Assembly: GCF_020171465.1 (NCBI RefSeq)
Contig: NZ_JAIUZR010000004.1
Location: 62,001-126,000 of the forward strand
Origin: Lutimonas saemankumensis
Lineage (GTDB): Bacteria; Bacteroidota; Bacteroidia; Flavobacteriales; Flavobacteriaceae
Length of the DNA: 64,000 nucleotides
Direction of reading: 5' to 3'
The notes under the pieces were generated by a model. It did no database searches and was not told the DNA's origin. It was given only the letters and a program-made list of their open reading frames with translations. The translations under genes were made by a program, and so were the position numbers. Shown in pieces: positions 1 to 64,000 of the stretch (position 1 is the first letter of the stretch; each line of letters opens with the position of its first letter).

Positions 1-31
1 ATGAACACTTTGAAACTTCAAACTAGTACAT

Positions 32-67
32 AAAAAAAGGGAAGCCGTTTGGCTTCCCTTTTTTTTT
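32..67. terminator. Bidirectional intrinsic terminator
   Basis: An 8-bp perfect stem (GGGAAGCC / GGCTTCCC) with a 4-nt loop is flanked by an A-run on the left and a T-run on the right, so it can stop transcription from both sides. It lies just beyond the stop codon of the leftward rhodanese gene and would also end a rightward gene beyond the window edge. Confidence 0.85.
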
Positions 68-82
68 ATATCCTGGTCTTCT

Positions 83-394
83 TTATTTTATACAGTTCAC
101 AACATTACCCCAAGGACCGCCGTTAATGGCATCCACTCCATGTTGTTTCAAAATCGTTGCGGCTGAACCGCTCCTCGCTCCGCTTCTGCAACAAGTAATT
201 ACAGGCTTGTTGAGCTTTTTGATCTCTTCCACACGACTTCCAATGGTATTTAAAGGAATGTTCTTTGAACCTTGCACATGACCTTGTTCAAATTCCTCAA
301 TTGTCCTCACATCGATAACAACAGCACCTTTCTCCAAATACTGTTCAATTGAATCAACACTGGTACTTCCTCCAAATAAATTAAATAATCCCAT
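83..394 (-). CDS. Rhodanese-like domain protein
   Basis: A 103-residue single-domain rhodanese. The active-site loop CCRSGARSG is present, with the likely catalytic cysteine at residue 69, and the IDVRTIEEFEQGHVQG segment (residues 27-42) is the usual CH2A-type motif. Single-domain rhodaneses carry sulfane sulfur as a cysteine persulfide; the physiological acceptor cannot be told from sequence. No signal peptide is seen, so it is probably cytoplasmic. The start MGLFNLFGG was chosen because an AAGAAGAAA stretch precedes it; a longer upstream reading would overlap the end of the glutamine synthetase gene and adds a non-family N-terminus. It follows the type III glutamine synthetase gene by 74 bp on the same strand and may be read through from it. 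Confidence 0.85.
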   Translation of the reverse strand: MGLFNLFGGSTSVDSIEQYLEKGAVVIDVRTIEEFEQGHVQGSKNIPLNTIGSRVEEIKKLNKPVITCCRSGARSGSAATILKQHGVDAINGGPWGNVVNCIK

Positions 395-468
395 ATTTCT
401 TCTTCTTATTAAAAAATTCTGTGCAAATGTCTGAAAAATCTCCCAATTAAAAGTAACGGTCGTTACAA

Positions 469-2655
469 TTAACGTGTAAATAACATTTCTCGGTACTTTA
501 CCAAGGGCCATAATTCATCATCGATCATGAGTTCAAGTTTATCACAGTGATTTCTTATCTGCTCAAAATATGGCTTTACCTTGTTACAATACAAACTGGC
601 CTTTATACCTTCTTCTTTCACAATATTCGCCTTCTTGCGCTCCTCTACCATTGCATTTGTCTTTTGCGTAATACCCGAAATATGTTCGGAAATCTTTTTG
701 ATCAAATCCATTTGCTCTTTAGCAACGCTTTCAAATTCCTTGCCAAAAACCTCCTTCAGCCCTTTAACATTTCTGATCAGGGTGTTTTGATAATTCACGG
801 CCGTGGGAATAACATGATTCATGGCTATATCCCCAAGTACCCTGCCTTCAAGTTGAATTCTTAATGAATAGGCCGCATATTCTATCTCATGGCGTGCAAA
901 AATTTCAGTTTCATTCATTACCTCCATCTCCTTGTAAAGGTTCATGGCTTTATCACTGATCTTTGCCCTAATGGCTTCCGGAGTAGTTTTATGGTTGCTC
1001 AACCCCCTTTTCATCGCTTCCTTTTCCCAATCTTCCCCATAACTGTTGCCTTCAAAAAGAATGTCTTTTGAATCCTTGATATATTCTCTTAAAACATTGA
1101 AAATAGCTTCGTCTTTTTTAAAGGATCTATTGTCTATCAATTTGTCAACTTCTTCTCTGAAACGCTTTAATTGTTTGGCTACGATTGTGTTCAATACAGT
1201 CATGGAATTGGCGCAACTGGCCATGGACCCAACGGCCCTGAATTCAAATTTGTTCCCCGTAAAAGCAAAAGGAGAAGTTCTGTTGCGGTCCGTATTATCC
1301 AAAAGGATTTCAGGAATTTTACCCACTACATTTAGTTTCAGGTCTGTTTTCTCCTGAGGTGACAGTTTACCATCCGTTACGTTTTCAAGTTCTTTTAGTA
1401 CCGTTGTCAATTGTTCCCCAATAAAAACGGAAACAATGGCAGGCGGTGCTTCATTGGACCCCAGCCTGTGATCATTACTTGCCGATGCTACCTCTGCGCG
1501 CATGAGCTCTTCATAGGTATAAATTGCTTTGATCGTATTAATGAAAAAGGTCAGGAATTGAAGATTCCTCATCGGCGTTTTCCCAGGACTAAGAAGATTC
1601 ACGCCGCTATCCGTATTCAGGGACCAGTTATTGTGTTTTCCTGATCCATTGATCCCTTTAAAAGGTTTTTCATGAAGCAATACCTTTAACTCATGTTTGG
1701 AGGCAACCTTACCCATGATATCCATTAAAAGCGCGTTATGGTCAACTGCTAAATTGGCTTCTTCATGTATGGCTGCTATTTCAAATTGATTTGGAGCCAC
1801 CTCATTGTGTCTTGTCTTAACCGGAATTCCAAGCTTTATGCATTCGGTCTCCAGTTCTATCATAAAATTTATTACGCGTTGAGGAATACTGCCGAAATAA
1901 TGATCATCGAGCTGCTGGCCCTTTGCCGATGTCTGCCCCAATAAGGTACGCCCGGTTAAAACCATATCGGGCCTGGACATGACCAAAGCTTTGTCGATCA
2001 AAAAATATTCCTGTTCCCATCCAAGGGAGGCATTTACTTTAGATACATTTTTATCAAAATACCTGGCAACTCCTGTGGCCTGTTTATCAACCGCATGCAA
2101 GGCCCTGAGCAAGGGTGTCTTATGATCAAGTGCCTCTCCTGTATAGGCAACAAAAATTGTAGGTACGCAGAGTGTTGTTCCGTAAATAAAAGCTGGAGAA
2201 GTCGGATCCCATGCCGTATATCCTCTTGCTTCGAAAGTGTTGCGAATTCCTCCACTCGGAAAACTCGATGCATCCGGTTCTTGCTGAACCAGTTCATTCC
2301 CACCAAACCTTTCCAGGGCTTTTCCATCTTTTCCCAGTTCAAAAAAAGCATCATGCTTTTCTGCCGTTCCCCCTGTCAAAGGCTGGAACCAGTGCGTATA
2401 ATGGGTGGCTCCTTTTTCGAGGGCCCAGTTTTTCATTGAGTTGGCCACCTGATCAGCTATCTTTCTGTCAATGTTGGATCCGTGACTCACCGCATTCATA
2501 ACACCCTTAAAAGCCTCAGTTGTAAGGTATTGTTTCATGGTTTCCTCATTAAAAACATGGCTTCCAAAATATTCAGACCTGTGCTGTGTTTCTGTTACGG
2601 GCCTGAGTTTTCTGCTAAAGGTTTGAGCCAAGGCTCTCGATCTGAAAGTCGACAT
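469..2655 (-). CDS. glnN: Glutamine synthetase type III (GSIII)
   Basis: A 728-residue protein, the length typical of GSIII, which makes glutamine from glutamate, ammonia and ATP in the cytoplasm. GSIII signatures visible are the N-terminal segment with GGTAEKHDAFF (residues ~95-105), GWEQEYFLID (212-221) with metal-binding glutamates, NEVAPNQFEIA (284-294), GSGKHNNWSLNTDSG (~336-350), and NRTSPFAFTGNKFEFR, which binds nucleotide and glutamate. It is divergent from a type II glutamine synthetase gene with about 170 bp between them, so the two may share nitrogen-responsive control. The protein appears complete. Type III enzymes are characteristic of Bacteroidota and some cyanobacteria. Confidence 0.97.
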   Translation of the reverse strand: MSTFRSRALAQTFSRKLRPVTETQHRSEYFGSHVFNEETMKQYLTTEAFKGVMNAVSHGSNIDRKIADQVANSMKNWALEKGATHYTHWFQPLTGGTAEKHDAFFELGKDGKALERFGGNELVQQEPDASSFPSGGIRNTFEARGYTAWDPTSPAFIYGTTLCVPTIFVAYTGEALDHKTPLLRALHAVDKQATGVARYFDKNVSKVNASLGWEQEYFLIDKALVMSRPDMVLTGRTLLGQTSAKGQQLDDHYFGSIPQRVINFMIELETECIKLGIPVKTRHNEVAPNQFEIAAIHEEANLAVDHNALLMDIMGKVASKHELKVLLHEKPFKGINGSGKHNNWSLNTDSGVNLLSPGKTPMRNLQFLTFFINTIKAIYTYEELMRAEVASASNDHRLGSNEAPPAIVSVFIGEQLTTVLKELENVTDGKLSPQEKTDLKLNVVGKIPEILLDNTDRNRTSPFAFTGNKFEFRAVGSMASCANSMTVLNTIVAKQLKRFREEVDKLIDNRSFKKDEAIFNVLREYIKDSKDILFEGNSYGEDWEKEAMKRGLSNHKTTPEAIRAKISDKAMNLYKEMEVMNETEIFARHEIEYAAYSLRIQLEGRVLGDIAMNHVIPTAVNYQNTLIRNVKGLKEVFGKEFESVAKEQMDLIKKISEHISGITQKTNAMVEERKKANIVKEEGIKASLYCNKVKPYFEQIRNHCDKLELMIDDELWPLVKYREMLFTR

Positions 2656-2770
2656 ACATTAAAAATTAAAAATTTCGGGTTTAAAAATACTGATTTTTTA
2701 AATGTACCCCTCAAAAAATTGGGTATTCATAAAAATAATATCTAGTTGAACTAATTTACCCCCAATATTT

Positions 2771-2799
2771 TTGATGTGTGTTTATTATATTTATATTTG
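2771..2799 (+). promoter_or_regulatory. Bacteroidetes-type promoter for the type II glutamine synthetase
   Basis: TTG at 2771-2773 and TATATTTG at 2792-2799 are 18 bp apart, matching the TTG / TAnnTTTG architecture of the Bacteroidota primary sigma factor. Transcription would start near 2806 and leave a leader of about 23 nt before the ATG. Confidence 0.6.
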
Positions 2800-2828
2800 C
2801 GACGAAAAATTAATTAATCTAGAAATTT

Positions 2829-3839
2829 ATGAGCAAATCGAAATTAGAGTACATTTGGTTAGACGGACACCAACCTACTCAAGAGTTGAGAAGTAAGACT
2901 AAAATCGAAGATGATTTTAGCGGGAAATTAGAAGATTGTAAAGTTTGGTCTTTTGATGGATCTTCAACTGAGCAAGCAGAAGGAGGATCATCAGATTGTT
3001 TATTAAAGCCTGTTGCTATCTATCCTGATCCTGCAAGAGACAACGGATGGTTGGTAATGGCGGAGGTACTCAATGCAGACGGAACACCTCATGCGTCAAA
3101 TGCAAGAGCGAGAATTGATGATGATGATAACGATTTCTGGTTTGGTTTTGAACAGGAATATTTCTTAATGGATACTGAAACTGATCTTCCATTAGGATTC
3201 CCAAGAGGTGGTTTCCCTGGCCCACAAGGAAAGTACTACTGTTCAGTTGGTGGTCGATATACCTGGGGTAGAGAATTTGTTGAAGAACACGCTGACCTTT
3301 GTATCGCTGCAGGATTAAACTTTGAAGGTATCAATCAGGAAGTTGCTCCGGGACAATGGGAATTCCAGTTGTTTGCAAAAGGTGCGAAAAAAGCCGGTGA
3401 TGAGATCTGGGTAGCACGTTACTTATTAAACAGATTGACTGAAAGCTATGGTTACTATATAGAATTACACCCAAAACCTGTAAAAGGTGACTGGAACGGT
3501 TCTGGTATGCATGCCAACTTCTCAAACACGACACTAAGAACTTGTGGTTCTCAGGAAGTGTATGAAAAAATATGTGAGGCTTTCAGACCAGTAGCAGATA
3601 AGCATATTGAAGTATACGGTGCCTATAATGATGAAAGATTGACAGGATTGCATGAAACAGCTCACGTTTCTGACTTCAGCTATGGAATTTCTGACAGAGG
3701 TGCTTCTATTCGTATCCCGATTATCACAGTTGAGAACGGATGGAAAGGATGGTTAGAAGATCGTAGACCAGCTTCAAACGGAGATCCATATAAGATTGCA
3801 GGTAGAATTATCGAAACAGTAAAATCTGCCAAGATCTAA
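2829..3839 (+). CDS. glnA: Glutamine synthetase type II (eukaryotic-like GSII)
   Basis: A 336-residue glutamine synthetase of the short, decameric type II class. Visible motifs are FDGSSTEQAEGGSSDC (beta-grasp domain), FGFEQEYFLMD (~105-115) with the metal-binding glutamates, NQEVAPGQWEFQ, NGSGMHANFS (ATP/glutamate site) and DRGASIRIP near the C-terminus. It performs the same ATP-dependent ammonia assimilation as the divergent type III enzyme. Having two isoenzyme classes head to head suggests division of labour by nitrogen supply, which is inferred. A typical -7/-33 promoter precedes it and a strong terminator follows, so it is probably monocistronic. Confidence 0.96.
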   Translation: MSKSKLEYIWLDGHQPTQELRSKTKIEDDFSGKLEDCKVWSFDGSSTEQAEGGSSDCLLKPVAIYPDPARDNGWLVMAEVLNADGTPHASNARARIDDDDNDFWFGFEQEYFLMDTETDLPLGFPRGGFPGPQGKYYCSVGGRYTWGREFVEEHADLCIAAGLNFEGINQEVAPGQWEFQLFAKGAKKAGDEIWVARYLLNRLTESYGYYIELHPKPVKGDWNGSGMHANFSNTTLRTCGSQEVYEKICEAFRPVADKHIEVYGAYNDERLTGLHETAHVSDFSYGISDRGASIRIPIITVENGWKGWLEDRRPASNGDPYKIAGRIIETVKSAKI

Positions 3840-3861
3840 AATATTTAATTTTGGTTAAGGA

Positions 3862-3890
3862 AAAGCCTTCTCAATTGAGAAGGTTTTTTC
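3862..3890 (+). terminator. Intrinsic terminator of the GSII gene
   Basis: CCTTCTC / GAGAAGG forms a 7-bp perfect stem with an AATT loop followed by a T-run, 25 bp after the stop codon. Confidence 0.85.
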
Positions 3891-3934
3891 TTTTTACAAG
3901 GCTTTGTCTGCCTCTGGAGATATCATTCAAACCC

Positions 3935-4879
3935 CTACTGAAGTGACTTAACGAGTAAACTTATAAATATGATATAACTTCCTAAAAGGATGAACCCCTC
4001 TCTCCATGACAATTTCATTTTAGCAGGAACAAACACGAGAGGAAAGATAACCAGAGAAAAATAAAGCATCCAAAGTATATCGAATTCTATCAGGCCCTGA
4101 TCCTTGGCAGTAATTGGCGTTACCATTGCCGTTATTCCCAAAACAGCGAGTATATTGAAGACATTTGATCCCAGTAAATTTCCAAGCGAAATTGCCTTTT
4201 CTTTTTTAACCACGGCCACCATTGAGGCCGCCAGTTCCGGGATACTGGTTCCAATTGAAATAATGGTTACTCCAATAAGACGTTTTGTAACTCCATATTG
4301 TTTTGCAAGATTAACGGCTCCTTCAATAAGCAATTCGGACCCGGCCCATAATCCAACAGAACCTATAAGAAGAAAGAGCAAGGTAGGGCCTATTGGAAAA
4401 TCCTCATCATCCTCGGGCATCTCATCAATAACGGCTGCTTTTTGAAATTTCAAAAGGTATATCAAAAACACCGTAAGCATAATGAACAATATCAGGCCTT
4501 CCCATCGCTGAATTATGCCATCGAATGCAAAAAATCCATATAGGACCAGTGAGGAGAACATCATTACCGGCCAATCGGTTATATAAAAACTCTTTTGAAC
4601 CTGAATGGTGGAGACCATGACTACGATGGCAAGAACAAAACCTAAATTGGCAATATTTGATCCAATCACATTTCCGAGAGCAATATCTGCATGGCCGTCG
4701 AGAGCGGCTTTAAGGCTTACAATTAATTCCGGAGCCGATGTTGCAAAGGAAACAACCGTCATTCCGATGACAATCTTTGGTATCTGCAATTTAAGAGACA
4801 GCGAAACTGCCGATTTAAGCAGCCAGTTCCCCCCGAGGATCAAAAGTGCAAATCCACCAAGGATCATCAAATAATTCAT
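3935..4879 (-). CDS. Calcium/sodium antiporter of the CaCA family (YrbG-like)
   Basis: A 314-residue inner-membrane protein with about ten hydrophobic segments. It has the two inverted alpha-repeats that define the cation/Ca2+ exchanger superfamily: VSFATSAPELIVSLKA in the N-terminal half and ISIGTSIPELAASMVA in the C-terminal half, each followed by an LGNxxGSN motif (LGNVIGSN, LGNLLGSN). The acidic stretch DEMPEDDEDFP lies in the central cytoplasmic loop. The family exchanges Na+ for Ca2+; the actual ion preference of bacterial YrbG-type members is not certain. It is transcribed alone and converges on the GSII gene. Confidence 0.93.
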   Translation of the reverse strand: MNYLMILGGFALLILGGNWLLKSAVSLSLKLQIPKIVIGMTVVSFATSAPELIVSLKAALDGHADIALGNVIGSNIANLGFVLAIVVMVSTIQVQKSFYITDWPVMMFSSLVLYGFFAFDGIIQRWEGLILFIMLTVFLIYLLKFQKAAVIDEMPEDDEDFPIGPTLLFLLIGSVGLWAGSELLIEGAVNLAKQYGVTKRLIGVTIISIGTSIPELAASMVAVVKKEKAISLGNLLGSNVFNILAVLGITAMVTPITAKDQGLIEFDILWMLYFSLVIFPLVFVPAKMKLSWREGFILLGSYIIFISLLVKSLQ

Positions 4880-4893
4880 AATGCAAATTTTGA

Positions 4894-4925
4894 CAAATAT
4901 AGTTGATACAAATGATTGAATTCAA
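4894..4925 (-). promoter_or_regulatory. Putative promoter of the antiporter gene
   Basis: Read leftward, TATATTTG occupies 4901-4894 and a TTG lies 21 bp upstream (4925-4923). This fits the Bacteroidota consensus, with a short leader before the ATG ending at 4879. Confidence 0.4.
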
Positions 4926-4955
4926 AAATATGTTCCTCTTAATTTTTTGTTAAAT

Positions 4956-4999
4956 AACTACTTTTTTAGTTTTATAACTACTTTTTTAGTTTATATTTG
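4956..4999 (+). promoter_or_regulatory. Tandem operator plus -7 element of the BlaI/M56 operon
   Basis: Two identical 16-bp imperfect palindromes, AACTA-N6-TAGTT, lie at 4956-4971 and 4976-4991, exactly 20 bp apart (about two helical turns). The second directly abuts a TATATTTG -7 box at 4992-4999. This is the arrangement expected for autorepression by the BlaI-type repressor encoded immediately downstream: a dimer on each site would cover the -33/-7 region. BlaI/MecI dimers are known to bind such inverted repeats; the assignment here is by position. Confidence 0.6.
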
Positions 5000-5017
5000 G
5001 TCCAGAATTATCATTAC

Positions 5018-5389
5018 ATGGAAAAACTCACCAACAAAGAAGAAGAAATCATGAGGGTCCTCTGGAATTTAAAGAAGGCCTTTGTCAAAGAAATTGTGGC
5101 GGAATTACCCGAACCAAAACCGCATTACAATACCATTTCAACCATAGTTAGAAATATGGAGGAAAAGGGTTTTATAAATCACAGTGCTTTTGGAAAATCT
5201 CATCAGTACTATCCTGCGATCAGCCAGGAAGATTATAAAAAAACCTTTATGCATAAAACCATACAGCACTATTTTGAGAATTCCTACAAAAATGTGGTTT
5301 CCTTTTTTGCCAAAGAAGAAAAAATAAGTGTCAGTGAATTAAAGGAGATCATTTCGATCATCGAAAAGAACCAAAATAAAAAAGCGTAA
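5018..5389 (+). CDS. BlaI/MecI/CopY-family transcriptional repressor
   Basis: A 123-residue winged-helix protein. The N-terminal MEKLTNKEEEIMRVLW and the recognition region HYNTISTIVRNMEEKGFI are characteristic of BlaI/MecI repressors; the C-terminal half is helical and should dimerize. The ATG was chosen over an upstream in-frame TTG because it begins exactly at the conserved domain and gives a normal leader after the -7 box. In the BlaI/BlaR1 paradigm, the membrane metallopeptidase made from the next gene (3-bp gap) triggers repressor removal. In Bacteroidota such pairs are often unrelated to beta-lactamase, and no beta-lactam resistance gene is adjacent here. Confidence 0.93.
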   Translation: MEKLTNKEEEIMRVLWNLKKAFVKEIVAELPEPKPHYNTISTIVRNMEEKGFINHSAFGKSHQYYPAISQEDYKKTFMHKTIQHYFENSYKNVVSFFAKEEKISVSELKEIISIIEKNQNKKA

Positions 5390-5392
5390 ACC

Positions 5393-7117
5393 ATGGAGTA
5401 TTTCGTTAAATTTTCGGCCATACTGGGTTTGTTCTATATAGTTTACAAACTATTTCTTGAAAAAGAAACATTTTTTAATGCTATTAGAGCCTACTTTTTA
5501 GTGGCCATTGCAGCGGCTGCTATTTTACCCCTGGTGGTAATTCCTGAATACGTATATGTTGATACCATCATCTCGAATACAGTTAGTACCGATACCCGGG
5601 AAGTGATTCCCGCTGACACTTCCAGCCCCTTTGACCTTTGGAATTTAATCTATGTTGCCTATGGAACGGGCGTGCTGTTCTTCGGGGTTCGATTTCTGAT
5701 TCAGCTCGGATCACTTTTCAGGTTTATATTCCGTTATTCCAAAAAGAGAAAAGATGGTTTTGTACTGATCGAATCCTCGGGTTCGACAAGTCCTTTTTCC
5801 TTTTTTAAATATATTATTTATCCAAAAAACGGTTTTAACAAGGATGAAAAAGAACAGATCATAGCCCATGAAAAAGTACACGCCTCACAATATCACAGTT
5901 TTGATATCCTTTTGACCCAGTTGCTGATCATTTTCAACTGGTGGAACCCGGTTGCCTGGATGCTGCAAAAGGAAATCCAAAAAAACCTGGAGTTTATAGC
6001 CGATCAAGGGGCTCAGTTAAAAGATAATTGTCAGGAATCTTATCAATACCTGCTCTTAAAAACAGTAACACCAAACTATTCATTCGCATTAACAAGTAAT
6101 TTTTATAACTCAATCATTAAAAAAAGAATCAAAATGTTACACCAAAACAAATCAAACAAATTCATGTATATCAAATTCATGTTTATCATTCCATTGTTGT
6201 TTGCATTCGTATTCACGTTCAATACTAAAGTAATTGCCCAACAGAAAAAAGAAAAGAATGTGGAATGGACTTCAGAGAACAAAGTAAAATGGAAGACCAA
6301 ACTAGAGGTAGAGATCATCACCAAGGATTTTCAAAAAAGTGACCTTGAAAATTTAAAGTCTGAACTCTTAAAAGATGGAATTACCATGAATTACAAGAAA
6401 TTAAGATACAATGACAACAATGAAATCATAGGTATTCAAATTTCTTTATCGAACAAGCAAAATAATAAAACCCAGATCGAACAGATGGGATCGGCTCCAA
6501 TAAAACCTATCAGTATCAAATTTGATGACAAGGGGGCGCTTGCCGTTGGAAATCTTGAAAGCATGAAAGATCATAATGTTTTTGTTACCACGAATGGCGA
6601 CGAAATTCACAAAAAAGTAATTGTAACCACCAGTGGTGATATGACAAAAGATGAACAAAGCTTTGTATATGTAACAGAAGACGGAGGCACTACCCACGTT
6701 AAAATGGTTAACGGGAAAAAAATTATTGAAGAAGTCCACGGGGGCGGAGATCATAATGTTTGGGTTACCAAAGAGGGTGACACCACGAAAATAAAGAAGA
6801 TCAAGATCATTGAAATAGACGAAGATACCGATTCGGATAAAAAGGTGATTATCGAAAGAATTCATGAAGATGATAAGGAAATAGAAGTTAAAATAATTGG
6901 AGATAAGCACAAATCCGGAACCCATGCCATGTTTATCAGTGAAGACGGTGAAAAGCCTTTGATGATCGTTGATGGAAAGGAAATTGAAGGAGGCAGCTTA
7001 AAGGATATCGATTCTAAAAATATTGAAACCGTTGAGGTTTTAAAGGGAGATAAAGCCGTTGAAAAATACGGTGAAAAAGCCAAAGATGGTGTTGTTATCA
7101 TCAAGACCAAGAAATAG
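5393..7117 (+). CDS. BlaR1-type M56 metallopeptidase with C-terminal plug-like segment
   Basis: A 574-residue membrane protein. The N-terminal third has four hydrophobic segments surrounding a cytoplasmic zinc-protease domain with the M56 HExxH motif (AHEKVHASQYH). The fourth hydrophobic segment lies near residues 258-275. The periplasmic part is repetitive and rich in D/E/K/V (repeated VTTNGDE, VTTSGD, VTEDGG and VTKEGDTTK-like units). It ends in NIETVEVLKGDKAVEKYG and DGVVIIKTKK, which match the short plug segment found in TonB-dependent receptors and in many Bacteroidota M56 proteins. It probably senses an envelope signal and relieves BlaI repression. It is translationally coupled to the repressor gene, with a strong terminator downstream. 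Confidence 0.9.
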   Translation: MEYFVKFSAILGLFYIVYKLFLEKETFFNAIRAYFLVAIAAAAILPLVVIPEYVYVDTIISNTVSTDTREVIPADTSSPFDLWNLIYVAYGTGVLFFGVRFLIQLGSLFRFIFRYSKKRKDGFVLIESSGSTSPFSFFKYIIYPKNGFNKDEKEQIIAHEKVHASQYHSFDILLTQLLIIFNWWNPVAWMLQKEIQKNLEFIADQGAQLKDNCQESYQYLLLKTVTPNYSFALTSNFYNSIIKKRIKMLHQNKSNKFMYIKFMFIIPLLFAFVFTFNTKVIAQQKKEKNVEWTSENKVKWKTKLEVEIITKDFQKSDLENLKSELLKDGITMNYKKLRYNDNNEIIGIQISLSNKQNNKTQIEQMGSAPIKPISIKFDDKGALAVGNLESMKDHNVFVTTNGDEIHKKVIVTTSGDMTKDEQSFVYVTEDGGTTHVKMVNGKKIIEEVHGGGDHNVWVTKEGDTTKIKKIKIIEIDEDTDSDKKVIIERIHEDDKEIEVKIIGDKHKSGTHAMFISEDGEKPLMIVDGKEIEGGSLKDIDSKNIETVEVLKGDKAVEKYGEKAKDGVVIIKTKK

Positions 7118-7137
7118 GGCTGACACATAATAAACTA

Positions 7138-7170
7138 AAAAAATCGCCTTTTTCCAGGCGATTTTTTATT
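7138..7170 (+). terminator. Intrinsic terminator of the BlaI/M56 operon
   Basis: AAATCGCCT / AGGCGATTT is a 9-bp stem with a short loop, followed by a T-rich run. Confidence 0.85.
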
Positions 7171-7178
7171 TTTACCCT

Positions 7179-7331
7179 ATGAAAAAACAACTATTCAAAC
7201 TATTGGCTAAAGTGAATAAAGCCATTTTGCCCAGCCTTGGAAAAAGAGAGGTGGATATGAGCAAAGCCAAAAAATGGCAGATGGCCCTGATAGGATGGCG
7301 ATACTATGTAACGCGAAACAGCCTGGACTAA
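7179..7331 (+). CDS. Conserved 50-residue basic protein
   Basis: An open frame of 50 codons starting MKKQLFKLLAKVNKAIL and ending GWRYYVTRNSLD. It is strongly basic with an amphipathic N-terminal helix. From memory, similar ~50-residue proteins (ending in a GWRYYVT-like motif) occur widely in Flavobacteriia and are sometimes labelled SsrA-binding protein by automated pipelines, although they lack the SmpB fold. Function is unknown. It sits between the BlaI/M56 terminator and a DUF2007 gene. Codon use is ordinary for the neighbourhood. Confidence 0.65.
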   Translation: MKKQLFKLLAKVNKAILPSLGKREVDMSKAKKWQMALIGWRYYVTRNSLD

Positions 7332-7370
7332 AATGCAAGCTTTTTTGTATCTTTAAGAAAACGCTTTGTT

Positions 7371-7610
7371 ATGGACGATCAATCAAGACACATCAAATTT
7401 TTTACAGGATCATTAATTGAAATTCAACGCCTACAGCTGGACCTGGATGACAACGGGATCCCCTCCATGGTAAAAAATAACTTTCAATCCGGGCTTAGGG
7501 CCGGTTTTTACGGAGGTTCTCCTTCCCAGGTAGAGCTCTTTATTTACGAAGAAGACATGGAAAAAGCCAAGCCAATACTCGCCTCCTTTAAGGAAGCCAT
7601 GAATCTATAA
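7371..7610 (+). CDS. DUF2007-family small protein
   Basis: A 79-residue soluble protein. The pattern KFFTGSLIEIQRLQLDLDDN, then GGSPSQVELFIYEEDMEKA, matches DUF2007 (annotated in databases as putative signal-transducing protein). The fold resembles a small ferredoxin-like alpha/beta domain; no catalytic residues are evident and no role is established. A TATCTTTA sequence upstream may serve as its -7 element. It stands alone between the 50-residue protein gene and tRNA-Arg. Confidence 0.8.
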   Translation: MDDQSRHIKFFTGSLIEIQRLQLDLDDNGIPSMVKNNFQSGLRAGFYGGSPSQVELFIYEEDMEKAKPILASFKEAMNL

Positions 7611-7649
7611 CTTTTAGACGATTTTTTTTCCTGTTTTACAAAAAAGAAA

Positions 7650-7657
7650 TATATTTG
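7650..7657 (+). promoter_or_regulatory. -7 element for tRNA-Arg
   Basis: TATATTTG, a perfect TAnnTTTG match, ends 17 bp before the mature tRNA 5' end. No clear -33 TTG is seen. Confidence 0.5.
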
Positions 7658-7673
7658 CAGCCCAAATAATTAA

Positions 7674-7747
7674 GGCCTCGTGGCGCAACTGAATAGCGCA
7701 TCTGATTACGGCTCAGAAGGTTACAGGTTTGAATCCTGTCGAGGTCA
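7674..7747 (+). tRNA. tRNA-Arg (anticodon ACG)
   Basis: The 74-nt cloverleaf can be folded by eye: acceptor GGCCTCG / CGAGGTC with one G-U pair, anticodon stem TCTGA / TCAGA with loop TTACGGC (anticodon ACG), T-arm ACAGG-TTTGAAT-CCTGT, discriminator A. CCA is not encoded. It marks the left edge of the accessory region. Confidence 0.95.
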
Positions 7748-7759
7748 CTAAGAAAAGAA

Positions 7760-7786
7760 AGCTCAGCGGAACGCTGGGCTTTTTGT
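7760..7786 (+). terminator. Intrinsic terminator after tRNA-Arg
   Basis: AGCTCAGCG / CGCTGGGCT is a 9-bp stem with one T-G pair, followed by TTTTTG. Confidence 0.8.
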
Positions 7787-8011
7787 TTGGTGTTGAGTCA
7801 AGTGCAACTTGAACGATAAGAATAAACAAAAAGCCCATTCGACGAAGGAGAGGGATTTCTTTTCGGAATTCGGAGCTCCTAAGGATCATGAAATAATCCT
7901 GTCCATCTCAATCATTTCATCTAACTCCATATTCCTCTTATAAACCTGAAGGGGTTTTTCTTTCCATAAACCAGGTTGATATTTTAACGGATATTTTTTT
8001 GAATTTTTCAT

Positions 8012-8029
8012 ATACCCTCATCAGGGTAT
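8012..8029 (+). promoter_or_regulatory. 18-bp palindrome ATACCCT-N4-AGGGTAT, copy 1
   Basis: A perfect 7-bp inverted repeat with a 4-bp spacer, 93 bp upstream of the first InlB/LRR lipoprotein gene. The same palindrome with different spacer bases precedes the paralogous gene at 24376 and occurs once more near 33.3 kb, so it is probably an operator rather than a terminator (no T-run of note). Confidence 0.55.
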
Positions 8030-8032
8030 TTA

Positions 8033-8068
8033 ATGATGAATATCAACATTTTATTTGATTGTAATCAT
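8033..8068 (+). promoter_or_regulatory. 36-bp tandem Fnr-like operator, copy 1
   Basis: ATGAT-GAAT-ATCAA and TTGAT-TGTA-ATCAT are two palindromes separated by 8 bp, with centres 22 bp apart. It lies 54 bp before the ATG of the InlB/LRR lipoprotein gene. Each half resembles the TTGAT-N4-ATCAA box of Fnr-type regulators. Confidence 0.6.
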
Positions 8069-8121
8069 TTATATTAATTGGATGCTAGTTTAATTTTATG
8101 ATTCTCTAAAATATATGGATC

Positions 8122-9588
8122 ATGAAAAAAAGAATCAACTTTAGAATCCTTAGCTACACACTTCTTTTAACACTGCTGGTACTTTGTACTGAAGATGACC
8201 CAATTGAATTTCGCCTAACAACTAACTGTGTACCCGAAAAAACAGGAACCGTTTCACCTGAATCCGGAATGTTTACAGAAGGATCTGAGATTGAACTCAA
8301 AGCAACTGCAAACCCTGAGTACATTTTTAAACATTGGGAAGGAGATGCGGTTGGTGATGAAAACCCTTTGAAAATAACCATGACCAAGAACAAGGCAATA
8401 ACTGCTGTTTTTGAAAAAGTTAATTATTCATTGACCATTGAAGTGATTGGTCAGGGAACAGTTAATCAGGAAATCGTACTCGCCAAATCCTCCTCCACTG
8501 ATTATGAATCAGGAACAATCGTCAAGCTCATAGCGGTACCCGAAGATGAATGGGAGTTTGTTGGCTGGAGCGGTGATCTTAGCGGTACGGAAAATCCTAT
8601 ACAGATAGAAATGGATAAGGCCATGACTATAACAGCAAAATTCGAAAAGGTTTCATATGCATTAGAAATAGAAATCGAAGGAAATGGAACAGTGAAGGAA
8701 GAAATAGTTCAAGCTAAATCTTCCTCAACAGATTACGATCCAGGAACAACCGTTCAACTTACCGCAATACCGGATGCCGGCTGGATATTTGTTGGTTGGA
8801 GCGGCGACCTTACTACAACAGAAAATCCGATTCAACTAAAAATGGATCAGGCCATGACCATAAAAGCAAAATTTGAAATAACTGTTGAAATTCCGATAAG
8901 CATTTGGGTATTCGGAAATGGAACCGTTGAAAAAGAATGGATTGAAAACCCTTCACCGGGTGATTCAGATGTGAGACTGACCGCTCATGCAAAAGAGGGT
9001 TCATACTTTGTATATTTATATGGTATCATGGATAATGAAATGGGAGATTTTCTTATTACTGAAAACCCAATTGAATTCAATCTAAGTGAGGCTTTATGGG
9101 CACAATATACAGATCACCTTTTTCTCTATGCAATCTTTCAGGAAGGACTCACAAACAAAACCTACATTCCAGATAATGATTTTGAACAAGCCCTTATTGA
9201 TCTGGGATACGATGATCAATTGGATAATTACGTACTGACTCAGGTAATCAGCAGAATTGAAGAATTGGATGTATCAAACCGAAACATCCAAAGTCTCAAT
9301 GGAATTGAAGATTTTATAAGTTTACAAAGACTGCGTTGCAATCAAAATAATATAACGAATATAAACCTATCTAAAAATCCTCATATATCCTTATTGGATG
9401 TCAAAGACAATGAATTAGATGATCTTGACCTTACGTCATTGGGAAACATTCTTTTACTGGACATTAGGAATAATCCTCTCTCTTGTGTTAAAGTAAATGA
9501 AACACAATTAGAACAAGTAGAAAACCCCGGATTGGCCATATGGCTTAGAGATGAAGGAGTAGAATTTTCCATGGATTGTGACGAATAA
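8122..9588 (+). CDS. Surface lipoprotein with InlB B-repeats and C-terminal leucine-rich repeats
   Basis: A 488-residue protein. The N-terminal signal ends in LLVLC followed by TEDD, an acidic start that in Bacteroidota favours export to the cell surface. Residues ~35-320 hold four divergent InlB B-repeat modules (such as FVGWSGDLSGTENP and AMTITAKFEK). From about residue 345 a cap (TYIPDNDFEQALIDLG) leads into a short leucine-rich repeat array with ELDVSNRNIQSL units and a closing CVKVNETQLEQ cap. Repeats two and three are closely similar, indicating internal duplication. It is a paralogue of the gene at 24376 and shares caps with three LRR-only lipoproteins downstream. A role in adhesion or binding is likely but inferred. 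Its operators are just upstream and a terminator follows. Confidence 0.85.
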   Translation: MKKRINFRILSYTLLLTLLVLCTEDDPIEFRLTTNCVPEKTGTVSPESGMFTEGSEIELKATANPEYIFKHWEGDAVGDENPLKITMTKNKAITAVFEKVNYSLTIEVIGQGTVNQEIVLAKSSSTDYESGTIVKLIAVPEDEWEFVGWSGDLSGTENPIQIEMDKAMTITAKFEKVSYALEIEIEGNGTVKEEIVQAKSSSTDYDPGTTVQLTAIPDAGWIFVGWSGDLTTTENPIQLKMDQAMTIKAKFEITVEIPISIWVFGNGTVEKEWIENPSPGDSDVRLTAHAKEGSYFVYLYGIMDNEMGDFLITENPIEFNLSEALWAQYTDHLFLYAIFQEGLTNKTYIPDNDFEQALIDLGYDDQLDNYVLTQVISRIEELDVSNRNIQSLNGIEDFISLQRLRCNQNNITNINLSKNPHISLLDVKDNELDDLDLTSLGNILLLDIRNNPLSCVKVNETQLEQVENPGLAIWLRDEGVEFSMDCDE

Positions 9589-9613
9589 ACTTTCCTTTTC
9601 TCGATAAGTAAAT

Positions 9614-9646
9614 AAACCCGGATATGCTTTTTATATTCGGGTTTTT
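9614..9646 (+). terminator. Intrinsic terminator of the InlB/LRR gene
   Basis: AAACCCGGATAT / ATATTCGGGTTT pairs with a single internal mismatch and is followed by T's. Confidence 0.75.
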
Positions 9647-9704
9647 CTACCACCACTCCCAAAAATTGACAGCTATCTTTTCTTACTATGGCACCGGGTC
9701 TAAA

Positions 9705-9740
9705 TTGACCACGATCAATACCCCACTTGATTTATATCAT
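9705..9740 (+). promoter_or_regulatory. 36-bp tandem Fnr-like operator, copy 2
   Basis: TTGAC-CACG-ATCAA, 8 bp, TTGAT-TTAT-ATCAT; centre distance 22 bp. The flanking sequence is nearly identical to the control region of the LRR gene at 19974, but the gene that followed is destroyed; the plug-domain lipoprotein gene at 9880 is now next downstream. Confidence 0.6.
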
Positions 9741-9774
9741 TGGATATTAGCTTTTTGTGATGTTCCTTTATGTC

Positions 9775-9830
9775 ATGATAAAAAATATTTTTCACTTGGC
9801 TCTTGGTCCTTAATGACAAGTCAATCAAAA
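9775..9830 (+). pseudogene. Remnant of an LRR lipoprotein gene start
   Basis: ATGATAAAAAATATTTTTCA matches the first codons (MIKNILFTLL) of the intact LRR lipoprotein genes, and its distance from the 36-bp operator is about that of the intact copies. A small deletion shifts the frame, which ends at a TAA after 13 codons. Nothing further of the gene is recognisable, so a sixth LRR lipoprotein gene once stood here. Confidence 0.6.
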
Positions 9831-9879
9831 GTATTATGATTATCGAACGAAGTTAATTCACTATCACAAATACAATATT

Positions 9880-10341
9880 ATGGTCTTCAAAAAAATAATA
9901 TCATTCATAATTCTTTGTAGTATACTCTTTTTCAGTTGCGCAACGTCAAATGATTCAAGTTACTCTGAACCCGATATTCAAGGAAATAAGAATTCAAATC
10001 CAAGAATTGTGGAATCAAAATATGAGACGTCTATGGCCCAAATAATACAACAATTATCAGGAGTTGTTGTTCAAGGGTCAGGTAACAATACCCAGGTAAT
10101 AGTAATGACCGGAAGTTTTTTCACTCATGCAGTTGAGGAACCTGATAATTATTTCAATAATCAATCTTCTGAACCATTGTTTTTACTAAATGGAGTTCCC
10201 TATTCGGAAGATTTTCAAAGCGTCCAAAACGGTATAAATCCTCAAGATGTTAAATCGGTAGAGGTGTATAAAAAACCTCATGAATTAGCCCGTTATGGGC
10301 TTCGTGGATCCAATGGAGTAATCAATATAAAATTGAAGTAG
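9880..10341 (+). CDS. Small lipoprotein with a TonB-receptor plug-like domain
   Basis: A 153-residue protein with signal IILCSILFFSC (lipobox FFSC). The mature part resembles an isolated plug domain: LLNGVPYSEDF, NPQDVKSVEVYKKP, YGLRGSNGVINIKLK. These are the same elements seen in SusC-type receptors (Y/F-G-xxGxNGVxxI) and in the C-terminus of the M56 peptidase at 5393. No beta-barrel follows, so it cannot be a receptor itself. Such stand-alone plug lipoproteins occur in Bacteroidota with unknown function. It follows a decayed LRR gene start and the second copy of the 36-bp operator, which may now drive it. Confidence 0.75.
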   Translation: MVFKKIISFIILCSILFFSCATSNDSSYSEPDIQGNKNSNPRIVESKYETSMAQIIQQLSGVVVQGSGNNTQVIVMTGSFFTHAVEEPDNYFNNQSSEPLFLLNGVPYSEDFQSVQNGINPQDVKSVEVYKKPHELARYGLRGSNGVINIKLK

Positions 10342-10366
10342 GGTTTCCCTTACCTATTGGCAGGGT

Positions 10367-10730
10367 CTAATATGATTTAGACTTTTTAGAAGTGGGTTCT
10401 TCAGAAGTTTGTTCACTTTGATTCTCTATTAGTTCGAGGAGCATTATTTCTGATTGTATATACCACCTGGGATTGAGTACTTCAAACTTACCTTTGTTCT
10501 TATCCTTGTAGTATTTGTTGAGCCTTCTTTGATACTTAATTGATTTATTCTTTTTGGCACTTTTAAGAAATGCTTTATCTTCTCTTTCCGAGAACCATTA
10601 AAATTGCTTCGATCTTTTTTTGTTTAATTCGCTGTTTTGACCAAATCCCAAGAAAGTAACGAAAAGAAAAATAGAGTATATGGAACAGATCTTCCTCATC
10701 CTTAAATAGGTTTTCCTCTAAAATTAGAAT
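10367..10730 (-). pseudogene. Frameshifted, unrecognised minus-strand gene
   Basis: Two overlapping minus-strand open frames look coding in character but lack a start codon and are out of register. The upstream part reads LEENLFKDEEDLFHILYF and on to KKIEAILMVLGKR. After a shift near 10580-10595 the second part reads EDKAFLKSAKKNKSIKYQRR, then NPRWYIQSEIMLLELIENQ. Together they would give roughly 115 residues. Lysine-rich, predicted helical, no family recognised. It is most simply a decayed gene. No other feature explains this ~360-bp stretch. Confidence 0.4.
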
Positions 10731-10748
10731 TTATCGGTAATAACCCCA

Positions 10749-10784
10749 TTGATTTTGATCAATACCGCTCTTGATTCTTATCAG
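10749..10784 (+). promoter_or_regulatory. 36-bp tandem Fnr-like operator, copy 3 (orphan)
   Basis: TTGAT-TTTG-ATCAA (perfect Fnr-type box), 8 bp, TTGAT-TCTT-ATCAG; centre distance 22 bp. No intact lipoprotein gene follows; a mini-gene repeat remnant and a truncated DUF6090 gene lie downstream. Confidence 0.55.
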
Positions 10785-10803
10785 ACATGAAGTTAATTAT
10801 ACT

Positions 10804-10896
10804 CATCTCGATAAATAATATATCCCATTCGGAAGCGAAATTCTTTATTCCAGCATCCATTATTTCATCTGATCAGCTGATGCTATATTTAGTTAT
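10804..10896 (-). repeat. Antisense mini-gene repeat, decayed copy
   Basis: Read on the minus strand this gives ITKYSIS-stop-SDEIMD, then FASEWDILFIEM, aligning with the open copy at 15997-16206. An in-frame stop disrupts it. It ends 12 bp before the start of the truncated DUF6090 gene, the same arrangement as the other copies next to DUF6090 genes. Confidence 0.55.
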
Positions 10897-10908
10897 CAAA
10901 CTTAGCAA

Positions 10909-11079
10909 ATGCTCCCCTTCTTCCGTAAAATACGTTGGCGACTAACGCCAGATAATCAGTTCTTCAAGTATGGTAGATATGCCATTGGAGAGATAGCCCT
11001 TGTTGTGATTGGGATATTGATTCCGCTTCAGATAAATAATTGGAACGAGGAAAGGAAGGATATTATCAATAAAAAATGA
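10909..11079 (+). pseudogene. Truncated DUF6090 gene (N-terminal module only)
   Basis: Fifty-six codons starting MLPFFRKIRWRL and continuing through the transmembrane segment to NNWNEERKDIINKK, then a stop. This is the conserved N-terminal module of the DUF6090 family with everything after it lost. The last residues match the DUF6090 gene at 29234, where the frame continues for another 190 residues. About 190 bp of non-coding sequence follow. A functional membrane micro-peptide cannot be excluded, but decay is simpler. Confidence 0.7.
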
Positions 11080-11271
11080 ATTAAAATCACACCAGGACAT
11101 AATTCGATAAAATCTCCTAAAATTCACGTCAATAAAAAACGGAAGTCCTTTCGCTTTTAAAAAAGTCAAGAGGGAACAGGATCTGGCGGAACTGTGTCGA
11201 CAGCTTTGAGAATTGATCATTAATTAATCTCATACTTCGTTCAAACTATCCAGAAATGAAAAGGGTTTTTG

Positions 11272-11307
11272 TTGATGAGAATCAATTTATCCATTGTCCC
11301 AAATCAT
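11272..11307 (+). promoter_or_regulatory. 36-bp tandem Fnr-like operator, copy 4
   Basis: TTGAT-GAGA-ATCAA (perfect), 8 bp, TTGTC-CCAA-ATCAT; centre distance 22 bp. It ends 57 bp upstream of the lipoprotein gene at 11364. Confidence 0.5.
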
Positions 11308-11363
11308 CGTAACAAGATTAAAATGGTGTTAACTTGATTTTCCAACCCATTAAACAATTTGAC

Positions 11364-11795
11364 ATGAAAACAATCAAAAAAAGCATCGAGTGGGCCGCTA
11401 AAATTCTTTCCTTTCTTATTCTGCTTCAAAGTTGTACCGTATATCATAATTATTCCAGCTCTGTTGATGAGGCGATAGCAACTAATGATAAAGTCAAGCT
11501 GGACATTAATAATGACGATCCTTATAAATTCAAAAAGATCAAGATTTTTGGGACTGAATGTTATGGTTTAACAAAGATTAAATCAGACACCTATCGGAGA
11601 CTTTCAGATAGAAAAAAAATGGATGCTGGAATAAAGAATTTCACTTACGTCCAAATATCTCAGGAAGAACTCAGTAATATTCATTTAAAAAACAAAGGCG
11701 CTTCTAATGCACTTTCAATAGCAATTCCAGTATTAGGTATTGGTGCTGCGATTGCTATTGGAACCTGGGCAACTGTTAAAGATGGTGTACTTTAG
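11364..11795 (+). CDS. Lipoprotein of unknown function
   Basis: A 143-residue protein. The signal peptide FLILLQSC predicts a lipid-anchored cysteine at residue 24. The mature part contains DPYKFKKIKIFGTECYGLTK and a C-terminal hydrophobic segment (SIAIPVLGIGAAIAIGTWA, about residues 117-135). The start MKTIKKS was preferred to an upstream in-frame TTG because it gives a normal signal peptide. Similar uncharacterised proteins with a YKFKxI core are, as I recall, common in Flavobacteriia. It is preceded by a copy of the 36-bp operator and followed by a terminator. Confidence 0.7.
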   Translation: MKTIKKSIEWAAKILSFLILLQSCTVYHNYSSSVDEAIATNDKVKLDINNDDPYKFKKIKIFGTECYGLTKIKSDTYRRLSDRKKMDAGIKNFTYVQISQEELSNIHLKNKGASNALSIAIPVLGIGAAIAIGTWATVKDGVL

Positions 11796-11864
11796 CCGTA
11801 ATAAAGACATTGATTTGTTTATAATAGATCTTTCCTTTTCCTCCCTCCAAAGATGAGTATTCAC

Positions 11865-11891
11865 TACCCCTTCAGAAATGGAGGGGTTTTT
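11865..11891 (+). terminator. Probable terminator after the 11364 lipoprotein gene
   Basis: ACCCCTTC / GGAGGGGT pairs with one mismatch and is followed by a T-run. Confidence 0.55.
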
Positions 11892-12051
11892 AAATCTAAA
11901 TTAAGCTTAAATTAATAAGGTTTTTCTTCACAAGCCAGACAGATATTCTCTTGGATATAATCTTGAACCTTACTCATATGACAAGAAATGTTGGTTAGTT
12001 GTTGAATTTAGAAAGGTATTATTGTATCAAATATTAAACAACATAACCATG

Positions 12052-12084
12052 TAAAAAAAGCCCCTCCAGAGATGGAGAGGCCTT
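12052..12084 (-). terminator. Intrinsic terminator of the 12130 lipoprotein gene
   Basis: Read leftward, GCCTCTCCA / TGGAGGGGC forms a 9-bp stem (one G-U pair) with a TCTC loop and a run of T's, 46 bp after the stop codon. Confidence 0.85.
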
Positions 12085-12129
12085 AAAAAAGTTTGATTTG
12101 TTAATTGTAATATCTTTTAAAGGATCAAA

Positions 12130-12684
12130 TTAATAGGTGATTTCTCCCCATCCGTTTTTGAAAATTTCGAATTCGCCTTCCGGTAATCCGGAACCCTCAT
12201 CTATAGGTTGAAAAATGCCGTAAAATTCTAACGATCCTGTGGCTCCTAAAAATCTTCCGGTTCCTCCTGTGATGTCATAGTTAAAGGTTGCCGGTTCACC
12301 TGGGCAATATCCAGGGATTGGGATTTCATCATTTTCACATTCGACAAAAGGATCGGCTGTAGTATAATGAATCTCATCTCCATTTGCGGCGATCATTACG
12401 CCTTTAAAACCTGTCAAACCTAAAGGAGTAAAACAAGCTGTATTCACGAAAGTATAGGCTCCGATATGACTGGCTTGGCCATATCCTGTTTGCAAAAATA
12501 GTAAATCACAACCTAATGTGTCCGGAACATATTCGATCAATCCTTGGTAAGAATTGAAGGTGATGTTTTTGGTGACTTTTTTGGCCTTGGCGCTTTTTGC
12601 CGCCTCGTCAATTGGCAGGTCTTCGGATTGGCAGGAAACGAAAAGGAAGAATGCTCCGGCCACTAAAAAAAATATTTTTTTCAT
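12130..12684 (-). CDS. Lipoprotein with a GGTGRFxGATG barrel-like domain
   Basis: A 184-residue protein with signal FFLFVSC followed by QSEDLP, an acidic export-type start. The mature region is beta-rich. It contains YDITGGTGRFLGATGSLEFYG (residues ~146-166), a motif seen in many secreted bacterial proteins whose fold resembles the allene oxide cyclase or dirigent barrel, and four cysteines (CECENDEI/PGYCPG area). No catalytic residues can be assigned. The 36-bp operator lies upstream in the gene's own orientation, and a strong terminator follows, so it is a single-gene unit opposed to its neighbours. Confidence 0.7.
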   Translation of the reverse strand: MKKIFFLVAGAFFLFVSCQSEDLPIDEAAKSAKAKKVTKNITFNSYQGLIEYVPDTLGCDLLFLQTGYGQASHIGAYTFVNTACFTPLGLTGFKGVMIAANGDEIHYTTADPFVECENDEIPIPGYCPGEPATFNYDITGGTGRFLGATGSLEFYGIFQPIDEGSGLPEGEFEIFKNGWGEITY

Positions 12685-12749
12685 AATGTTTAATTTTAGA
12701 TTGTTTTGAAATTAAACTTCCAAATTACACAGAATCAGAAGGAGTAAAA

Positions 12750-12785
12750 ATGACCATAATCAATTAATTCATTGATTGTTATCAA
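12750..12785 (-). promoter_or_regulatory. 36-bp tandem Fnr-like operator, copy 5 (leftward)
   Basis: In gene orientation: TTGAT-AACA-ATCAA, 8 bp, TTGAT-TATG-GTCAT; centre distance 22 bp. It lies 65 bp upstream of the leftward lipoprotein gene. Because it sits on the opposite strand from the others and still follows its gene, it is strong evidence that the element is functionally linked to these lipoproteins. Confidence 0.6.
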
Positions 12786-12884
12786 TAAAAACCCCTCCAT
12801 TGTCGAAGGCAAATTTTTACCTGACTGAAGTCATGTAAAGCCTCCATAATTATTTGGAACTTTAGGGTCTAAATCTTTTAAGTT

Positions 12885-13052
12885 ATGATTTTGACAGATT
12901 TTTGGGAAGGTTTCATACCAGCACTTGCAGCGGTGATCTTGTGAGTATTAGCTTCGTTTTGGAATCAATGGGCGTAGGATAAAGCTATCAAGAGAAGTAT
13001 CAAAGGGATAACTAAAGATGTAGAGTCGATCAAATCTCGCTTGGCCAAGTGA
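12885..13052 (+). pseudogene. Decayed small membrane-protein gene
   Basis: A 56-codon frame beginning MILTDFWEGFIPALAAVIL carries two in-frame stops (TGA at codon 20, TAG at codon 31). It continues in the same frame with DKAIKRSIKGITKDVESIKS and ends at LAK-stop. With the stops repaired it would be a one-helix membrane anchor with a basic tail. No family recognised. Confidence 0.45.
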
Positions 13053-13060
13053 ATATTTTC

Positions 13061-13195
13061 ATGCATCCATTTTTGAAAGTTTGGAAAGGGGAGCTTACGT
13101 TTCATTCTCTTAGCGAGCAGGACACAAAAGACTTTAAAGTTGCTGTGGAGGATAATTACGATTTAAAGTTCAGAAGGATATCAAATACTCGTTAG
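13061..13195 (+). CDS. Possible 44-residue protein
   Basis: An ATG frame starting MHPFLKVWKGELTFHSL and ending RRISNTR, 8 bp after the decayed membrane gene. It is followed by a good terminator, which supports a transcript here. It may be a fragment of the same decayed gene set. No homology recognised. Confidence 0.3.
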   Translation: MHPFLKVWKGELTFHSLSEQDTKDFKVAVEDNYDLKFRRISNTR

Positions 13196-13206
13196 GGCAA
13201 CGAAAG

Positions 13207-13235
13207 GAGTCAGTCTAACAACTGGCTCTTTTTTC
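13207..13235 (+). terminator. Intrinsic terminator
   Basis: GAGTCAGT / ACTGGCTC pairs as an 8-bp stem with one T-G pair, a 6-nt loop and a run of seven T's. Confidence 0.8.
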
Positions 13236-13294
13236 TTGCCATAATGGTACAAACCTAATCAACACTTACAGTACCTTCTTAGTAATTTTGGAAG

Positions 13295-13552
13295 GTGATT
13301 TATACAAAATACTTTGCCGGAATACTAAACGAACACGGTTCATTGAATCTCAATTCTGACCAGTGGAGGCGAGTGATGAACATTGTTTATCTTGAAGGGA
13401 GCATTCACAGTTTGAGAAGTGTTTTAGACCCCAAAAACCCCTATAAATATGACACGGTAATCTTCAAGTATCGGAAACGACTCACTGACCTTACCGGCAA
13501 CCAAAATCCAGAGAATTTAATCAAAGAAATGTATTTGCTTTCTAAGAATTAA
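13295..13552 (+). CDS. Hypothetical 85-residue protein
   Basis: The frame begins at a GTG preceded by GGAAG and encodes MIYTKYFAGILNEHGSLN to NPENLIKEMYLLSKN. It is soluble and mainly helical, with no signal peptide or recognisable domain. It lies between a terminator and the first intact DUF6090 gene, in a stretch otherwise made of gene fragments, so it could itself be a remnant of a longer gene. Confidence 0.45.
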   Translation: MIYTKYFAGILNEHGSLNLNSDQWRRVMNIVYLEGSIHSLRSVLDPKNPYKYDTVIFKYRKRLTDLTGNQNPENLIKEMYLLSKN

Positions 13553-13770
13553 GAGACATTCTACATATCGGAATTTCCCAACCATCGGCGCTGATAACCT
13601 TATAGCTCTCCCCTGACAATTATCATAGTAATTTTTAGATCAGGTAGTTACCTTTAAAGGTCAATCCAGATCGTATGCTTCACTTCTTCCAGGACTGAGC
13701 GTAAAGAAAATGTCTGGTAGACATTTTTAGCGATAGGGCCAGGCAGCGCGGAGGCTTTAACAATTAAACT
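13553..13770. repeat. Gap with mini-gene repeat fragment and a DUF6090 start fragment
   Basis: At 13562-13590 the minus strand reads PMVGKFRYV, a piece of the mini-gene repeat. At 13675-13690 the plus strand has ATGCTTCACTTCTTCC, identical to the first 16 bases of the DUF6090 gene at 14938, followed at once by a stop. Both look like recombination debris. Confidence 0.5.
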
Positions 13771-14874
13771 ATGATCAACTTCTTTAGGCGAATAAGGCAC
13801 AAACTAATTCAAGAAAGCCAATTTTTTAAGTATCTGAAATATGCCATTGGTGAAATAATACTCGTCGTGATTGGTATTTTAATCGCCTTTCAGGTCGATA
13901 CCTGGAACGAGGATAGAAAGTCTCAAGAAAGAGTGAGACTCCTGTTCTCACAGGTTCAGAAGGAGTTGCTCTACAATATTTCCCGAACTAATTATGCCAT
14001 TGATTCCTATGTTAATTTAGATTCGGTCTTTTACAACGTAATTAAGGGAAAAGCTACGTACAGGGACTACGAGTCTGACAGCCGTTATAGCCGACTTATA
14101 ACACATATCAATGTTGATGTGGAAGCTCAGGAGAGTGCATTCAAGCAATTAATAGAAAGCAACGAGTCCTTTAACTCAAAACAGGACGATCTATTGAACC
14201 AATTAAGAAACCTATATGGACTTGACTTGTCAAAAGTGAAGATCCAGAATAATAATCTTGCCCAAATGGCAAACGATTTCCGTCAAAAGTTAAAAGATGA
14301 AAAGTCGTGGTACTCGGATTTAGGAGATCCATCTTCGGCCAGTCATATTGACCATGTTTTTTCAGAAGAAATAATTTATTACTTTCTGAATGATCCTTTT
14401 TACCTGAACGAAGTGCGGGATTTTATTAACGTCGGGTATCGAAATCATTTAAGGAGCATCCTGGGTTTTAGAACAAGAGCAGTTGATATTTATAAAGAGA
14501 TAGCCTTTTACTTGAATGAAACTCCAGACCCAATAATAGTAAACAATATTGACAATTATTCTCATTTCATGGGGAACTATACAAATGAAAAAATCACCTT
14601 AGCATCCGATGAAGATCGTGTGAACGCCGTGATAAAAAGTAAAAATGATTCACTAAGGCTCAATATTTATTGGAATGAGTTTTTAATTGATTCGATGGAA
14701 ATACGTCCATATTCAACGGATTCATATATAGCTTTTTATGAAGCCCAGGGAGAAACTGAAGGCGTCCTGAACAAATTTATCCGCAATGAAAAGACCGATA
14801 AGGTTGAACTAATTTTAATAGGTGATTTTGGTCCAAACAAAGAGAAACGGCCCAGATTTATAAAACTTAACTAA
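13771..14874 (+). CDS. DUF6090-family membrane protein, long form
   Basis: A 367-residue protein. Residues 1-20 form a basic amphipathic stretch (MINFFRRIRHKL) and residues ~24-42 a single transmembrane helix (YAIGEIILVVIGILIAFQV), the DUF6090 signature. This predicts a short cytoplasmic N-terminus and a large periplasmic domain. The following ~200 residues are helical; the last ~110 (from HFMGNYTNE) are beta-rich. It is the first of six DUF6090 genes in a row and, unlike several others, has no antisense repeat immediately upstream. Function unknown. Confidence 0.85.
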   Translation: MINFFRRIRHKLIQESQFFKYLKYAIGEIILVVIGILIAFQVDTWNEDRKSQERVRLLFSQVQKELLYNISRTNYAIDSYVNLDSVFYNVIKGKATYRDYESDSRYSRLITHINVDVEAQESAFKQLIESNESFNSKQDDLLNQLRNLYGLDLSKVKIQNNNLAQMANDFRQKLKDEKSWYSDLGDPSSASHIDHVFSEEIIYYFLNDPFYLNEVRDFINVGYRNHLRSILGFRTRAVDIYKEIAFYLNETPDPIIVNNIDNYSHFMGNYTNEKITLASDEDRVNAVIKSKNDSLRLNIYWNEFLIDSMEIRPYSTDSYIAFYEAQGETEGVLNKFIRNEKTDKVELILIGDFGPNKEKRPRFIKLN

Positions 14875-14937
14875 GGTAGATTCTTCCTTCATCGATCCCA
14901 AATTCAAATCCTAATTAAAACAAAACGATCACTTCAA

Positions 14938-15987
14938 ATGCTTCACTTCTTCCGTAAAATCCGACGAGACCTTTTAGCCAATAGCCAATTTTTTAAGTAT
15001 TTGAAATATGCCATTGGTGAGATTGTGTTGGTTGTCCTGGGGATATTGATTGCACTGCAGATCAATAATAGGAATGAGGAGCGTAAAGAACAGGATAAAT
15101 TCAACCAGATCTTGGTGGATGTGGAGAAGGAGATAGTTGACAACATTTCCTTTGCAAGAGAAACGATCCATGGTTTTGCGCAGTATGACTCATTGTGTCT
15201 GAATTTTTTCATTGACTCGGTTAGGTTTGCCGATAATATTTACTTGTATAGAAGACTTTTCGGGGGCTCTGTCAAATCATTAATTCGAGATGATGCTTTT
15301 CAAAAACTTAATCAGTTGATTCGCTTATCCACCGAGCAAGAAGCTATGAGGGATAAGCTGATTGATTTTAAACTTGGTAACGGCGAAATTGAAATTGATG
15401 ATCACAGCAGGAAAATGACCGAATTAAAAGAGGCCCGTTTAGAAATTTTCAAGAAACACGAATGGTGTGAAAATTGGCAATTTTATAAATATGATGACAG
15501 ATTTGCAGATTTTTTTACCATGAATGATGAAGGCAGGAATCTTGTTTTAGAGAATTTTACATGGGTAACAGAGTACAGAGAAAGTTTACAGCATTACGAC
15601 AGTCACGCAATTCCAGTTTTTAAAAGTATTAGCAGATACTTAGATAGCCTTGGACTAGAACATAATGATTCCTCGTTATTTGAATATGATCCCAAAAATT
15701 ACAAACATTACCTTGGGAAATATAATGCAGTATGGTGTTCTCATAAAGATTTTGTTTTTGATGATTCTGTTATTGTTTCCACTGAAAAAGGCAAGTTGTT
15801 TTGGACAGCCTATCGGCAGGATGGAAACGGTAGAAAAATGGAGATCTCGCCAATAAACAAATATCATTTTAGGACTCCCTTTTTTGCGGGAATCTATCAT
15901 TTAGAAATTAACGAACACGGAGAGGTTTCAGGCATAACATTCAGTGCCGGTCCTGAATGGGTTTATTCACTTGAAAAAGTAAGATGA
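14938..15987 (+). CDS. DUF6090-family membrane protein, long form
   Basis: A 349-residue protein with the family N-terminus MLHFFRKIRRDL and one transmembrane helix (~24-42). The central helical part carries paired patterns such as FQKLNQLIRLST. The C-terminal ~100 residues (HYLGKYNAVWCS, then FAGIYHLEINEHGEVSGI) form a beta-rich domain. That domain is shared with the gene at 18769 and loosely resembles the lipocalin-like C-terminal domain of serine-hydrolase proteins. It lies 63 bp after the preceding paralogue. Confidence 0.85.
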   Translation: MLHFFRKIRRDLLANSQFFKYLKYAIGEIVLVVLGILIALQINNRNEERKEQDKFNQILVDVEKEIVDNISFARETIHGFAQYDSLCLNFFIDSVRFADNIYLYRRLFGGSVKSLIRDDAFQKLNQLIRLSTEQEAMRDKLIDFKLGNGEIEIDDHSRKMTELKEARLEIFKKHEWCENWQFYKYDDRFADFFTMNDEGRNLVLENFTWVTEYRESLQHYDSHAIPVFKSISRYLDSLGLEHNDSSLFEYDPKNYKHYLGKYNAVWCSHKDFVFDDSVIVSTEKGKLFWTAYRQDGNGRKMEISPINKYHFRTPFFAGIYHLEINEHGEVSGITFSAGPEWVYSLEKVR

Positions 15988-15996
15988 TCATTCTCC

Positions 15997-16206
15997 TCAA
16001 ACCCTAAATGGATATTCGGTCAACCACTCAATCAACTCATCTAACTCCATATTGTGAATAAAAAAATAACGCAATTTCCCAACCACTGGAAATGAAAATC
16101 GTTTAGACATCTCGATAAGTAATCGAACCCTTTCGGAAGCGAAATGATACCATTCGTCCTTGATGAGTATAATGAATGAATCCCGGATACTATATTTAGT
16201 TATCAA
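15997..16206 (-). CDS. Possible antisense mini-gene (only open copy of a repeat)
   Basis: A minus-strand frame of about 69 codons without stops: ITKYSIRDSFIILIKDEW, then HFASERVRLLIEMSKRFSF, VVGKLRY, NMELDELIEWL. At least nine other copies or fragments of the same frame occur in this window, mostly with stops. The best start is a TTG; there is no ATG, and the open frame continues upstream into the complement of the next DUF6090 gene (YFTEEWEHLLS) before a stop. Conservative replacements between copies suggest past coding. It could instead be a non-coding repeat that happens to be open. No family recognised. Confidence 0.3.
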   Translation of the reverse strand: MITKYSIRDSFIILIKDEWYHFASERVRLLIEMSKRFSFPVVGKLRYFFIHNMELDELIEWLTEYPFRV

Positions 16207-16215
16207 ACTCAGCAG

Positions 16216-17013
16216 ATGCTCCCATTCTTCCGTAAAATACGCTTCCGGTTAGCGCAAGATAATCAGTTCTTGAAATATTCCCGATATGCCATTGGGGAGA
16301 TAGTTTTAGTTGTGATAGGTATACTAATAGCATTACAGGTCAATGACTGGAATAAAGAAAGGATCAACAGGATAGAAGAAAATACATATCTCCAGAGGTT
16401 GGTTCAAAATTTAAACAGAGATCTTTACAATGTTAAAGCCTCGACCAGCGTTCATGAGGAGACACTTATCAGATGTACGCAAGTTTTGGATTCCCTGGGA
16501 AAGGCGAACATCGGGCGCATAAAAGATGGCGAAGCATATTCAAATGCGTTAAAAAAACATAAAGCCAATCAATTCAATAATCCCAATACATTGGGCGAGC
16601 AATTTTTCAATATTCTGGTAATAAGTCTTTTTTACAAATCTGATATTGCTTTTCAAGAATTACTTTCAACAGGTAAAATAGACATCATTAAAAATCAGGA
16701 TCTCAAATCCGCCATCCAAGAACATTACTTATTGGTTACCGAATATCAGAATTTTCAAGACCGTATTGTAATGGAGATACAAAACAATTATCGAGAAGCT
16801 CTTATTAAGAATAACATCAGCTCGATTAACAATGAATCCTATTCCCTTTTAAAAGATAGAATCACAGATTCTGCCGGTTTGATCGTGGCAATAGAGAACT
16901 ACATGAATATTTCTGCAGCAACTCTCAACTTGTTCATCTATAATGAAAATTCACTCCAAAAAAGCACCGAAAGATTAATTCATCAAATTTCAAATGAATT
17001 GAATAAACCCTGA
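16216..17013 (+). CDS. DUF6090-family membrane protein, short form
   Basis: A 265-residue protein with N-terminus MLPFFRKIRFRLAQDNQFLK, transmembrane helix ~24-42, then an all-helical periplasmic part (LLSTGKIDIIKNQDLKSAI is typical of the short class). It lacks the beta-rich C-terminal domain of the long forms. The start codon sits 10 bp from the end of the antisense mini-gene frame, and the next paralogue begins 5 bp after its stop, suggesting co-transcription. Confidence 0.85.
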   Translation: MLPFFRKIRFRLAQDNQFLKYSRYAIGEIVLVVIGILIALQVNDWNKERINRIEENTYLQRLVQNLNRDLYNVKASTSVHEETLIRCTQVLDSLGKANIGRIKDGEAYSNALKKHKANQFNNPNTLGEQFFNILVISLFYKSDIAFQELLSTGKIDIIKNQDLKSAIQEHYLLVTEYQNFQDRIVMEIQNNYREALIKNNISSINNESYSLLKDRITDSAGLIVAIENYMNISAATLNLFIYNENSLQKSTERLIHQISNELNKP

Positions 17014-17018
17014 ATATT

Positions 17019-17813
17019 ATGCTCCCCTTCTTCCGTAAAATACGCTGGCGTTTAGCCCAGGACAATCAGTTCTTCAAATACAGCAGATATGCCATTGGGG
17101 AGATTGTGCTTGTTGTAATTGGGATATTGATTGCACTTCAAATCAATAATTGGAATGAGCAGAGAAAAGAAAGGGAACTCGAGAAAAGATTGCTGTTTAA
17201 TCTCAAACAAGAATTTGAAGAAAATTTAAACACGATTAATTCGGTCATAAGTAAAAGGCAGATTCAGTTAAATGGGCTCAGGAGATTTGACTCATTAATC
17301 ATGGACCCTCGCTTTCTGGTCAAGTACTCTGAAATTGACAGCCTGATCGGATTAAGTAGATATATTCCGAATTTTGAACCCAAGACAGGAGTTTTGGAAA
17401 ACATTATTAGCTCTGGGCAACTGAGCATTATTCAGAATGGATCACTCCGAAAGTCCCTTTCAAATTGGACCGGAGAATTAGATGATCTCCGGCGAAAGGA
17501 AGATGCGCTTCAGGATATCATAGTTTTTCAGTTAAATCCTTATTTAACCAAAAAACATACTTTGCTGTTATCCGACAATTATATCGTAGAAACCCTTTGG
17601 GATAACAATACGTATTTTGATAAGGCATGGAGAATCAATCGAAATTCATCCGTAGCGGAATTAAAATATGACAGATTGTTGAAAGATCCAGAATTTGAAA
17701 GTTTGCTTTCACTCATAAATTTATGGGCTATAAGCGGTCAGCTTTCATCAGAAATCCTGAAAGAAAAAGTTGAGAGAGTTATTGCTATCATTGATCAAAA
17801 TCTTGATGACTAA
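17019..17813 (+). CDS. DUF6090-family membrane protein, short form
   Basis: A 264-residue protein with MLPFFRKIRWRLAQDNQFFK and one transmembrane helix, then a helical periplasmic domain with NIISSGQLSIIQNGSLRKSL, the short-class counterpart of the segment in the preceding gene. The first ~150 bp are almost the same in DNA sequence as in the other family genes, while the remainder has diverged widely. Confidence 0.85.
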   Translation: MLPFFRKIRWRLAQDNQFFKYSRYAIGEIVLVVIGILIALQINNWNEQRKERELEKRLLFNLKQEFEENLNTINSVISKRQIQLNGLRRFDSLIMDPRFLVKYSEIDSLIGLSRYIPNFEPKTGVLENIISSGQLSIIQNGSLRKSLSNWTGELDDLRRKEDALQDIIVFQLNPYLTKKHTLLLSDNYIVETLWDNNTYFDKAWRINRNSSVAELKYDRLLKDPEFESLLSLINLWAISGQLSSEILKEKVERVIAIIDQNLDD

Positions 17814-17861
17814 ATCAAAAGCTCATTGAGGTCGTCTTCGGGAGCCGGATACAAAACTTTT

Positions 17862-18050
17862 GCTTAACCCCTCAATCATTTCATCCAACTCCATATTCCA
17901 AAAATTATAATAACGGAATTTCCCTACCGCGGGAAATGAAAATCGTTTAGACATCTCGATAAATAATCAAATCCATTCGGAAGTGAAATGATGCCATTCG
18001 TCCTTAACCATTATTACATCTGAACCACTGATACTATATTTAGTTTTCAA
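17862..18050 (-). repeat. Antisense mini-gene repeat, nearly full-length decayed copy
   Basis: The minus strand reads KTKYSISGSDVIMVKDEWHH, then FTSEWI-stop-LFIEMSKRFS, AVGKFRYYNFWNMELDEMIE. It is the second-best copy, with one in-frame stop. It ends 9 bp before the next DUF6090 start codon. Confidence 0.6.
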
Positions 18051-18059
18051 ACTTAGCAG

Positions 18060-18772
18060 ATGCTACCATTTTTCCGTAAAATACGCTACCAGTTAGCGCA
18101 AGATAATCAGTTCTTGAAATACTTAAGATATGCCATTGGGGAGATTGTACTTGTTGTGACAGGTATACTCATTGCTCTTCAGATTAACAATTGGAACGAG
18201 GAAAGGAAGAGAAGAGAAATTGGAACAGCTCTTTTAAAAAATCTAACATCAGATTTGATTAGAAACCAAGAGCTATTAACCAGAGATATTATATGGCATA
18301 AAAATGCCGTAAATTCAATAAACATTTTAGTAAAGGTTCATAAAGAAAACATTCCTTATCATGATTCTTTGCAAAAACATTTTCACAATGCACGCAAATT
18401 TCCAGATCCGAGATTGTCTTTCGCTGCCTATGAGGAAGTAAAAATTAAGGGTTTGGATTTCATATCATCACCGGAGCTTAAAAAAAAATTATAGATCTAT
18501 ACGAGGTTTCAATTGAGGATATGATAGTTACCCTGAGCAGGCTTGAAGGAGCTTTGAGACCGACACAGATGAGTCATCAATTACAAAATTTTGAGGCAGG
18601 TAAAAACAAGTTAATCCCAACAAATAAAAACACAATAATGCAAGATGAGGTTTATCTAAATATTATTTCTCAAAGATTGTCATATACAGATTGGTCCATT
18701 AGAATTAAAGAACAGTTGATTAAAGATATGACCGAAGTAGTAAATTTAATTCAGTCTAAATTACAGAAGTGA
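18060..18772 (+). pseudogene. DUF6090 gene with a frameshift in a run of nine A's
   Basis: The first frame encodes MLPFFRKIRYQL with the transmembrane helix and stops after SSPELKKKL. The family sequence resumes in another frame (IIDLYEVSIEDMIVTLSRLE and on to NLIQSKLQK). One extra A in the A9 run at 18480-18488 would restore a single 237-residue short-form protein. The 3' end overlaps the next gene by 4 bp (GTGA). Possible explanations are inactivation, slippage-based phase variation or a sequencing error in the homopolymer; the intact second half argues for a recent event. Confidence 0.75.
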
Positions 18773-19815
18773 TCCCATTTTTCCGTAAAATACGATGGCG
18801 TCTTGCCGCAAATAATCAATTCTTCAAGTATAGCAGATATGCCATTGGAGAGATTGTGCTTGTTGTGGTTGGTATTTTAATTGCACTTTACATCAATAAC
18901 TGGAATCAGGAAAAAAAGGAACAGAAAAAGTTTAATCAGACTCTGGCCGAAGTTGAGCAGGAACTTATGTTTAATATTGGGATGTCACGCTTTTTTATTG
19001 GTGAATTCATAAGAATGGACTCAATCTATCAAAAACTCTTTATCGATAGTTTAAAATTTAAAAATTATAACAGTTTAAATCGATTATTAATGTTTCATCC
19101 TGTTTGGCCAGCAAGAAATAAATCTTACGAGCAACTTAATCAAACCATTAATTTGACAAGTAAGCAAGATTCTATTTTGGATAAATTGAGATGGATTTAT
19201 GGGGTTTCTAAAGGTAACATTGAGTATCTAGAGGAGGAATATATAGAGAAAAAGGAGAATAACTTAGAAAAATTCAAAACTTACGATTGGTATAATATCT
19301 GGGTTTTCAATAATTTGGATGATGAAAGGATTATAAATTTCTTCTCAAATGATCCCGAATATTTAAAAATGGCAGCGGAAAATTTCGATTTGTCTAGTAG
19401 CTACAGATGGGCGCTTCAAGAATATGTTCTAATGGCCACCAGAGTTTATCAAGATATCTTTCATTATTTGAATAGTATCAAATTTAAACATTCAGATTCC
19501 TTACTGTACGAATATAATCCCAATGATTATAAACACTACCTAGGAAAATATGATGCAAAATGGTGTTCAGTCAAGAATTATGTTCTTGATGATTCAATAG
19601 CTATAACTATTGAAGAAGATAAACTATTTTGGTATGGCTACCGGCCCGATGGACCAAATACCAGAACCGAAATAATACCATTTGATAAGTATCATTTTAT
19701 AGATGACCGGTTTGCAGGAATATATTATTTAGAATTTGATGATCAAGGCAATATTGAGGGCATCAGATACAGTCAAGGGCCTAATTTTATCCTAAAGATT
19801 AAAAAGGTCCGCTAA
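18769..19815 (+). CDS. DUF6090-family membrane protein, long form
   Basis: A 348-residue protein starting at a GTG that overlaps the stop of the frameshifted paralogue (GTGA), implying translational coupling. N-terminus MIPFFRKIRWRLAANNQFFK, transmembrane helix ~24-42, helical middle, and a C-terminal beta-rich domain (HYLGKYDAKWCS, FAGIYYLEFDDQGNIEGI). Its C-terminal domain is closely related to that of the gene at 14938. It is the last DUF6090 gene before the LRR lipoprotein group. Confidence 0.85.
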   Translation: MIPFFRKIRWRLAANNQFFKYSRYAIGEIVLVVVGILIALYINNWNQEKKEQKKFNQTLAEVEQELMFNIGMSRFFIGEFIRMDSIYQKLFIDSLKFKNYNSLNRLLMFHPVWPARNKSYEQLNQTINLTSKQDSILDKLRWIYGVSKGNIEYLEEEYIEKKENNLEKFKTYDWYNIWVFNNLDDERIINFFSNDPEYLKMAAENFDLSSSYRWALQEYVLMATRVYQDIFHYLNSIKFKHSDSLLYEYNPNDYKHYLGKYDAKWCSVKNYVLDDSIAITIEEDKLFWYGYRPDGPNTRTEIIPFDKYHFIDDRFAGIYYLEFDDQGNIEGIRYSQGPNFILKIKKVR

Positions 19816-19825
19816 TTATTCCCCC

Positions 19826-19897
19826 AACTCCTCGATCATTCTATCTAACTCCAGATTCCCAATATTATAATAACGGAATTCCTTAACCATCGGAGCC
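19826..19897 (-). repeat. Antisense mini-gene repeat, C-terminal half
   Basis: The minus strand reads PMVKEFRYYNIGNLELDRMIEE, the C-terminal half of the mini-gene, open in this portion. It is joined directly to the control region of the LRR gene at 19974. Confidence 0.5.
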
Positions 19898-19903
19898 GTT
19901 ACA

Positions 19904-19939
19904 TTGACCACGATCAATACCCCACTTGATTTATATCAT
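19904..19939 (+). promoter_or_regulatory. 36-bp tandem Fnr-like operator, copy 6
   Basis: TTGAC-CACG-ATCAA, 8 bp, TTGAT-TTAT-ATCAT; centres lie 63.5 and 41.5 bp before the ATG of the LRR lipoprotein gene, the same distances as at the next two paralogues. Confidence 0.65.
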
Positions 19940-19973
19940 TGGATATTAGGTTTTTGAAGTTTTCCTTTATCTT

Positions 19974-20798
19974 ATGGTTAGAAATATACTCTTCACTTTG
20001 CTGCTTGTTGTTGCAATTATTGGTTGTAATAACGATGATGAAACATTACCAGTTCCTGATTTAAGAAAAACATTTATTCCTGATGATAATTTCGAACTAG
20101 CTTTAATTGAATTAGGATATGATGACGTATTAGACAATCAGGTAATATCAGAGAATATAAAAGATGTAGTTGAATTGGATCTTTCTGGATTAGGAATAAA
20201 AAGTTTAATGGGTATTGAAGACTTTACATATTTAGAATATTTAGATTGTAACTTTAATGACCTCATTGGTTTAGATGTGAGTCAGAATAAATTCTTAAAA
20301 AAGTTATGGCTATGGGACAATGAACTAACAAGTCTTGATGTAAGTAATAACAAATCATTAGAAACTTTATATTGTGCCTCCAATGAACTAACAACTTTAG
20401 ACCTGAGTAATAACACAGCCCTGTATCATTTGGAATGTTGGGGAAATAAGCTCACAAGTTTGGATGTTAGTAATAAACCAGGATTGAATTATGTTTATTG
20501 TCAGCAAAATCAACTAACAAGTTTGGATTTGAGTAATAGTCCATCCCTCGGTATTATCTTTTGTAATGATAATGAACTTGAGGACCTCGATGTGAGTAGT
20601 AACAAATATTTATTTTATTTATTTTGTGGTGGAAATAGATTAACAAATTTGGATGTAAGTATTAACACCTCTCTAGAAAGAATGGGATGTCCCTCGAATC
20701 AAATTACCTGTATAAAGGTCAATGAACCTCAGCTTAAAAATAAGGTGTCAGATTGGGTAAAAGATGATACCGCTACTTGGTCATTAGAATGTGAATGA
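19974..20798 (+). CDS. Leucine-rich-repeat surface lipoprotein
   Basis: A 274-residue protein with signal LLLVVAIIGC followed by NNDDE (acidic, surface-type). An N-terminal cap TFIPDDNFELALIELGYDD is followed by about eight 21-residue repeats of the form LTSLDVSNNxxLxxLxCxxN. The C-terminal cap CIKVNEPQLKN ends in a WSLEC motif. LRR arrays of this curved-solenoid type bind proteins or glycans; the ligand is unknown. It is the shortest of three adjacent LRR-only paralogues, each with its own copy of the same control region. Confidence 0.87.
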   Translation: MVRNILFTLLLVVAIIGCNNDDETLPVPDLRKTFIPDDNFELALIELGYDDVLDNQVISENIKDVVELDLSGLGIKSLMGIEDFTYLEYLDCNFNDLIGLDVSQNKFLKKLWLWDNELTSLDVSNNKSLETLYCASNELTTLDLSNNTALYHLECWGNKLTSLDVSNKPGLNYVYCQQNQLTSLDLSNSPSLGIIFCNDNELEDLDVSSNKYLFYLFCGGNRLTNLDVSINTSLERMGCPSNQITCIKVNEPQLKNKVSDWVKDDTATWSLECE

Positions 20799-20810
20799 TA
20801 ATTCGTGTTT

Positions 20811-20883
20811 TACCACTCATCAATCAACTCATCCAACTCCATATTCCAAATAATCTCATAACGAAATTTCCTAACCACGGAGG
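20811..20883 (-). repeat. Antisense mini-gene repeat, C-terminal half
   Basis: The minus strand reads SVVRKFRYEIIWNMELDELI. As at 19.8 kb it is fused to the 36-bp operator of the following LRR gene. Confidence 0.5.
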
Positions 20884-20889
20884 GGTCAA

Positions 20890-20925
20890 TTGACCACAAT
20901 CAATTCCCTACATGATTTATGTCAT
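20890..20925 (+). promoter_or_regulatory. 36-bp tandem Fnr-like operator, copy 7
   Basis: TTGAC-CACA-ATCAA, 8 bp, ATGAT-TTAT-GTCAT; centres 63.5 and 41.5 bp before the LRR gene's ATG. Confidence 0.65.
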
Positions 20926-20959
20926 TGGATATAAGGATTTTGAGAACTTCCTTTATCTC

Positions 20960-22384
20960 ATGGTTAAAAATATACTCTTCACTTTACTGTTTATCCTTTT
21001 AACGGTTAGTTGTAAGGATGATGATGAACCTTACTTTCCAGATAATCCTTATGAAACTTGGGGCTATGCATATATTCCTGACGATAAGTTTGAAAGTTGG
21101 CTTATAAGATTAGGTCACGACGATGTTATGGATGATAATGTTTTGATCGAAAACATTAAAAATATAGAACGTCTTGAGGTAAAGGAAGGCTATCCTTATG
21201 ATATCACTGATTTAACAGGTATCGAATATTTTGAAAATCTCAGAGTATTAGATATTTCAGGTAATCAGATATCGGGATTAAACCTAAACAATAACAAACT
21301 TATTTCAGAATTAAATTATAACCAGACAAATATCGATGATTTAGAAATAGGTCATTTGAAGGATTTAAAAAGGTTGGAATGTGCCGGAAATAAAATCACT
21401 TCGTTGGATTTAACACTATATCCAGCTCTTCAAAAATTAAATTGCTCGGATAACGAGTTAGAAGTCCTAGATATAAGCAAGAATAAATCATTAATCGAGC
21501 TGGAGTGCCAAGTGAATAAACTTTCAGAGTTAGACCTAAGCCAAAATCCATTACTTGAGCATCTCAATTGCGATATAAACCAGATTACAGAATTGAATCT
21601 GAGGAATAATAATGAATTAACCTATTTGAATTGCTCTCGAAATAAAATTCAAGGTCTGGATGTCAAAGACAAAAAAAATCTCGAACAATTATGGTGTGAC
21701 AATAATCAATTATCTGAATTGGATTTAAGAAATAATAATCTGCTAAATGAACTTTCATGTCATACCAATGAAATCTCGAATCTTGATGTAACTCAAAATA
21801 TTCTTTTAAAAAGATTAATGTGTGCTCTTTTACCTATTACTCAGATAGATTTAAGTAATAACACTCTTCTTCAATATCTAAATATTGGTGGGACTTTGAT
21901 GAAAACTTTGGATCTTACAAATAACCACTTGCTGAGTGACTTTAAATCCCCTCGAGGTATTCTTGAATATATTGAATTTAGTCAAAATAGTACAATGGAA
22001 AAGTTATGGGTTACCGAAAACAGAATAAAAGCATTGAATGTGAGTAATATGCCATTATTGGAAACACTTGTGTTTGATCAAAACAACATACAAGAAATTG
22101 ATATTAGTAACAATAATTTATTAGAACTATTGATCTGTTCTGAAAATGAATTGATAGATCTTGATCTAAGCCAAAATTTTAATATAAGAACAATTTGGTG
22201 TCAGAATAATCAATTGGAAGAACTCGACATAAGCCATATTCCTATTACTAATTTTAATTTATTACGCTGCGAAAACAACAACCTATCGTGCATTAAAATG
22301 AATCAAGATCAAATTGATAAAGCAAATAGTGATATCCGATGGACTAAAGATGTTAATGCGACCTGGTCATTGGAATGTGATTGA
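20960..22384 (+). CDS. Leucine-rich-repeat surface lipoprotein
   Basis: A 474-residue protein with signal LLFILLTVSC followed by KDDDEP (surface-type). The ATG encoding MVKNILFTLL was chosen because it aligns with the starts of the two neighbouring paralogues and with the operator spacing; an upstream ATG inside the operator adds 16 non-signal residues. The cap AYIPDDKFESWLIRLGHDD precedes about 17 LRR units of ~21 residues, more degenerate than in the neighbours. The closing cap is CIKMNQDQIDK with WSLEC. Confidence 0.87.
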   Translation: MVKNILFTLLFILLTVSCKDDDEPYFPDNPYETWGYAYIPDDKFESWLIRLGHDDVMDDNVLIENIKNIERLEVKEGYPYDITDLTGIEYFENLRVLDISGNQISGLNLNNNKLISELNYNQTNIDDLEIGHLKDLKRLECAGNKITSLDLTLYPALQKLNCSDNELEVLDISKNKSLIELECQVNKLSELDLSQNPLLEHLNCDINQITELNLRNNNELTYLNCSRNKIQGLDVKDKKNLEQLWCDNNQLSELDLRNNNLLNELSCHTNEISNLDVTQNILLKRLMCALLPITQIDLSNNTLLQYLNIGGTLMKTLDLTNNHLLSDFKSPRGILEYIEFSQNSTMEKLWVTENRIKALNVSNMPLLETLVFDQNNIQEIDISNNNLLELLICSENELIDLDLSQNFNIRTIWCQNNQLEELDISHIPITNFNLLRCENNNLSCIKMNQDQIDKANSDIRWTKDVNATWSLECD

Positions 22385-22401
22385 TTATTCATGTTTTCCC
22401 G

Positions 22402-22472
22402 ACCCCTCAATTATTTCATCTAACTCCATATTCCGAAAATATTAATAACGCAATTTCCCAACCACCGGAGCC
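22402..22472 (-). repeat. Antisense mini-gene repeat, C-terminal half
   Basis: The minus strand reads PVVGKLRY-stop-YFRNMELDEIIEG, with one stop. It is joined to the operator of the third LRR gene. Confidence 0.5.
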
Positions 22473-22478
22473 AGCACA

Positions 22479-22514
22479 TTGACTACAATCAATTCATTAC
22501 ATGATTTAAATCAT
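22479..22514 (+). promoter_or_regulatory. 36-bp tandem Fnr-like operator, copy 8
   Basis: TTGAC-TACA-ATCAA, 8 bp, ATGAT-TTAA-ATCAT; centres 63.5 and 41.5 bp before the ATG. Confidence 0.65.
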
Positions 22515-22548
22515 TGGATATTGGGTTTTTGAGAACTTCCTTTATCTC

Positions 22549-24039
22549 ATGATTAAAAATATACTCTTCACTTTGCTATTGTCCTTTACAATCGTTGGTT
22601 GCAATAACAATGATGAAAATGAACCCTATGAACCTGTTAATCCTGTTGATCCATTTGAAAGGGAAGGTTACACCTATGTTCCAGACGATAATTTTGAAAA
22701 AGAACTTATAAGGAAAGGTTTTGATGATGTATTGGATAATTATGTTTTGACAGATAAAATTAACAACATCGACAAATTGGATATGAGTAATTTGGAAATT
22801 AAGGATTTAACAGGTATTGAAGATTTTACTTATTTATCTGGACTGTGGTGCATTGGAAATCAACTATCAAAGTTAGATGTTAGTGAAAATATTTATTTAA
22901 CGCATTTAGCCTGTGATGACAATCAATTAACAAATTTAGATGTAAGCAATAATACTTCTTTATCTAGGTTGTCGTGTCAAGCAAATCAGTTAGTAAATTT
23001 AGATGTAAGCAAGAATAATTCCTTAATCAATTTGGAATGTGGTGAAAATCAAATAATAAGTTTGGATGTAAGCAATAACCCTTTATTAGAAAAATTGTAC
23101 TGTTATCGAAACCAATTGGAAAAATTAGATGTCAGTAAGAATATCTCTTTAAATTATTTAGTATGTGGAGAAAATCAACTATCAAGATTGGATATAAGCA
23201 ATAATAATTCTTTAACCAATTTGGAATGTGGCAATAATCAACTATCAAGTTTAGATGTAAGCAATAATAATTCTTTAACCAATTTGGAATGTGGCAATAA
23301 TCAACTATCAAGTTTAGATGTAAGCAAGAATATTAATTTAGAGTATTTATCTTGTCAGAAAAATCACCTAACAAGTTTGGATGTAGATTCCAACTTGCAC
23401 TTAGCTCAACTTCGTTGTTCTGACAATCAATTAACAAGTTTGAACGTAAAAAATAAATCTAATTTAGAATACCTTAATTGTCAAAATAACCAGCTATCAA
23501 ACGTAGACATTTCTAATAATGAATCCTTAAATGGGGTTTGGTGTTCAGAAAATAAATTGACTGATTTAAATATTGTTGATTGTCCTTCTTTAGCAATAAT
23601 AAGATGTCAGAGGAATTCATTGCAAAGCTTGAACATAAAGAACCTCAAATCTTTGGTTTTACTGAGTTGTCAAGAAAATAATTTGACCAATTTAGATGTT
23701 AGTAATAATATGTCCCTGAAACAACTTGATTGTGGGTCCAATCAACTATCCAGTTTGGATATTAGTAACAATCCAATTTTAGATTTATTATATTTTGAAA
23801 GTAATAATATAACAAGTATCAATATAAGTGACAAGCCTTTATTAAGGCGATTGGTTTGTTATAATAATCAATTAACGAGTTTAAATATTAGTAATAATTA
23901 TAATCTGTGGATGTTAGAATGTCAGTCAAATCCATTGGAGTGTATACAGGTAAATCAGGAACAATTGGACACAGACATTAATAGTCAATATTGGACAAAA
24001 GACGATACTACTTCCTATTCCTTAAATTGTGATTCTTAG
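22549..24039 (+). CDS. Leucine-rich-repeat surface lipoprotein
   Basis: A 496-residue protein with signal LLLSFTIVGC then NNNDENEP (surface-type). The cap TYVPDDNFEKELIRKGFDD is followed by about 18 very regular 21-residue repeats (NQLSSLDVSNNNSLTNLECG and variants). The final cap is CIQVNQEQLDT with YSLNC. One repeat is duplicated perfectly at DNA level. It is the longest and most regular of the group, suggesting recent growth by repeat duplication. Confidence 0.87.
   Translation: MIKNILFTLLLSFTIVGCNNNDENEPYEPVNPVDPFEREGYTYVPDDNFEKELIRKGFDDVLDNYVLTDKINNIDKLDMSNLEIKDLTGIEDFTYLSGLWCIGNQLSKLDVSENIYLTHLACDDNQLTNLDVSNNTSLSRLSCQANQLVNLDVSKNNSLINLECGENQIISLDVSNNPLLEKLYCYRNQLEKLDVSKNISLNYLVCGENQLSRLDISNNNSLTNLECGNNQLSSLDVSNNNSLTNLECGNNQLSSLDVSKNINLEYLSCQKNHLTSLDVDSNLHLAQLRCSDNQLTSLNVKNKSNLEYLNCQNNQLSNVDISNNESLNGVWCSENKLTDLNIVDCPSLAIIRCQRNSLQSLNIKNLKSLVLLSCQENNLTNLDVSNNMSLKQLDCGSNQLSSLDISNNPILDLLYFESNNITSINISDKPLLRRLVCYNNQLTSLNISNNYNLWMLECQSNPLECIQVNQEQLDTDINSQYWTKDDTTSYSLNCDS
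23199..23324 (+). repeat. Perfect 63-bp tandem duplication inside the LRR gene
   Basis: The 63 bp at 23199-23261 are repeated without a single difference at 23262-23324. Each copy encodes one 21-residue LRR unit, so the change keeps frame and solenoid geometry. Identity at silent positions implies a recent event. Confidence 0.9.
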
Positions 24040-24186
24040 ATTTATTCACCATTCCATATCTATACCCCAGCCCCATATTTTCCGTTTCCATTCGCTGACC
24101 TAAGGATGTATGTCCGGCTTCGGAAACAGCATCAATTTTCTTCCCGAAAACTTATAGTCATTAGTTGTTTGTTCTTGAGGTTTTAT

Positions 24187-24204
24187 ATACCCTCGGGAGG
24201 GTAT
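24187..24204 (+). promoter_or_regulatory. 18-bp palindrome ATACCCT-N4-AGGGTAT, copy 2
   Basis: Same arms as at 8012 with spacer CGGG, in a TATATA context. It lies upstream of the second InlB/LRR lipoprotein gene and of its 36-bp operator, the same order as at the first paralogue. Confidence 0.55.
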
Positions 24205-24229
24205 ATATATCTGTATATCAGATATTTCG

Positions 24230-24265
24230 TTGATTAAAATCAAGTTGTAAATTGATTAGTATCAT
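24230..24265 (+). promoter_or_regulatory. 36-bp tandem Fnr-like operator, copy 9
   Basis: TTGAT-TAAA-ATCAA (perfect), 8 bp, TTGAT-TAGT-ATCAT; centre distance 22 bp, about 118-140 bp before the ATG. Confidence 0.6.
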
Positions 24266-24375
24266 TGTTGAATTTATAATTCCCTACTAATTTTATCTCT
24301 TATAATAGGATACTGCGTGATAAATGCCAAATGGCATAGATTTTTAAAATTAATATAACTCAAAAATCTAACGAT

Positions 24376-25494
24376 ATGAAGAATCCTATTAATCTTAAAC
24401 TTACAGTATCTGTGATGTTTTTGGCCCTTTTGACTTTTTGTGCAGATGACGACCCAATCCAGTATCAGCTTGAAACATCGTGTATCCCTAAAGAAACAGG
24501 AACGGTAACCCCTTTACCCGGCATGTATAATGAAGGAAGCGAAATTGAACTCAAGGCAACCCCTATAGATGAGTATATTTTTAAAAACTGGACCGGCGAT
24601 GCCAGTGGTAATGCAAACCCTTTGAAAGTTATCATGCTTGAAGATAAAAATATTACGGCTGTTTTTGAAAAAGTACAATACAACCTGGACATCATTATCA
24701 ATGGAGGGGGTACTGTTAAGCAGGAAGTCCTTCAATCCAAAACAACGACTTTCCCATCCGGAACACATTTGAAGCTAATTGCTACTCCTTTTCCCGGATG
24801 GCAATTCGTATTTTGGGAAGGTGATGTTGAGGGCGTGGAGAATCCCATGGAAATTACAATGACAAAGTCCATGACCATTACCGCTTATTTCGAGCCAACT
24901 AAACAGACCTATGTTCCAGACGACAACTTTGAAAAGGCACTTGTAGACCTCGGACTGGACAGACTGATGGACGACTATGTGTTTGATCTTTACGTGGCTT
25001 ACATCGAAGAATTGGACCTAACCGGTTTAGGCATCAAAGACCTTACAGGCATCGAGGCCTTTACCAATCTGAAAGAATTAAATTGCTCGAATAATGAATT
25101 GAGCACATTAGATCTTACTAAAAATATCCGCCTCGAAAGCTTGAACTGCTCAAACAATGAATTGAGCACATTAGATCTTACTAAAAACATTAAACTGTCC
25201 AGCTTAGATCTGTCAAACAATTCACTTGAAGACATAGACTTGACCAATAACAAGAATCTTTATGTTTTAATTTTATCTAACAATGAGCTCAAAAGGCTCG
25301 ATATTTCGCACTTGACAGAATGGATAAATTTATGGGCTGATAATAACAAATTAAAATGTATCCAGGCCCATGAGGATCAATGGACCAACGCCCTAAATGA
25401 TTGTACGCCTCCGCCTTATCTACCACCTTCACCCTATGACACCTGCATGGTTGTAGACGAAGGAGTTACCTTCTCTTTGGACTGCGACAACTAA
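24376..25494 (+). CDS. Surface lipoprotein with InlB B-repeats and leucine-rich repeats
   Basis: A 372-residue paralogue of the protein at 8122. The signal ends in ALLTFC followed by ADDDP, an acidic surface-type start. Two InlB B-repeat modules (FKNWTGDASGNANPLK; FVFWEGDVEGVENPME) are followed by the LRR cap TYVPDDNFEKALVDLG. About five LRR units follow, two of them near-identical copies with LNCSNNELSTLDLTKNI. The C-terminus has a proline-rich insert (PPPYLPPSPYD) before the final FSLDC. It has two fewer B-repeats than the 8122 protein. Confidence 0.85.
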   Translation: MKNPINLKLTVSVMFLALLTFCADDDPIQYQLETSCIPKETGTVTPLPGMYNEGSEIELKATPIDEYIFKNWTGDASGNANPLKVIMLEDKNITAVFEKVQYNLDIIINGGGTVKQEVLQSKTTTFPSGTHLKLIATPFPGWQFVFWEGDVEGVENPMEITMTKSMTITAYFEPTKQTYVPDDNFEKALVDLGLDRLMDDYVFDLYVAYIEELDLTGLGIKDLTGIEAFTNLKELNCSNNELSTLDLTKNIRLESLNCSNNELSTLDLTKNIKLSSLDLSNNSLEDIDLTNNKNLYVLILSNNELKRLDISHLTEWINLWADNNKLKCIQAHEDQWTNALNDCTPPPYLPPSPYDTCMVVDEGVTFSLDCDN

Positions 25495-25513
25495 ACTTCC
25501 CCTCATGAAAATG

Positions 25514-25545
25514 AAAACCCGGTGGTGAGATGCTATCGGGTTTTC
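25514..25545 (+). terminator. Probable terminator of the second InlB/LRR gene
   Basis: AAAACCCG / CGGGTTTT arms of 8 bp enclose a 15-nt loop and end in T's. Confidence 0.65.
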
Positions 25546-25559
25546 TTGATGAGGATCAA
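25546..25559 (+). promoter_or_regulatory. Single Fnr-like box (no partner)
   Basis: TTGAT-GAGG-ATCAA matches the first palindrome of the 36-bp element, but the position 22 bp downstream holds no second box. It may be a relic or a chance match within the terminator flank. Confidence 0.3.
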
Positions 25560-25631
25560 TTATTCGGGTTTCCTTTTCCAATACCCCAGCCTTCTATTTT
25601 CTAGTTACGGCTCCGGATCTGATGCCCATTT

Positions 25632-25730
25632 AAACATCTCGATAAATAATCTATCCCATTCGGAAGTGATTTGATACCGTTCGTCCATGATGAGTATTGT
25701 GAATGATTAACCGATGCTATATTTAATTAT
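25632..25730 (-). repeat. Antisense mini-gene repeat, N-terminal half, decayed
   Basis: The minus strand reads IIKYSIG-stop-SFTILIMDER, then ITSEWDRLFIEMF. It ends 13 bp before the next DUF6090 start. Confidence 0.5.
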
Positions 25731-25742
25731 AAAACTTAGCAG

Positions 25743-26537
25743 ATGCTCCCCTTTTTCCGTAAAATTAGATGGCGCCTTGCCGCAAATAACCAATTCTTTA
25801 AGTATAGCAGATATGCCATTGGCGAGATAGTGCTTGTTGTGATTGGGATTCTCATAGCTCTCCAGATTAACAACTGGAATGAGAATCGGAAGTCAAAATT
25901 GATTCTAAAATCTCATTTGGAGACCTTGAAATCAGATCTAGAGAGTGACATCAAGAATCTGGAACTCTTAATGAATAACGCATCTTTTAGGTATCATTCA
26001 ATGCACGTCATCTTGAAAAGAGCTGGTTTCAAGGAGAACAATGTTGCATTCTATAATATTCCAAAGTTTAAAGGCGATTTTTTTGGATATAAATCAATCC
26101 CTGATGAAATTGATTCGACGTTCTTGCAATTTGCATTTACCGCTGTTGGGTACATTTCGCATTTTGATGCTACCATGAATGGACTGGATCAATTAAAAAA
26201 TTCTGGCTTGTTATCTTTTATCGACGATAAAAATATAATTGAAGAAATAGACGATTACTACATAAGGCATGAGCGATTTCTGGGTAAAAAGGAATGGCAA
26301 AGTCTGATTTACTATAAACAGTATTGGATCACCCTGTTAACCGAGAATGGATTTAGTCCTGATGCCGGTTTGGTCATCAATGATGTCATGAAATGGTTGC
26401 AAAAGGATCCCGAAGCTGTTGCAGCATTACGCAATCTAGTAACCAATGCGGAATTCATTTACGCCAACTCCATTTTGCAAATAGAGATCGGAAACAACCT
26501 AATAGAGAATATTGGCAAAACTATAGAGAATTTATGA
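25743..26537 (+). CDS. DUF6090-family membrane protein, short form
   Basis: A 264-residue protein with MLPFFRKIRWRLAANNQFFK and the transmembrane helix at ~24-42. The helical periplasmic part differs strongly from its paralogues (KSHLETLKSDLESDIKNLEL, then QLKNSGLLSFIDDKNIIEEI). The latter keeps the LxSSGxLxxI-like motif of the short class. Its stop codon overlaps the start of the next DUF6090 gene. Confidence 0.85.
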   Translation: MLPFFRKIRWRLAANNQFFKYSRYAIGEIVLVVIGILIALQINNWNENRKSKLILKSHLETLKSDLESDIKNLELLMNNASFRYHSMHVILKRAGFKENNVAFYNIPKFKGDFFGYKSIPDEIDSTFLQFAFTAVGYISHFDATMNGLDQLKNSGLLSFIDDKNIIEEIDDYYIRHERFLGKKEWQSLIYYKQYWITLLTENGFSPDAGLVINDVMKWLQKDPEAVAALRNLVTNAEFIYANSILQIEIGNNLIENIGKTIENL

Positions 26538-27613
26538 TGATCCCATTTTTTCGTAAAATACGCTGGCGATTAGCCCAAGACAATCAGTTCTTTAAATACA
26601 GCAGATATGCCATTGGAGAGATTGTGCTTGTTGTTGTTGGGATTTTGATTGCGCTTCAGATAAATAATTGGAATGAGCAACATAAGTCAGATGCGAAAAT
26701 TGATGTGCTTTTTGAAAAGGTATTAATTGAACTGGTTGCCAATATCAATGAAACACAAAAAGTATTTCAAAATTCTAAATACCTGGACACTCTTGGTTAT
26801 TTGGTAATATATAACAACTTAGCTTACGATGATTATGCCATGCCTAAATATGACAAAAATGGCGCTCGGGTATTAACCTATTTATATTTCCCATACGATT
26901 ATGAATATGATATGGTTTTCTTAAACACAAGTGCTTATGACAATTTAGTTTTAAATATGGATTTAATACCTTCTAAATATGACCAAGTAGTTAGTGAATT
27001 AAATATTATGTATTCCATGGATAAGAAAGCCATTGATATTGCTAATAAGAATATGATTGATTTTGTGAAGGATATTAAGGCTGAGCACCGTAAAAAATAC
27101 AATTGGTATTCCGATCATGTATTTAGTCCTAATCAAAATAGGGAAATGATTGATTACATGCTGAATAATTATCTTTATAAAAATGAGGTGCAAGGCTGGT
27201 GGAATTTAAGTCGTGCCCAATTAAATAATACCCTAAGTTATCGAAATCGTGCCGTACGGATTTACCAAGAATTGGCGATGTTATTAAATATGCCAACAGT
27301 TCATGACAGCTTTAAAGTTGATCCTGAAGTTGTGAATCTGCTAGTTGGAACTTATAAATTAATATCTGAAGATGGAGTGTATGATCCGGAAGAATATAAA
27401 TTTGAAAACAACCTCATAATGACTTACAAACCTCTACAACCTGACATTGCGTGGGAGAATACGTTTATAGATTTAAAAAAAACAAAATCTAGATCCGTCA
27501 TTTCGATGTTGCGAAACAGTGGCGCAGTTTATATGACATATATTGTTGAGGGGGACTCGCTATCCGTTATAAATAATGGTGGTAGTACCTGGAAGTTTAT
27601 AAAAGTTAATTAG
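26537..27613 (+). CDS. DUF6090-family membrane protein, long form
   Basis: A 358-residue protein starting MIPFFRKIRWRLAQDNQFFK, with the usual transmembrane helix. The ATG at 26537 overlaps the last base of the preceding gene; an ATG one codon earlier is equally possible (ATGATG). A longer reading into the upstream gene is rejected because the family N-terminus starts here. The middle is helical; the last ~80 residues (LLVGTYKLISEDG onward) are beta-rich and end in STWKFIKVN. The closest architecture in the window is the protein at 13771. Confidence 0.85.
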   Translation: MIPFFRKIRWRLAQDNQFFKYSRYAIGEIVLVVVGILIALQINNWNEQHKSDAKIDVLFEKVLIELVANINETQKVFQNSKYLDTLGYLVIYNNLAYDDYAMPKYDKNGARVLTYLYFPYDYEYDMVFLNTSAYDNLVLNMDLIPSKYDQVVSELNIMYSMDKKAIDIANKNMIDFVKDIKAEHRKKYNWYSDHVFSPNQNREMIDYMLNNYLYKNEVQGWWNLSRAQLNNTLSYRNRAVRIYQELAMLLNMPTVHDSFKVDPEVVNLLVGTYKLISEDGVYDPEEYKFENNLIMTYKPLQPDIAWENTFIDLKKTKSRSVISMLRNSGAVYMTYIVEGDSLSVINNGGSTWKFIKVN

Positions 27614-27800
27614 TCCCAATTTTTACATATTAACTCCGCTAGTCCTTCACTTCTGGCATCTTACTCCAGGCATTCCCAAGTAATTCACTCATGGCCTAGT
27701 ATACATTCAATAGCAACGAATTGTTCAATACTAATATTGAGCATTTTACTAAAAACCCTTCGAGATGCATCCAAATTAATCTCGTATGTTCACTCAAGAT

Positions 27801-28838
27801 TTATTTAATCGCTATTATTGCGCTTGAAGGCCCTTCAAGTGGCATCAATATTGTTTCTTTAAACCCTGCCATCTCAGACCACGATTTAAATTCGGATAAT
27901 GAAAAATCAAATCCTTCATCCGTTTCGATAGCCATATTCAAAGACATCATCAATCCGAAAGTATTTTTTTCCCTTTGATCATCAATAATATTTTCAATAA
28001 CAATAAGTGCACCTCCTTCAGGTAAAGCTTGATAGGCCTTTCTAACTAACATAACTTTGTCCTGAGCACCCCAATCGTGAAGAATATTTCCCATCGTTAT
28101 AATATCTGCATTTGGGAAGTCATCAATAAAAAAATCTCCCGAAACAATATCTATTCGTTCAGTTAAACCAAATTGACTTACGTTTTCCTTTGCTATAGGG
28201 CCTACAGGAGGTAAATCAAATGAAATACAATTCATGTGATTATTGTTTTTTGCTACGATAATGGAAAGGTTGGCACCTGAACCACCCACATCACATAGTG
28301 TACTGTAATTTGAGAAATCAAAATCTCGAGCCAGTTTCATAAAATTACCGGCTTGTACACCTCCCATACCATGAATAAATTCCCTAAGTCTGTCCTCATC
28401 AGAATAAATGGCTTCAAAAAGAGGTTTTCCACCATTTTTTGACTCGTTTTGAGGGCCTCCGGTTTTTAAGCATTCCTCTAAATCATTCCAAAATGGATAG
28501 AGTCTGTTATTAGACATTTCCAGAATACCACCAATATAACTCGGTTTGTTTTTGTCTAAAAACATTTCGGAATCATCTGAATTTCCATACATGGCGTTTT
28601 CCTTCAATCCTGTGCGATTCAAAAATCCTAAAGCCACAAGTGTATCTAAAAAATCATAAAGTGATCGATCATGCAGTCCCAGCTTGTTTTGAATTTCTGA
28701 GCCCGAAAGCATTCCGGCAGACAATTCTGTGAAAAGTCCCATGTTTACGGCTGTCAATAAAGTTTTTGATGCCCAAAAACCCATCCCAACCTGCATTATC
28801 TTTGACGGGGTAACTTGATTTTGAATTGATTGTTCCAT
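27801..28838 (-). CDS. SAM-dependent O-methyltransferase (acetylserotonin OMT-like)
   Basis: A 345-residue protein with the two-part architecture of plant- and fungal-type O-methyltransferases. The N-terminal winged-helix dimerization domain has FWASKTLLTAVNMGLFTEL and LYDFLDTLVALGFL. The C-terminal Rossmann domain has the SAM motif CDVGGSGANLS (~185-195), ISFDLPPV, and the catalytic-type ILHDWGAQDK. Small hydroxylated aromatic compounds or pigments are typical substrates; none can be named here. It is transcribed alone, leftward, in the middle of the DUF6090 array, which suggests an inserted gene. Confidence 0.88.
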   Translation of the reverse strand: MEQSIQNQVTPSKIMQVGMGFWASKTLLTAVNMGLFTELSAGMLSGSEIQNKLGLHDRSLYDFLDTLVALGFLNRTGLKENAMYGNSDDSEMFLDKNKPSYIGGILEMSNNRLYPFWNDLEECLKTGGPQNESKNGGKPLFEAIYSDEDRLREFIHGMGGVQAGNFMKLARDFDFSNYSTLCDVGGSGANLSIIVAKNNNHMNCISFDLPPVGPIAKENVSQFGLTERIDIVSGDFFIDDFPNADIITMGNILHDWGAQDKVMLVRKAYQALPEGGALIVIENIIDDQREKNTFGLMMSLNMAIETDEGFDFSLSEFKSWSEMAGFKETILMPLEGPSSAIIAIK

Positions 28839-29233
28839 ATTTCTTGTGTTTTAAATTCCTAAAAGCATATTAAATTATTTTAATCTTCGACCGGATACGA
28901 GATTGATCGATTTTATAATCTTGTGTAAATTTTGAATATACGTTCCTCAATGTAGCTAATCTATCCTTATGGTTAAAACCAATCAGGACGAAGTACACTT
29001 ATAAATGTCCGAAGTATAGAATAATTTTTCCGACGACTACTGTAAGACATTTTAGGGTTTTATCATTCCCTTAGTCAATGACCATAACGCAATTCCCCAA
29101 CCACCGATGATGATAATGTTATTCACATCCCGATAAATAATCGAACCCTTTCGGAAGTGAAATGATGCCATTCGTCCATATCCATTATTTCATCTGAACC
29201 ACTGATGCTATATTTAGTTATAAAACTTAGCAG
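28839..29233. repeat. Gap with promoter region and an antisense mini-gene copy
   Basis: The left half is the upstream region of the methyltransferase gene, with no clear consensus promoter. The right half (29089-29221) is a mini-gene repeat: the minus strand reads ITKYSISGSDEIMDMDEWHH, then FTSERVRLFIGM-stop, ending in VVGELR. It lies 12 bp from the next DUF6090 start. Confidence 0.55.
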
Positions 29234-29968
29234 ATGCTCAAATTCTTCCGAAAAATACGATGGCGTCTTGCCGCAAATAATCAATTCTTCAAATACAGCA
29301 GATATGCCATTGGAGAGATTGTGCTTGTTGTAATTGGGATTCTGATTGCGCTTCAGATTAACAACTGGAATGAAGAAAGGAAGGATATTATCAATAAAAA
29401 ATTATTTAAGAGGGCTCTTATCGAAGATTTGCAAAAAGATACCGCTAATCAAAATCACGTTATCCAAGTGGCAGAAATTCATATAAAAGTTTTTGGGGAA
29501 ATAATAACTAAACTTGAAAAACCAGATGTTACGTTTGATACAATAGTTAAATTATATACATCGGGAAGCATGAGTAAAATGGGAATATTACCTCCAAATA
29601 AAACGACGTTTCAGTCTCTCATGTCTACAGGTAATATTAAGGTATTTACTGAAGATGAAATTCAAGAATTAATGAACTTTTATGACAATATAAAACTGAG
29701 GTACCATTTAATTCAATATCGTTATGATTATTCATATGAAAAATACCAGGAATTAAATGACAAGTTTGGTTTTCTTTGGAAAAATGAAAAAAATGGCCCC
29801 GTTTATAAGATTTTGAGGAAAGAGGTAAACGAAGCAGAATTTATTAGAATGTATGATTTAGCTCTTCATAGGTTTTTACAGGCATCACGATCTGCTCAAG
29901 AGCATTCAGAACAATTATTAATTCTGACCAATGAATTAATTGAAACCTTAAGTCTCGATCCAGATTGA
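29234..29968 (+). CDS. DUF6090-family membrane protein, short form
   Basis: A 244-residue protein with MLKFFRKIRWRLAANNQFFK, transmembrane helix ~24-42, and a helical periplasmic part with FQSLMSTGNIKVFTEDEIQE. It is the last family member in the window and stands alone between leftward methyltransferase and ATP-grasp genes. The truncated copy at 10909 shares its NEERKDIINKK segment, so the two are recent relatives. Confidence 0.85.
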   Translation: MLKFFRKIRWRLAANNQFFKYSRYAIGEIVLVVIGILIALQINNWNEERKDIINKKLFKRALIEDLQKDTANQNHVIQVAEIHIKVFGEIITKLEKPDVTFDTIVKLYTSGSMSKMGILPPNKTTFQSLMSTGNIKVFTEDEIQELMNFYDNIKLRYHLIQYRYDYSYEKYQELNDKFGFLWKNEKNGPVYKILRKEVNEAEFIRMYDLALHRFLQASRSAQEHSEQLLILTNELIETLSLDPD

Positions 29969-30002
29969 AATTATCGAATGATCCCCTGAAAATTATCATT
30001 GT

Positions 30003-31052
30003 TTAATTCTCTTTCCATAAATTTTCCCAACCCAAATCAGAAAAACATGGTCCCTGAGTGGCTTCAGAAAATTTTATGTCATTATAAGAGCCATTCCACT
30101 CCATAACTTTCACACTATTATACTCATCAATTATCATATCCCACCCTATTATTCTAGAAAAAGGTACCATTTTATGCAGACTAATAGCTGTGTCTATACA
30201 TTTCTTAAAATTTGGAATCCTCTTATTATTAAATACAAACTCTGTATCCGGATGATTTTCTGAATGAATCCAATCCGTACTGAATCCATATTTATCGAGT
30301 GCCCCTGTAAGTGGATGAATTGGAATTCTAATATGAGTATTAGATCTAACATGAGTGTCCAAAATGCGTCCAACTCGAAGATAACATGCTCTCACTGAAA
30401 CAATTCCTTCATCGTTTATAACACTTGTTATACGAATAGTTGCAACTGAGTTAGGCATTATTTCCTTAAAAAAAGAATGTTGATTAATATACTTTTGAAA
30501 TACACCGTTATCCAATTTTTCTAATTTGCTGATATTAAAATCCTTTTTTTTGAGGATAATAACATTTTTTCCCTGGCCTCCACAATCCTTTTTAAATACA
30601 ACAATCTCCGAGTCTTTAAATAAAAATTCCATAACACTCTTTTCCGAAATAACCTGATATTCTGGTGAAAGGTATAATCCGTTTGTTTTATAGAGGATGT
30701 CGGGAAAATCCAAAGATTTGAAAAGAGAATTTGTTAGAGCACGATATTCTGAAATTTCTCCATAATTACCTTTCATTTTCGGAACTACCACATGACCGTA
30801 ATAGTTGTCAGGAATCCATCCATTTTTAAAAGTTTGGGCGATAGAACTATAAACATAGAGCCAGGGAGCATAACCTTTCCATCCTAAAACATCCAAAGCA
30901 TAATCATTAGATAAATTTATTAATTTAGGATCCGTTTTACCTTTATCCAATTCAATACTTTCTAAAACCTTACCTGCCGTTTTTTTGTGCCATAAATGAT
31001 ATTGTGAAATTTTATATTCGTTAATCAATTTTTTAACATGTTTTTTTATCAT
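30003..31052 (-). CDS. ATP-grasp protein of the sugar-transfer-associated type
   Basis: A 349-residue cytoplasmic protein. Features are VVFKKDCGGQGKNVIILKKK (nucleotide-binding loop and lysine), FQKYINQHSFFKEIMPNS, then ATIRITSVI, and the C-terminal metal-binding region IGWDMIIDEYNSVKVMEWNG. This matches the ATP-grasp group found next to capsule or exopolysaccharide genes (ATPgrasp_ST), which would ligate a carboxylate to an amine. No partner glycosyltransferases are nearby, so the substrate is unknown. It is monocistronic and leftward. Confidence 0.8.
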   Translation of the reverse strand: MIKKHVKKLINEYKISQYHLWHKKTAGKVLESIELDKGKTDPKLINLSNDYALDVLGWKGYAPWLYVYSSIAQTFKNGWIPDNYYGHVVVPKMKGNYGEISEYRALTNSLFKSLDFPDILYKTNGLYLSPEYQVISEKSVMEFLFKDSEIVVFKKDCGGQGKNVIILKKKDFNISKLEKLDNGVFQKYINQHSFFKEIMPNSVATIRITSVINDEGIVSVRACYLRVGRILDTHVRSNTHIRIPIHPLTGALDKYGFSTDWIHSENHPDTEFVFNNKRIPNFKKCIDTAISLHKMVPFSRIIGWDMIIDEYNSVKVMEWNGSYNDIKFSEATQGPCFSDLGWENLWKEN

Positions 31053-31401
31053 TTTATTTTTAATAATTTAGATCCTACTTTTAATGAGACAATCAGCCGA
31101 ACGTTTTACTATAATTTTTAAAACATTATTTGGTATGAATCAATCAAACTGAGCTGAACTCGGATTTCTCATAATTTAACGAATCTAATCGCCATTATTA
31201 TGATTCACTTCTAAAATAGGAATAATCCTGTATCGATTATAATTTAAATAAAATTCAATATCGATCTTCTATAAGTACCCTAATTATTTTAAAACTTAAA
31301 TGAAGTTATCTAATTGAGGCAGGGAAAAACCTTACAATTAGTAACTGATTCTAAATGGAGTAAACATTAATTCATATCTTTAGTGTTGTAAATTAGACCC
31401 A
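31053..31401. other. AT-rich gap without recognisable genes
   Basis: Contains the divergent upstream regions of the ATP-grasp gene and the 31402 gene. I see no repeat copies, operators of the 36-bp type, or open frames of interest. Confidence 0.5.
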
Positions 31402-31785
31402 ATGAAAAAGCTCCTTCTACTTGCTTTTGTGCTTTTGGTTAGTTCAGTTCAGGCTCAGGCTCAATGGACTAAAACAGATTTTGAGAATATTTTTAAAGAA
31501 TACGATTATAAGAGGAGCCAATATTTTGAGGAGTATCATTTTAATTTTAAGGGTGATGTTCCTGAGGATTATAAATATAATTGGTGGAAAAGTAACAAGC
31601 GACCAGAATTAAGAGATGACAGCCTACTCATTTACATAGAAGATACACAAATTAGGATTTTGTATGAAGATATAATAGACTTAGAATACTTCGTCTCTGA
31701 TTTTCAACGTATCAAAGGTGAAGTATTTAACAGAGGTCTTTGGCAACTAAACTTAATTATAAAAGTTCAAAAACGCAATCTATAA
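31402..31785 (+). CDS. Small secreted protein of unknown function
   Basis: A 127-residue protein with a clear Sec signal (MKKLLLLAFVLLVSSVQAQA, cleavage near residue 20, no lipobox). The mature part is rich in aromatic and acidic residues (EDYKYNWWKSNKRP, DDSLLIYIEDTQIRILYEDI). It may be an immunity-like or binding protein, but nothing specific is recognised. TATCTTTA upstream may be the -7 element. Confidence 0.6.
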   Translation: MKKLLLLAFVLLVSSVQAQAQWTKTDFENIFKEYDYKRSQYFEEYHFNFKGDVPEDYKYNWWKSNKRPELRDDSLLIYIEDTQIRILYEDIIDLEYFVSDFQRIKGEVFNRGLWQLNLIIKVQKRNL

Positions 31786-31850
31786 AAAACCCCACCGAAG
31801 CGAGGCATGACATGATTTGCCCGTTAATTGCGTTATTAAGCAATGTACTA

Positions 31851-32879
31851 TTAATCATTTTTGCCCGAGTTGTAGTTTCTGACCTCGATCATGAACGCTT
31901 TTGATGGATTGACGCTGATCAATAAGTTAAATTCATCGTCTGTAAAGCCCTGTGATTTTAGCTCCGGATAGAGTTTCTTAAAAATATTTGTGTAGGGTTT
32001 TATCGTTTGATTTTCTTTTTGAGGATCATACCATCCTGAATCGTGTGAAATTAAAACTCGATCTAAAATTCCATTTTCTTTTGCAAATAATAGTTTTTCA
32101 ACATGTTTTTCCAATTCCCAACCCATTCCATCCAGGCTTATCCAGCATCCCATCTCTGCAGCTTTAAGATAACTATCATGATCATCTTCTGACTGGGCAT
32201 GCACCCAGATAAAAGCCTCTGGTGATACCCCCATTTTTTTTAAAATGTTCAATTGCGGCCACAAACCTATAGCTCTTCCCGTATGTGATGCTATAGTTAA
32301 ACCTGTTTTCAAATGAGTCAGAGCCGCGGCTTTTACCAACTTTTGATGCGTTACATGTAAGGGATCAGAATCATCAACACCAATCTTAATAAATCCCGGT
32401 CTTATTGAAGTTCCATCAATACCATTCTTATATTCATTAACCCACATCCCGGCTAGATCTTCTCCTGTCATCTCATGAGCATATGCAGGAATAAATTTGT
32501 TATCACGAGCTCCATAAAGACCTGTATTTGTAACAATTCTAATACTTGTTTTATTAGCAATTTTCTCCAGAAGCAATACATCTCTTCCCAAATAACCCGG
32601 TGTTGCGTCAACAAAATAATTCACATTAAACTCTTGAAGCTCTTCCAGATAAGGCGTTACTTCCTTAATTATGACATCATGGTTCCATGTGTTCGGTTGG
32701 ATACTGTCTGCACCAATAAAATCAACTAAAATATGTTCGTGTGATAACCATATTTGATTTGGTGCTAATTGATGCGTTGCGTTAACATCTTGAATTAGCT
32801 GTTGTTTTTTAGATGTTGGATATCCGCAACCAATTAGTAAGAAAAAAATTAAAATATAAATTCTTAGTCCTTTATTCAT
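31851..32879 (-). CDS. Phosphotriesterase-family metal-dependent hydrolase (lipoprotein)
   Basis: A 342-residue protein with signal FFLLIGC (lipobox). Metal ligands of the PTE/amidohydrolase fold are visible: the HEH motif near residue 48 (WLSHEHILVDF), IASHTGRAI, FIWVHAQSEDDHDSY and VLISHDSGWYDP. The bridging lysine seems to be in RPGFIKIGVDDSDP. Family members hydrolyse phosphotriesters or, more often, lactones. A periplasmic or outer-membrane location is predicted by the lipobox. Its neighbours give no clue to the substrate. Confidence 0.85.
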   Translation of the reverse strand: MNKGLRIYILIFFLLIGCGYPTSKKQQLIQDVNATHQLAPNQIWLSHEHILVDFIGADSIQPNTWNHDVIIKEVTPYLEELQEFNVNYFVDATPGYLGRDVLLLEKIANKTSIRIVTNTGLYGARDNKFIPAYAHEMTGEDLAGMWVNEYKNGIDGTSIRPGFIKIGVDDSDPLHVTHQKLVKAAALTHLKTGLTIASHTGRAIGLWPQLNILKKMGVSPEAFIWVHAQSEDDHDSYLKAAEMGCWISLDGMGWELEKHVEKLLFAKENGILDRVLISHDSGWYDPQKENQTIKPYTNIFKKLYPELKSQGFTDDEFNLLISVNPSKAFMIEVRNYNSGKND

Positions 32880-33278
32880 GAATTTATGCTGTGATTTTTT
32901 ATTAATTCACCTTTATTAATAATTCTTCAATTTAGTCAAATTTCGTCTATTATTGATGAAGTACAATCGCTTAATCTGAACCCATACAAGTATTTTACCT
33001 CCCTGGAAACCGGAAACTTATCAAAAGGTGATAAACTGGATATTACAAGAAACAAGGAACAATTCTAGCTGCTCCTTAAACGAATCCGAAAATGAAAACT
33101 GATTTCAAAAGACAAGGGTGTTAATCCGATGCCTGATATATATCTTTTTACCTTTTTTATTCCAAGAGGAAGATTCCGTCACTTTGAGGATCTTGATTCT
33201 GTCACCAGCATTCATTTGGGTCTATCTTACACATAAACCAGGCTAACATTCTTGAGATTTAAGTTTGCTTTTCTTCGT

Positions 33279-33296
33279 ATACCCTCTATAGGGTAT
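33279..33296 (+). promoter_or_regulatory. 18-bp palindrome ATACCCT-N4-AGGGTAT, copy 3
   Basis: Same arms as at 8012 and 24187, spacer CTAT. No 36-bp operator follows and no intact lipoprotein gene is next; only short frames lie downstream. Confidence 0.5.
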
Positions 33297-33452
33297 TTTG
33301 CTGAAATTGTGCTATTTATAGTCATTAATTTAATCCAAAATACATAATTTTGTAAACTAAATTGCTATGGCAGGCAAGAGTATTTTTCACTGGTTTCAAT
33401 ATCACAACATTTTTGAAATTATAAAATGCTGTGAACCAATTTACTTATAGTT

Positions 33453-33548
33453 ATGATGGAATTATTATTATTAATTTGTGGTTTAGTAATCGGAATAATG
33501 ATTGGTTTTATTTTGATGATTGTATTAGCTGTCAGAGATATTGAATAA
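33453..33548 (+). CDS. Possible 31-residue single-helix membrane peptide
   Basis: The frame MMELLLLICGLVIGIMIGF, then VLAVRDIE, is almost entirely one transmembrane helix. The ribosome-binding site is weak. It could be a genuine small membrane protein or a chance hydrophobic frame in AT-rich DNA. Confidence 0.3.
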   Translation: MMELLLLICGLVIGIMIGFILMIVLAVRDIE

Positions 33549-33807
33549 TGACCCAAAATTATGGAAGGGAAAGAAATATTCTCGATCCTATGCGTCTTCA
33601 CATATCAGTCAAAAAGAGTACATTTTTATACAATGACGATAAAAGGTTATCAATTAGAATAGCCTCCATGTGTGATGAATATCATTCTGGTAAATTGACA
33701 TTTATAGCCTCTTTTTTATTCACCCACTCCTAAACCGGAGTCTCCTACTTAATTCTTCGGCACTTACCAGGAAATCTATTTTCTTCTGTTGAGGTTCAGA
33801 GAGCATA

Positions 33808-33843
33808 TTGACCATAATCAATCCAAACTGTGCTTGATATCAT
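33808..33843 (+). promoter_or_regulatory. 36-bp tandem Fnr-like operator, copy 10 (second box half)
   Basis: TTGAC-CATA-ATCAA, 8 bp, then GTGCT-TGAT-ATCAT, where only the right half-site of the second palindrome is kept. It lies 57 bp before the lipoprotein gene at 33901. Confidence 0.5.
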
Positions 33844-33900
33844 TGTAAATCTGATAGAATGTGATCAACTTAGAGAAACTTAACCCATAGCTGCCCTATC

Positions 33901-34470
33901 ATGCAATTTATCAATAGAACCTTCTCGTCAAAGATAGTATCAAGGATTTTCAAAACTAAAAATATCAACAAGCTTATATCTCATCTTATCTCAACGTTTC
34001 TTTTATTTAGCCTTTTAATTTCCTGCTCGGATGACACAGATGAAATATCTCTTACATTTCTGGAGAAAAATCACAATACCGAGTGGGTACTCTCTCATCC
34101 TGAACTATCTGTATACATCAGAATCAACAATGAACAGGACCATCTCATCGAGCAATGGAGATATGATGATGAACTAAAATGTTATGAGTACAATTCAAAC
34201 ATTTTCATTCCAGGAGATTACCAGATCATTGAAAATACAGAAGACCAACTGGTTGTTTCATGCGACGCCATTCTTGGAAATTGCAACAAACTGACCTTTC
34301 ATTTAGAAGGGAATACCTTACAGGTAGATGTCGAACTTTCGGAATGGGAAGAAGAAACGGTTTACTTCCTCAAATCAAAGCAAAACTTAAACGATTTGAG
34401 TACCTGTGAAGTTAAGGATGATGAAAACAGAAATTCAGACGGGTGTTCACTTTTATGTTTTTGGAAATAG
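33901..34470 (+). CDS. Lipoprotein of unknown function
   Basis: A 189-residue protein with an unusually long signal region (lipobox LLISC at about residue 42, followed by SDDTDE, a surface-type start). The mature domain is beta-rich (NNEQDHLIEQWRYDDELKCY, DQLVVSCDAILGNCNKLTF) and has several cysteines, including a C-terminal CSLLCFWK. No ATG exists nearer the signal core, so the long N-terminus is kept. A 36-bp operator lies upstream. Confidence 0.65.
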   Translation: MQFINRTFSSKIVSRIFKTKNINKLISHLISTFLLFSLLISCSDDTDEISLTFLEKNHNTEWVLSHPELSVYIRINNEQDHLIEQWRYDDELKCYEYNSNIFIPGDYQIIENTEDQLVVSCDAILGNCNKLTFHLEGNTLQVDVELSEWEEETVYFLKSKQNLNDLSTCEVKDDENRNSDGCSLLCFWK

Positions 34471-34498
34471 GATCCTGAAGATTATTGTATCTTTAAAT

Positions 34499-35101
34499 AT
34501 GAAATCAAGGGCCGGGAAATTCATTTTAGCACTAATTATTACTTCAATTTCATTAGTAACACTGCTTAGCTGCATCCAATTTAGCGAACACGTAAACGAT
34601 CCCTACGCAGGATTAAATGGTGGATTTGAAGTGTCTGAAAAAGGGATTCCGGTGAACTGGCTGATGTACACACCCAATACGGTCCCAAGTGGAGATTTTG
34701 AAATCATTATTGATACGGAAGAATTCAAGGAAGGAAAGCAATCGCTAAAATTTAAAGTTACCGCATGTTCTTCTGCCGGGGGCCGGTTTTCACCTGGATT
34801 CACTAATCAATTTCATACAGATCAATTTGATGCAGATCAATTTAATGCAGACCCGGGAAACACCTATACGCTCAGTTTCTGGGTTAAAAATGAGCAATCA
34901 GAATTTAGGGTAATGGCCGGCGGGGTATCACCAAAAACTGGCGAAATGAAAATTCTTATACAATCTAATGAAGAAATTAAGGCTTGGAAACAATTTGAGT
35001 TTAAAGTTCCTGTAGCTGAAAATTTTGATGAAATTCGAATCGAAGTAAATATCCTAAAACCCGGAATTTTCTGGATTGATGATCTTCAAATTGTAAAATA
35101 G
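34499..35101 (+). CDS. Lipoprotein with a carbohydrate-binding-like (CBM4/9-type) domain
   Basis: A 200-residue protein with signal SLVTLLSC. The mature part begins AGLNGGFEVSEKGIPVNW and continues with EFKEGKQSLKFKVTA, YTLSFWVKNEQSEF and FWIDDLQIVK. That order is typical of jelly-roll carbohydrate-binding or galactose-binding-like domains. A 15-bp repeat encodes QFHTD-QFDAD-QFNAD. The start was moved to the internal ATG because the upstream extension overlaps the previous gene and lacks a signal. It precedes a sulfatase by 61 bp and is probably co-transcribed, suggesting a glycan-binding partner. Confidence 0.7.
   Translation: MKSRAGKFILALIITSISLVTLLSCIQFSEHVNDPYAGLNGGFEVSEKGIPVNWLMYTPNTVPSGDFEIIIDTEEFKEGKQSLKFKVTACSSAGGRFSPGFTNQFHTDQFDADQFNADPGNTYTLSFWVKNEQSEFRVMAGGVSPKTGEMKILIQSNEEIKAWKQFEFKVPVAENFDEIRIEVNILKPGIFWIDDLQIVK
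34808..34852 (+). repeat. Three 15-bp tandem units
   Basis: CAATTTCATACAGAT, CAATTTGATGCAGAT and CAATTTAATGCAGAC, each encoding QF-x-x-D. In-frame length variation is possible here. Confidence 0.8.
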
Positions 35102-35162
35102 CATAGTTGTTAATGTTGCAAGGAATACTTATTTTCAAGGTTTCAAACCCAAATTTCTAAAA

Positions 35163-36593
35163 ATGATTCGGTCCAAACTCTTATTAAGCCTTATTTTTTG
35201 CTTGTTGATTTCAACTGTTGACGCTCAGGAAAAACCCAATGTGGTTATCGTCTTTCTGGATAATTTTGGCTGGGGAGAACCGGGATTCAATGGCGGAGGA
35301 ATCACAAGGGGAACGCCCACCCCCAGAATGGATAAATTGGCAGAAGAAGGTTTCCGCCTCACCAACTTCAATGTGGAAGTCCAGTGTACCCCTTCGCGTT
35401 CGGCTTTAATGACCGGGCGTTATGCCATCCGAAGCGGAAATGCCACTGTACCCATTGGAGAAGGAGTATACGGACTCGTTGGCTGGGAAGTTACCATGGC
35501 TGAAATGTTGTCTGATAACGGATATGCAACAGGTATGTTTGGTAAATGGCACTTGGGCAGGACAGAAGGAAGATTTCCAACGGACCAGGGGTTTGATGAA
35601 TGGTATGGAATTCCTAATTCAACGGATGAATCCGTTTATTCTGAAATGGATGGCTTTGCAGAAAGCCAAGTTCCTGAGACAATGGTGATGGAAGCCACAA
35701 AAGGTATGAAACCTGAAAACGTCAGGCCCTACAGACTGGATTATCGTCCACTTATTGATCGAGATCTTACGGATAAGGCGCTGGACTTTATGGAAAGAAG
35801 CGTAGAATCCAATAAACCATTCTTTTTATATCTGCCCTACACAGCAACTCATTTTCCTACAATGCCCCATCCTGAATTTAAAGGAAAAACAAAAAATGGC
35901 CCCTGGGCAGATTTGTTATTCCAAATTGACTCCTATCTTGGTGAACTTCAGGATAAAATTGATGATCTGGGTGTATCCGAAAACACGATATTTATTTTTA
36001 CGGCTGATAACGGGCCGGAATCACTAAATCATGGCAGTACCAACATGACAGTAGAAACTTCCATTCAAGGCTCAGCGGGGCCCTGGAGGGGCACTTTGTT
36101 TACAGGTTTCGAAGGGGCTTTAAGAGTGCCGTTCGTCATGAAATGGCCCGGAAAGATCAAAGCGGCTACGGTAAGTGACGAGATTGTTCATGCCATGGAC
36201 CTGTTCCCTACCCTTTCCGCATTAACACAAAGCAAAGTTCCCGATGACAGGATCATTGACGGGATTGATATGAGTGACTTTATGCTTGGTAAAAAGAAAG
36301 AATCTGGCAGAGAAGGGTTTATCGTCTATATGGGCAAAGATATATTTGGCGTAAAATGGAAAAATTGGAAACTCCACTTTAACGAACAAGAAGCATGGAA
36401 TACGGTAAAAAACACCTATACCATGCCTAAAGTATATAATTTATATGAAGACCCCCAAGAAAGAAATAACGTGCTTTTCCCTCACACCTGGGTGCCAAAG
36501 GCTGCCCTGAAGCAATTGGAAGAACACGTCATTTCACTCAAGCAGAATCCCCCGATTCCGCAAGGCCAGCTGGATCCTTATGAGCCAGAATAG
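35163..36593 (+). CDS. Sulfatase of the S1 (formylglycine) family
   Basis: A 476-residue secreted enzyme (signal LLLSLIFCLLISTVDA). The formylglycine motif is CTPSRSALMTGR with cysteine 75. The N-terminal metal site reads FLDNFGWGE, where most relatives have a DD pair, so one Asp is replaced by Asn. GKWHLG and FTADNGPES are also present. The GGGITRGTPTPRMDKLA segment resembles arylsulfatases of the S1_4 type, but the subfamily is not certain. Activity needs a formylglycine-generating enzyme encoded elsewhere. It forms a likely two-gene unit with the upstream carbohydrate-binding lipoprotein. Confidence 0.9.
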   Translation: MIRSKLLLSLIFCLLISTVDAQEKPNVVIVFLDNFGWGEPGFNGGGITRGTPTPRMDKLAEEGFRLTNFNVEVQCTPSRSALMTGRYAIRSGNATVPIGEGVYGLVGWEVTMAEMLSDNGYATGMFGKWHLGRTEGRFPTDQGFDEWYGIPNSTDESVYSEMDGFAESQVPETMVMEATKGMKPENVRPYRLDYRPLIDRDLTDKALDFMERSVESNKPFFLYLPYTATHFPTMPHPEFKGKTKNGPWADLLFQIDSYLGELQDKIDDLGVSENTIFIFTADNGPESLNHGSTNMTVETSIQGSAGPWRGTLFTGFEGALRVPFVMKWPGKIKAATVSDEIVHAMDLFPTLSALTQSKVPDDRIIDGIDMSDFMLGKKKESGREGFIVYMGKDIFGVKWKNWKLHFNEQEAWNTVKNTYTMPKVYNLYEDPQERNNVLFPHTWVPKAALKQLEEHVISLKQNPPIPQGQLDPYEPE

Positions 36594-36603
36594 ACCTGGA
36601 CCA

Positions 36604-38367
36604 CTACTCTGCCAGTCTTTTTCCGGTCATTTCCTGTCCGTTTTGATACAAGGTCAAACTTTCAATTTTTCCGTTGTCGCCTTTGTTAAACTCAATCTGA
36701 GCCATCACCACTTTTAAGTAAAAAAGAGTTTCGGATTTGGGGAATATATCAACCTTGGACTGGCCAGTGGCCTGACCACTCAACTGACTTCCTTCCTTTG
36801 TAATGGTCAACACAAAACCTGGACTCAGTTCGTACTTTCCAACATAAGATTCTAATATCTCATCAGGTACAACAACCTCTTCTGTTTCGTCGGCAATATC
36901 CACACCCAGCTTTTTAAGCATGTCAATACCATTTTGATTGCCAGGATTCATTTCAACAGATTTCTTGTAATAGTTGATGGCTTCTTCATTGTTACCAAGC
37001 TTCATCTGTGCTTCGGCATAACTGTCATAAACATTGAACGATTCTGGAAAAGCATCCATATTTAATTTAAATACCTTACTGGCTTCCTCTACCATCTCTT
37101 TGCCCATAAGCTGATACCCAATCTGATTCATCTCATTTTCACTTAAATCATAGGTTTCATTATCCTTGATCTTGTTGAAGTGTGCTATTCCGGCCTCGAT
37201 ACCTTCTTCTTCAATGACACCTTGCATTTCATACGCCGCCGATTTCTTTGGAAGGTCATAGGACTTTCCCTTTAAAACTCCCCTGATAGATCTGGTCATC
37301 TGGTTCAGCGGTGCTCCGCCGGTGTTGTTCAACAAAACAACTAAAGTCTTGTCTGAAGGAGACCTGGAAATAATGGTGTTAAAGCCATTGATTCCTCCTC
37401 CATGGGAAATCGTATAAACGCTGTCTTTTGAATTTCCAATCCTGTCATAGCCAACACCCCATCCATAGGCATAATGAGTTTCACCAAAGGCCTTTACATA
37501 AGGCTTAAAATAAAGCTCCATATATTCCTTTGAAAGTAGTTTGTTGGTATATAATGCCTGATCCCAAAGATACAGGTCCTCAACGGTAGAATATAAGGAT
37601 CCGGCTGCATAAGGAATCGTCATATCTATGTATCTGGAATTGATAAAATTTCTGCCTTGTTTTTCATAACCGGTAGCTCTGTTTTTCAAAATTTCATCGT
37701 GATGATCGTAACCGGAACCATTCATGTTTAAAGGTTTAAATATTTTCTCCTGAAGCATCTCCTCATAGGTTTTTCCGGAAACCTTCTCAATGATTACCCC
37801 CAACAGAAAATACCCTGAATTACTGTAATTGAACTTTTCACCTGGTGTAAATTCCAAATCTTTATTTTCAAATTTCTTGATAAAATCATCTGGCTGGTAA
37901 GGATCGCGGCTTTCGTCCTTAAAAAAGCCGGGGAAAGCCGTGTAATTGGGAATCCCCGATGTGTGCGTCAACAAGTGATGCGTGGTTATTTTAGGGTCGC
38001 TATCATTTGGATAATCCGGAAGGTAGTCAGAAATTGGGGCGTTCAGATCCAGCTTCCCTTCTTCGGCAAGTTGCAAAATCAGCATTGCAGTAAATTGTTT
38101 GGTTATGGAACCCAGTCTGTGCTTTGTATTGGCCTGATTTTCGATATCCCATTCCATATTGGCCATGCCAAGACCATTTTTATATACAACTTTTCCTTGT
38201 TCCGCAACAAGAGCAGAGCCATTGAACTTTCCGTATTCATGGTAGAGTTGCAGCAATTTATCAAGTTCTTCAACTTTGGATTGTCCAAAGGTCAGTTGAA
38301 TGGCGGTAAAGAGGAACAATCCTCCCAGGATCATAATTTTCTTTAGGTCAGTCTGATATAATTTCAT
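36604..38367 (-). CDS. Serine hydrolase (beta-lactamase/class C family) with TPRs and C-terminal barrel
   Basis: A 587-residue protein with a Sec signal (IMILGGLFLFTAIQLTFGQ). The class C/penicillin-binding motifs are SITKQ (SxxK), YSNSGY (YxN) and SHGGGINGF. A tetratricopeptide region follows (YDSYAEAQMKLGNNEEAINYY), then a lipocalin-like C-terminal domain (SYVGKYELSPGFVLTIT). Members hydrolyse D-amino-acid peptides, esters or beta-lactams; the substrate here is unknown. It converges with the sulfatase gene, with only 10 bp between stops. Confidence 0.88.
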   Translation of the reverse strand: MKLYQTDLKKIMILGGLFLFTAIQLTFGQSKVEELDKLLQLYHEYGKFNGSALVAEQGKVVYKNGLGMANMEWDIENQANTKHRLGSITKQFTAMLILQLAEEGKLDLNAPISDYLPDYPNDSDPKITTHHLLTHTSGIPNYTAFPGFFKDESRDPYQPDDFIKKFENKDLEFTPGEKFNYSNSGYFLLGVIIEKVSGKTYEEMLQEKIFKPLNMNGSGYDHHDEILKNRATGYEKQGRNFINSRYIDMTIPYAAGSLYSTVEDLYLWDQALYTNKLLSKEYMELYFKPYVKAFGETHYAYGWGVGYDRIGNSKDSVYTISHGGGINGFNTIISRSPSDKTLVVLLNNTGGAPLNQMTRSIRGVLKGKSYDLPKKSAAYEMQGVIEEEGIEAGIAHFNKIKDNETYDLSENEMNQIGYQLMGKEMVEEASKVFKLNMDAFPESFNVYDSYAEAQMKLGNNEEAINYYKKSVEMNPGNQNGIDMLKKLGVDIADETEEVVVPDEILESYVGKYELSPGFVLTITKEGSQLSGQATGQSKVDIFPKSETLFYLKVVMAQIEFNKGDNGKIESLTLYQNGQEMTGKRLAE

Positions 38368-38563
38368 GATTATAAGTTTTAGATATGACTATGAGACGAT
38401 AAGGAGGTCTGCTTAGTTACAGATTCAAAGACAGTATTTCAATGTTTACAGAAAATGCCTTCCCCTGCCCTTCAATTTAGGGCATTCAGATGATCTGAAA
38501 GAATGAAAAACCGGGATTGAAGTAACCCAATGCGGAAGGTTAAAATAATAAAGAATCCAATGA

Positions 38564-38713
38564 TCAGATTTCACTCATTAACTCACCCAAATTGTCCAAA
38601 AGGGCCAGCATGTCGTGTCTAAGGTCAAAAAGCTCCTGGGCACCTAATGTTTTCAAAACAGAATCATTAAGACTTTGGAGATTTTCATAAAAGTGTATCG
38701 TTTCTTGATCCAT
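38564..38713 (-). CDS. Small acidic protein, 49 residues
   Basis: An ATG frame reading MDQETIHFYENLQSLNDSVL and ending LDNLGELMSEI. It is highly acidic, leucine-rich and helical, which is more protein-like than random frames in this DNA. No family recognised. It is isolated between the serine hydrolase gene and the gal operon terminator. Confidence 0.4.
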   Translation of the reverse strand: MDQETIHFYENLQSLNDSVLKTLGAQELFDLRHDMLALLDNLGELMSEI

Positions 38714-38797
38714 AATTCAAATAACGCATATTTTCATTAAATAGTTTACTCTAGGCCTTAATTTAAAGATTATCTCGCACCTATAGCAGGAATCTAC

Positions 38798-38824
38798 CAA
38801 AAAAAGATGGGCCTGAGGCCCATC
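38798..38824 (-). terminator. Intrinsic terminator of the galactose operon
   Basis: Read leftward, GATGGGCC / GGCCCATC is a perfect 8-bp stem with a 3-nt loop and an uninterrupted T-run. It lies 80 bp after galE. Confidence 0.9.
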
Positions 38825-38903
38825 CAGCTTACAATCAAGATTACAATTAATTTCTTATTTATTACTCTTTGAATATTTCATATCTTTTCATATTTATTCT
38901 TAA

Positions 38904-39920
38904 TCAACTCCTGACTTTTTTCTCCCATTTCCAGGCAGATTTCAAAGCATCTTTTAAACTTAATTCCGCCTTCCATCCAAGAACCCTGTTTGCTTTTTCA
39001 GTATCAGCATAGGCGGCTACAACATCTCCTTCTCTCCTTTCCGCTATGGCATAATTCAGTTTCATTTCAGAAACTTCCTCAAATGCCTTGATAACCTCTA
39101 AAACGCTTGATCCCTTTCCTGTTCCAATATTAAAAACTTCAAAGCTTTCTGTGTTGTTCCCCTGTAATAACCTTTTTAAAGCTGCCACATGGGCCTTCGC
39201 AAGGTCTAAAACATGAATATAGTCTCTTACACAAGTCCCATCCTCAGTTGGATAATCATTTCCAAATACGGAAAGCTGATCTCTAAGACCAATCCCTGTC
39301 TGTGTGATGAATGGGACAAGGTTTTGAGGTATTCCAATAGGTAATTCCCCAATAAGAACAGACTCGTGCGCTCCGATAGGATTAAAATACCGTAGGGCGA
39401 TTGCATGAAAATTAGTTGAAACACGGCAGGTATCTGCAATGATCTCTTCTCCAATCTGCTTGGTATTTCCATAAGGTGATTCTGCAGGTTTGATCGGAGC
39501 AACTTCTGTAATGGGAAGTTCATCTGCCTGGCCATATACAGTGCACGAAGAACTAAAAATAAATTTCGCCGCTTCCATCTTTTCCATTTCCTGAAGCAGA
39601 TAATTTAAGGTATGCAGATTGTTTTCATAATAATGTAAAGGCTTGGCCACGCTTTCGCCAACAGCTTTGGAAGCCGCAAAATGAATGACTCCCTTTAGAT
39701 CATTATGTGTTTTAAAAAAAGATTTTACCCTGGAACGTTCTCTGAGGTCAATTTTTTCAAAAAGTGGCCTCTTCCCCGTAATTGAAAATATTCCATCCAG
39801 AACACTCTCAGATGAATTTGACAGATCATCGATAATAACTACTTCAAATCCTTCATTTTGAAGCTCAACAACAACGTGTGAACCTATATACCCTAAACCT
39901 CCTGTTACAACTATTTTCAT
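38904..39920 (-). CDS. galE: UDP-glucose 4-epimerase
   Basis: A 338-residue short-chain dehydrogenase-type epimerase. NAD-binding GGLGYIGSH is at residues 7-15; the catalytic Ser/Tyr/Lys are in SSSCTVYG and SPYGNTKQIGEE; YFNPIGAHESVLIGE and the C-terminal NRVLGWKAELSLKDAL are typical of GalE. It interconverts UDP-galactose and UDP-glucose, closing the Leloir cycle. It is the last gene of the leftward galactose operon, 14 bp after galM, and is followed by a strong terminator. Confidence 0.95.
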   Translation of the reverse strand: MKIVVTGGLGYIGSHVVVELQNEGFEVVIIDDLSNSSESVLDGIFSITGKRPLFEKIDLRERSRVKSFFKTHNDLKGVIHFAASKAVGESVAKPLHYYENNLHTLNYLLQEMEKMEAAKFIFSSSCTVYGQADELPITEVAPIKPAESPYGNTKQIGEEIIADTCRVSTNFHAIALRYFNPIGAHESVLIGELPIGIPQNLVPFITQTGIGLRDQLSVFGNDYPTEDGTCVRDYIHVLDLAKAHVAALKRLLQGNNTESFEVFNIGTGKGSSVLEVIKAFEEVSEMKLNYAIAERREGDVVAAYADTEKANRVLGWKAELSLKDALKSAWKWEKKVRS

Positions 39921-39934
39921 TTTTGGCTTCTCTT

Positions 39935-40918
39935 TTAAATAATTGAAAATTTATAGCTCGTTTCACTTTCAAAAACCTCTGATGGTTTTAACAAAGTAGA
40001 CGGAAAGTTCCAGTTGTTAAGTGCATCAGGAAAACCCTGGGCCTCAAAGCAAATAGCCGGATACGCGTCAAACACCGCCTTGTCTTTAAAGGGAAGCTTC
40101 GCAAATTTTGGCGGTGTATAAATAACCATAGCAGGCTGATTGGATACTACCGTCATTTTAATTCCAGAATGTTGTGAAGATATAATAGCCTTTTCCCCTT
40201 TTCCATGTTTGATGAATATATCATCCAGGCCATTGAACCCACTTCTCCCGATCTTTGATTTTCTACTGTAATCATACAAGGACCCCTTTACAGGATTAAA
40301 TTTTCCCGTGGGAATAAGATCCTGGTCGAGATCCAGATAGGACTCCGCTTTCAGCTCCAGCTCATGATCCAAAACTGAACCTTCACCATTTAAATTAAAG
40401 TAGGCATGATTCGTTACATTGAGCACCGTGGCTTGATCTGTCGTTGCTCTAAAGGATATTTTAAGTGCATTGTTTTTCGTTAAGGAATATCTGACGGAAA
40501 TTTTTAGATTCCCGGGATATCCTTCTTCGAGATGCTCACTAAAATAAGATAGTGTGATCGAGGGATTATTTCCTGATTCTATAGATTCTACCTTCCATAT
40601 TTTTTTGTCAAAAGCTTCTTTACCTCCATGCAAATGAACACCGTTTTCAGTGAAAAGCGAATACCTTTTCCCATCTATTTCAATTCCTCCTCCGGAAATT
40701 CGTCCGGCATGCCTGCCAATGGTACTCCCCAGGTAAAGGCCTTGGGCCAGATACAATTTTGACCAATAATCTGAAGCACTTGACAGACCCACCACAACAT
40801 TAACGGGTTTTCCTGTTTTATCCGGTACTTTAAGGCTCAATATTGTTGCTCCCAATGTTGAGACTTCCAGCTCAAGCCCACTCTGGCTTTGTAGTTTAAA
40901 GGTTTGAGGTTCTGGCAT
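39935..40918 (-). CDS. galM: Aldose 1-epimerase (galactose mutarotase)
   Basis: A 327-residue protein without a signal peptide. Motifs are STIGRHAGRI, NGVHLHGGKEAFDKKIW (catalytic His), VTNHAYFNLNG (second catalytic His), DDIFI, and the C-terminal AICFEAQGFPDALN with the catalytic Glu. It interconverts alpha and beta anomers so that galactose released by beta-galactosidases can enter GalK. It lies between the symporter and galE genes in one operon. Confidence 0.93.
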   Translation of the reverse strand: MPEPQTFKLQSQSGLELEVSTLGATILSLKVPDKTGKPVNVVVGLSSASDYWSKLYLAQGLYLGSTIGRHAGRISGGGIEIDGKRYSLFTENGVHLHGGKEAFDKKIWKVESIESGNNPSITLSYFSEHLEEGYPGNLKISVRYSLTKNNALKISFRATTDQATVLNVTNHAYFNLNGEGSVLDHELELKAESYLDLDQDLIPTGKFNPVKGSLYDYSRKSKIGRSGFNGLDDIFIKHGKGEKAIISSQHSGIKMTVVSNQPAMVIYTPPKFAKLPFKDKAVFDAYPAICFEAQGFPDALNNWNFPSTLLKPSEVFESETSYKFSII

Positions 40919-40985
40919 TTTTCTATTTTTTATAGTTAAAACTATTCATATCATCTAAGTTCTAAATTAAGAACCATCTTGCAAT

Positions 40986-42638
40986 CTATTTCCAGAATAC
41001 AGCGTACAGCGCTGCTAAAACTAACATTATGGCGAACGCTCCAATATTGAAAAGCGGAGTGGTCCTAAACATTTTGTTTGACAGATCAATTCCTTTTTCA
41101 TCATTAGCTCCTTTGTTTTGGCTCAAACTCACGGCAGCAATGACAAGCATCGTCAATACGCAGGTATAACCCATCTGATCCATCCATGGAACATCTATAA
41201 AAAATGGGCTCGTACTCCATCCTTTAGGTGCTACCTTGAAATATAAAGCAATTGGGATCGAAGCAAGTGCCCCAACAATAGCTCCTTTGTTTGTTGTTTT
41301 CTTCCAGAACAATCCTAATAAGAATACCGCAAGGATTCCAGGACTAACAATACCTGTGTATTCCTGGATAAATTGAAATGCCTGATCGATACCACCTAGT
41401 AAAGGAGCCGTAACTGATGCAATGATCAATGCAACAGCTGCTGATATTCTTCCTACGGAAACCATTTTTTTATCTGTGGCATTTCCATTAAAATACTGCT
41501 TGTAAATATCCATGGTAAAAATGGTGGAGGTTGAGTTAAGCATGGATGCCAAAGAAGATACGATCGCCGCGGTAAGAGCGGCAAATGCAAGCCCCTTCAT
41601 ACCCGTTGGGAGCAGCTGCAACAGCCATGGATAAGCTTTATCTGCCTGTTCCGTAGAAGGTAAGTTCTTCATTCCGACTTCACCCAAACTGGAGAGTAAA
41701 CTTGGATCATTTACGATAACATAAGCGGCGATTCCGGGAATCACAACGATTGCAGGCAGAATTAATTTTAGAAATCCCGCAAACAAAATCCCATTTTGAG
41801 ATTCTTTCAAAGACTTTGCTGCCAAAGTTCTCTGAATGATATACTGGTTGAAACCAAAGTAATAAAGGTTGGCAACCCAAAGCCCTCCTACCAGTACCCC
41901 TATTCCGGGCAGGTTTTTATATTCAGGATTTGATTCATCTAAGATCATGGCAAATCGATCAGGAGCTGTTTCGTAAATGGTCTTAAAACCGGCCATTAAA
42001 CCTTCACCGCCAGATACGGTGTCAAGCGCGAGATAGGTAGTTACCAAACCTCCAAGGATCAAAAAAACTACCTGAATCACATCGGTCCAGGCAACAGCTG
42101 ATAATCCTCCGTATAAGGAATAGGCTGCCGCAAACAGAGCCAGTCCAACAATGCCATAGATCAATGGGATCCCCATAATAGTTTCCAGAGCAAGTGAACC
42201 CAGATACAGCACAGATGCCAGATTTACAAACACATACAACCCGATCCAGAAAACAGCCAATATGGTTTTTAAATTTGTCGAAAATCGTTTCTCAACAAAT
42301 TCCGGGATCGTATAAAGTCCTTTTTCAATAAATATGGGCAGAAAATATTTCCCTACGATGATCAGCGTTAAGGCTCCCATCCACTCATAGGAGGCTATGG
42401 CCAGCCCAAGTGCATAGCCCGATCCTGACATCCCGATAAACTGTTCTGCCGAGATATTTGCTGCGATCAAAGAGGCCCCAATGGCCCACCACGGTAAGGA
42501 TTTACTTGCGAGAAAATAATCTTCTGCATTTTTTTGATGGCCTTTTTTATCTCGTGACACCCATAATCCCACTCCCAGAATTAAAATAGCATAACATATA
42601 AAAATTACATAATCGAATAGTTCAAAATTCCCTGTCAT
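40986..42638 (-). CDS. Sodium/sugar symporter (SGLT-type, SSS family)
   Basis: A 550-residue inner-membrane protein with about 14 hydrophobic segments. SSS-family marks are AASLIAANISAEQFIGMSGSG (second membrane segment, ligand site) and AALTAAIVSSLASMLNSTSTIFTMD (Na+-site region), here named by their start and end residues. Position in the gal operon, between galT and galM, makes galactose the likely substrate, as in Vibrio SglT. Substrate preference is inferred from context. Confidence 0.92.
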   Translation of the reverse strand: MTGNFELFDYVIFICYAILILGVGLWVSRDKKGHQKNAEDYFLASKSLPWWAIGASLIAANISAEQFIGMSGSGYALGLAIASYEWMGALTLIIVGKYFLPIFIEKGLYTIPEFVEKRFSTNLKTILAVFWIGLYVFVNLASVLYLGSLALETIMGIPLIYGIVGLALFAAAYSLYGGLSAVAWTDVIQVVFLILGGLVTTYLALDTVSGGEGLMAGFKTIYETAPDRFAMILDESNPEYKNLPGIGVLVGGLWVANLYYFGFNQYIIQRTLAAKSLKESQNGILFAGFLKLILPAIVVIPGIAAYVIVNDPSLLSSLGEVGMKNLPSTEQADKAYPWLLQLLPTGMKGLAFAALTAAIVSSLASMLNSTSTIFTMDIYKQYFNGNATDKKMVSVGRISAAVALIIASVTAPLLGGIDQAFQFIQEYTGIVSPGILAVFLLGLFWKKTTNKGAIVGALASIPIALYFKVAPKGWSTSPFFIDVPWMDQMGYTCVLTMLVIAAVSLSQNKGANDEKGIDLSNKMFRTTPLFNIGAFAIMLVLAALYAVFWK

Positions 42639-42649
42639 TTTTCCGGATT

Positions 42650-43690
42650 TTAATTAGTTTTTGAATAATGGGTTGTACTTAATGATTTTAGAGTTTTGGC
42701 AGCCTGCTCCGCCGTGATATCTCTTTGAGGATTAGCGAACATTTCATATCCTACCATAAATTTTTTCACTTCTGCAGATCGCAGTAACGGGGGGTAAAAT
42801 GACATATGAAAATGCCATTCAGGGTGTTTTGTATCCGTTGGGCTTTGATGTATTCCTGAGGAGTAAGGAAATGAAGTTTCAAACAGATTGTCGTACTTCG
42901 TTGTCAGGTCCTTAAGAATTGAGGCAAAAGCTTTTTGTTCTTCCCAATTCAATTGACCCACATGCTGATAATGCTTTTTAGGAACAATCATCGTTTCATA
43001 CGGCCATACAGCCCAGTAAGGAACCAGGGCAACAAAATGCTCATTTTCCAAAACGATCCTTTCGCTCAATTCGATCTCCTGCTCAATATAATCCTTTAAA
43101 AGGCTTCTTTTATGATGATCCCAATGGGTTCTTTGCTGTTTCTGCTTCTTTAAGACAGTTTCAGGAATTGAACTTTGTGACCAGATCTGTCCATGAGGAT
43201 GAGGGTTACTGCAACCCATGATATCACCTTTATTTTCGAAGATCTGAACGTGGTTAATTTCAGTTAGCCCTCCCAGCTCTTCATACTCTCTTTGCCATAA
43301 TTTTATTACTTCGTGAATTTCATTTACCTCCATTAAGGGAAGGGTCAGGGAGTGATCCGGAGAAAAACAAACCACTTTACAAATTCCGGTTTCGCCGGAA
43401 GCTTGAAGTAAGCCATTTTTATATTCTGATGTATTACTGCCTGGAAATACGGCCGCAAAATCATTTACAAAACTGTAAGTGCCTGAATATTCAGGATTGA
43501 TTTCACCTCCGGCCCTTGTATTGGTTGGACATAAATAACATTTTTCATCATAAGAAGGCCTCTTCTGGTTGGGGATCTTATCTGTCTTTCCCTGCCAGGG
43601 GCGTTTCGTCCTGTGAGGAGAAACCAGCACCCATTCATCAGTGAGTATATTATATCTACGGTGTGGTTCGCTGTTGAATTTATCTAGCAT
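42650..43690 (-). CDS. galT: Galactose-1-phosphate uridylyltransferase
   Basis: A 346-residue HIT-superfamily enzyme. The active site reads CSNPHPHGQIWS with the nucleophilic histidine of HPH. CYLCP-N-RAGG is the zinc/UDP-binding N-terminal part, and TDKHPEWHFHMSFYPP the C-terminal metal and substrate site. It transfers UMP from UDP-glucose to galactose-1-phosphate. It overlaps the end of galK by 11 bp, so translation is coupled. Confidence 0.96.
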   Translation of the reverse strand: MLDKFNSEPHRRYNILTDEWVLVSPHRTKRPWQGKTDKIPNQKRPSYDEKCYLCPTNTRAGGEINPEYSGTYSFVNDFAAVFPGSNTSEYKNGLLQASGETGICKVVCFSPDHSLTLPLMEVNEIHEVIKLWQREYEELGGLTEINHVQIFENKGDIMGCSNPHPHGQIWSQSSIPETVLKKQKQQRTHWDHHKRSLLKDYIEQEIELSERIVLENEHFVALVPYWAVWPYETMIVPKKHYQHVGQLNWEEQKAFASILKDLTTKYDNLFETSFPYSSGIHQSPTDTKHPEWHFHMSFYPPLLRSAEVKKFMVGYEMFANPQRDITAEQAAKTLKSLSTTHYSKTN

Positions 43691-44822
43691 CTGATTCGAT
43701 TTTGGATACTCCGTTACTTATTTTTATGATGATCGGTGATAAATCCAGATCGAACTTTTCCTGATAAGCGGCCTTAGCATTTTCAATAAATTCTTCAACC
43801 TTTTCTTCCAGGATCAAATTGATCGTACATCCTCCGAATCCACCTCCCATCATTCGTGCGCCGAGTACATCATCAAATTTTTTAGAAAAATCTACTAGAA
43901 AATCGAGCTCCTTACAGCTGACCTCGTACATATGCTGGAGCCCGTTATGAGACCTGTACAAACAATCCCCAAAACCTGTCAGATCATTGGCCTCGAGACA
44001 TTGAACAGCCTCCAGCGTCCTTCTGTGTTCCTGGGATGCATACAAGGCCCGGTTGAATACTTTCTCGGGTAAGATCTGTTTGAATTCCTCGATAACGGAA
44101 GGTTCGATCTCGGCCAGGGAGCTATATCTTGGATATTTTTTCTGAATCGCTGCGAGTGCTGTATTGCATTCATCCCTTCTTACGTTGTATTCACTGCTTG
44201 CCAGACTATGCGAAACATTGGTATTGAGAAGGACAACGGTATAAGGAGAAAAATCTGCAGGAATCAGTTTGTATTCAAGAGTGTCACAATCTAAAAGAAT
44301 AAGGTTGTTTTCCTTACCCTTTACCACGGCAAACTGGTCCATAATGCCACATTTGGTTCCCACAAAAGTATGTTCCGCATCACGGGACAATTTGATCATT
44401 TGCAGATCGGTCAATCCAATGTCAAACAATTCGTTTAATCCTTTGGCCATACCGCATTCAAGGGCTGCAGATGAACTTATTCCTGAACCAAGCGGAAGAT
44501 TACTTTCAATGATACAATCGAATCCTTTTACTGATCCGGGCTTTAAAACATTAATATGATAAACGACACCCAAAATATAATTCTGCCACTCCGTTTCGCT
44601 CCTTGAAATATCCTTAAGGTCCAGCTTAAAACTACTCTTGAAATTACTTGAAAGAATTTCACAGGTTTCTGAATTATTCTTCCTGAATCTGAAGGTTATT
44701 TTTTTATCGATTGCGGCTGGCAATACGAGCCCTCCGTTGTAATCAATATGTTCTCCTATTAAATTGATTCTACCCGGAGAGTCAATAATAACATCGGAAT
44801 TGAATGAATTGATATCTAACAT
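43680..44822 (-). CDS. galK: Galactokinase
   Basis: A 380-residue GHMP kinase. The galactokinase signature GRINLIGEHIDYNGG (~16-30), the ATP-binding LPLGSGISSSAALE and the C-terminal GARMMGGGFGGCTI are complete, and KCGIMDQFA carries the catalytic base Asp. It phosphorylates galactose at C1 using ATP. It follows the GntR regulator gene by 31 bp and overlaps galT, consistent with one transcript. Confidence 0.96.
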   Translation of the reverse strand: MLDINSFNSDVIIDSPGRINLIGEHIDYNGGLVLPAAIDKKITFRFRKNNSETCEILSSNFKSSFKLDLKDISRSETEWQNYILGVVYHINVLKPGSVKGFDCIIESNLPLGSGISSSAALECGMAKGLNELFDIGLTDLQMIKLSRDAEHTFVGTKCGIMDQFAVVKGKENNLILLDCDTLEYKLIPADFSPYTVVLLNTNVSHSLASSEYNVRRDECNTALAAIQKKYPRYSSLAEIEPSVIEEFKQILPEKVFNRALYASQEHRRTLEAVQCLEANDLTGFGDCLYRSHNGLQHMYEVSCKELDFLVDFSKKFDDVLGARMMGGGFGGCTINLILEEKVEEFIENAKAAYQEKFDLDLSPIIIKISNGVSKIESDAR

Positions 44823-44853
44823 GCGTTTCTTAATTTCTATTACTAATTCCCCG

Positions 44854-45852
44854 TCAGATCGATCTTCTCAGGATCAAGCGGTTCGGGTTTTCAATTTTTA
44901 AATTTTCATTCTTTAAGATCATTTCGGCCAGACGTTTACCCATTTCATTAAAATCGGTGGATATCGTGGTAATACCTCCCTCAACAATTTCTTTCAACAG
45001 AGTATCGTTGTATGAGATAATACCGATTTCATTGGCGAGTACCAGTCCCTGCTCTCGGATACTTTTGATTATTTTTATCAAATTTCTGTCATCAGGTATC
45101 ACATATATCTCACCCGATTTTGGTGTCCTGGATTCAAGAGAATCAACCACCTCATGCGCTATCTTATTTTCTTTACAAAAAATTTTAAATCCTGTTAGAA
45201 TTCCCTCGGGCTGCTTGCTCTTGTCAAACAAGAGGATGATTCTTTCATAATTTTGAATATGCTTGAGAGCGTCGTTCAAACCCGAATGAATATCCTTTTC
45301 AAAATTCTGATAGATGGCAGGGTACTTGGACAATTCATTATGTGTCTGATCCAAAATATAGACCTTATCATCCGGCAGCTTGTCGATCACCTTATCCGTA
45401 TTTTCCAAATTAGCGGGCATGATCACATAGTAACTGTAGTCTCCAATATTATCGTAGATCAGTTTACTAAAAATAGAACTGTTAAAATGATGGAAAAATA
45501 TGTCTACCTGGATATGGTCGCCCAGATGGGCCAAAAATGAATTGTAAAGATCCTCCTTAAATGAGTTCAGTTCATCAAAAAGCAAAAATATTTTTTGATT
45601 CACCATAATATCTTCACTCGCTACGTAAAATCCTTTTCCGGCAACCGATTGAATGATACCCCTGTTCCTTAGCTCATTAAAGGCAGTAAACACGGTGTCT
45701 CTGGATACCTTGTGCCTTAACTTGATACTGTTAAGCGAGGGTAACTTGTCCCCCTTCTTTAATGCACCACTAACAATGGCTTCTTCAATAGAAGCAATAA
45801 TCTGTTTGTACTTGGGTTTTCCCGAATTATCTTTAATTGAAACTATACTCAT
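44854..45852 (-). CDS. GntR-family regulator with a periplasmic-binding-protein-like sensor domain
   Basis: A 332-residue protein. Residues ~5-75 form a GntR winged helix (IASIEEAIVSGALKKGDKLP, VSRDTVFTAFNELRNRGII). The rest resembles the sugar-binding domain of LacI-type regulators (VIDSLESRTPKSGEIYVIPD, EIGIISYNDTLLKEIVEGG, ISTDFNEMGKRLAEMIL). This fusion is common in Bacteroidota sugar operons. It is the first gene of the gal operon and probably senses galactose or a derivative, controlling its own operon and perhaps the divergent GH2 gene. A TATATTTG -7 box lies only 4 bp before the ATG, so the mRNA may be nearly leaderless. Confidence 0.9.
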   Translation of the reverse strand: MSIVSIKDNSGKPKYKQIIASIEEAIVSGALKKGDKLPSLNSIKLRHKVSRDTVFTAFNELRNRGIIQSVAGKGFYVASEDIMVNQKIFLLFDELNSFKEDLYNSFLAHLGDHIQVDIFFHHFNSSIFSKLIYDNIGDYSYYVIMPANLENTDKVIDKLPDDKVYILDQTHNELSKYPAIYQNFEKDIHSGLNDALKHIQNYERIILLFDKSKQPEGILTGFKIFCKENKIAHEVVDSLESRTPKSGEIYVIPDDRNLIKIIKSIREQGLVLANEIGIISYNDTLLKEIVEGGITTISTDFNEMGKRLAEMILKNENLKIENPNRLILRRSI

Positions 45853-46168
45853 GCAGCAAATATAGAATAAAATTTGAATAAACCATACCTGTCCGTACCA
45901 GTTTGAAAAAAAATTTTTTCTTATACCAAATTATCCGTTTATTTGCTTAAAATAACTCATTTAATTAGCAGGAAAATTCAAAATATGGAACATTATATTT
46001 CATTCCATGTCCGGCTAAAAATGATAATTATTGAATTAAATAGGTTAGTATTAGCCTCCGAAATAAACCCGGAATTTGCAAAATTTGTTGTGGCAATTAA
46101 AAGCATCATTGCATCTTTCAAATTCGAAAACCAAGAAACTGGAATCAGTTGCTAAACACTATGTATAA
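45853..46168. promoter_or_regulatory. Divergent control region between the gal operon and the polysaccharide locus
   Basis: About 316 bp. CCATACC (45883-45889) and CCGTACC (45893-45899) form a 10-bp-spaced near-direct repeat just upstream of the leftward -7 box (45857-45864), a plausible GntR operator. A perfect A/T palindrome follows (AAAAAATTTTTT region near 45908). A 57-codon plus-strand frame from 45985 (MEHYISFHVRLKM) is judged spurious. Confidence 0.35.
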
Positions 46169-49102
46169 ATGAAAACTATTCACAGACTACTCTTTTTTAT
46201 CATCGTTTCTATTTTTCATTTATATTCCTTTTCTCAATCTGGCGAAGTTGATCAATTGTCCTTGAACGGGAGCTGGGACATCATATATGATGACCATGAC
46301 CAAGGTGTTAAAAAACAATGGTATTTGAATGAGAACTTTGACAGGCAGGATTATAAAAAAATTGATATCCCCAGTTGCTGGGAATCATTTGAAAAGGATT
46401 ATGAGGGGGTGGGAATTTACCGTACAAAATTTCATGTTCCCGAAACCTGGGAAGACAGGATCATTCATTTGAATTTTGAGGCTGTCAACTATAAAGCTGA
46501 GATCTGGATGAATGATCAGGTGGTGGGATTTCATGAAGGGGGCTATACCCCATTTAGTTTTCGAGTAGATGAGCTGATACAGAAAGGCAAAGAGAATACA
46601 CTTGTGGTACGCGTTGTAAGTCCGATCATCCTTACTGATAAATATATAGATGGTTTGGGAAGGCAGGAAGTACCTATGTGGCGTGGTGCAATAACCGGTG
46701 GAATCTGGCAAAACGTATCCATTAAAGCTACCGGTAATCTTGGGGTGCAAGATGTATTTATAGAGCCAGATATTCATACGAACACTGCTACCTTAAACAT
46801 CGACATTGACAATACCCAAACTCAGATTACAGACGCTGTCCTTAAAGTTGAAATCAGATCATTGGATGGAAAGGTCGTATCAGAAAGATCAGAAAAAATT
46901 AAAGCCCTTCCCGGGAACAACAAATTAAACTGGAATCTGAAAATCCCAGGTGCCGTTTATTGGTCCACAAAAAACCCTTATTTATATGAAGTGGTTGTAT
47001 CGATTAAAACAGATGATCAATTATCTGACTACTGGCAACACAGGTTTGGCATGCGTGAATTCACTATTGAAGATGATTCATTTTTCCTGAACGGAGAACC
47101 CATTTACCTCAAGGCAGCATTTTTCGAAGGATTATATCCCGTGGGCCTGGCTTATCCCGATTCGAAAGAAATGGCAATTAAAGAAATTGAATTAGCCAAA
47201 GAAGCAGGATTTAACATGATCCGCCCCTGGAGAAAACCAGCTCCAAAAATGTGGCTGGACCTTTGCGATGAAATGGGGATCCTTACGGTAGGAAGCCTGG
47301 TTGTTGAATGCATGAAAAGGCCCATATCAACACCGAGATTATCGTTTGTGGTTGAAAATGAGCTTCGCCAGACAATCCTGTCAAACAGAAACAGGGCCTC
47401 CATAGTTCAATGGGAACTGTTCAATGAGATCAACAGGCCCATACTTACCCAAATGCTGAATTCCATGTCAGTACTGGCCAGGGAACTCGACCCTACACGT
47501 ATGATCCTGGATGAATCAGGAGGCTGGGGCGAAGGCGCCAACATTTACCTGCCCTATGAACGTACCCCTAAAAAGTTCAATGATATTCATCACTATAGCG
47601 GTTCACAGGTAGATGAATCAGAATTCAACGGATATCTGGCTACTGCAAGAACAAATAAGGAGAAAAAAGAGCTTGGATTGGAAGGGGTGAAATCCTATGG
47701 CAAAAATGTAATCCCAGGTTTGATGACTTATATCTCAGAGGTAGGTTATGGAAGCACACCGGATCTGTTATCGAATATAAAAGAATTTGAAACCAAAGGA
47801 AACCCCATCTTGGCTCCGTCGGTCTACCATAAAGAACTTAACGAGGGTTATAGTGAGGCACTGAAAAAAATAGGCTTTGACAAGATCTATCCGAATATCA
47901 GCGATTTTTATTTGGAGCAGCAAAAAATGCATGGGATTGCCAATAAACGAATGTTGGAAGCCATTAGGCTCAACGAAGTGGTCAAAGGGTATTGCGTACA
48001 TGCTTTGGTTGGAGGTGACTGGGTTCTTGGAGCAGGACTTCTCGATTTATGGAGAAATCCGAAAACCCTCGTTTATGAAATGACCAAAGAGGCCAATGAG
48101 AAGCAGATTGCTCCAATAAGAATTATTCCTAGAAATGTTTATGCAGAAAAGGGTGCCCGTCTGGAAATTTTCGGAGTAAACGAATTGCAAAGTGATACTG
48201 TTTTTGTTTCAATTGAGATCCTTTCTGAAGAAAAAGACATTGTATTTTCCCAGCAATTCAAAACGGAACTTACAAATGGCATATCATCACTTTTCACTGA
48301 AAAACTCAATACAAGTGAGTTTCAGGGGGAGTATACGGTACAGGTAAAAGTTGAAAGTGCAAAGGGCGATTTGATCGCTTCAAACTCTCAGTCTTTCGAT
48401 GTATTCAAAGGAAACCAGCTTCTTGTTCCCCGGGCAAAAATTGCCGTGGTTGATTTTGACAATTCATTAACAGATTTCTTAGAAAAAAAGAATATCGATT
48501 ACATTCCGTTTGACAGCAATAATGACAAAAAAATTCCAGTCCTTGTGGGGAAAGCAAAGAAAAAGGACAAGAAGTATAAAGAAAAGATAGAGGTTCTTAG
48601 AAAGTATGCGGCCAACGGTGGATATGTTATATTTCTCCAGGTCCTGGGTAAAAATGTACCTGGCTTTGAAAGGGAATTAAAAGAAATTGAACCTGAAGTA
48701 TTACCTTTAGGGGCAGAGTTACATCAAAAATGGACCACAAGAGGTGGATGGGCAGCAAAATCGCATATAGTATCGGATCACCCTGTATTTAGGGGGCTCC
48801 CAACAAACAGGATCATGCACGGAGTATATGAGAATATTCACCCTGATGTATCTTTATCGAAAATAAAAGGAAATTATATAGCTGGTTTAATAGGTTATGA
48901 TCATTTCCCTAACAATGAGATCCTGAAACGCCATTATAATGGTCCCGGAGATGTTTGGTGTGCCGGCGATGTGGTTGAGACGCCTTTTGGAAAAGGTAAA
49001 ATGTTGTTATCGACCTTAAGAATTATAGAATTTCTGGACAAGGACCCGGTGGCAGACAAATTATTATACAATATTATTGATTATACATCTGATGCAAACT
49101 AA
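46169..49102 (+). CDS. Glycoside hydrolase family 2 protein (beta-galactosidase-like)
   Basis: A 977-residue secreted enzyme (Sec signal ending near YSFSQ). Domain order is the GH2 one: sugar-binding jelly roll (SLNGSWDIIYDD to VRVVSPI), immunoglobulin-like domain, then the TIM barrel from about residue 295 (FFLNGEPIYLKAAFFEGLYP). The acid/base is probably Glu420 in WELFNEINRP and the nucleophile Glu524 in YISEVGYGS. A further ~300 residues C-terminal form beta-sandwich and flavodoxin-like parts. Family members remove terminal beta-galactosyl, glucuronyl or mannosyl units; galactose is favoured by the adjoining gal operon. It starts the rightward polysaccharide locus, 13 bp before the kinase gene. 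Confidence 0.88.
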   Translation: MKTIHRLLFFIIVSIFHLYSFSQSGEVDQLSLNGSWDIIYDDHDQGVKKQWYLNENFDRQDYKKIDIPSCWESFEKDYEGVGIYRTKFHVPETWEDRIIHLNFEAVNYKAEIWMNDQVVGFHEGGYTPFSFRVDELIQKGKENTLVVRVVSPIILTDKYIDGLGRQEVPMWRGAITGGIWQNVSIKATGNLGVQDVFIEPDIHTNTATLNIDIDNTQTQITDAVLKVEIRSLDGKVVSERSEKIKALPGNNKLNWNLKIPGAVYWSTKNPYLYEVVVSIKTDDQLSDYWQHRFGMREFTIEDDSFFLNGEPIYLKAAFFEGLYPVGLAYPDSKEMAIKEIELAKEAGFNMIRPWRKPAPKMWLDLCDEMGILTVGSLVVECMKRPISTPRLSFVVENELRQTILSNRNRASIVQWELFNEINRPILTQMLNSMSVLARELDPTRMILDESGGWGEGANIYLPYERTPKKFNDIHHYSGSQVDESEFNGYLATARTNKEKKELGLEGVKSYGKNVIPGLMTYISEVGYGSTPDLLSNIKEFETKGNPILAPSVYHKELNEGYSEALKKIGFDKIYPNISDFYLEQQKMHGIANKRMLEAIRLNEVVKGYCVHALVGGDWVLGAGLLDLWRNPKTLVYEMTKEANEKQIAPIRIIPRNVYAEKGARLEIFGVNELQSDTVFVSIEILSEEKDIVFSQQFKTELTNGISSLFTEKLNTSEFQGEYTVQVKVESAKGDLIASNSQSFDVFKGNQLLVPRAKIAVVDFDNSLTDFLEKKNIDYIPFDSNNDKKIPVLVGKAKKKDKKYKEKIEVLRKYAANGGYVIFLQVLGKNVPGFERELKEIEPEVLPLGAELHQKWTTRGGWAAKSHIVSDHPVFRGLPTNRIMHGVYENIHPDVSLSKIKGNYIAGLIGYDHFPNNEILKRHYNGPGDVWCAGDVVETPFGKGKMLLSTLRIIEFLDKDPVADKLLYNIIDYTSDAN

Positions 49103-49115
49103 TTGAATAAGATAA

Positions 49116-50162
49116 ATGAAAAAAGTAGTCACTTTTGGGGAAATTATGCTTCGATTGGCCCCACCCGGATTTTTAAGGTTTTCTCAGGCAAATTCATTTG
49201 ATGTAGTTTACGGAGGAGGAGAATCCAATGTCGCTGTTTCATTGGCAAATTATGGCGTTCCTGTTGATTTTGTTACGCGATTGCCAAAAAATGATATCGG
49301 TAAATGTGCCATGATGGAACTGCGTAAACGAGGCGTTGGTGTTGATAAAATTGTATGGGGTGGAGATCGTTTGGGAATATACTTCCTGGAAACGGGCGCA
49401 GTATCTCGCGGTTCAAAAGTAGTATATGACAGAGCTCATTCTGCCATGTCAGAAATACAATCAGAAATGATTGACTGGGATTCTGTTTTTGAAGGGGTGG
49501 AATGGTTTCACTGGACAGGGATCACTCCGGCAATTTCTAAAGGTGCAGCAGATGTTTGTCTCGAAGCTGTAATGATGGCAAGTTCAAAGGGAATTACAGT
49601 TTCAACGGATCTTAATTACAGGGCCAAACTATGGAACTATTGTGATGATGATCAAAGAGAATCAATCATGACTGAATTAACCTCCTATTGTGACATCATC
49701 CTTGGCAATGAGGAAGACGCCGAAAAACACTTCAATATAAAACCTGAAGGCCTGGATGTTACAACTCAAGGACATGAGGTAAAAGCCGAGTCTTTTTTAT
49801 CGGTATGTAAACAAATGATGAAAAAATTCCCAAGATCTCAAAAAGTAATCACCACCTTAAGAGGATCCATATCCGCATCACACAATACCTGGGCCGGGGT
49901 ACTTTATGATGGCACTAAGATGTATAAAACCCGCCAGTATGACATTACTGATATCGTAGATCGCGTTGGAGGAGGAGATTCATTTATGGGAGGGCTGATC
50001 TACGGCCTGATCACTTATCCCGGTCAGGATCAGCGCGCACTTGATTTTGCGGTAGCAGCTTCTGCTTTGAAACATACTATTAAAGGAGACGCCAATTTGG
50101 TTAGCATAGAAGAGGTTGAGAAACTGATGGGAGGAGACGCTTCCGGACGTGTATCCAGATAA
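49116..50162 (+). CDS. kdgK: PfkB-family sugar kinase, probably 2-keto-3-deoxygluconate (KDG) kinase
   Basis: A 348-residue ribokinase-fold enzyme. VVTFGEIMLRLAPPG at the N-terminus, GGGESNVAVSLANYG, and the C-terminal anion hole/catalytic DRVGGGDSFMGGL are complete. The overall pattern matches bacterial KDG kinases, which make KDPG or, from 2-keto-3-deoxygalactonate, the galacto isomer. In polysaccharide loci this step serves uronic acids (pectin, alginate, ulvan) or 3,6-anhydrogalactose from red-algal galactans. The neighbours favour the latter. No KDPG aldolase is in the window. Confidence 0.82.
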   Translation: MKKVVTFGEIMLRLAPPGFLRFSQANSFDVVYGGGESNVAVSLANYGVPVDFVTRLPKNDIGKCAMMELRKRGVGVDKIVWGGDRLGIYFLETGAVSRGSKVVYDRAHSAMSEIQSEMIDWDSVFEGVEWFHWTGITPAISKGAADVCLEAVMMASSKGITVSTDLNYRAKLWNYCDDDQRESIMTELTSYCDIILGNEEDAEKHFNIKPEGLDVTTQGHEVKAESFLSVCKQMMKKFPRSQKVITTLRGSISASHNTWAGVLYDGTKMYKTRQYDITDIVDRVGGGDSFMGGLIYGLITYPGQDQRALDFAVAASALKHTIKGDANLVSIEEVEKLMGGDASGRVSR

Positions 50163-50194
50163 GATCTGTAAACAAGATTCTTTTATTAGACACC

Positions 50195-52801
50195 ATGTTC
50201 CCACCAATGTTCAAAACTAAAACAAGGACTTATTTTTACATGATTTTGGGCTTTCTGAATCTTGGATGGGCACAAATTTCAGAATTACCTCAAGAAGTAC
50301 AGGGCATTTGGAGTGTTTCTGACAGTATCAATTTTACAAATCAGGATTGGAGGGCCCGGTGGATTTGGTTACCCCATCATATTGACTCAGATGTGATGCT
50401 CGCCAGGCGGTCATTCAATCTGAATGAAATCCCATCGAATTCAGAATTGGGCATCACGGCATCTTCTAAATACGAACTCTATATAAACGGGAAATATCTG
50501 TGTCAGGGCCCGGCTCGTTCTGCTCCTCATCATCAGTCTTATGATGTGTTGAAGATTACTTCCGCTCTGAGGAGAGGGAAAAACACCATTGGTGTGCGTG
50601 TGCATTGTCAAAGAGGGGTCAAATCATATCATTTAAAGGGACGAGCAGGATTACTGGTTCAGTTGACCCAAAAGGATAGAGATTCAACCTGGTCGATTAT
50701 CAGTGATGAAAACTGGAAGGTATTTCCTGACTTATCATGGGATAACAACTCCCCTCTAATGAATCGTTTTCAATCTGTAGTTAATGATAGAATGGACATG
50801 AACAAGAAGATTCAGAATTTTGAATTTGTTCATTTTGACGACTCAAACTGGTATCAGGCCCGGCCCCTCAAAAGAAATACGGGCTGGCCGGCACCCCAAA
50901 AAAATGAAAAAGCCACTACGCTGACCACACCCTGGACATCTTTGGTAAAAAGGGATATTCCCTATTTGAAGGAGGATAAACTAGTAGCTAAAACCTTGAT
51001 CGAAGCAAGAGAACTATCTGTTTCCGAAATAAAATCAGATTCAATCCTCCTGAATGGATCGATTCACCATTCCATTCAAAAACAACTTGTCAAGGCATCA
51101 GTTCAAAACTGGCCTCTGCAACTACCGGCTGCAGATCCTGGCCGGGCCTGGTTTCTGTTATTTGATTATGGAAAGGTCATCAACGGAATGCCCGAATTTA
51201 TTATTGAATCTCAAAAAGAAGCCGAAATAAGCGTTCTTTCCGCTCCATTTATGCTTGAAAACATATTCAGTTCAGATATCGTGGCGTCATCTTATAAAGA
51301 TGTGATTACATTATCGGGTAAAAAAGACCATTGGAGAGCCATGTACTTTAAACCAACTCGCTATATGGCGGTTATCGTAAAGAATAATGATCCCATAAAA
51401 ATTCATTCCCTGGGAATTCATCAGCTTAAATATCCTTATGAATTAAAAGGCAGCATTACTACTCCTGAGGCCCCCTGGATCGAAGACTTATGGCAGGCTT
51501 CGGCGAAAACAATTGACTTGTGCACCACAGATGCCTTTACCGATAATTACAGGGAGCGAAGGCAATATGCCCAGACCGGATATTACGCTGCACTTGGCAA
51601 CTACTTTATTTTTGGAGACTATCTGCTTCAACGAAGGTATTTGATTCAGATTGCTGAGGAACAGCAGGCCGATGGCTTGATGCCGGCCTATGCCCCATTG
51701 AATGAAAATGATTTTATGATCATCCTCGATTCCAATTGTTTTTATATTAAAAGCCTATACAACTACCTTTTGTACTCCGGAGATCATGAAACCGTTCGAA
51801 AATTGCTTCCGTCAGCAAATAAATTAATGCAACTTTTAGCTTCGTATACCAATAAATACGGAATGATAGACAGTCCGCCTTATTCGTATTGGCTGGACCA
51901 CACCCTTAATGACAGGCGCGGGGCAAACCTAACCCTTAACGGCCACTATTTAGGAGCCTTGGATGGTTTCTCAAAAGTACTCGGATGGTTGAACGAAGCT
52001 GAACTCAGCAAATTCTATGCTGAAAAAGCTGATGTTCTCAGATCGAATCTTGGAAGATTTCTTTGGGATGAAAACAAACAATTATTTGCTGATGCTTATG
52101 TTCTTGGAAAGCGTTCAGATCAATTCAGCGAACATGGAAATGCCATGGCATTGGCCTGCAAAATAGCGACATCGAAGCAAGCCGAACAAATTGCCGGTGA
52201 ACTTTTAAAGAAAGACAAACACAACTTGATCAAAAGAGAAAACGGGCTTATTATGGTAAGTCCCGCGATGTCTTATTATCTGCATAAAGGACTCGCTGAA
52301 TACGGTTTTGAAGCTGAATCATTGGAAATGCTTCGTTCCAGATTTATCAGAATGCTTGATCCTCAATCCAATGGAACGCTTTGGGAAGAATGGTGGAGAA
52401 ACGGAACGGGAAGAACGGGGAAGTTCAACAAACGAACAAGAAGCGATGCTCAAACCGAAAGTGTATTTCCTCCTGCCCTGTTCACTAAATATGTCTTGGG
52501 ATTAGAAGTTGTAAAACCAGGATTTAAAGAAGTGAAAATTTCAAAACCAACAATAGCAATTACAAATATCAGTGGGAAAATCCCTTCCCCAATGGGAACT
52601 ATTGGCTTAAAATGGAAAAAAAAGGAAAAATGGCAACTGGATTTGACAATTCCAAAAGGAGCCTCTGCAAAATTTGACGAAATGCAAGGTGAGATACGCT
52701 GGAAAAAGAAGGGTGATAAAAAATTTGTAGAAACAGATGGAATCATTGTTTTGCACCAAGGGGAATACAAGATAACTTTTGATTCCTCTCAAGAACAATA
52801 A
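50195..52801 (+). CDS. GH78-like (alpha-L-rhamnosidase-type) glycoside hydrolase
   Basis: An 868-residue secreted protein. N-terminal beta domains (ARWIWLPHHIDSDVMLARRS; TASSKYELYINGKYLCQGP) precede an (alpha/alpha)6 barrel with TDAFTDNYRERRQYAQTGYY, ADGLMPAYAP and WLDHTLNDRRGANLTLNGHY, and a C-terminal beta domain. Canonical GH78 enzymes have a DxxRDE-type acid motif; here TDNYRERRQYA occupies that place, with a Glu available as general acid. It may act on a sugar other than rhamnose. A second ATG four codons in (MFKTKTRTYFYM) gives a better signal peptide and may be the true start. It follows the kinase gene by 32 bp. Confidence 0.75.
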   Translation: MFPPMFKTKTRTYFYMILGFLNLGWAQISELPQEVQGIWSVSDSINFTNQDWRARWIWLPHHIDSDVMLARRSFNLNEIPSNSELGITASSKYELYINGKYLCQGPARSAPHHQSYDVLKITSALRRGKNTIGVRVHCQRGVKSYHLKGRAGLLVQLTQKDRDSTWSIISDENWKVFPDLSWDNNSPLMNRFQSVVNDRMDMNKKIQNFEFVHFDDSNWYQARPLKRNTGWPAPQKNEKATTLTTPWTSLVKRDIPYLKEDKLVAKTLIEARELSVSEIKSDSILLNGSIHHSIQKQLVKASVQNWPLQLPAADPGRAWFLLFDYGKVINGMPEFIIESQKEAEISVLSAPFMLENIFSSDIVASSYKDVITLSGKKDHWRAMYFKPTRYMAVIVKNNDPIKIHSLGIHQLKYPYELKGSITTPEAPWIEDLWQASAKTIDLCTTDAFTDNYRERRQYAQTGYYAALGNYFIFGDYLLQRRYLIQIAEEQQADGLMPAYAPLNENDFMIILDSNCFYIKSLYNYLLYSGDHETVRKLLPSANKLMQLLASYTNKYGMIDSPPYSYWLDHTLNDRRGANLTLNGHYLGALDGFSKVLGWLNEAELSKFYAEKADVLRSNLGRFLWDENKQLFADAYVLGKRSDQFSEHGNAMALACKIATSKQAEQIAGELLKKDKHNLIKRENGLIMVSPAMSYYLHKGLAEYGFEAESLEMLRSRFIRMLDPQSNGTLWEEWWRNGTGRTGKFNKRTRSDAQTESVFPPALFTKYVLGLEVVKPGFKEVKISKPTIAITNISGKIPSPMGTIGLKWKKKEKWQLDLTIPKGASAKFDEMQGEIRWKKKGDKKFVETDGIIVLHQGEYKITFDSSQEQ

Positions 52802-52835
52802 CAATGATTCTCAACAACCTGTAATCTGCACTTTT

Positions 52836-54401
52836 TTATTTTAACTCTAACTGCTCCGTCTTGCGGTTTACATCCCCTCTTTTCGACTCATACATCTCAA
52901 TCATCTCTTTCAGTTTATCAGGACGGGAAGAAGCGAGATTTGTTTCTTGACCCAGGTCTTTACTCAGGTCGAAGAGCTGATATTTCTTTGAGTTGCCGGT
53001 TTCAATATTTACCAATTTGTTTACCGGGGTTCCTTTATACGGAGGAATAAGTACCCAATCTCCATTTCTGTAAGCAGTTCGGGTAGTAGCTTCCAGAATC
53101 AGATCCTCACGACCTTCCTCGCTCTGACCTAAAAATACATCGGCTAGTTCCTTACTGTCTTCTGCACGAACATCGCTGTCTACCAATTTAGCAATGGATG
53201 ACAAAAGATCAATCTGACAAACCAGAGCGTCCGATATACCAGGTTGAATTCTTCCTTTCCAGTAGGTAATGAAAGGTACATGGGTTCCTGCTTCATACAA
53301 ACTGTATTTCCCTCCCCTAAAGGGTCCAGCAGGTGTATGCATGCCTAATTTTTCAACGGCGTCATCATAGTAACCGTCATTTAATACCGGTCCGTTATCA
53401 CTTGTGAACACAATCAAGGTGTTCTCCAATAATCCTTCTTCTCTTAATGTTTGAAGGAATTCTCCCACCATCCAGTCGGCCTCTAAGATCACATCTCCTC
53501 TTGGACCCATTCCAGATTTACCTGCAAATCGAGGGTGAGGCGTTCTTGGTACATGTGGCTGTTGCATCGCATAGTACAGAAAGAAGGGTTCTTCCTTGTG
53601 TGCCCTTACATAATTCTGTGCTTCCTTTAAAAAATGGTCGGCCATATCTATGTCACTCCATTTTGCCGTCTCTCCGCCTTTCATATAACCAATCCTTGGA
53701 ATACCATTAACGATGCTGCTGTTGTGGCCATGATGCCATTTCATTTCGAGCAATTCAGGATTATCTTTTCCTGTAGGCTGTCCTTCAAAATTATTTTTAT
53801 AATCTACTTCAATAGGATCCTTCGGATCCAGTCCAACAACATCACCATCTTGAATATATACAGTGGGAACACGGTCCTGGGTTGCAGCCATTATATGAGA
53901 ATAATCAAAGCCAAGTTCATTAGGTCCCGGTTTCACAGTTTCATTCCAGTTCACGTTTCCATTGCCCAATCCCAGGTGCCATTTGCCAACGATTCCTGTA
54001 TGGTATCCTGCACCTTTGAGCATACGAGGTATGGTCATTTGGTCTGTACCAATAATTAATGGTGCAGTTCCAGGTAAAATCTTTGCCCGCTCATTTTTCC
54101 AAGGATAGACCCCGGTCAAAAGAGCATATCTACTTGGGGTGCAGGTAGCTGAACTGGCATATCCGTTAGTAAAACGAACCCCTTCATTTGCAAGCAGATC
54201 AATATTTGGCGTATTGATCTCCGTGGCGCCATTGGCGCTTATATCACCATAGCCCAGATCATCTGTGTATATAATGACAATATTTGGCTTTGAAATTGGT
54301 TTTTCGTCGGTTATTGAACTTTGCTTTTTCTTTTGACATGATGTCGTAAAACTCAATAAAATACCTGTAACAAATAAAACCGCGGCAATTCTAATTTTCA
54401 T
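52836..54401 (-). CDS. Sulfatase of the S1 (formylglycine) family, lipoprotein
   Basis: A 521-residue enzyme with signal ILLSFTTSC (lipobox). The metal-binding YTDDLGYGD, formylglycine motif CTPSRYALLTG with cysteine 87, GKWHLGLGNG and FTSDNGPVLND are all present. The start MKIRIAAVLF was chosen because an upstream in-frame ATG adds residues before the signal core. It is the only leftward gene in the polysaccharide locus, converging with the GH78-like gene and divergent from two more sulfatases. The subfamily and position of the sulfate removed cannot be told. Confidence 0.93.
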   Translation of the reverse strand: MKIRIAAVLFVTGILLSFTTSCQKKKQSSITDEKPISKPNIVIIYTDDLGYGDISANGATEINTPNIDLLANEGVRFTNGYASSATCTPSRYALLTGVYPWKNERAKILPGTAPLIIGTDQMTIPRMLKGAGYHTGIVGKWHLGLGNGNVNWNETVKPGPNELGFDYSHIMAATQDRVPTVYIQDGDVVGLDPKDPIEVDYKNNFEGQPTGKDNPELLEMKWHHGHNSSIVNGIPRIGYMKGGETAKWSDIDMADHFLKEAQNYVRAHKEEPFFLYYAMQQPHVPRTPHPRFAGKSGMGPRGDVILEADWMVGEFLQTLREEGLLENTLIVFTSDNGPVLNDGYYDDAVEKLGMHTPAGPFRGGKYSLYEAGTHVPFITYWKGRIQPGISDALVCQIDLLSSIAKLVDSDVRAEDSKELADVFLGQSEEGREDLILEATTRTAYRNGDWVLIPPYKGTPVNKLVNIETGNSKKYQLFDLSKDLGQETNLASSRPDKLKEMIEMYESKRGDVNRKTEQLELK

Positions 54402-54606
54402 AAACTGATTTTTAATTAGGGAATACATATAAGGATAAAACCTGTGATGATAATCGGCCTGGTGATATTATTCACTGACCGCCGGTAAAATAAAAAAAAA
54501 TAGCTCAAAAATTCATAAATTAAATTACCTTTGAGAAATCAAAAATTATCCTCCCTTTTTGATTTTTATGTAAAATCATTTTATCAATTCTAATTTTGAT
54601 AAAAAC

Positions 54607-54680
54607 TACCATTTAAAAGGTAATTATTAGTACTTAACCTGCAGTTTATCTCATAATCTTTGCCAGATAATTATATCTGG
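54607..54680. promoter_or_regulatory. Palindromes between the divergent sulfatase genes
   Basis: TACC-N8-GGTA lies at 54607-54622. A perfect 18-bp palindrome, CCAGATA-ATTA-TATCTGG, lies at 54663-54680, ending 9 bp before the rightward sulfatase ATG. Such a position suits an operator overlapping the transcription start. The regulator is unknown. Confidence 0.35.
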
Positions 54681-54689
54681 TTGGTAACT

Positions 54690-56270
54690 ATGGAAATAAA
54701 AAAAATAAGCACTGAATATCTAATAATTCTATTCTTCTTTTTCATTCAGGTCAATGAGGCTCAAGAGGCCAAAGAAAGGCCTAATGTGATATTAATTATG
54801 TGTGATGACTTGAATGACTACCAGCAGGTTTTTGGCGGACATAAACAGGCTATTACACCCAATATTGATAAAATGGCCAAAACGGGGGTTCAGTTCATTA
54901 ATGCCCAGAGCAACGTTCCCGTCTGTCAACCTTCAAGAAACAGCCTTTTCACCGGTGTATACCCGCATCGTTCCAAGGACTATGGCTGGACGGATCACAG
55001 AAAACAACCCGTTCTAAAAAATAATAAAACCATCATGAGGATGTTTCAGGAAAACGGTTATTACACCTTGGGAACCGGAAAGCTCACTCATGGTAAATCC
55101 ATAAAGAACTGGGACAAGTGGGGTTTGCAGATCAACCACAATTACGGGCCACTGTATTTTGATGGTGAAAATCTGGGGTCAAATCCTTCCGTTCCCTTTC
55201 CCTATAGTAAAATAGGCCCTGTGGACGGTTCCTATGGCAGGTTATCAGATGCAGGAACCTCAGAAGGAAAAATAAAAGGAGAAAAAGGCTGGGTGTATGG
55301 AAGAGACAAAAAACCTTTTCGATACATACATGATAATGACAGGGATTTACTTCAGGATGAACTTCATGCGAAATGGGCTGTACAACAAATCAAAGAGATG
55401 GAACAAACAGCTATAAATCAACCCTTCTTTATGGGAATTGGATTTGTCAGGCCACACACCCCCCTTCACGCACCCGATAAATATTTTGACATGTTTCCGA
55501 TGGATGAACTGGAATTAAGCGATTGGATTCCTGAGGATAAAAATGACACCTTTTGGGATGAAAATTTTAAATCAACCTTAAAAGGGCCTCGTTATTACAA
55601 GACCATTCTGGATTCGTATGGTGGTAATCGTGAATTGGCTTTAAAACATTTTTTGCAGGCTTATCTGGCATGTGTGGCTTTTGTGGATGATCAGATCGGT
55701 TTTGTTCTCGATGCCCTTGATAAAAGTAAATTCAGAGAAAACACCATTGTAATAGTTACAAGTGACCATGGATGGCAAATGGGAGAAAAGCAATTTCTGT
55801 TTAAGAACTCACCATGGGAAGAAAGCGCTCGAATCCCTCTGGTGATACACTCCCCATCAATGATCAAAGCTGCAAAAGTAAAGCAGCCTGTTTCTTTGAT
55901 CGACCTCTTCCCTACGCTCATGGAACTCTGTAATCTTGAAGGAAATCACAAAATAAATGATCAGGGGGGAGATCTTGGAGGTTACAGTCTTGTTCCTTTT
56001 CTTTTGGATGACAATGAAAAAAGCTGGGAAGGGCCGTCAGGAGCTTTGACAATTGTGGGGAACTGCGGAAAATCAGTCCCTACAGAAAATCAAAACTTTT
56101 CTTACAGGACCGAAAATTTCAGGTACATCCTTTATGGTAATGGAAATGAAGAACTGTATGATCACGAAAAAGATCCCTTCGAATGGAAAAATGTTGCTCA
56201 GAAAAAATCCTATAAAAAGATCCGAAAAAATCTGAGGACAGAAATGATGAAAATAATTGAAACCCGATAA
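54690..56270 (+). CDS. Sulfatase of the S1 family, iduronate-2-sulfatase-like
   Basis: A 526-residue secreted enzyme (signal LIILFFFFIQVNEAQ). The metal site reads LIMCDDLND, the formylglycine motif CQPSRNSLFTGVYPH with cysteine 79, then GTGKLTHG, MGIGFVRPHTPLHAP and VTSDHGWQMGEKQ. These features (GKLTHG instead of GKWHLG; DHGW) typify the S1_7 group, which includes iduronate and other exo-2-sulfatases. The ATG was preferred to an upstream TTG because it gives the signal peptide directly. It lies 15 bp before the next sulfatase gene. Confidence 0.92.
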   Translation: MEIKKISTEYLIILFFFFIQVNEAQEAKERPNVILIMCDDLNDYQQVFGGHKQAITPNIDKMAKTGVQFINAQSNVPVCQPSRNSLFTGVYPHRSKDYGWTDHRKQPVLKNNKTIMRMFQENGYYTLGTGKLTHGKSIKNWDKWGLQINHNYGPLYFDGENLGSNPSVPFPYSKIGPVDGSYGRLSDAGTSEGKIKGEKGWVYGRDKKPFRYIHDNDRDLLQDELHAKWAVQQIKEMEQTAINQPFFMGIGFVRPHTPLHAPDKYFDMFPMDELELSDWIPEDKNDTFWDENFKSTLKGPRYYKTILDSYGGNRELALKHFLQAYLACVAFVDDQIGFVLDALDKSKFRENTIVIVTSDHGWQMGEKQFLFKNSPWEESARIPLVIHSPSMIKAAKVKQPVSLIDLFPTLMELCNLEGNHKINDQGGDLGGYSLVPFLLDDNEKSWEGPSGALTIVGNCGKSVPTENQNFSYRTENFRYILYGNGNEELYDHEKDPFEWKNVAQKKSYKKIRKNLRTEMMKIIETR

Positions 56271-56285
56271 TCTAATGAACATCAC

Positions 56286-57761
56286 ATGCCTAACTCACTT
56301 TATATTCTTGTTTTAATATCTCTCTTTATAACTCTTCCTTCCAGTTCACAATCGGGCAATTCAGACAACAGCCTTCATCCTGAAAAACCAAATCTGATCG
56401 TTATAATGACTGACGATCTGGGTTATGAGGATGTTGGTTTTAACGGGTGTCAGGATATCCCTACCCCAAACATTGACAGAATAGCCAAAAACGGGGTGAA
56501 ATTTACAAATGGTTATACTTCATACGCGGTTTGCGGGCCAAGCAGGGCTGGTTTTATAACAGGTCGTTACGGCCAACGATTTGGATTTGAAAGAAATCCT
56601 CAGTACAAAACAGATGACCCCGTTATGGGATTACCTCAAAATGAAAAAACGATTGCCGAACATCTGAAAACAGTTGGATATACTTCGGGTATCATCGGAA
56701 AATGGCATTTGGGTGCTCATAAATCCAATCATCCATTGAACAGGGGATTTGATGAATTTTTCGGGCATTTGGGCGGTGGTCATACCTATTTTCCTCAAAA
56801 TCTTGTTATCAAGGACAGCTATTTTACTGGAGAAGAAGTTATGATTCCATCCGAAAATGATCCCTCTAAGTCCTATAAAGGTTCGGCAGAAATGGCAAGT
56901 TACAGAACCTGGATCATGCGGAATCACGATCCGGTTAAAACGACTAAATATTTGACAGATGAATTTTCTGAGGAGGCTGTCCGTTTTATTGAACGTAACA
57001 AGAAGGAGCCTTTTTTCTTATTCTTATCATATAACGCCCCACATAACCCATTACAGGCAACCCAGGAATATCTGGATCGATTTTCTCATATTGAAAACGA
57101 TAAAAGGAAAACCTATGCGGCCATGGTAAGCGCCGTTGATGATGGGGTAGGAAAAGTTCTGGACAAATTGGAAGCCCTGAACCTTGATAAAAATACCATT
57201 GTTGTCTTTTTATCTGATAACGGAGGTCCCGAATCAAAAAATGCTTCAAATAACGGAGTACTTCGTGAAGGGAAAGGTTCTATTTACGAAGGTGGATTTA
57301 GAGTTCCTTTTGCCATTCAATGGAAAGGACAGCTAAAAGAAGGAACTTATGATTATCCTGTCTCTTCGCTTGACATACTGGGAACAATAGCGCCATTAGC
57401 CGGGGTGGCTATGAATAATGAAAAACCACTGGATGGGGTGAATTTGATTCCCTATTTAAATGAAAGTAAAAAAGGAGCACCTCATCAAAATATATTCATT
57501 CGCAAATTTGACAGTAAAGTGTATTCCGTTAGAGATGGAGCACTTAAACTTATTGTAAAAAAGAAAACCAATGTTAAAGAATTATACAACTTAAATAATG
57601 ATATCAGTGAGAAAAGCAATATAGCCCGTGAAAATCAAAATGAAGTCGAACGTTTATCGGCAATTCTCAACGCCTGGGAAACCGAGTTAATTGACCCGTT
57701 ATTTTTAGGACTGATTCATACGAAAAGCTGGCAAAAGAAAAGGGAACGAAAAAATAAATAA
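56286..57761 (+). CDS. Sulfatase of the S1 (formylglycine) family
   Basis: A 491-residue secreted enzyme (signal LYILVLISLFITLPSSSQ). MTDDLGYEDVGFNG, the formylglycine motif CGPSRAGFITGRYGQRFGFE with cysteine 83, GKWHLGAHK, FGHLGGGHTYF and FLSDNGGPE are present. The RYGQRFGFE and LGGGHTYFP elements recall S1_19-type sulfatases known from galactan degradation, but this is from memory and not certain. It probably forms an operon with the upstream sulfatase; 191 bp separate it from the surface lipoprotein/SusC/SusD group. Confidence 0.92.
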   Translation: MPNSLYILVLISLFITLPSSSQSGNSDNSLHPEKPNLIVIMTDDLGYEDVGFNGCQDIPTPNIDRIAKNGVKFTNGYTSYAVCGPSRAGFITGRYGQRFGFERNPQYKTDDPVMGLPQNEKTIAEHLKTVGYTSGIIGKWHLGAHKSNHPLNRGFDEFFGHLGGGHTYFPQNLVIKDSYFTGEEVMIPSENDPSKSYKGSAEMASYRTWIMRNHDPVKTTKYLTDEFSEEAVRFIERNKKEPFFLFLSYNAPHNPLQATQEYLDRFSHIENDKRKTYAAMVSAVDDGVGKVLDKLEALNLDKNTIVVFLSDNGGPESKNASNNGVLREGKGSIYEGGFRVPFAIQWKGQLKEGTYDYPVSSLDILGTIAPLAGVAMNNEKPLDGVNLIPYLNESKKGAPHQNIFIRKFDSKVYSVRDGALKLIVKKKTNVKELYNLNNDISEKSNIARENQNEVERLSAILNAWETELIDPLFLGLIHTKSWQKKRERKNK

Positions 57762-57952
57762 GATCTCTTATTACTTCAAAAAAAAAAATTGCACCTAATC
57801 CAAAATCAAGAAAAAAAGAGTAACACAAAACAAACAAAAACTAACACAAAAGCCACAAAAATATAAGTGTTAATTGGGCTTTGAGTTAACATTGTACAGT
57901 CAAATGTTAATATAGTATTGCTTATAACTTTTAATAATTAATCAGATTTAAA

Positions 57953-59554
57953 ATGAAAAACAAAACATTACCAAGACTCTCATTTGTGGTTATATGTTTC
58001 TTGATTTTCCTTGTCCAAAGTTGTGAAGAAACATCGTTTGGAGAAGATCTACAAGTTCGTAAATTACCCATGAGTATCGATTACCCCGAAATTTTAAACT
58101 CAAGAGAGTTTAGTTACATTCAATCTGCGGCACCTTTTGTAGATGCGAACGGTCATGCTGTCGAATTTGAAATCGTAAGTGCGAGGAGAGGAGATCAACA
58201 ACTCGACGAAACTTACATGGAATTTGTAAGTATTTTGAATGCTGAAATCATTGAAACTCCAAATCCTATCTATGACGGGCCCATGTACATTGAAGACCTG
58301 GGATCAATGGGGACAATAATTATAGCAGAAGGGAATCCATTTGGATATGGTGACTATTATTTTACAATAAGGCTTACTACGGTCAATGAAGCTGGTGAGA
58401 CAGTCACTGAAGTGTTTGAAGATGCCTTTCATTTAAATATTGCTCCTGGTTTGGTTGAAGGCCTGAGTTATTGTCCGTTCAAAATGAACTTTGTCAGCGG
58501 AGAAGGTACAACTTCAGGACCTGCGGAACTTTTTGGAGGAAACCCAGATGTTAGATTTGAACTTGCCACTGAATCAGACAAGTTATCTATCGATGCTGTG
58601 ACGGGAGCGCTTTCATTGAACACATCTTATGTTCCAGTAGAAACCGAAACGCTAAACCCAATTATCAACGTTGTCAGTAATGTTAGCGAGGAAGTGACAA
58701 GTTTCGAGGGAACCTTTGCAGCAGTTGCATCTTTGACACCTGTAGAACTTGAAAAGGAAAATGACTATTTTTTCTTCCCTAAATTAAAATTGACTTCAAA
58801 ACAGAATGCTGCGCTTGGCGGTGATGGTTACTCAAGAGTATTTGTTGAGCACAAAACCGGCGATGTCCACATCAAAGCAGGAGATCCTGAAGAAACTACA
58901 AACTGGTTTATTAGTAAAGCTTTATGGAGAAATCATAAAAACTCACCAGTAGTAGACACGCCTGATGCAATCGAAGTAAGAGAAGAAGCCGGTGTTAACG
59001 GCACTCAAACTCTGGAACATCAAATGTGGACCATTACAGGGCCTTCTGAATCTTGGATAATCATGGACCCGCAGAATCTTGCATTGTATAAAGGATGTTT
59101 TGATTCTAAGGCAGTTTTCTGGTATAAAATTTTTATGAACGACAATTCAGGGTATGAAGAAGACGGAAGCACACCTATAGAATTAGAAGTTCACATTACT
59201 AGCAACTACACAGGAGATGTTACCACAACTTCCTGGACACAAGTGAATGACATTTTGGAATGTGAGATCAATAACAATGGAACAGTCTTTACCGGAACTC
59301 CTTATCCAGGAGATCAATCAGGAATTCAGCCTCCGAATGGTGTAAAAGATCCAAGCAACAGTCCAAACGATTTATGGGTGAGAGCTGAATTAGATCTCGA
59401 TGAATACAGATCGGAAGAAGCATTTACCATTGCATTTAGATTTAAAACCCAATATGAAGAAGAACCATTTTACGTAGATCCTGAAACCGGAGAGCACGTA
59501 CTTAATGGCTCTGTAAGACTATCGAATGTTCACTTTGTAGCCTCAGAAAAATAA
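57953..59554 (+). CDS. Surface lipoprotein preceding SusC, putative glycan-binding protein
   Basis: A 533-residue protein with signal FLIFLVQSC followed by EETSFGED (lipoprotein). The mature part is beta-rich: an N-terminal module resembling DUF1735-like domains (residues ~35-160) and repeats of similar size, ending in EHVLNGSVRLSNVHFVASEK. No catalytic signature is visible. Unusually it is encoded before, not after, the SusC/SusD pair, 7 bp from SusC, so it is surely co-transcribed with them. By position it is a candidate surface glycan-binding protein. Confidence 0.7.
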   Translation: MKNKTLPRLSFVVICFLIFLVQSCEETSFGEDLQVRKLPMSIDYPEILNSREFSYIQSAAPFVDANGHAVEFEIVSARRGDQQLDETYMEFVSILNAEIIETPNPIYDGPMYIEDLGSMGTIIIAEGNPFGYGDYYFTIRLTTVNEAGETVTEVFEDAFHLNIAPGLVEGLSYCPFKMNFVSGEGTTSGPAELFGGNPDVRFELATESDKLSIDAVTGALSLNTSYVPVETETLNPIINVVSNVSEEVTSFEGTFAAVASLTPVELEKENDYFFFPKLKLTSKQNAALGGDGYSRVFVEHKTGDVHIKAGDPEETTNWFISKALWRNHKNSPVVDTPDAIEVREEAGVNGTQTLEHQMWTITGPSESWIIMDPQNLALYKGCFDSKAVFWYKIFMNDNSGYEEDGSTPIELEVHITSNYTGDVTTTSWTQVNDILECEINNNGTVFTGTPYPGDQSGIQPPNGVKDPSNSPNDLWVRAELDLDEYRSEEAFTIAFRFKTQYEEEPFYVDPETGEHVLNGSVRLSNVHFVASEK

Positions 59555-59561
59555 AAATATC

Positions 59562-62500
59562 ATGATAAACAAAAAATATATATTAATTGTAACACTTTTT
59601 ATTTCCTTTATAGGCTTTGCGCAAAGCACTATAACAGGTGTTGTTACAGATGAAGAAAATCAACCACTTCCTGGAGTAGCCATCGAAATCAAGGGTACCA
59701 GTTCAGGAACATTAACAGACTTTGATGGAAATTACTCAATTCAAGCGAACCCGGATGATATCTTAGTATTCTCGATGCTTGGAATGGTTGACCAGGACGT
59801 TCCTGTTAGAAATCAGACAACGATTAATGTTATATTAAAGACAGATGTCGCCAACCTGGATGAAGTTGTACTTATTGGTTATGGTTCCGTAGCCAAAAAA
59901 GATCTTACCGGTGCTGTTTCAACGGTTAAAACCGAAGAACTGGAATCAGCGGTTGTATCAAATTTTGACCAGGCCCTGGGCGGAAGAATTGCCGGGGTAA
60001 ACGTTAGTGCCAATGAAGGTACACCGGGTGAAGCTTTAAAGATCGTCGTAAGGGGTGGTAACTCACTAACGAGTTCTAATGATCCTTTATACGTTGTTAA
60101 CGGTTTACCTTTAGAAGACTTTGATCCTGCAACTATTGCAACTTCTGACATTGAATCGTTTCAGGTACTAAAAGATGCATCGGCAACCGCTATCTATGGT
60201 TCAAGAGGTGCAAACGGGGTTGTAGTGATTACAACAAGGTCAGGTAGATCAAATTCAAAATCAGAAGTTACCGTGAACCTTTCAACCTCTTTACAGGAGG
60301 TTACCAAGACATTGAAAGTTTTGAGTCCTTACCAGTACGTAAAGAACCTGGAAACTCAATCAATCGCGCGTGATGGCTACCAGTATTTACCTAATACAGA
60401 CGGAAGTAATTATCAAAATTTCATAGAGAGATGGGTTGATCCGGACAGGTATAGAAGCATGGAAGGTACAGATTACCAAAACGAAGCTTTTCAATTAGCG
60501 CCGATGACCCAGGGAAATGTCAATATCAGAGGAGGTGATCAAAAAACCAATGTTTCATTTTCTGCAGGTTTTGTAGATCAGGAAGGGGTATTGATTACAA
60601 CCGGATTTAAAAGATGGAATACAAACTTTACCATTGAGCACAGCTTGAGTGATCGTGTTAAACTATGGGGTAGTATGAACTACACAAAAGCGAACAGGTA
60701 CGGTGCCCGTTTGAGAAACGGAAGAGGGAATCAATTATTAAAGAACCTTATTTTATACAGACCGGTAGATCCTCTCAACCCAAGTTCTGGAGAAGAAGAA
60801 GGTGGTCTCATCCCAGGTGTCAACGATGCTGAATTTGCCAATTTATATGATCCAATTGAAGATATGCTGGGAACAACTCGTGAAGATAAATCACATAATA
60901 TTCGTGTCAACACGAGATTGAGCTGGAAAATAGGTAAAGATTTTGAATTTAAAACAGTGAATGGTTTCAATACGACTGTGGGGCAGGAAGAATTGTTCTA
61001 TTCTGCTAATACACGTCAAGGAGCCAGATCAGAGAACGGTATTAACGGACAAATAAATGGATATGAACGTTCCACTTTTTCATCTTCAAATACGATACAG
61101 TACAGCAGAACAAAAAACAAGAATTATTTATGGGCCATGGCTGGTTTTGAATTTGTTCAGAACACTCAATTTACGTCAAGACTATGGAACAAAAATTTAC
61201 CTACTGATGAATTTGGTATAAACAACCTTGACATTGCTACACAACCAACAATAGCTATGACAGATGCCTCTGAAAACAGATTGATGTCGTTTTTTGGTCG
61301 TGTAAACTATAATTTAAATAATAATAAATATTTATTTACCGCAACAATAAGAGCGGATGGTTCGTCCAAGTTTCAAAGCGATAACAGATGGGGTTATTTC
61401 CCATCGGTTTCAGCAGCCTGGAATATTGCAAAAGAAAACTTTATGAGCAATGCAAATGCCGTCAATAGCCTGAAGCTAAGGTTAGGATGGGGATTGACAG
61501 GTAACAACAGGGTTGGAGACTACGCTTCTCAAAACCAATTTGGCTTTGGGATCTGGAACCCTTATGTTTTTGGCTTAGACGAAGAATACCAGCCAGGTGC
61601 TATTCAAACAGTGTTTGCGGTGCCTGACCTTAGATGGGAGAAAACAGGACAGACGAATATTGGTATTGATTTCTCAATGTTTGAATCAAGATTCTCCGGA
61701 ACCTTGGATTACTATCACAAAAGAACAGATGACCTGTTGCTTTTTGCCGATATGGCCTTGAGTACGGGATTTGGAGCAGTAGCCCAAAATGTTGGTTCAG
61801 TGAGCAATCAAGGTTTTGAAGTAACGTTGTCAGGATTAATCATTAATAAGAATGATTTCACCTGGAACTCAAGTATAAATATCTCCACCAATGAAAACAA
61901 GGTCATAAGCTTAAATGATGGCCAGGAGTTTATTAAGTCTGATCCCGGTCTGGACTGGAATAGTGAGTACTACTATATATCAGAAGTTGGTGAACCTGTT
62001 GGAATGATGTACGGACTTGTTTACGATGGTTTGTACCAGGCGGAAGATTTTATTTACGACCCTTCATCAAATCCTAATTCACCATATATTCTTAGAGATG
62101 GTATACCTTCATATCCTCCGGGAGTCGGTCCTGGTCACGCAAAATACGTAGATCAGGATGGTAATGGTATCATTGATCAAGACGACCGTGTTGTTATTGG
62201 TAATCCTTATCCTAAACACTTCGGTGGATTCAATAACAACTTTAAATTCAAGAATTTTGATTTGGGCGTACTTTTGAGATGGTCTTATGATTTTGACGTT
62301 TTCAACGCCAATAATGCATTGTGGGGCCATCCATCTCATAATTCAAGTTTTAGCAGATTGGCCAATGTGGCGAATGCATGGACACCATGGAATACAGACA
62401 CAGATGTTGTTTCTCATTATTCAAACGGAATTGCTACTTTTCCACGACCAGGTTTTAAAGGAGATACAAGATACATTGAAGACGGAAGTTATTTAAGATT

Positions 62501-62717
62501 ACAAACTGTAACGTTAGGATACAATATTCCAGTAAAAAATTCAAAAGTTTTCAAAGGATTAAGGCTTGCATTCTCAGGTCAAAATTTATACACCTGGACC
62601 AACTACTCCGGATATGATCCTGAAGTAAATGTTGGAGGCACTTTAATGCCAAGTCTGGATTATTCTGCATATCCAAAAAGTAGAACGTATAGTTTACAAT
62701 TTTCAGCTAAATTTTAA
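59562..62717 (+). CDS. SusC/RagA-type TonB-dependent outer-membrane receptor
   Basis: A 1051-residue protein: Sec signal ending in GFAQS, a carboxypeptidase-regulatory-like domain (ITGVVTDEENQPLPGVAIEI, ~23-100), the TonB-box region LDEVVLIGYGSVAKKDLTGA, plug domain (YGSRGANGVVVITTRSG) and a 22-strand barrel ending in the aromatic YSLQFSAKF. It imports large oligosaccharides with its SusD partner using proton-motive force via TonB. Substrate is inferred from neighbours to be a sulfated galactan. It lies 5 bp before susD. Confidence 0.96.
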   Translation: MINKKYILIVTLFISFIGFAQSTITGVVTDEENQPLPGVAIEIKGTSSGTLTDFDGNYSIQANPDDILVFSMLGMVDQDVPVRNQTTINVILKTDVANLDEVVLIGYGSVAKKDLTGAVSTVKTEELESAVVSNFDQALGGRIAGVNVSANEGTPGEALKIVVRGGNSLTSSNDPLYVVNGLPLEDFDPATIATSDIESFQVLKDASATAIYGSRGANGVVVITTRSGRSNSKSEVTVNLSTSLQEVTKTLKVLSPYQYVKNLETQSIARDGYQYLPNTDGSNYQNFIERWVDPDRYRSMEGTDYQNEAFQLAPMTQGNVNIRGGDQKTNVSFSAGFVDQEGVLITTGFKRWNTNFTIEHSLSDRVKLWGSMNYTKANRYGARLRNGRGNQLLKNLILYRPVDPLNPSSGEEEGGLIPGVNDAEFANLYDPIEDMLGTTREDKSHNIRVNTRLSWKIGKDFEFKTVNGFNTTVGQEELFYSANTRQGARSENGINGQINGYERSTFSSSNTIQYSRTKNKNYLWAMAGFEFVQNTQFTSRLWNKNLPTDEFGINNLDIATQPTIAMTDASENRLMSFFGRVNYNLNNNKYLFTATIRADGSSKFQSDNRWGYFPSVSAAWNIAKENFMSNANAVNSLKLRLGWGLTGNNRVGDYASQNQFGFGIWNPYVFGLDEEYQPGAIQTVFAVPDLRWEKTGQTNIGIDFSMFESRFSGTLDYYHKRTDDLLLFADMALSTGFGAVAQNVGSVSNQGFEVTLSGLIINKNDFTWNSSINISTNENKVISLNDGQEFIKSDPGLDWNSEYYYISEVGEPVGMMYGLVYDGLYQAEDFIYDPSSNPNSPYILRDGIPSYPPGVGPGHAKYVDQDGNGIIDQDDRVVIGNPYPKHFGGFNNNFKFKNFDLGVLLRWSYDFDVFNANNALWGHPSHNSSFSRLANVANAWTPWNTDTDVVSHYSNGIATFPRPGFKGDTRYIEDGSYLRLQTVTLGYNIPVKNSKVFKGLRLAFSGQNLYTWTNYSGYDPEVNVGGTLMPSLDYSAYPKSRTYSLQFSAKF

Positions 62718-62722
62718 TAATT

Positions 62723-64000
62723 ATGAAGTCAATAAAAATAAAATCATTATATAGAAAAGGGTTGCTAATACTCGGATTATTAGTAGCTACCCTGGGTTGT
62801 TCAGATGCCCTTGAACTGGATCCAAAAACTACATGGGCAGCGGAGAATTTTTACAAAAATAAAACGGAGATCAATGCGGCCCTTGCCGGGATTCACTCTT
62901 CATTATCTTCCGGCAATACTTTTGGCGGTGTACTTCAGCAGATGTCTTCAGGAACGGATGAGGACTACAAGTTAAAAAGCTGGAATGAAAATATTCCAAC
63001 AAGTATTATGGCACATAATCCGGCTTCTGGAGAGGTGCAACTTTTGTATCAAAATTTCTATCAGGGAATTAACAATTGTAACAACTTTATAAAATATATC
63101 AGTCCAGACAACTTCGAGGAAGAAGAAGAATTCAACAAATATCTGGGTGAGGCAAAATTTCTCAGAGCCTTTATGTACTATCATTTAACAATATGGTACA
63201 ACGAGGTTCCTTTGAGACTTGAACCTTCAGTGGATCAAAATTCGAACCACGTAGCTCCCTCACCGGTAGAGGATATTTATTTACAGATCATTGAGGATAT
63301 GACTTTTGCAGCGGAACATTTGCCTGGATCATTTGATAGTGATTACGTGGCAGGCCATGCCAATAGTATGGCAGCCCACGCCATGTTGGCTAAAACCTAT
63401 TTAAAGGCGGCTGGATATCCTTTACGAGCCACAGAAATTAATGGAAGAAATCCTTACGAGGCAGCTAAAGAACATTGCGCCGTGGTCATGAATGAAGGAA
63501 ATCATGGATTGAATGCCGATTATAAAGAACTATTTTTAAATTATATCCAAAACAGATTCGATTTAAGCGAGACATTGTTTGAAATCGTTTATAGAAATGG
63601 TACAGACCTGGGCTTGAATATTGGTGGAAGAATTGGCTATAGCAACGGACTGCATATCGGGATAAATGGTTCAAGAGTTGGCGAACCTTTTGCGAGTCCT
63701 GAAATTTCTCCTTCTCCGATACACGATGAAATCTATGAAGAGGGTGACAAGAGAAAAACATGGAATACACCAAGTTACAATGGAGCCAAAAACAAAAATT
63801 TTCCAAATGGAAAAGTAAATGAGTTACATGCCCTGCAATGGGGATATACCATCGGTAAATTTAGAAGATGGGATGCAATTTACCCTGATGACATTGAAAG
63901 AACAAATGCATCAGCTACTCCGATTATAACTTTGGAAACTCCTCAGCCAATTAATCAGAATATTACCGGTATTAACTTCCCAGTGTTACGATTTTCTGAT
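62723..64000 (+). CDS. SusD/RagB-type glycan-binding lipoprotein (3' end outside the window)
   Basis: The first 426 codons are present and run off the edge without a stop. Signal LLVATLGC (Cys26) is followed by SDALELDPKT. The N-terminal SusD helices (FYKNKTEINAALAGIHSSL; LGEAKFLRAFMYYHLTIWY) and AMLAKTYLKAAGYP are typical; the visible end INFPVLRFSD is the conserved stretch that in complete proteins precedes about 100 more residues. It caps the SusC receptor and captures oligosaccharides at the surface. Confidence 0.95.
   Translation, partial: MKSIKIKSLYRKGLLILGLLVATLGCSDALELDPKTTWAAENFYKNKTEINAALAGIHSSLSSGNTFGGVLQQMSSGTDEDYKLKSWNENIPTSIMAHNPASGEVQLLYQNFYQGINNCNNFIKYISPDNFEEEEEFNKYLGEAKFLRAFMYYHLTIWYNEVPLRLEPSVDQNSNHVAPSPVEDIYLQIIEDMTFAAEHLPGSFDSDYVAGHANSMAAHAMLAKTYLKAAGYPLRATEINGRNPYEAAKEHCAVVMNEGNHGLNADYKELFLNYIQNRFDLSETLFEIVYRNGTDLGLNIGGRIGYSNGLHIGINGSRVGEPFASPEISPSPIHDEIYEEGDKRKTWNTPSYNGAKNKNFPNGKVNELHALQWGYTIGKFRRWDAIYPDDIERTNASATPIITLETPQPINQNITGINFPVLRFSD

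Follow-up and report, generated by a model that had tools for sequence, protein, structure and literature searches.

Tandem elements and their downstream genes

The window, a 64,000-nucleotide stretch of Lutimonas saemankumensis DNA, carries ten copies of a 36-bp element composed of a distal and a proximal palindromic box. Operator 1 (8033..8068, plus strand; distal box 8033-8046, proximal box 8055-8068) is followed by the -7 box TAATTTTA at 8091-8098, which matches 5 of 6 positions, and by a plus-strand gene (8122..9588) for a 488-aa lipoprotein-like protein with an atypical lipobox and three divergent InlB B-repeats (PF18998, 3 stretches). By eye, this protein has an LRR-like end. Operator 2 (9705..9740, plus strand), with TTG at -33 and a weak -7 box TTCCTTTA (9763-9770, 4 of 6), precedes a 153-aa lipoprotein-like protein with a TonB-receptor plug domain (PF07715; 9880..10341, plus strand). 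Operator 3 (10749..10784, minus strand) points leftward through the -7 box TAATTTTA (10719-10726, minus strand, 5 of 6) to a short secreted-protein frame (10598..10699, minus strand) that stops after 33 codons. This is probably a broken gene; a longer frame, read by eye, runs on in another register.

The next two operators precede genes for further lipoprotein-like proteins. Operator 4 (11272..11307, plus strand; -7 box TAACTTGA, 11330-11337, 4 of 6) lies ahead of a 143-aa protein without a Pfam family (11364..11795, plus strand), and operator 5 (12750..12785, minus strand; -7 box TAATTTGG, 12720-12727, minus strand, 5 of 6) ahead of a 184-aa protein without a Pfam or NCBIfam family (12130..12684, minus strand). 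Operators 6 (19904..19939, its 36-mer the same as at 9705), 7 (20890..20925) and 8 (22479..22514), all on the plus strand, share TTG at -33 and the weak -7 box TTCCTTTA (19962-19969, 20948-20955 and 22537-22544, each 4 of 6) and precede plus-strand genes for LRR lipoprotein-like proteins (PF12799) of 274 aa (19974..20798), 474 aa (20960..22384) and 496 aa (22549..24039). For the second of these genes 20960 is the likely start, the listed ORF start at 20912 falling within the operator. Operator 9 (24230..24265, plus strand; TTG at -33; -7 box TAATTTTA, 24288-24295, 5 of 6) is followed by a 372-aa lipoprotein-like protein with an atypical lipobox and InlB-repeat and LRR domains (PF18998, PF12799; 24376..25494, plus strand). 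The degenerate operator 10 (33808..33843, plus strand, 2 mismatches; TTG at -33; weak -7 box CAACTTAG, 33866-33873, 4 of 6) precedes a 189-aa lipoprotein-like protein without a Pfam or NCBIfam family (33901..34470, plus strand). Similar proteins were seen by eye behind C3:740488 and C3:789906 in the same genome.

The original prediction had placed seven sites before intact lipoprotein genes; the lipoprotein-like character held, but the count, judged by eye, is nine of the ten. It had also noted one inverted element, with its gene on the opposite strand. The element at 10749 points left, with its TAATTTTA box on the minus strand.

The element has a fixed architecture

The pattern TTGAY-N4-ATCAA-N8-WTGAT-N4-RTCAT, first ascribed to all ten sites, is exact in six and carries 1-2 mismatches in the other four: 8033 starts ATGAT, 10749 ends CAG, 11272 carries TTGTC and 33808 carries GTGCT. 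Both palindromes are present at all ten coordinates with their centres 22 bp apart, as predicted. The exact pattern had no match in 100 shuffles, and with at most 3 mismatches allowed, 19 matches (both strands counted) were found against 0.21 expected. The 8-bp spacer proved invariant genome-wide, since all 11 matches had spacer 8 when 0-28 was permitted. A whole-genome scan with a symmetrised element gave 19 perfect places, 12 of them outside the window, and none with a reversed control, so that the element extends beyond the duplicated blocks. At C5:148382, one of the perfect sites, no -7 box is present and no gene obviously follows.

The Bacteroidota -7 box TAnnTTTG begins 22 bp past the element, the sole peak among offsets. 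At this offset the mean TAnnTTTG score in the genome was 4.24 of 6, compared with 2.93 at the runner-up offset, over 29 oriented sites drawn from the 38 places with at most 2 mismatches; the nine omitted places all had 2 mismatches, four lying inside genes and two never having been fetched. Some of the 29 directions were guesses, of which those at 10749, C3:774475 and C3:811472 were subsequently overturned by the -7 box. Among relatives, 5 or 6 of 6 TAnnTTTG positions matched on one side in 32 of 35 sites, which were picked by the 36-bp pattern alone, represent 35 of 94 and include orthologous sites that are not independent. Within the window the -7 box reaches only 4 of 6 in six of the ten sites, and an exact TTG is missing in four.

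In Flavobacterium psychrophilum, TAnnTTTG spans -12 to -5, according to an excerpt of PMC9723704. Borrowing this register from another genus would place the proximal palindrome centre at -41.5 and the distal centre at -63.5. The former is the class II activator position in an excerpt of PMC5957442. The asymmetric end of the element overlaps the -33 TTG; this overlap and the constant distance to the -7 box give the element its direction. The predicted directional operator, with two Crp/Fnr-type boxes on one helical face, is supported. The 36-bp repeat resembles the switching portion of a promoter.

The promoter reaches beyond lipoproteins

Although lipoproteins dominate in the window, the proposal of a surface-lipoprotein regulon did not survive the genome scan, which ruled out a lipoprotein-only signal: elsewhere the same promoter fronts non-lipoprotein genes, among them those for Usp proteins, Hsp20, an FtsH-like protein, dodecin, a redox protein and an AMP-binding enzyme. 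For searches we built a model, R1, from 19 of the 29 sites, dropping ten, each of which was a copy, had 2 mismatches, was ambiguous or lacked a -7 box; R1 therefore favours sites where that box is present, and the -7 result does not draw on it. In the genome search, which scored 150 of 4899 candidates and left the Usp site C4:490000 unlisted, operator 10 at 33808 had E=0.005.

One further site lies ahead of a probable structured small RNA of ~230 nt (C4:488395-488626) with a long hairpin, located in the regulator's own locus and equipped with its own tandem-box promoter and terminator. It had no match above gathering score in Rfam 15 (seven loci given). No ORF of at least 18 aa with an ATG start lies behind the promoter in this genome or in L043, the corresponding locus of Lutimonas halocynthiae, and L044 has one 28-aa ORF whose start lies within the operator.

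A receiver-Crp fusion is the best candidate regulator

The locus at C4:490 kb, which contains four elements that recur in relatives, encodes a 344-aa fusion of a receiver to cNMP-binding and HTH_Crp domains (Response_reg, cNMP_binding, HTH_Crp_2), here called REC-Crp. It belongs to the Crp/Fnr superfamily (PF00027 and PF13545 above cut-off), and the best Crp-type NCBIfam match of its Crp half is FixK, below cut-off. FNR proper has four cysteines for a [4Fe-4S] cluster, and REC-Crp has two only; CRP proper is marked by cAMP-binding pocket residues, a Glu/Arg motif that was not seen in REC-Crp by eye. As a response-regulator/Crp fusion, the candidate is neither a plain Crp nor a plain Fnr. Adjoining it is a PAS histidine kinase resembling DosP and FixL, both of them haem oxygen sensors. 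Its PAS domain drew 15 PDB matches, 12 of which carry the label DosP, haem PAS sensor or FixL. Among 27 aligned kinases, His stands in 25 at the position aligned with the haem His, and Arg in 23 at that aligned with the distal Arg; both residues are also found in PAS domains that are not known to bind haem.

Within the genus, a perfect element was present in 15 of 15 genomes with REC-Crp versus 2 of 7 without, counts not corrected for kinship. The two exceptions, G007 (61% complete) and G020 (84%), had the element and no REC-Crp match, and of the five genomes with neither, four are likewise incomplete (70-86%). A single R1 match in G028, with 4 mismatches at the presumed locus L144, was left uncounted. 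Outside the genus, 2 of 97 genomes had a perfect element, with one match each. REC-Crp is most likely the element's regulator, the best candidate from these sequence comparisons.

Relatives retain the element ahead of the same genes, with its free bases diverged. Elsewhere in the Flavobacteriaceae, the loci examined mostly carry one box, which makes the tandem form look like a lineage-specific addition. Promoter type (14 tandem, 14 single) divided the REC-Crp tree with a single change, support 100/100, a result that needs the corrected rule under which L122, with 3 distal mismatches, counts as single and not, as under the first rule, as tandem. The rule scored 28 of 30 loci; the two filtered out, L111 and L112, have tandem boxes by sequence and grouped with the tandem clade in an earlier tree. 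The first automatic promoter labelling found no frame in L110. Beyond the genus, 15 (L112-L126) of the 28 listed full-length REC-Crp matches were examined. The recognition helix has Lys in 14 of 14 tandem-clade REC-Crp proteins, and Thr, Ser or Pro there in 14 of 14 single-box proteins.

A model and its alternatives

In the model that we favour, two Crp/Fnr-superfamily dimers would sit next to each other on the same face of the helix. The dimer at the proximal box, centred at -41.5 over the -33 TTG, would contact RNA polymerase as a class II activator, the distal box at -63.5 would bring a second dimer, and the sigma-A -7 box TAnnTTTG, 22 bp downstream of the element, would complete the promoter. 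The adjacent PAS kinase may phosphorylate REC-Crp; Usp, Hsp20, dodecin, the FtsH-like protein, surface lipoproteins and the structured small RNA would then come on in response to low oxygen or some other haem ligand. From what is read in the genomes, namely the geometry, its conservation, REC-Crp co-occurrence and the genes behind the sites, we infer binding, phosphorylation, activation over repression and the oxygen signal. Taken as a whole, promoter, REC-Crp and putative oxygen-sensing kinase form a likely explanation, in which the element would be the upstream, activator-binding half of the promoter. A Crp/Fnr-type regulator probably turns these promoters on, with falling oxygen perhaps the trigger.

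A different reader, either the Fnr-like Crp (C3:1091967, 229 aa) or another Crp paralogue, seems quite unlikely. The Fnr-like protein has Fnr as its best NCBIfam match, below cut-off, and narrowly the top HTH_Crp_2 score in the genome (59.7 vs 58.8 bits). By eye, genes resembling those for pyruvate and 2-oxoacid oxidoreductases have single boxes ahead of them at an identical -7 offset, so another Crp protein may share the geometry. However, the Fnr-like Crp occurs in 19 of the 22 genomes of the genus, among them all five without the element, was not found in the element-bearing incomplete drafts G003, G005 and G006 (Fisher p=1.0), and is found in 54 genomes beyond the genus, where the perfect element is so rare. 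We therefore dropped it as main regulator, as its presence does not track the element. The suggested comparison with the genome's Crp/Fnr-family regulators thus separates REC-Crp, which tracks the element, from the Fnr-like Crp, and covers two of the four HTH_Crp proteins, with C4:554962 and C3:1356771 outside it. Spread as a REP-like or mobile repeat family with duplicated genes and no regulatory role is very improbable: a palindromic, mostly intergenic element and near-identical downstream flanks in four window copies would fit it, but other sites differ in spacers and flanks, the same genes keep the element in relatives despite diverged free bases, and both the -7 box distance and the spacer length are fixed.

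Two dimers blocking the -33 region would instead repress, as the overlap of the proximal box with the -33 TTG might suggest; we regard this as unlikely, since a -41.5 centre is where class II activators sit (PMC5957442, excerpt). A more serious possibility, though still the less probable one, is that REC-Crp responds to a signal other than oxygen, such as NO, redox state or energy status. The PAS residues are no proof of haem, and Usp, Hsp20 and FtsH-like genes equally fit general stress. On the other side stand the DosP, haem-sensor and FixL matches of the PAS domain and, by eye, a 40% identical REC-Crp adjoining cbb3 oxidase-like genes in L045, a locus without a tandem element at 3 or fewer mismatches.

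Relation to known circuits

The FNR consensus is approximately of the TTGAT-N4-ATCAA type, and class II and tandem Crp/FNR promoters of Escherichia coli share with the element such boxes and a -41.5 dimer over a -35-type element. Here, in contrast, the promoter is of the Bacteroidota -33 TTG / -7 TAnnTTTG type, and the second centre is fixed at -63.5, 2 bp from the E. coli class I position of -61.5 (PMC5957442, excerpt). The boxes also resemble the FixK/FnrN consensus TTGANCNNGATCAANG as given in an excerpt of PMC4999443. The microaerobic FixL-FixJ-FixK system of Alphaproteobacteria likewise combines a FixL-like PAS kinase, a receiver domain and a FixK-like Crp. FixJ, a receiver with a LuxR-type HTH, switches on fixK, whereas here the receiver is fused directly to Crp, with neither a separate FixJ nor a fixK step, and stress proteins and lipoproteins lie behind the sites. 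E. coli FnrS is an FNR-activated small RNA and, like the probable RNA described here, has its own Crp/Fnr-type promoter and terminator; the latter differs in lacking an Rfam match, in its ~230-nt length and long hairpin, and in lying within the regulator's own locus. The ANR and DosR hypoxia regulons also include Usp and Hsp20 among their targets, but belong to different phyla and differ in regulator architecture and operator.

No description of the tandem operator turned up in a surface-level literature search, nor any of this RNA or of a Flavobacteriaceae regulon under a receiver-Crp protein. The chances are about even that Flavobacteriaceae possess a condensed FixL-FixJ-FixK-like oxygen circuit, with receiver and Crp activator in one protein, to which one genus added a second rigid box, recruited LRR/InlB-repeat lipoprotein arrays and drove a ~230-nt RNA from the regulator locus. 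If true, this would turn a bare motif into a regulon that can be tested, its regulator, kinase, promoter geometry and small RNA all named, and would offer an example, traced on a protein tree, in which a one-box versus two-box operator differs by lineage and is paired with a recognition-helix difference.

Architecture of the tandem-box promoter

The tandem arrangement is real, rigid and genome-wide. The strict pattern TTGAY-N4-ATCAA-N8-WTGAT-N4-RTCAT matched six times without mismatch in the window (0 in 100 shuffles) and nine times in the 3.58-Mb genome. The original prediction of ten window sites held for the arrangement and failed for the exact pattern, to which the remaining four have one or two mismatches. 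The proposed genome-wide scan, performed with the symmetrised form WTGAY-N4-RTCAW-N8-WTGAY-N4-RTCAW, gave 19 perfect places (7 in the window, 12 outside), 6 with one mismatch and 13 with two, compared to none for a reversed control pattern. When the spacer was left free between 0 and 28 (first box TTGAY-N4-RTCAA), it was 8 in all 11 matches in the genome. With these corrections, the original observation stands.

To characterize the downstream sequence, the Bacteroidota −7 box, TAnnTTTG, was scored out of 6 at every distance of 0–59 bp from the element end at 29 of the 38 own-genome places, oriented by the downstream gene. The mean at 22 bp was 4.24, compared to 2.93 at the runner-up offset, with 14 of 29 sites scoring 5 or 6, and TTG is favoured at the element's final base plus the next two positions (T in 26, T in 24 and G in 18 sites). 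To guard against circularity, sites in relatives were picked on the 36-bp pattern alone and left unoriented; 35 of the 94 sites outside the own genome were sampled (all 17 of genomes G004 and G017, and 18 from others). At the same offset their two-side mean was 3.5, compared to an all-offset average of 1.94 and a runner-up of 2.31, and 32 of 35 scored 5 or 6 on one side, though orthologous sites within this sample are not independent. The element thereby appears to be one half of a promoter. Its predicted directionality is explained by the last half-site, whose final T is also the first base of a −33 TTG. The sigma-A TAnnTTTG box of Flavobacterium psychrophilum spans −12 to −5 (PMC9723704). 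If this register carries over, the palindrome centres would lie at −41.5 (proximal) and −63.5 (distal). Crp motifs of Escherichia coli are of class II when centred at −41.5 and of class I when centred at −61.5 (PMC5957442), and the distal box, with its centre at −63.5, would therefore be shifted 2 bp from the class I place. The putative mechanism class is well supported by sequence.

Within the window, 9 of 10 sites lie upstream of an intact ORF judged lipoprotein-like by eye, the lipoboxes of those at 8122 and 24376 being atypical by the same judgement. Two of these targets carry InlB repeats, three are LRR proteins and one has a plug domain; the remaining three matched no Pfam family. The site at 10749 is oriented oppositely, toward a short, apparently broken secreted-protein frame. 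An exact TTG is present at six of the ten sites and a −7 box of 5 of 6 at only four; the four duplicated-block sites have TTCCTTTA (4 of 6). As promoters, the sites with the weaker −7 match are the most doubtful. Transcription of 19974, 20960 and 22549 is predicted to begin at the ATG itself; these mRNAs may therefore be leaderless or use another start, or the −7 box may be misplaced.

Amid the lipoprotein genes, positions 13771–30000 also hold a paralogue array with a common N-terminus like FFRKIR..QFFKY.RYAIGEI, some members being short. The one paralogue tested scored slightly under the Pfam DUF6090 cut-off, and the window scan found no tandem element directly upstream of array members.

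A candidate regulator and its co-occurrence with the element

Four matches in the own genome exceeded the HTH_Crp_2 cut-off. The protein at C4:490065 (REC-Crp, 344 aa) combines receiver, cNMP-binding and HTH_Crp domains and is preceded by a PAS histidine kinase. It has two cysteines, and a role as an FNR-type iron-sulphur sensor is therefore ruled out. Its locus holds four elements, before a universal stress protein (Usp), a probable small RNA, a 168-aa secreted protein and Hsp20. This arrangement, including elements and −7 boxes, is conserved in Lutimonas halocynthiae (L043) and a Flavobacteriaceae MAG (L044) and is kept in most other congeners whose contigs reach far enough; G017, G003 and G011 have a rearranged or shorter version.

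Full-length REC-Crp was found in 15 of 22 genus genomes, all 15 of which contain the perfect 36-bp pattern, while the pattern is absent from five of the seven others and present in two (G007, 61% complete; G020, 84%), an association with a Fisher p of 0.0008 when kinship is ignored. Four of the five genomes without both are 70–86% complete, and the fifth (G021) 97%. Outside the genus, the pattern occurred in 2 of 97 genomes, once each: G099, whose REC-Crp is 43% identical, and G109, in which no full-length REC-Crp was found. The element could instead be read by the Fnr-like Crp (C3:1091967, 229 aa) or another Crp paralogue. We consider this improbable, since in co-occurrence tests covering two of the four Crp proteins, REC-Crp and the Fnr-like one, the latter was present in 19 of 22 genus genomes, including all five without the element, and showed no association.

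The second box may have been gained within the family. The gap behind the REC-Crp gene contains two boxes and a −7 box at offset 22 in 14 of 14 scored genus loci and also, by sequence, in a further genus locus (L111) and in L112 from another genus (G067). Among 14 loci from other Flavobacteriaceae genera (L113–L126), 13 have a single proximal box and, likewise at offset 22, the −7 box, and lack a good distal one (L122 has 3 mismatches there), and L117 has neither box nor Usp gene; L112–L126 represent 15 of the 28 full-length REC-Crp matches listed outside the genus. When 28 REC-Crp proteins were placed on a tree, one branch (support 100/100) separated the 14 with tandem boxes from the 14 classed as single. 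This pattern suggests that a single box turned into two behind the gene. The recognition helix reads IAKETL[TI]R in the tandem clade and [IMV]A[TSP]E[ST][LF]IR in the other; an effect on specificity is a guess. A scan of the own genome for single boxes followed by TAnnTT at offset 22 gave 50 places, compared to 4 in a control. Of the 30 inspected, 14 are accompanied by a distal box with no more than 3 mismatches, leaving 16 without one. Because some of these 16 (L170, L171, L175 and others, with single WTGAY-N4-RTCAW boxes and the −7 box at the 22-bp offset) precede pyruvate/2-oxoacid oxidoreductase-like and pyruvate phosphate dikinase-like genes, the geometry is probably common to another Crp protein, perhaps serving another paralogue's regulon.

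Candidate small RNAs

A probable structured RNA of ~230 nt lies outside the window on the minus strand (L026 8395–8627, G000:C4:488395–488626) with its own tandem-box promoter and a terminator-like hairpin: downstream of the element at C4:488661 come ~230 nt that contain no ORF of 18 aa, then the hairpin. The arrangement occurs in 13 genus genomes, with two copies in G009; in G011 the promoter runs straight into the next gene, and in G002 the contig ends before the hairpin. The folding z was −5.3 for the own-genome RNA and −5.1 for that of L043. In ten sequences, both sides change in 17 of 45 pairs (shuffled mean 8.7, as high in 0 of 500 shuffles), with the structure derived from the same alignment and kinship ignored by the shuffles; RNAalifold counted 14 such pairs. 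Paired cells made up 93.7%, compared to 43–54% when slid, and the number of further pair types in this alignment was unremarkable, 68 of 500 shuffles reaching the same level. Rfam gave no match. A covariance model matched 12 of 119 genomes: the nine whose sequences had built it, G005, G016 and, more weakly (E 4e-5) and beyond the genus, G028, where the match lies ~130 bp after a second REC-Crp gene. The model gave no match in G003 and G006, where the promoter-hairpin arrangement is the sole support. The 5' part contains AAATTCTATGAA, predicted unpaired and conserved exactly in 6 of 10 aligned sequences, a possible target-pairing site.

Tandem-box promoters at L024 (13473 onward, G000:C3:811472) and L210 (1501) precede predicted ~60-nt transcripts that end in a terminator-like hairpin, have no ORF and share the stretch CTTCACTTCCCCTC, possibly a second small RNA. 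We recognised no published description of the operator, regulator or ~230-nt RNA in the literature searched, which covered a minority of subscription journals.

Proposed signal and extent of the regulon

The PAS part of the kinase had 15 PDB matches (E up to 0.01), 12 of them labelled DosP, haem PAS sensor or FixL; the other three were one labelled yddU, the gene for DosP, and two with other labels. Among 27 kinases from 31 loci, the positions aligned with the DosP haem His and with the distal Arg are His in 25 and Arg in 23, respectively. In L045, a 40% identical REC-Crp adjoins cbb3-oxidase-like genes (by eye), and no tandem element was found in that locus at up to 3 mismatches. FixK was the top Crp-type NCBIfam match of REC-Crp, under its cut-off, and the boxes resemble the FixK/FnrN consensus TTGANCNNGATCAANG (PMC4999443). 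We infer oxygen control of the regulon.

Outside the window, at sites some of which have 1 or 2 mismatches, elements precede genes for four universal stress proteins, Hsp20, dodecin, an FtsH-like protein (by eye), a C_GCAxxG_C_C redox protein, an AMP-binding enzyme, a secreted LRR protein with a sorting tail, an esterase-family, lipoprotein-looking protein and more lipoprotein-like proteins. For one Usp site (C3:724849), the gene served could instead be that of a cytochrome c on the opposite side, and a perfect site at C5:148382 lacks both a −7 box and an obvious gene. The original prediction of a surface-lipoprotein regulon is thus unsupported as lipoprotein-only. Overall, we consider it likely that these are Crp/Fnr-type activated tandem-box promoters with REC-Crp as regulator and oxygen as signal. 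Because Usp, Hsp20, dodecin and others share the element elsewhere, the lipoproteins would be one branch within a stress regulon.
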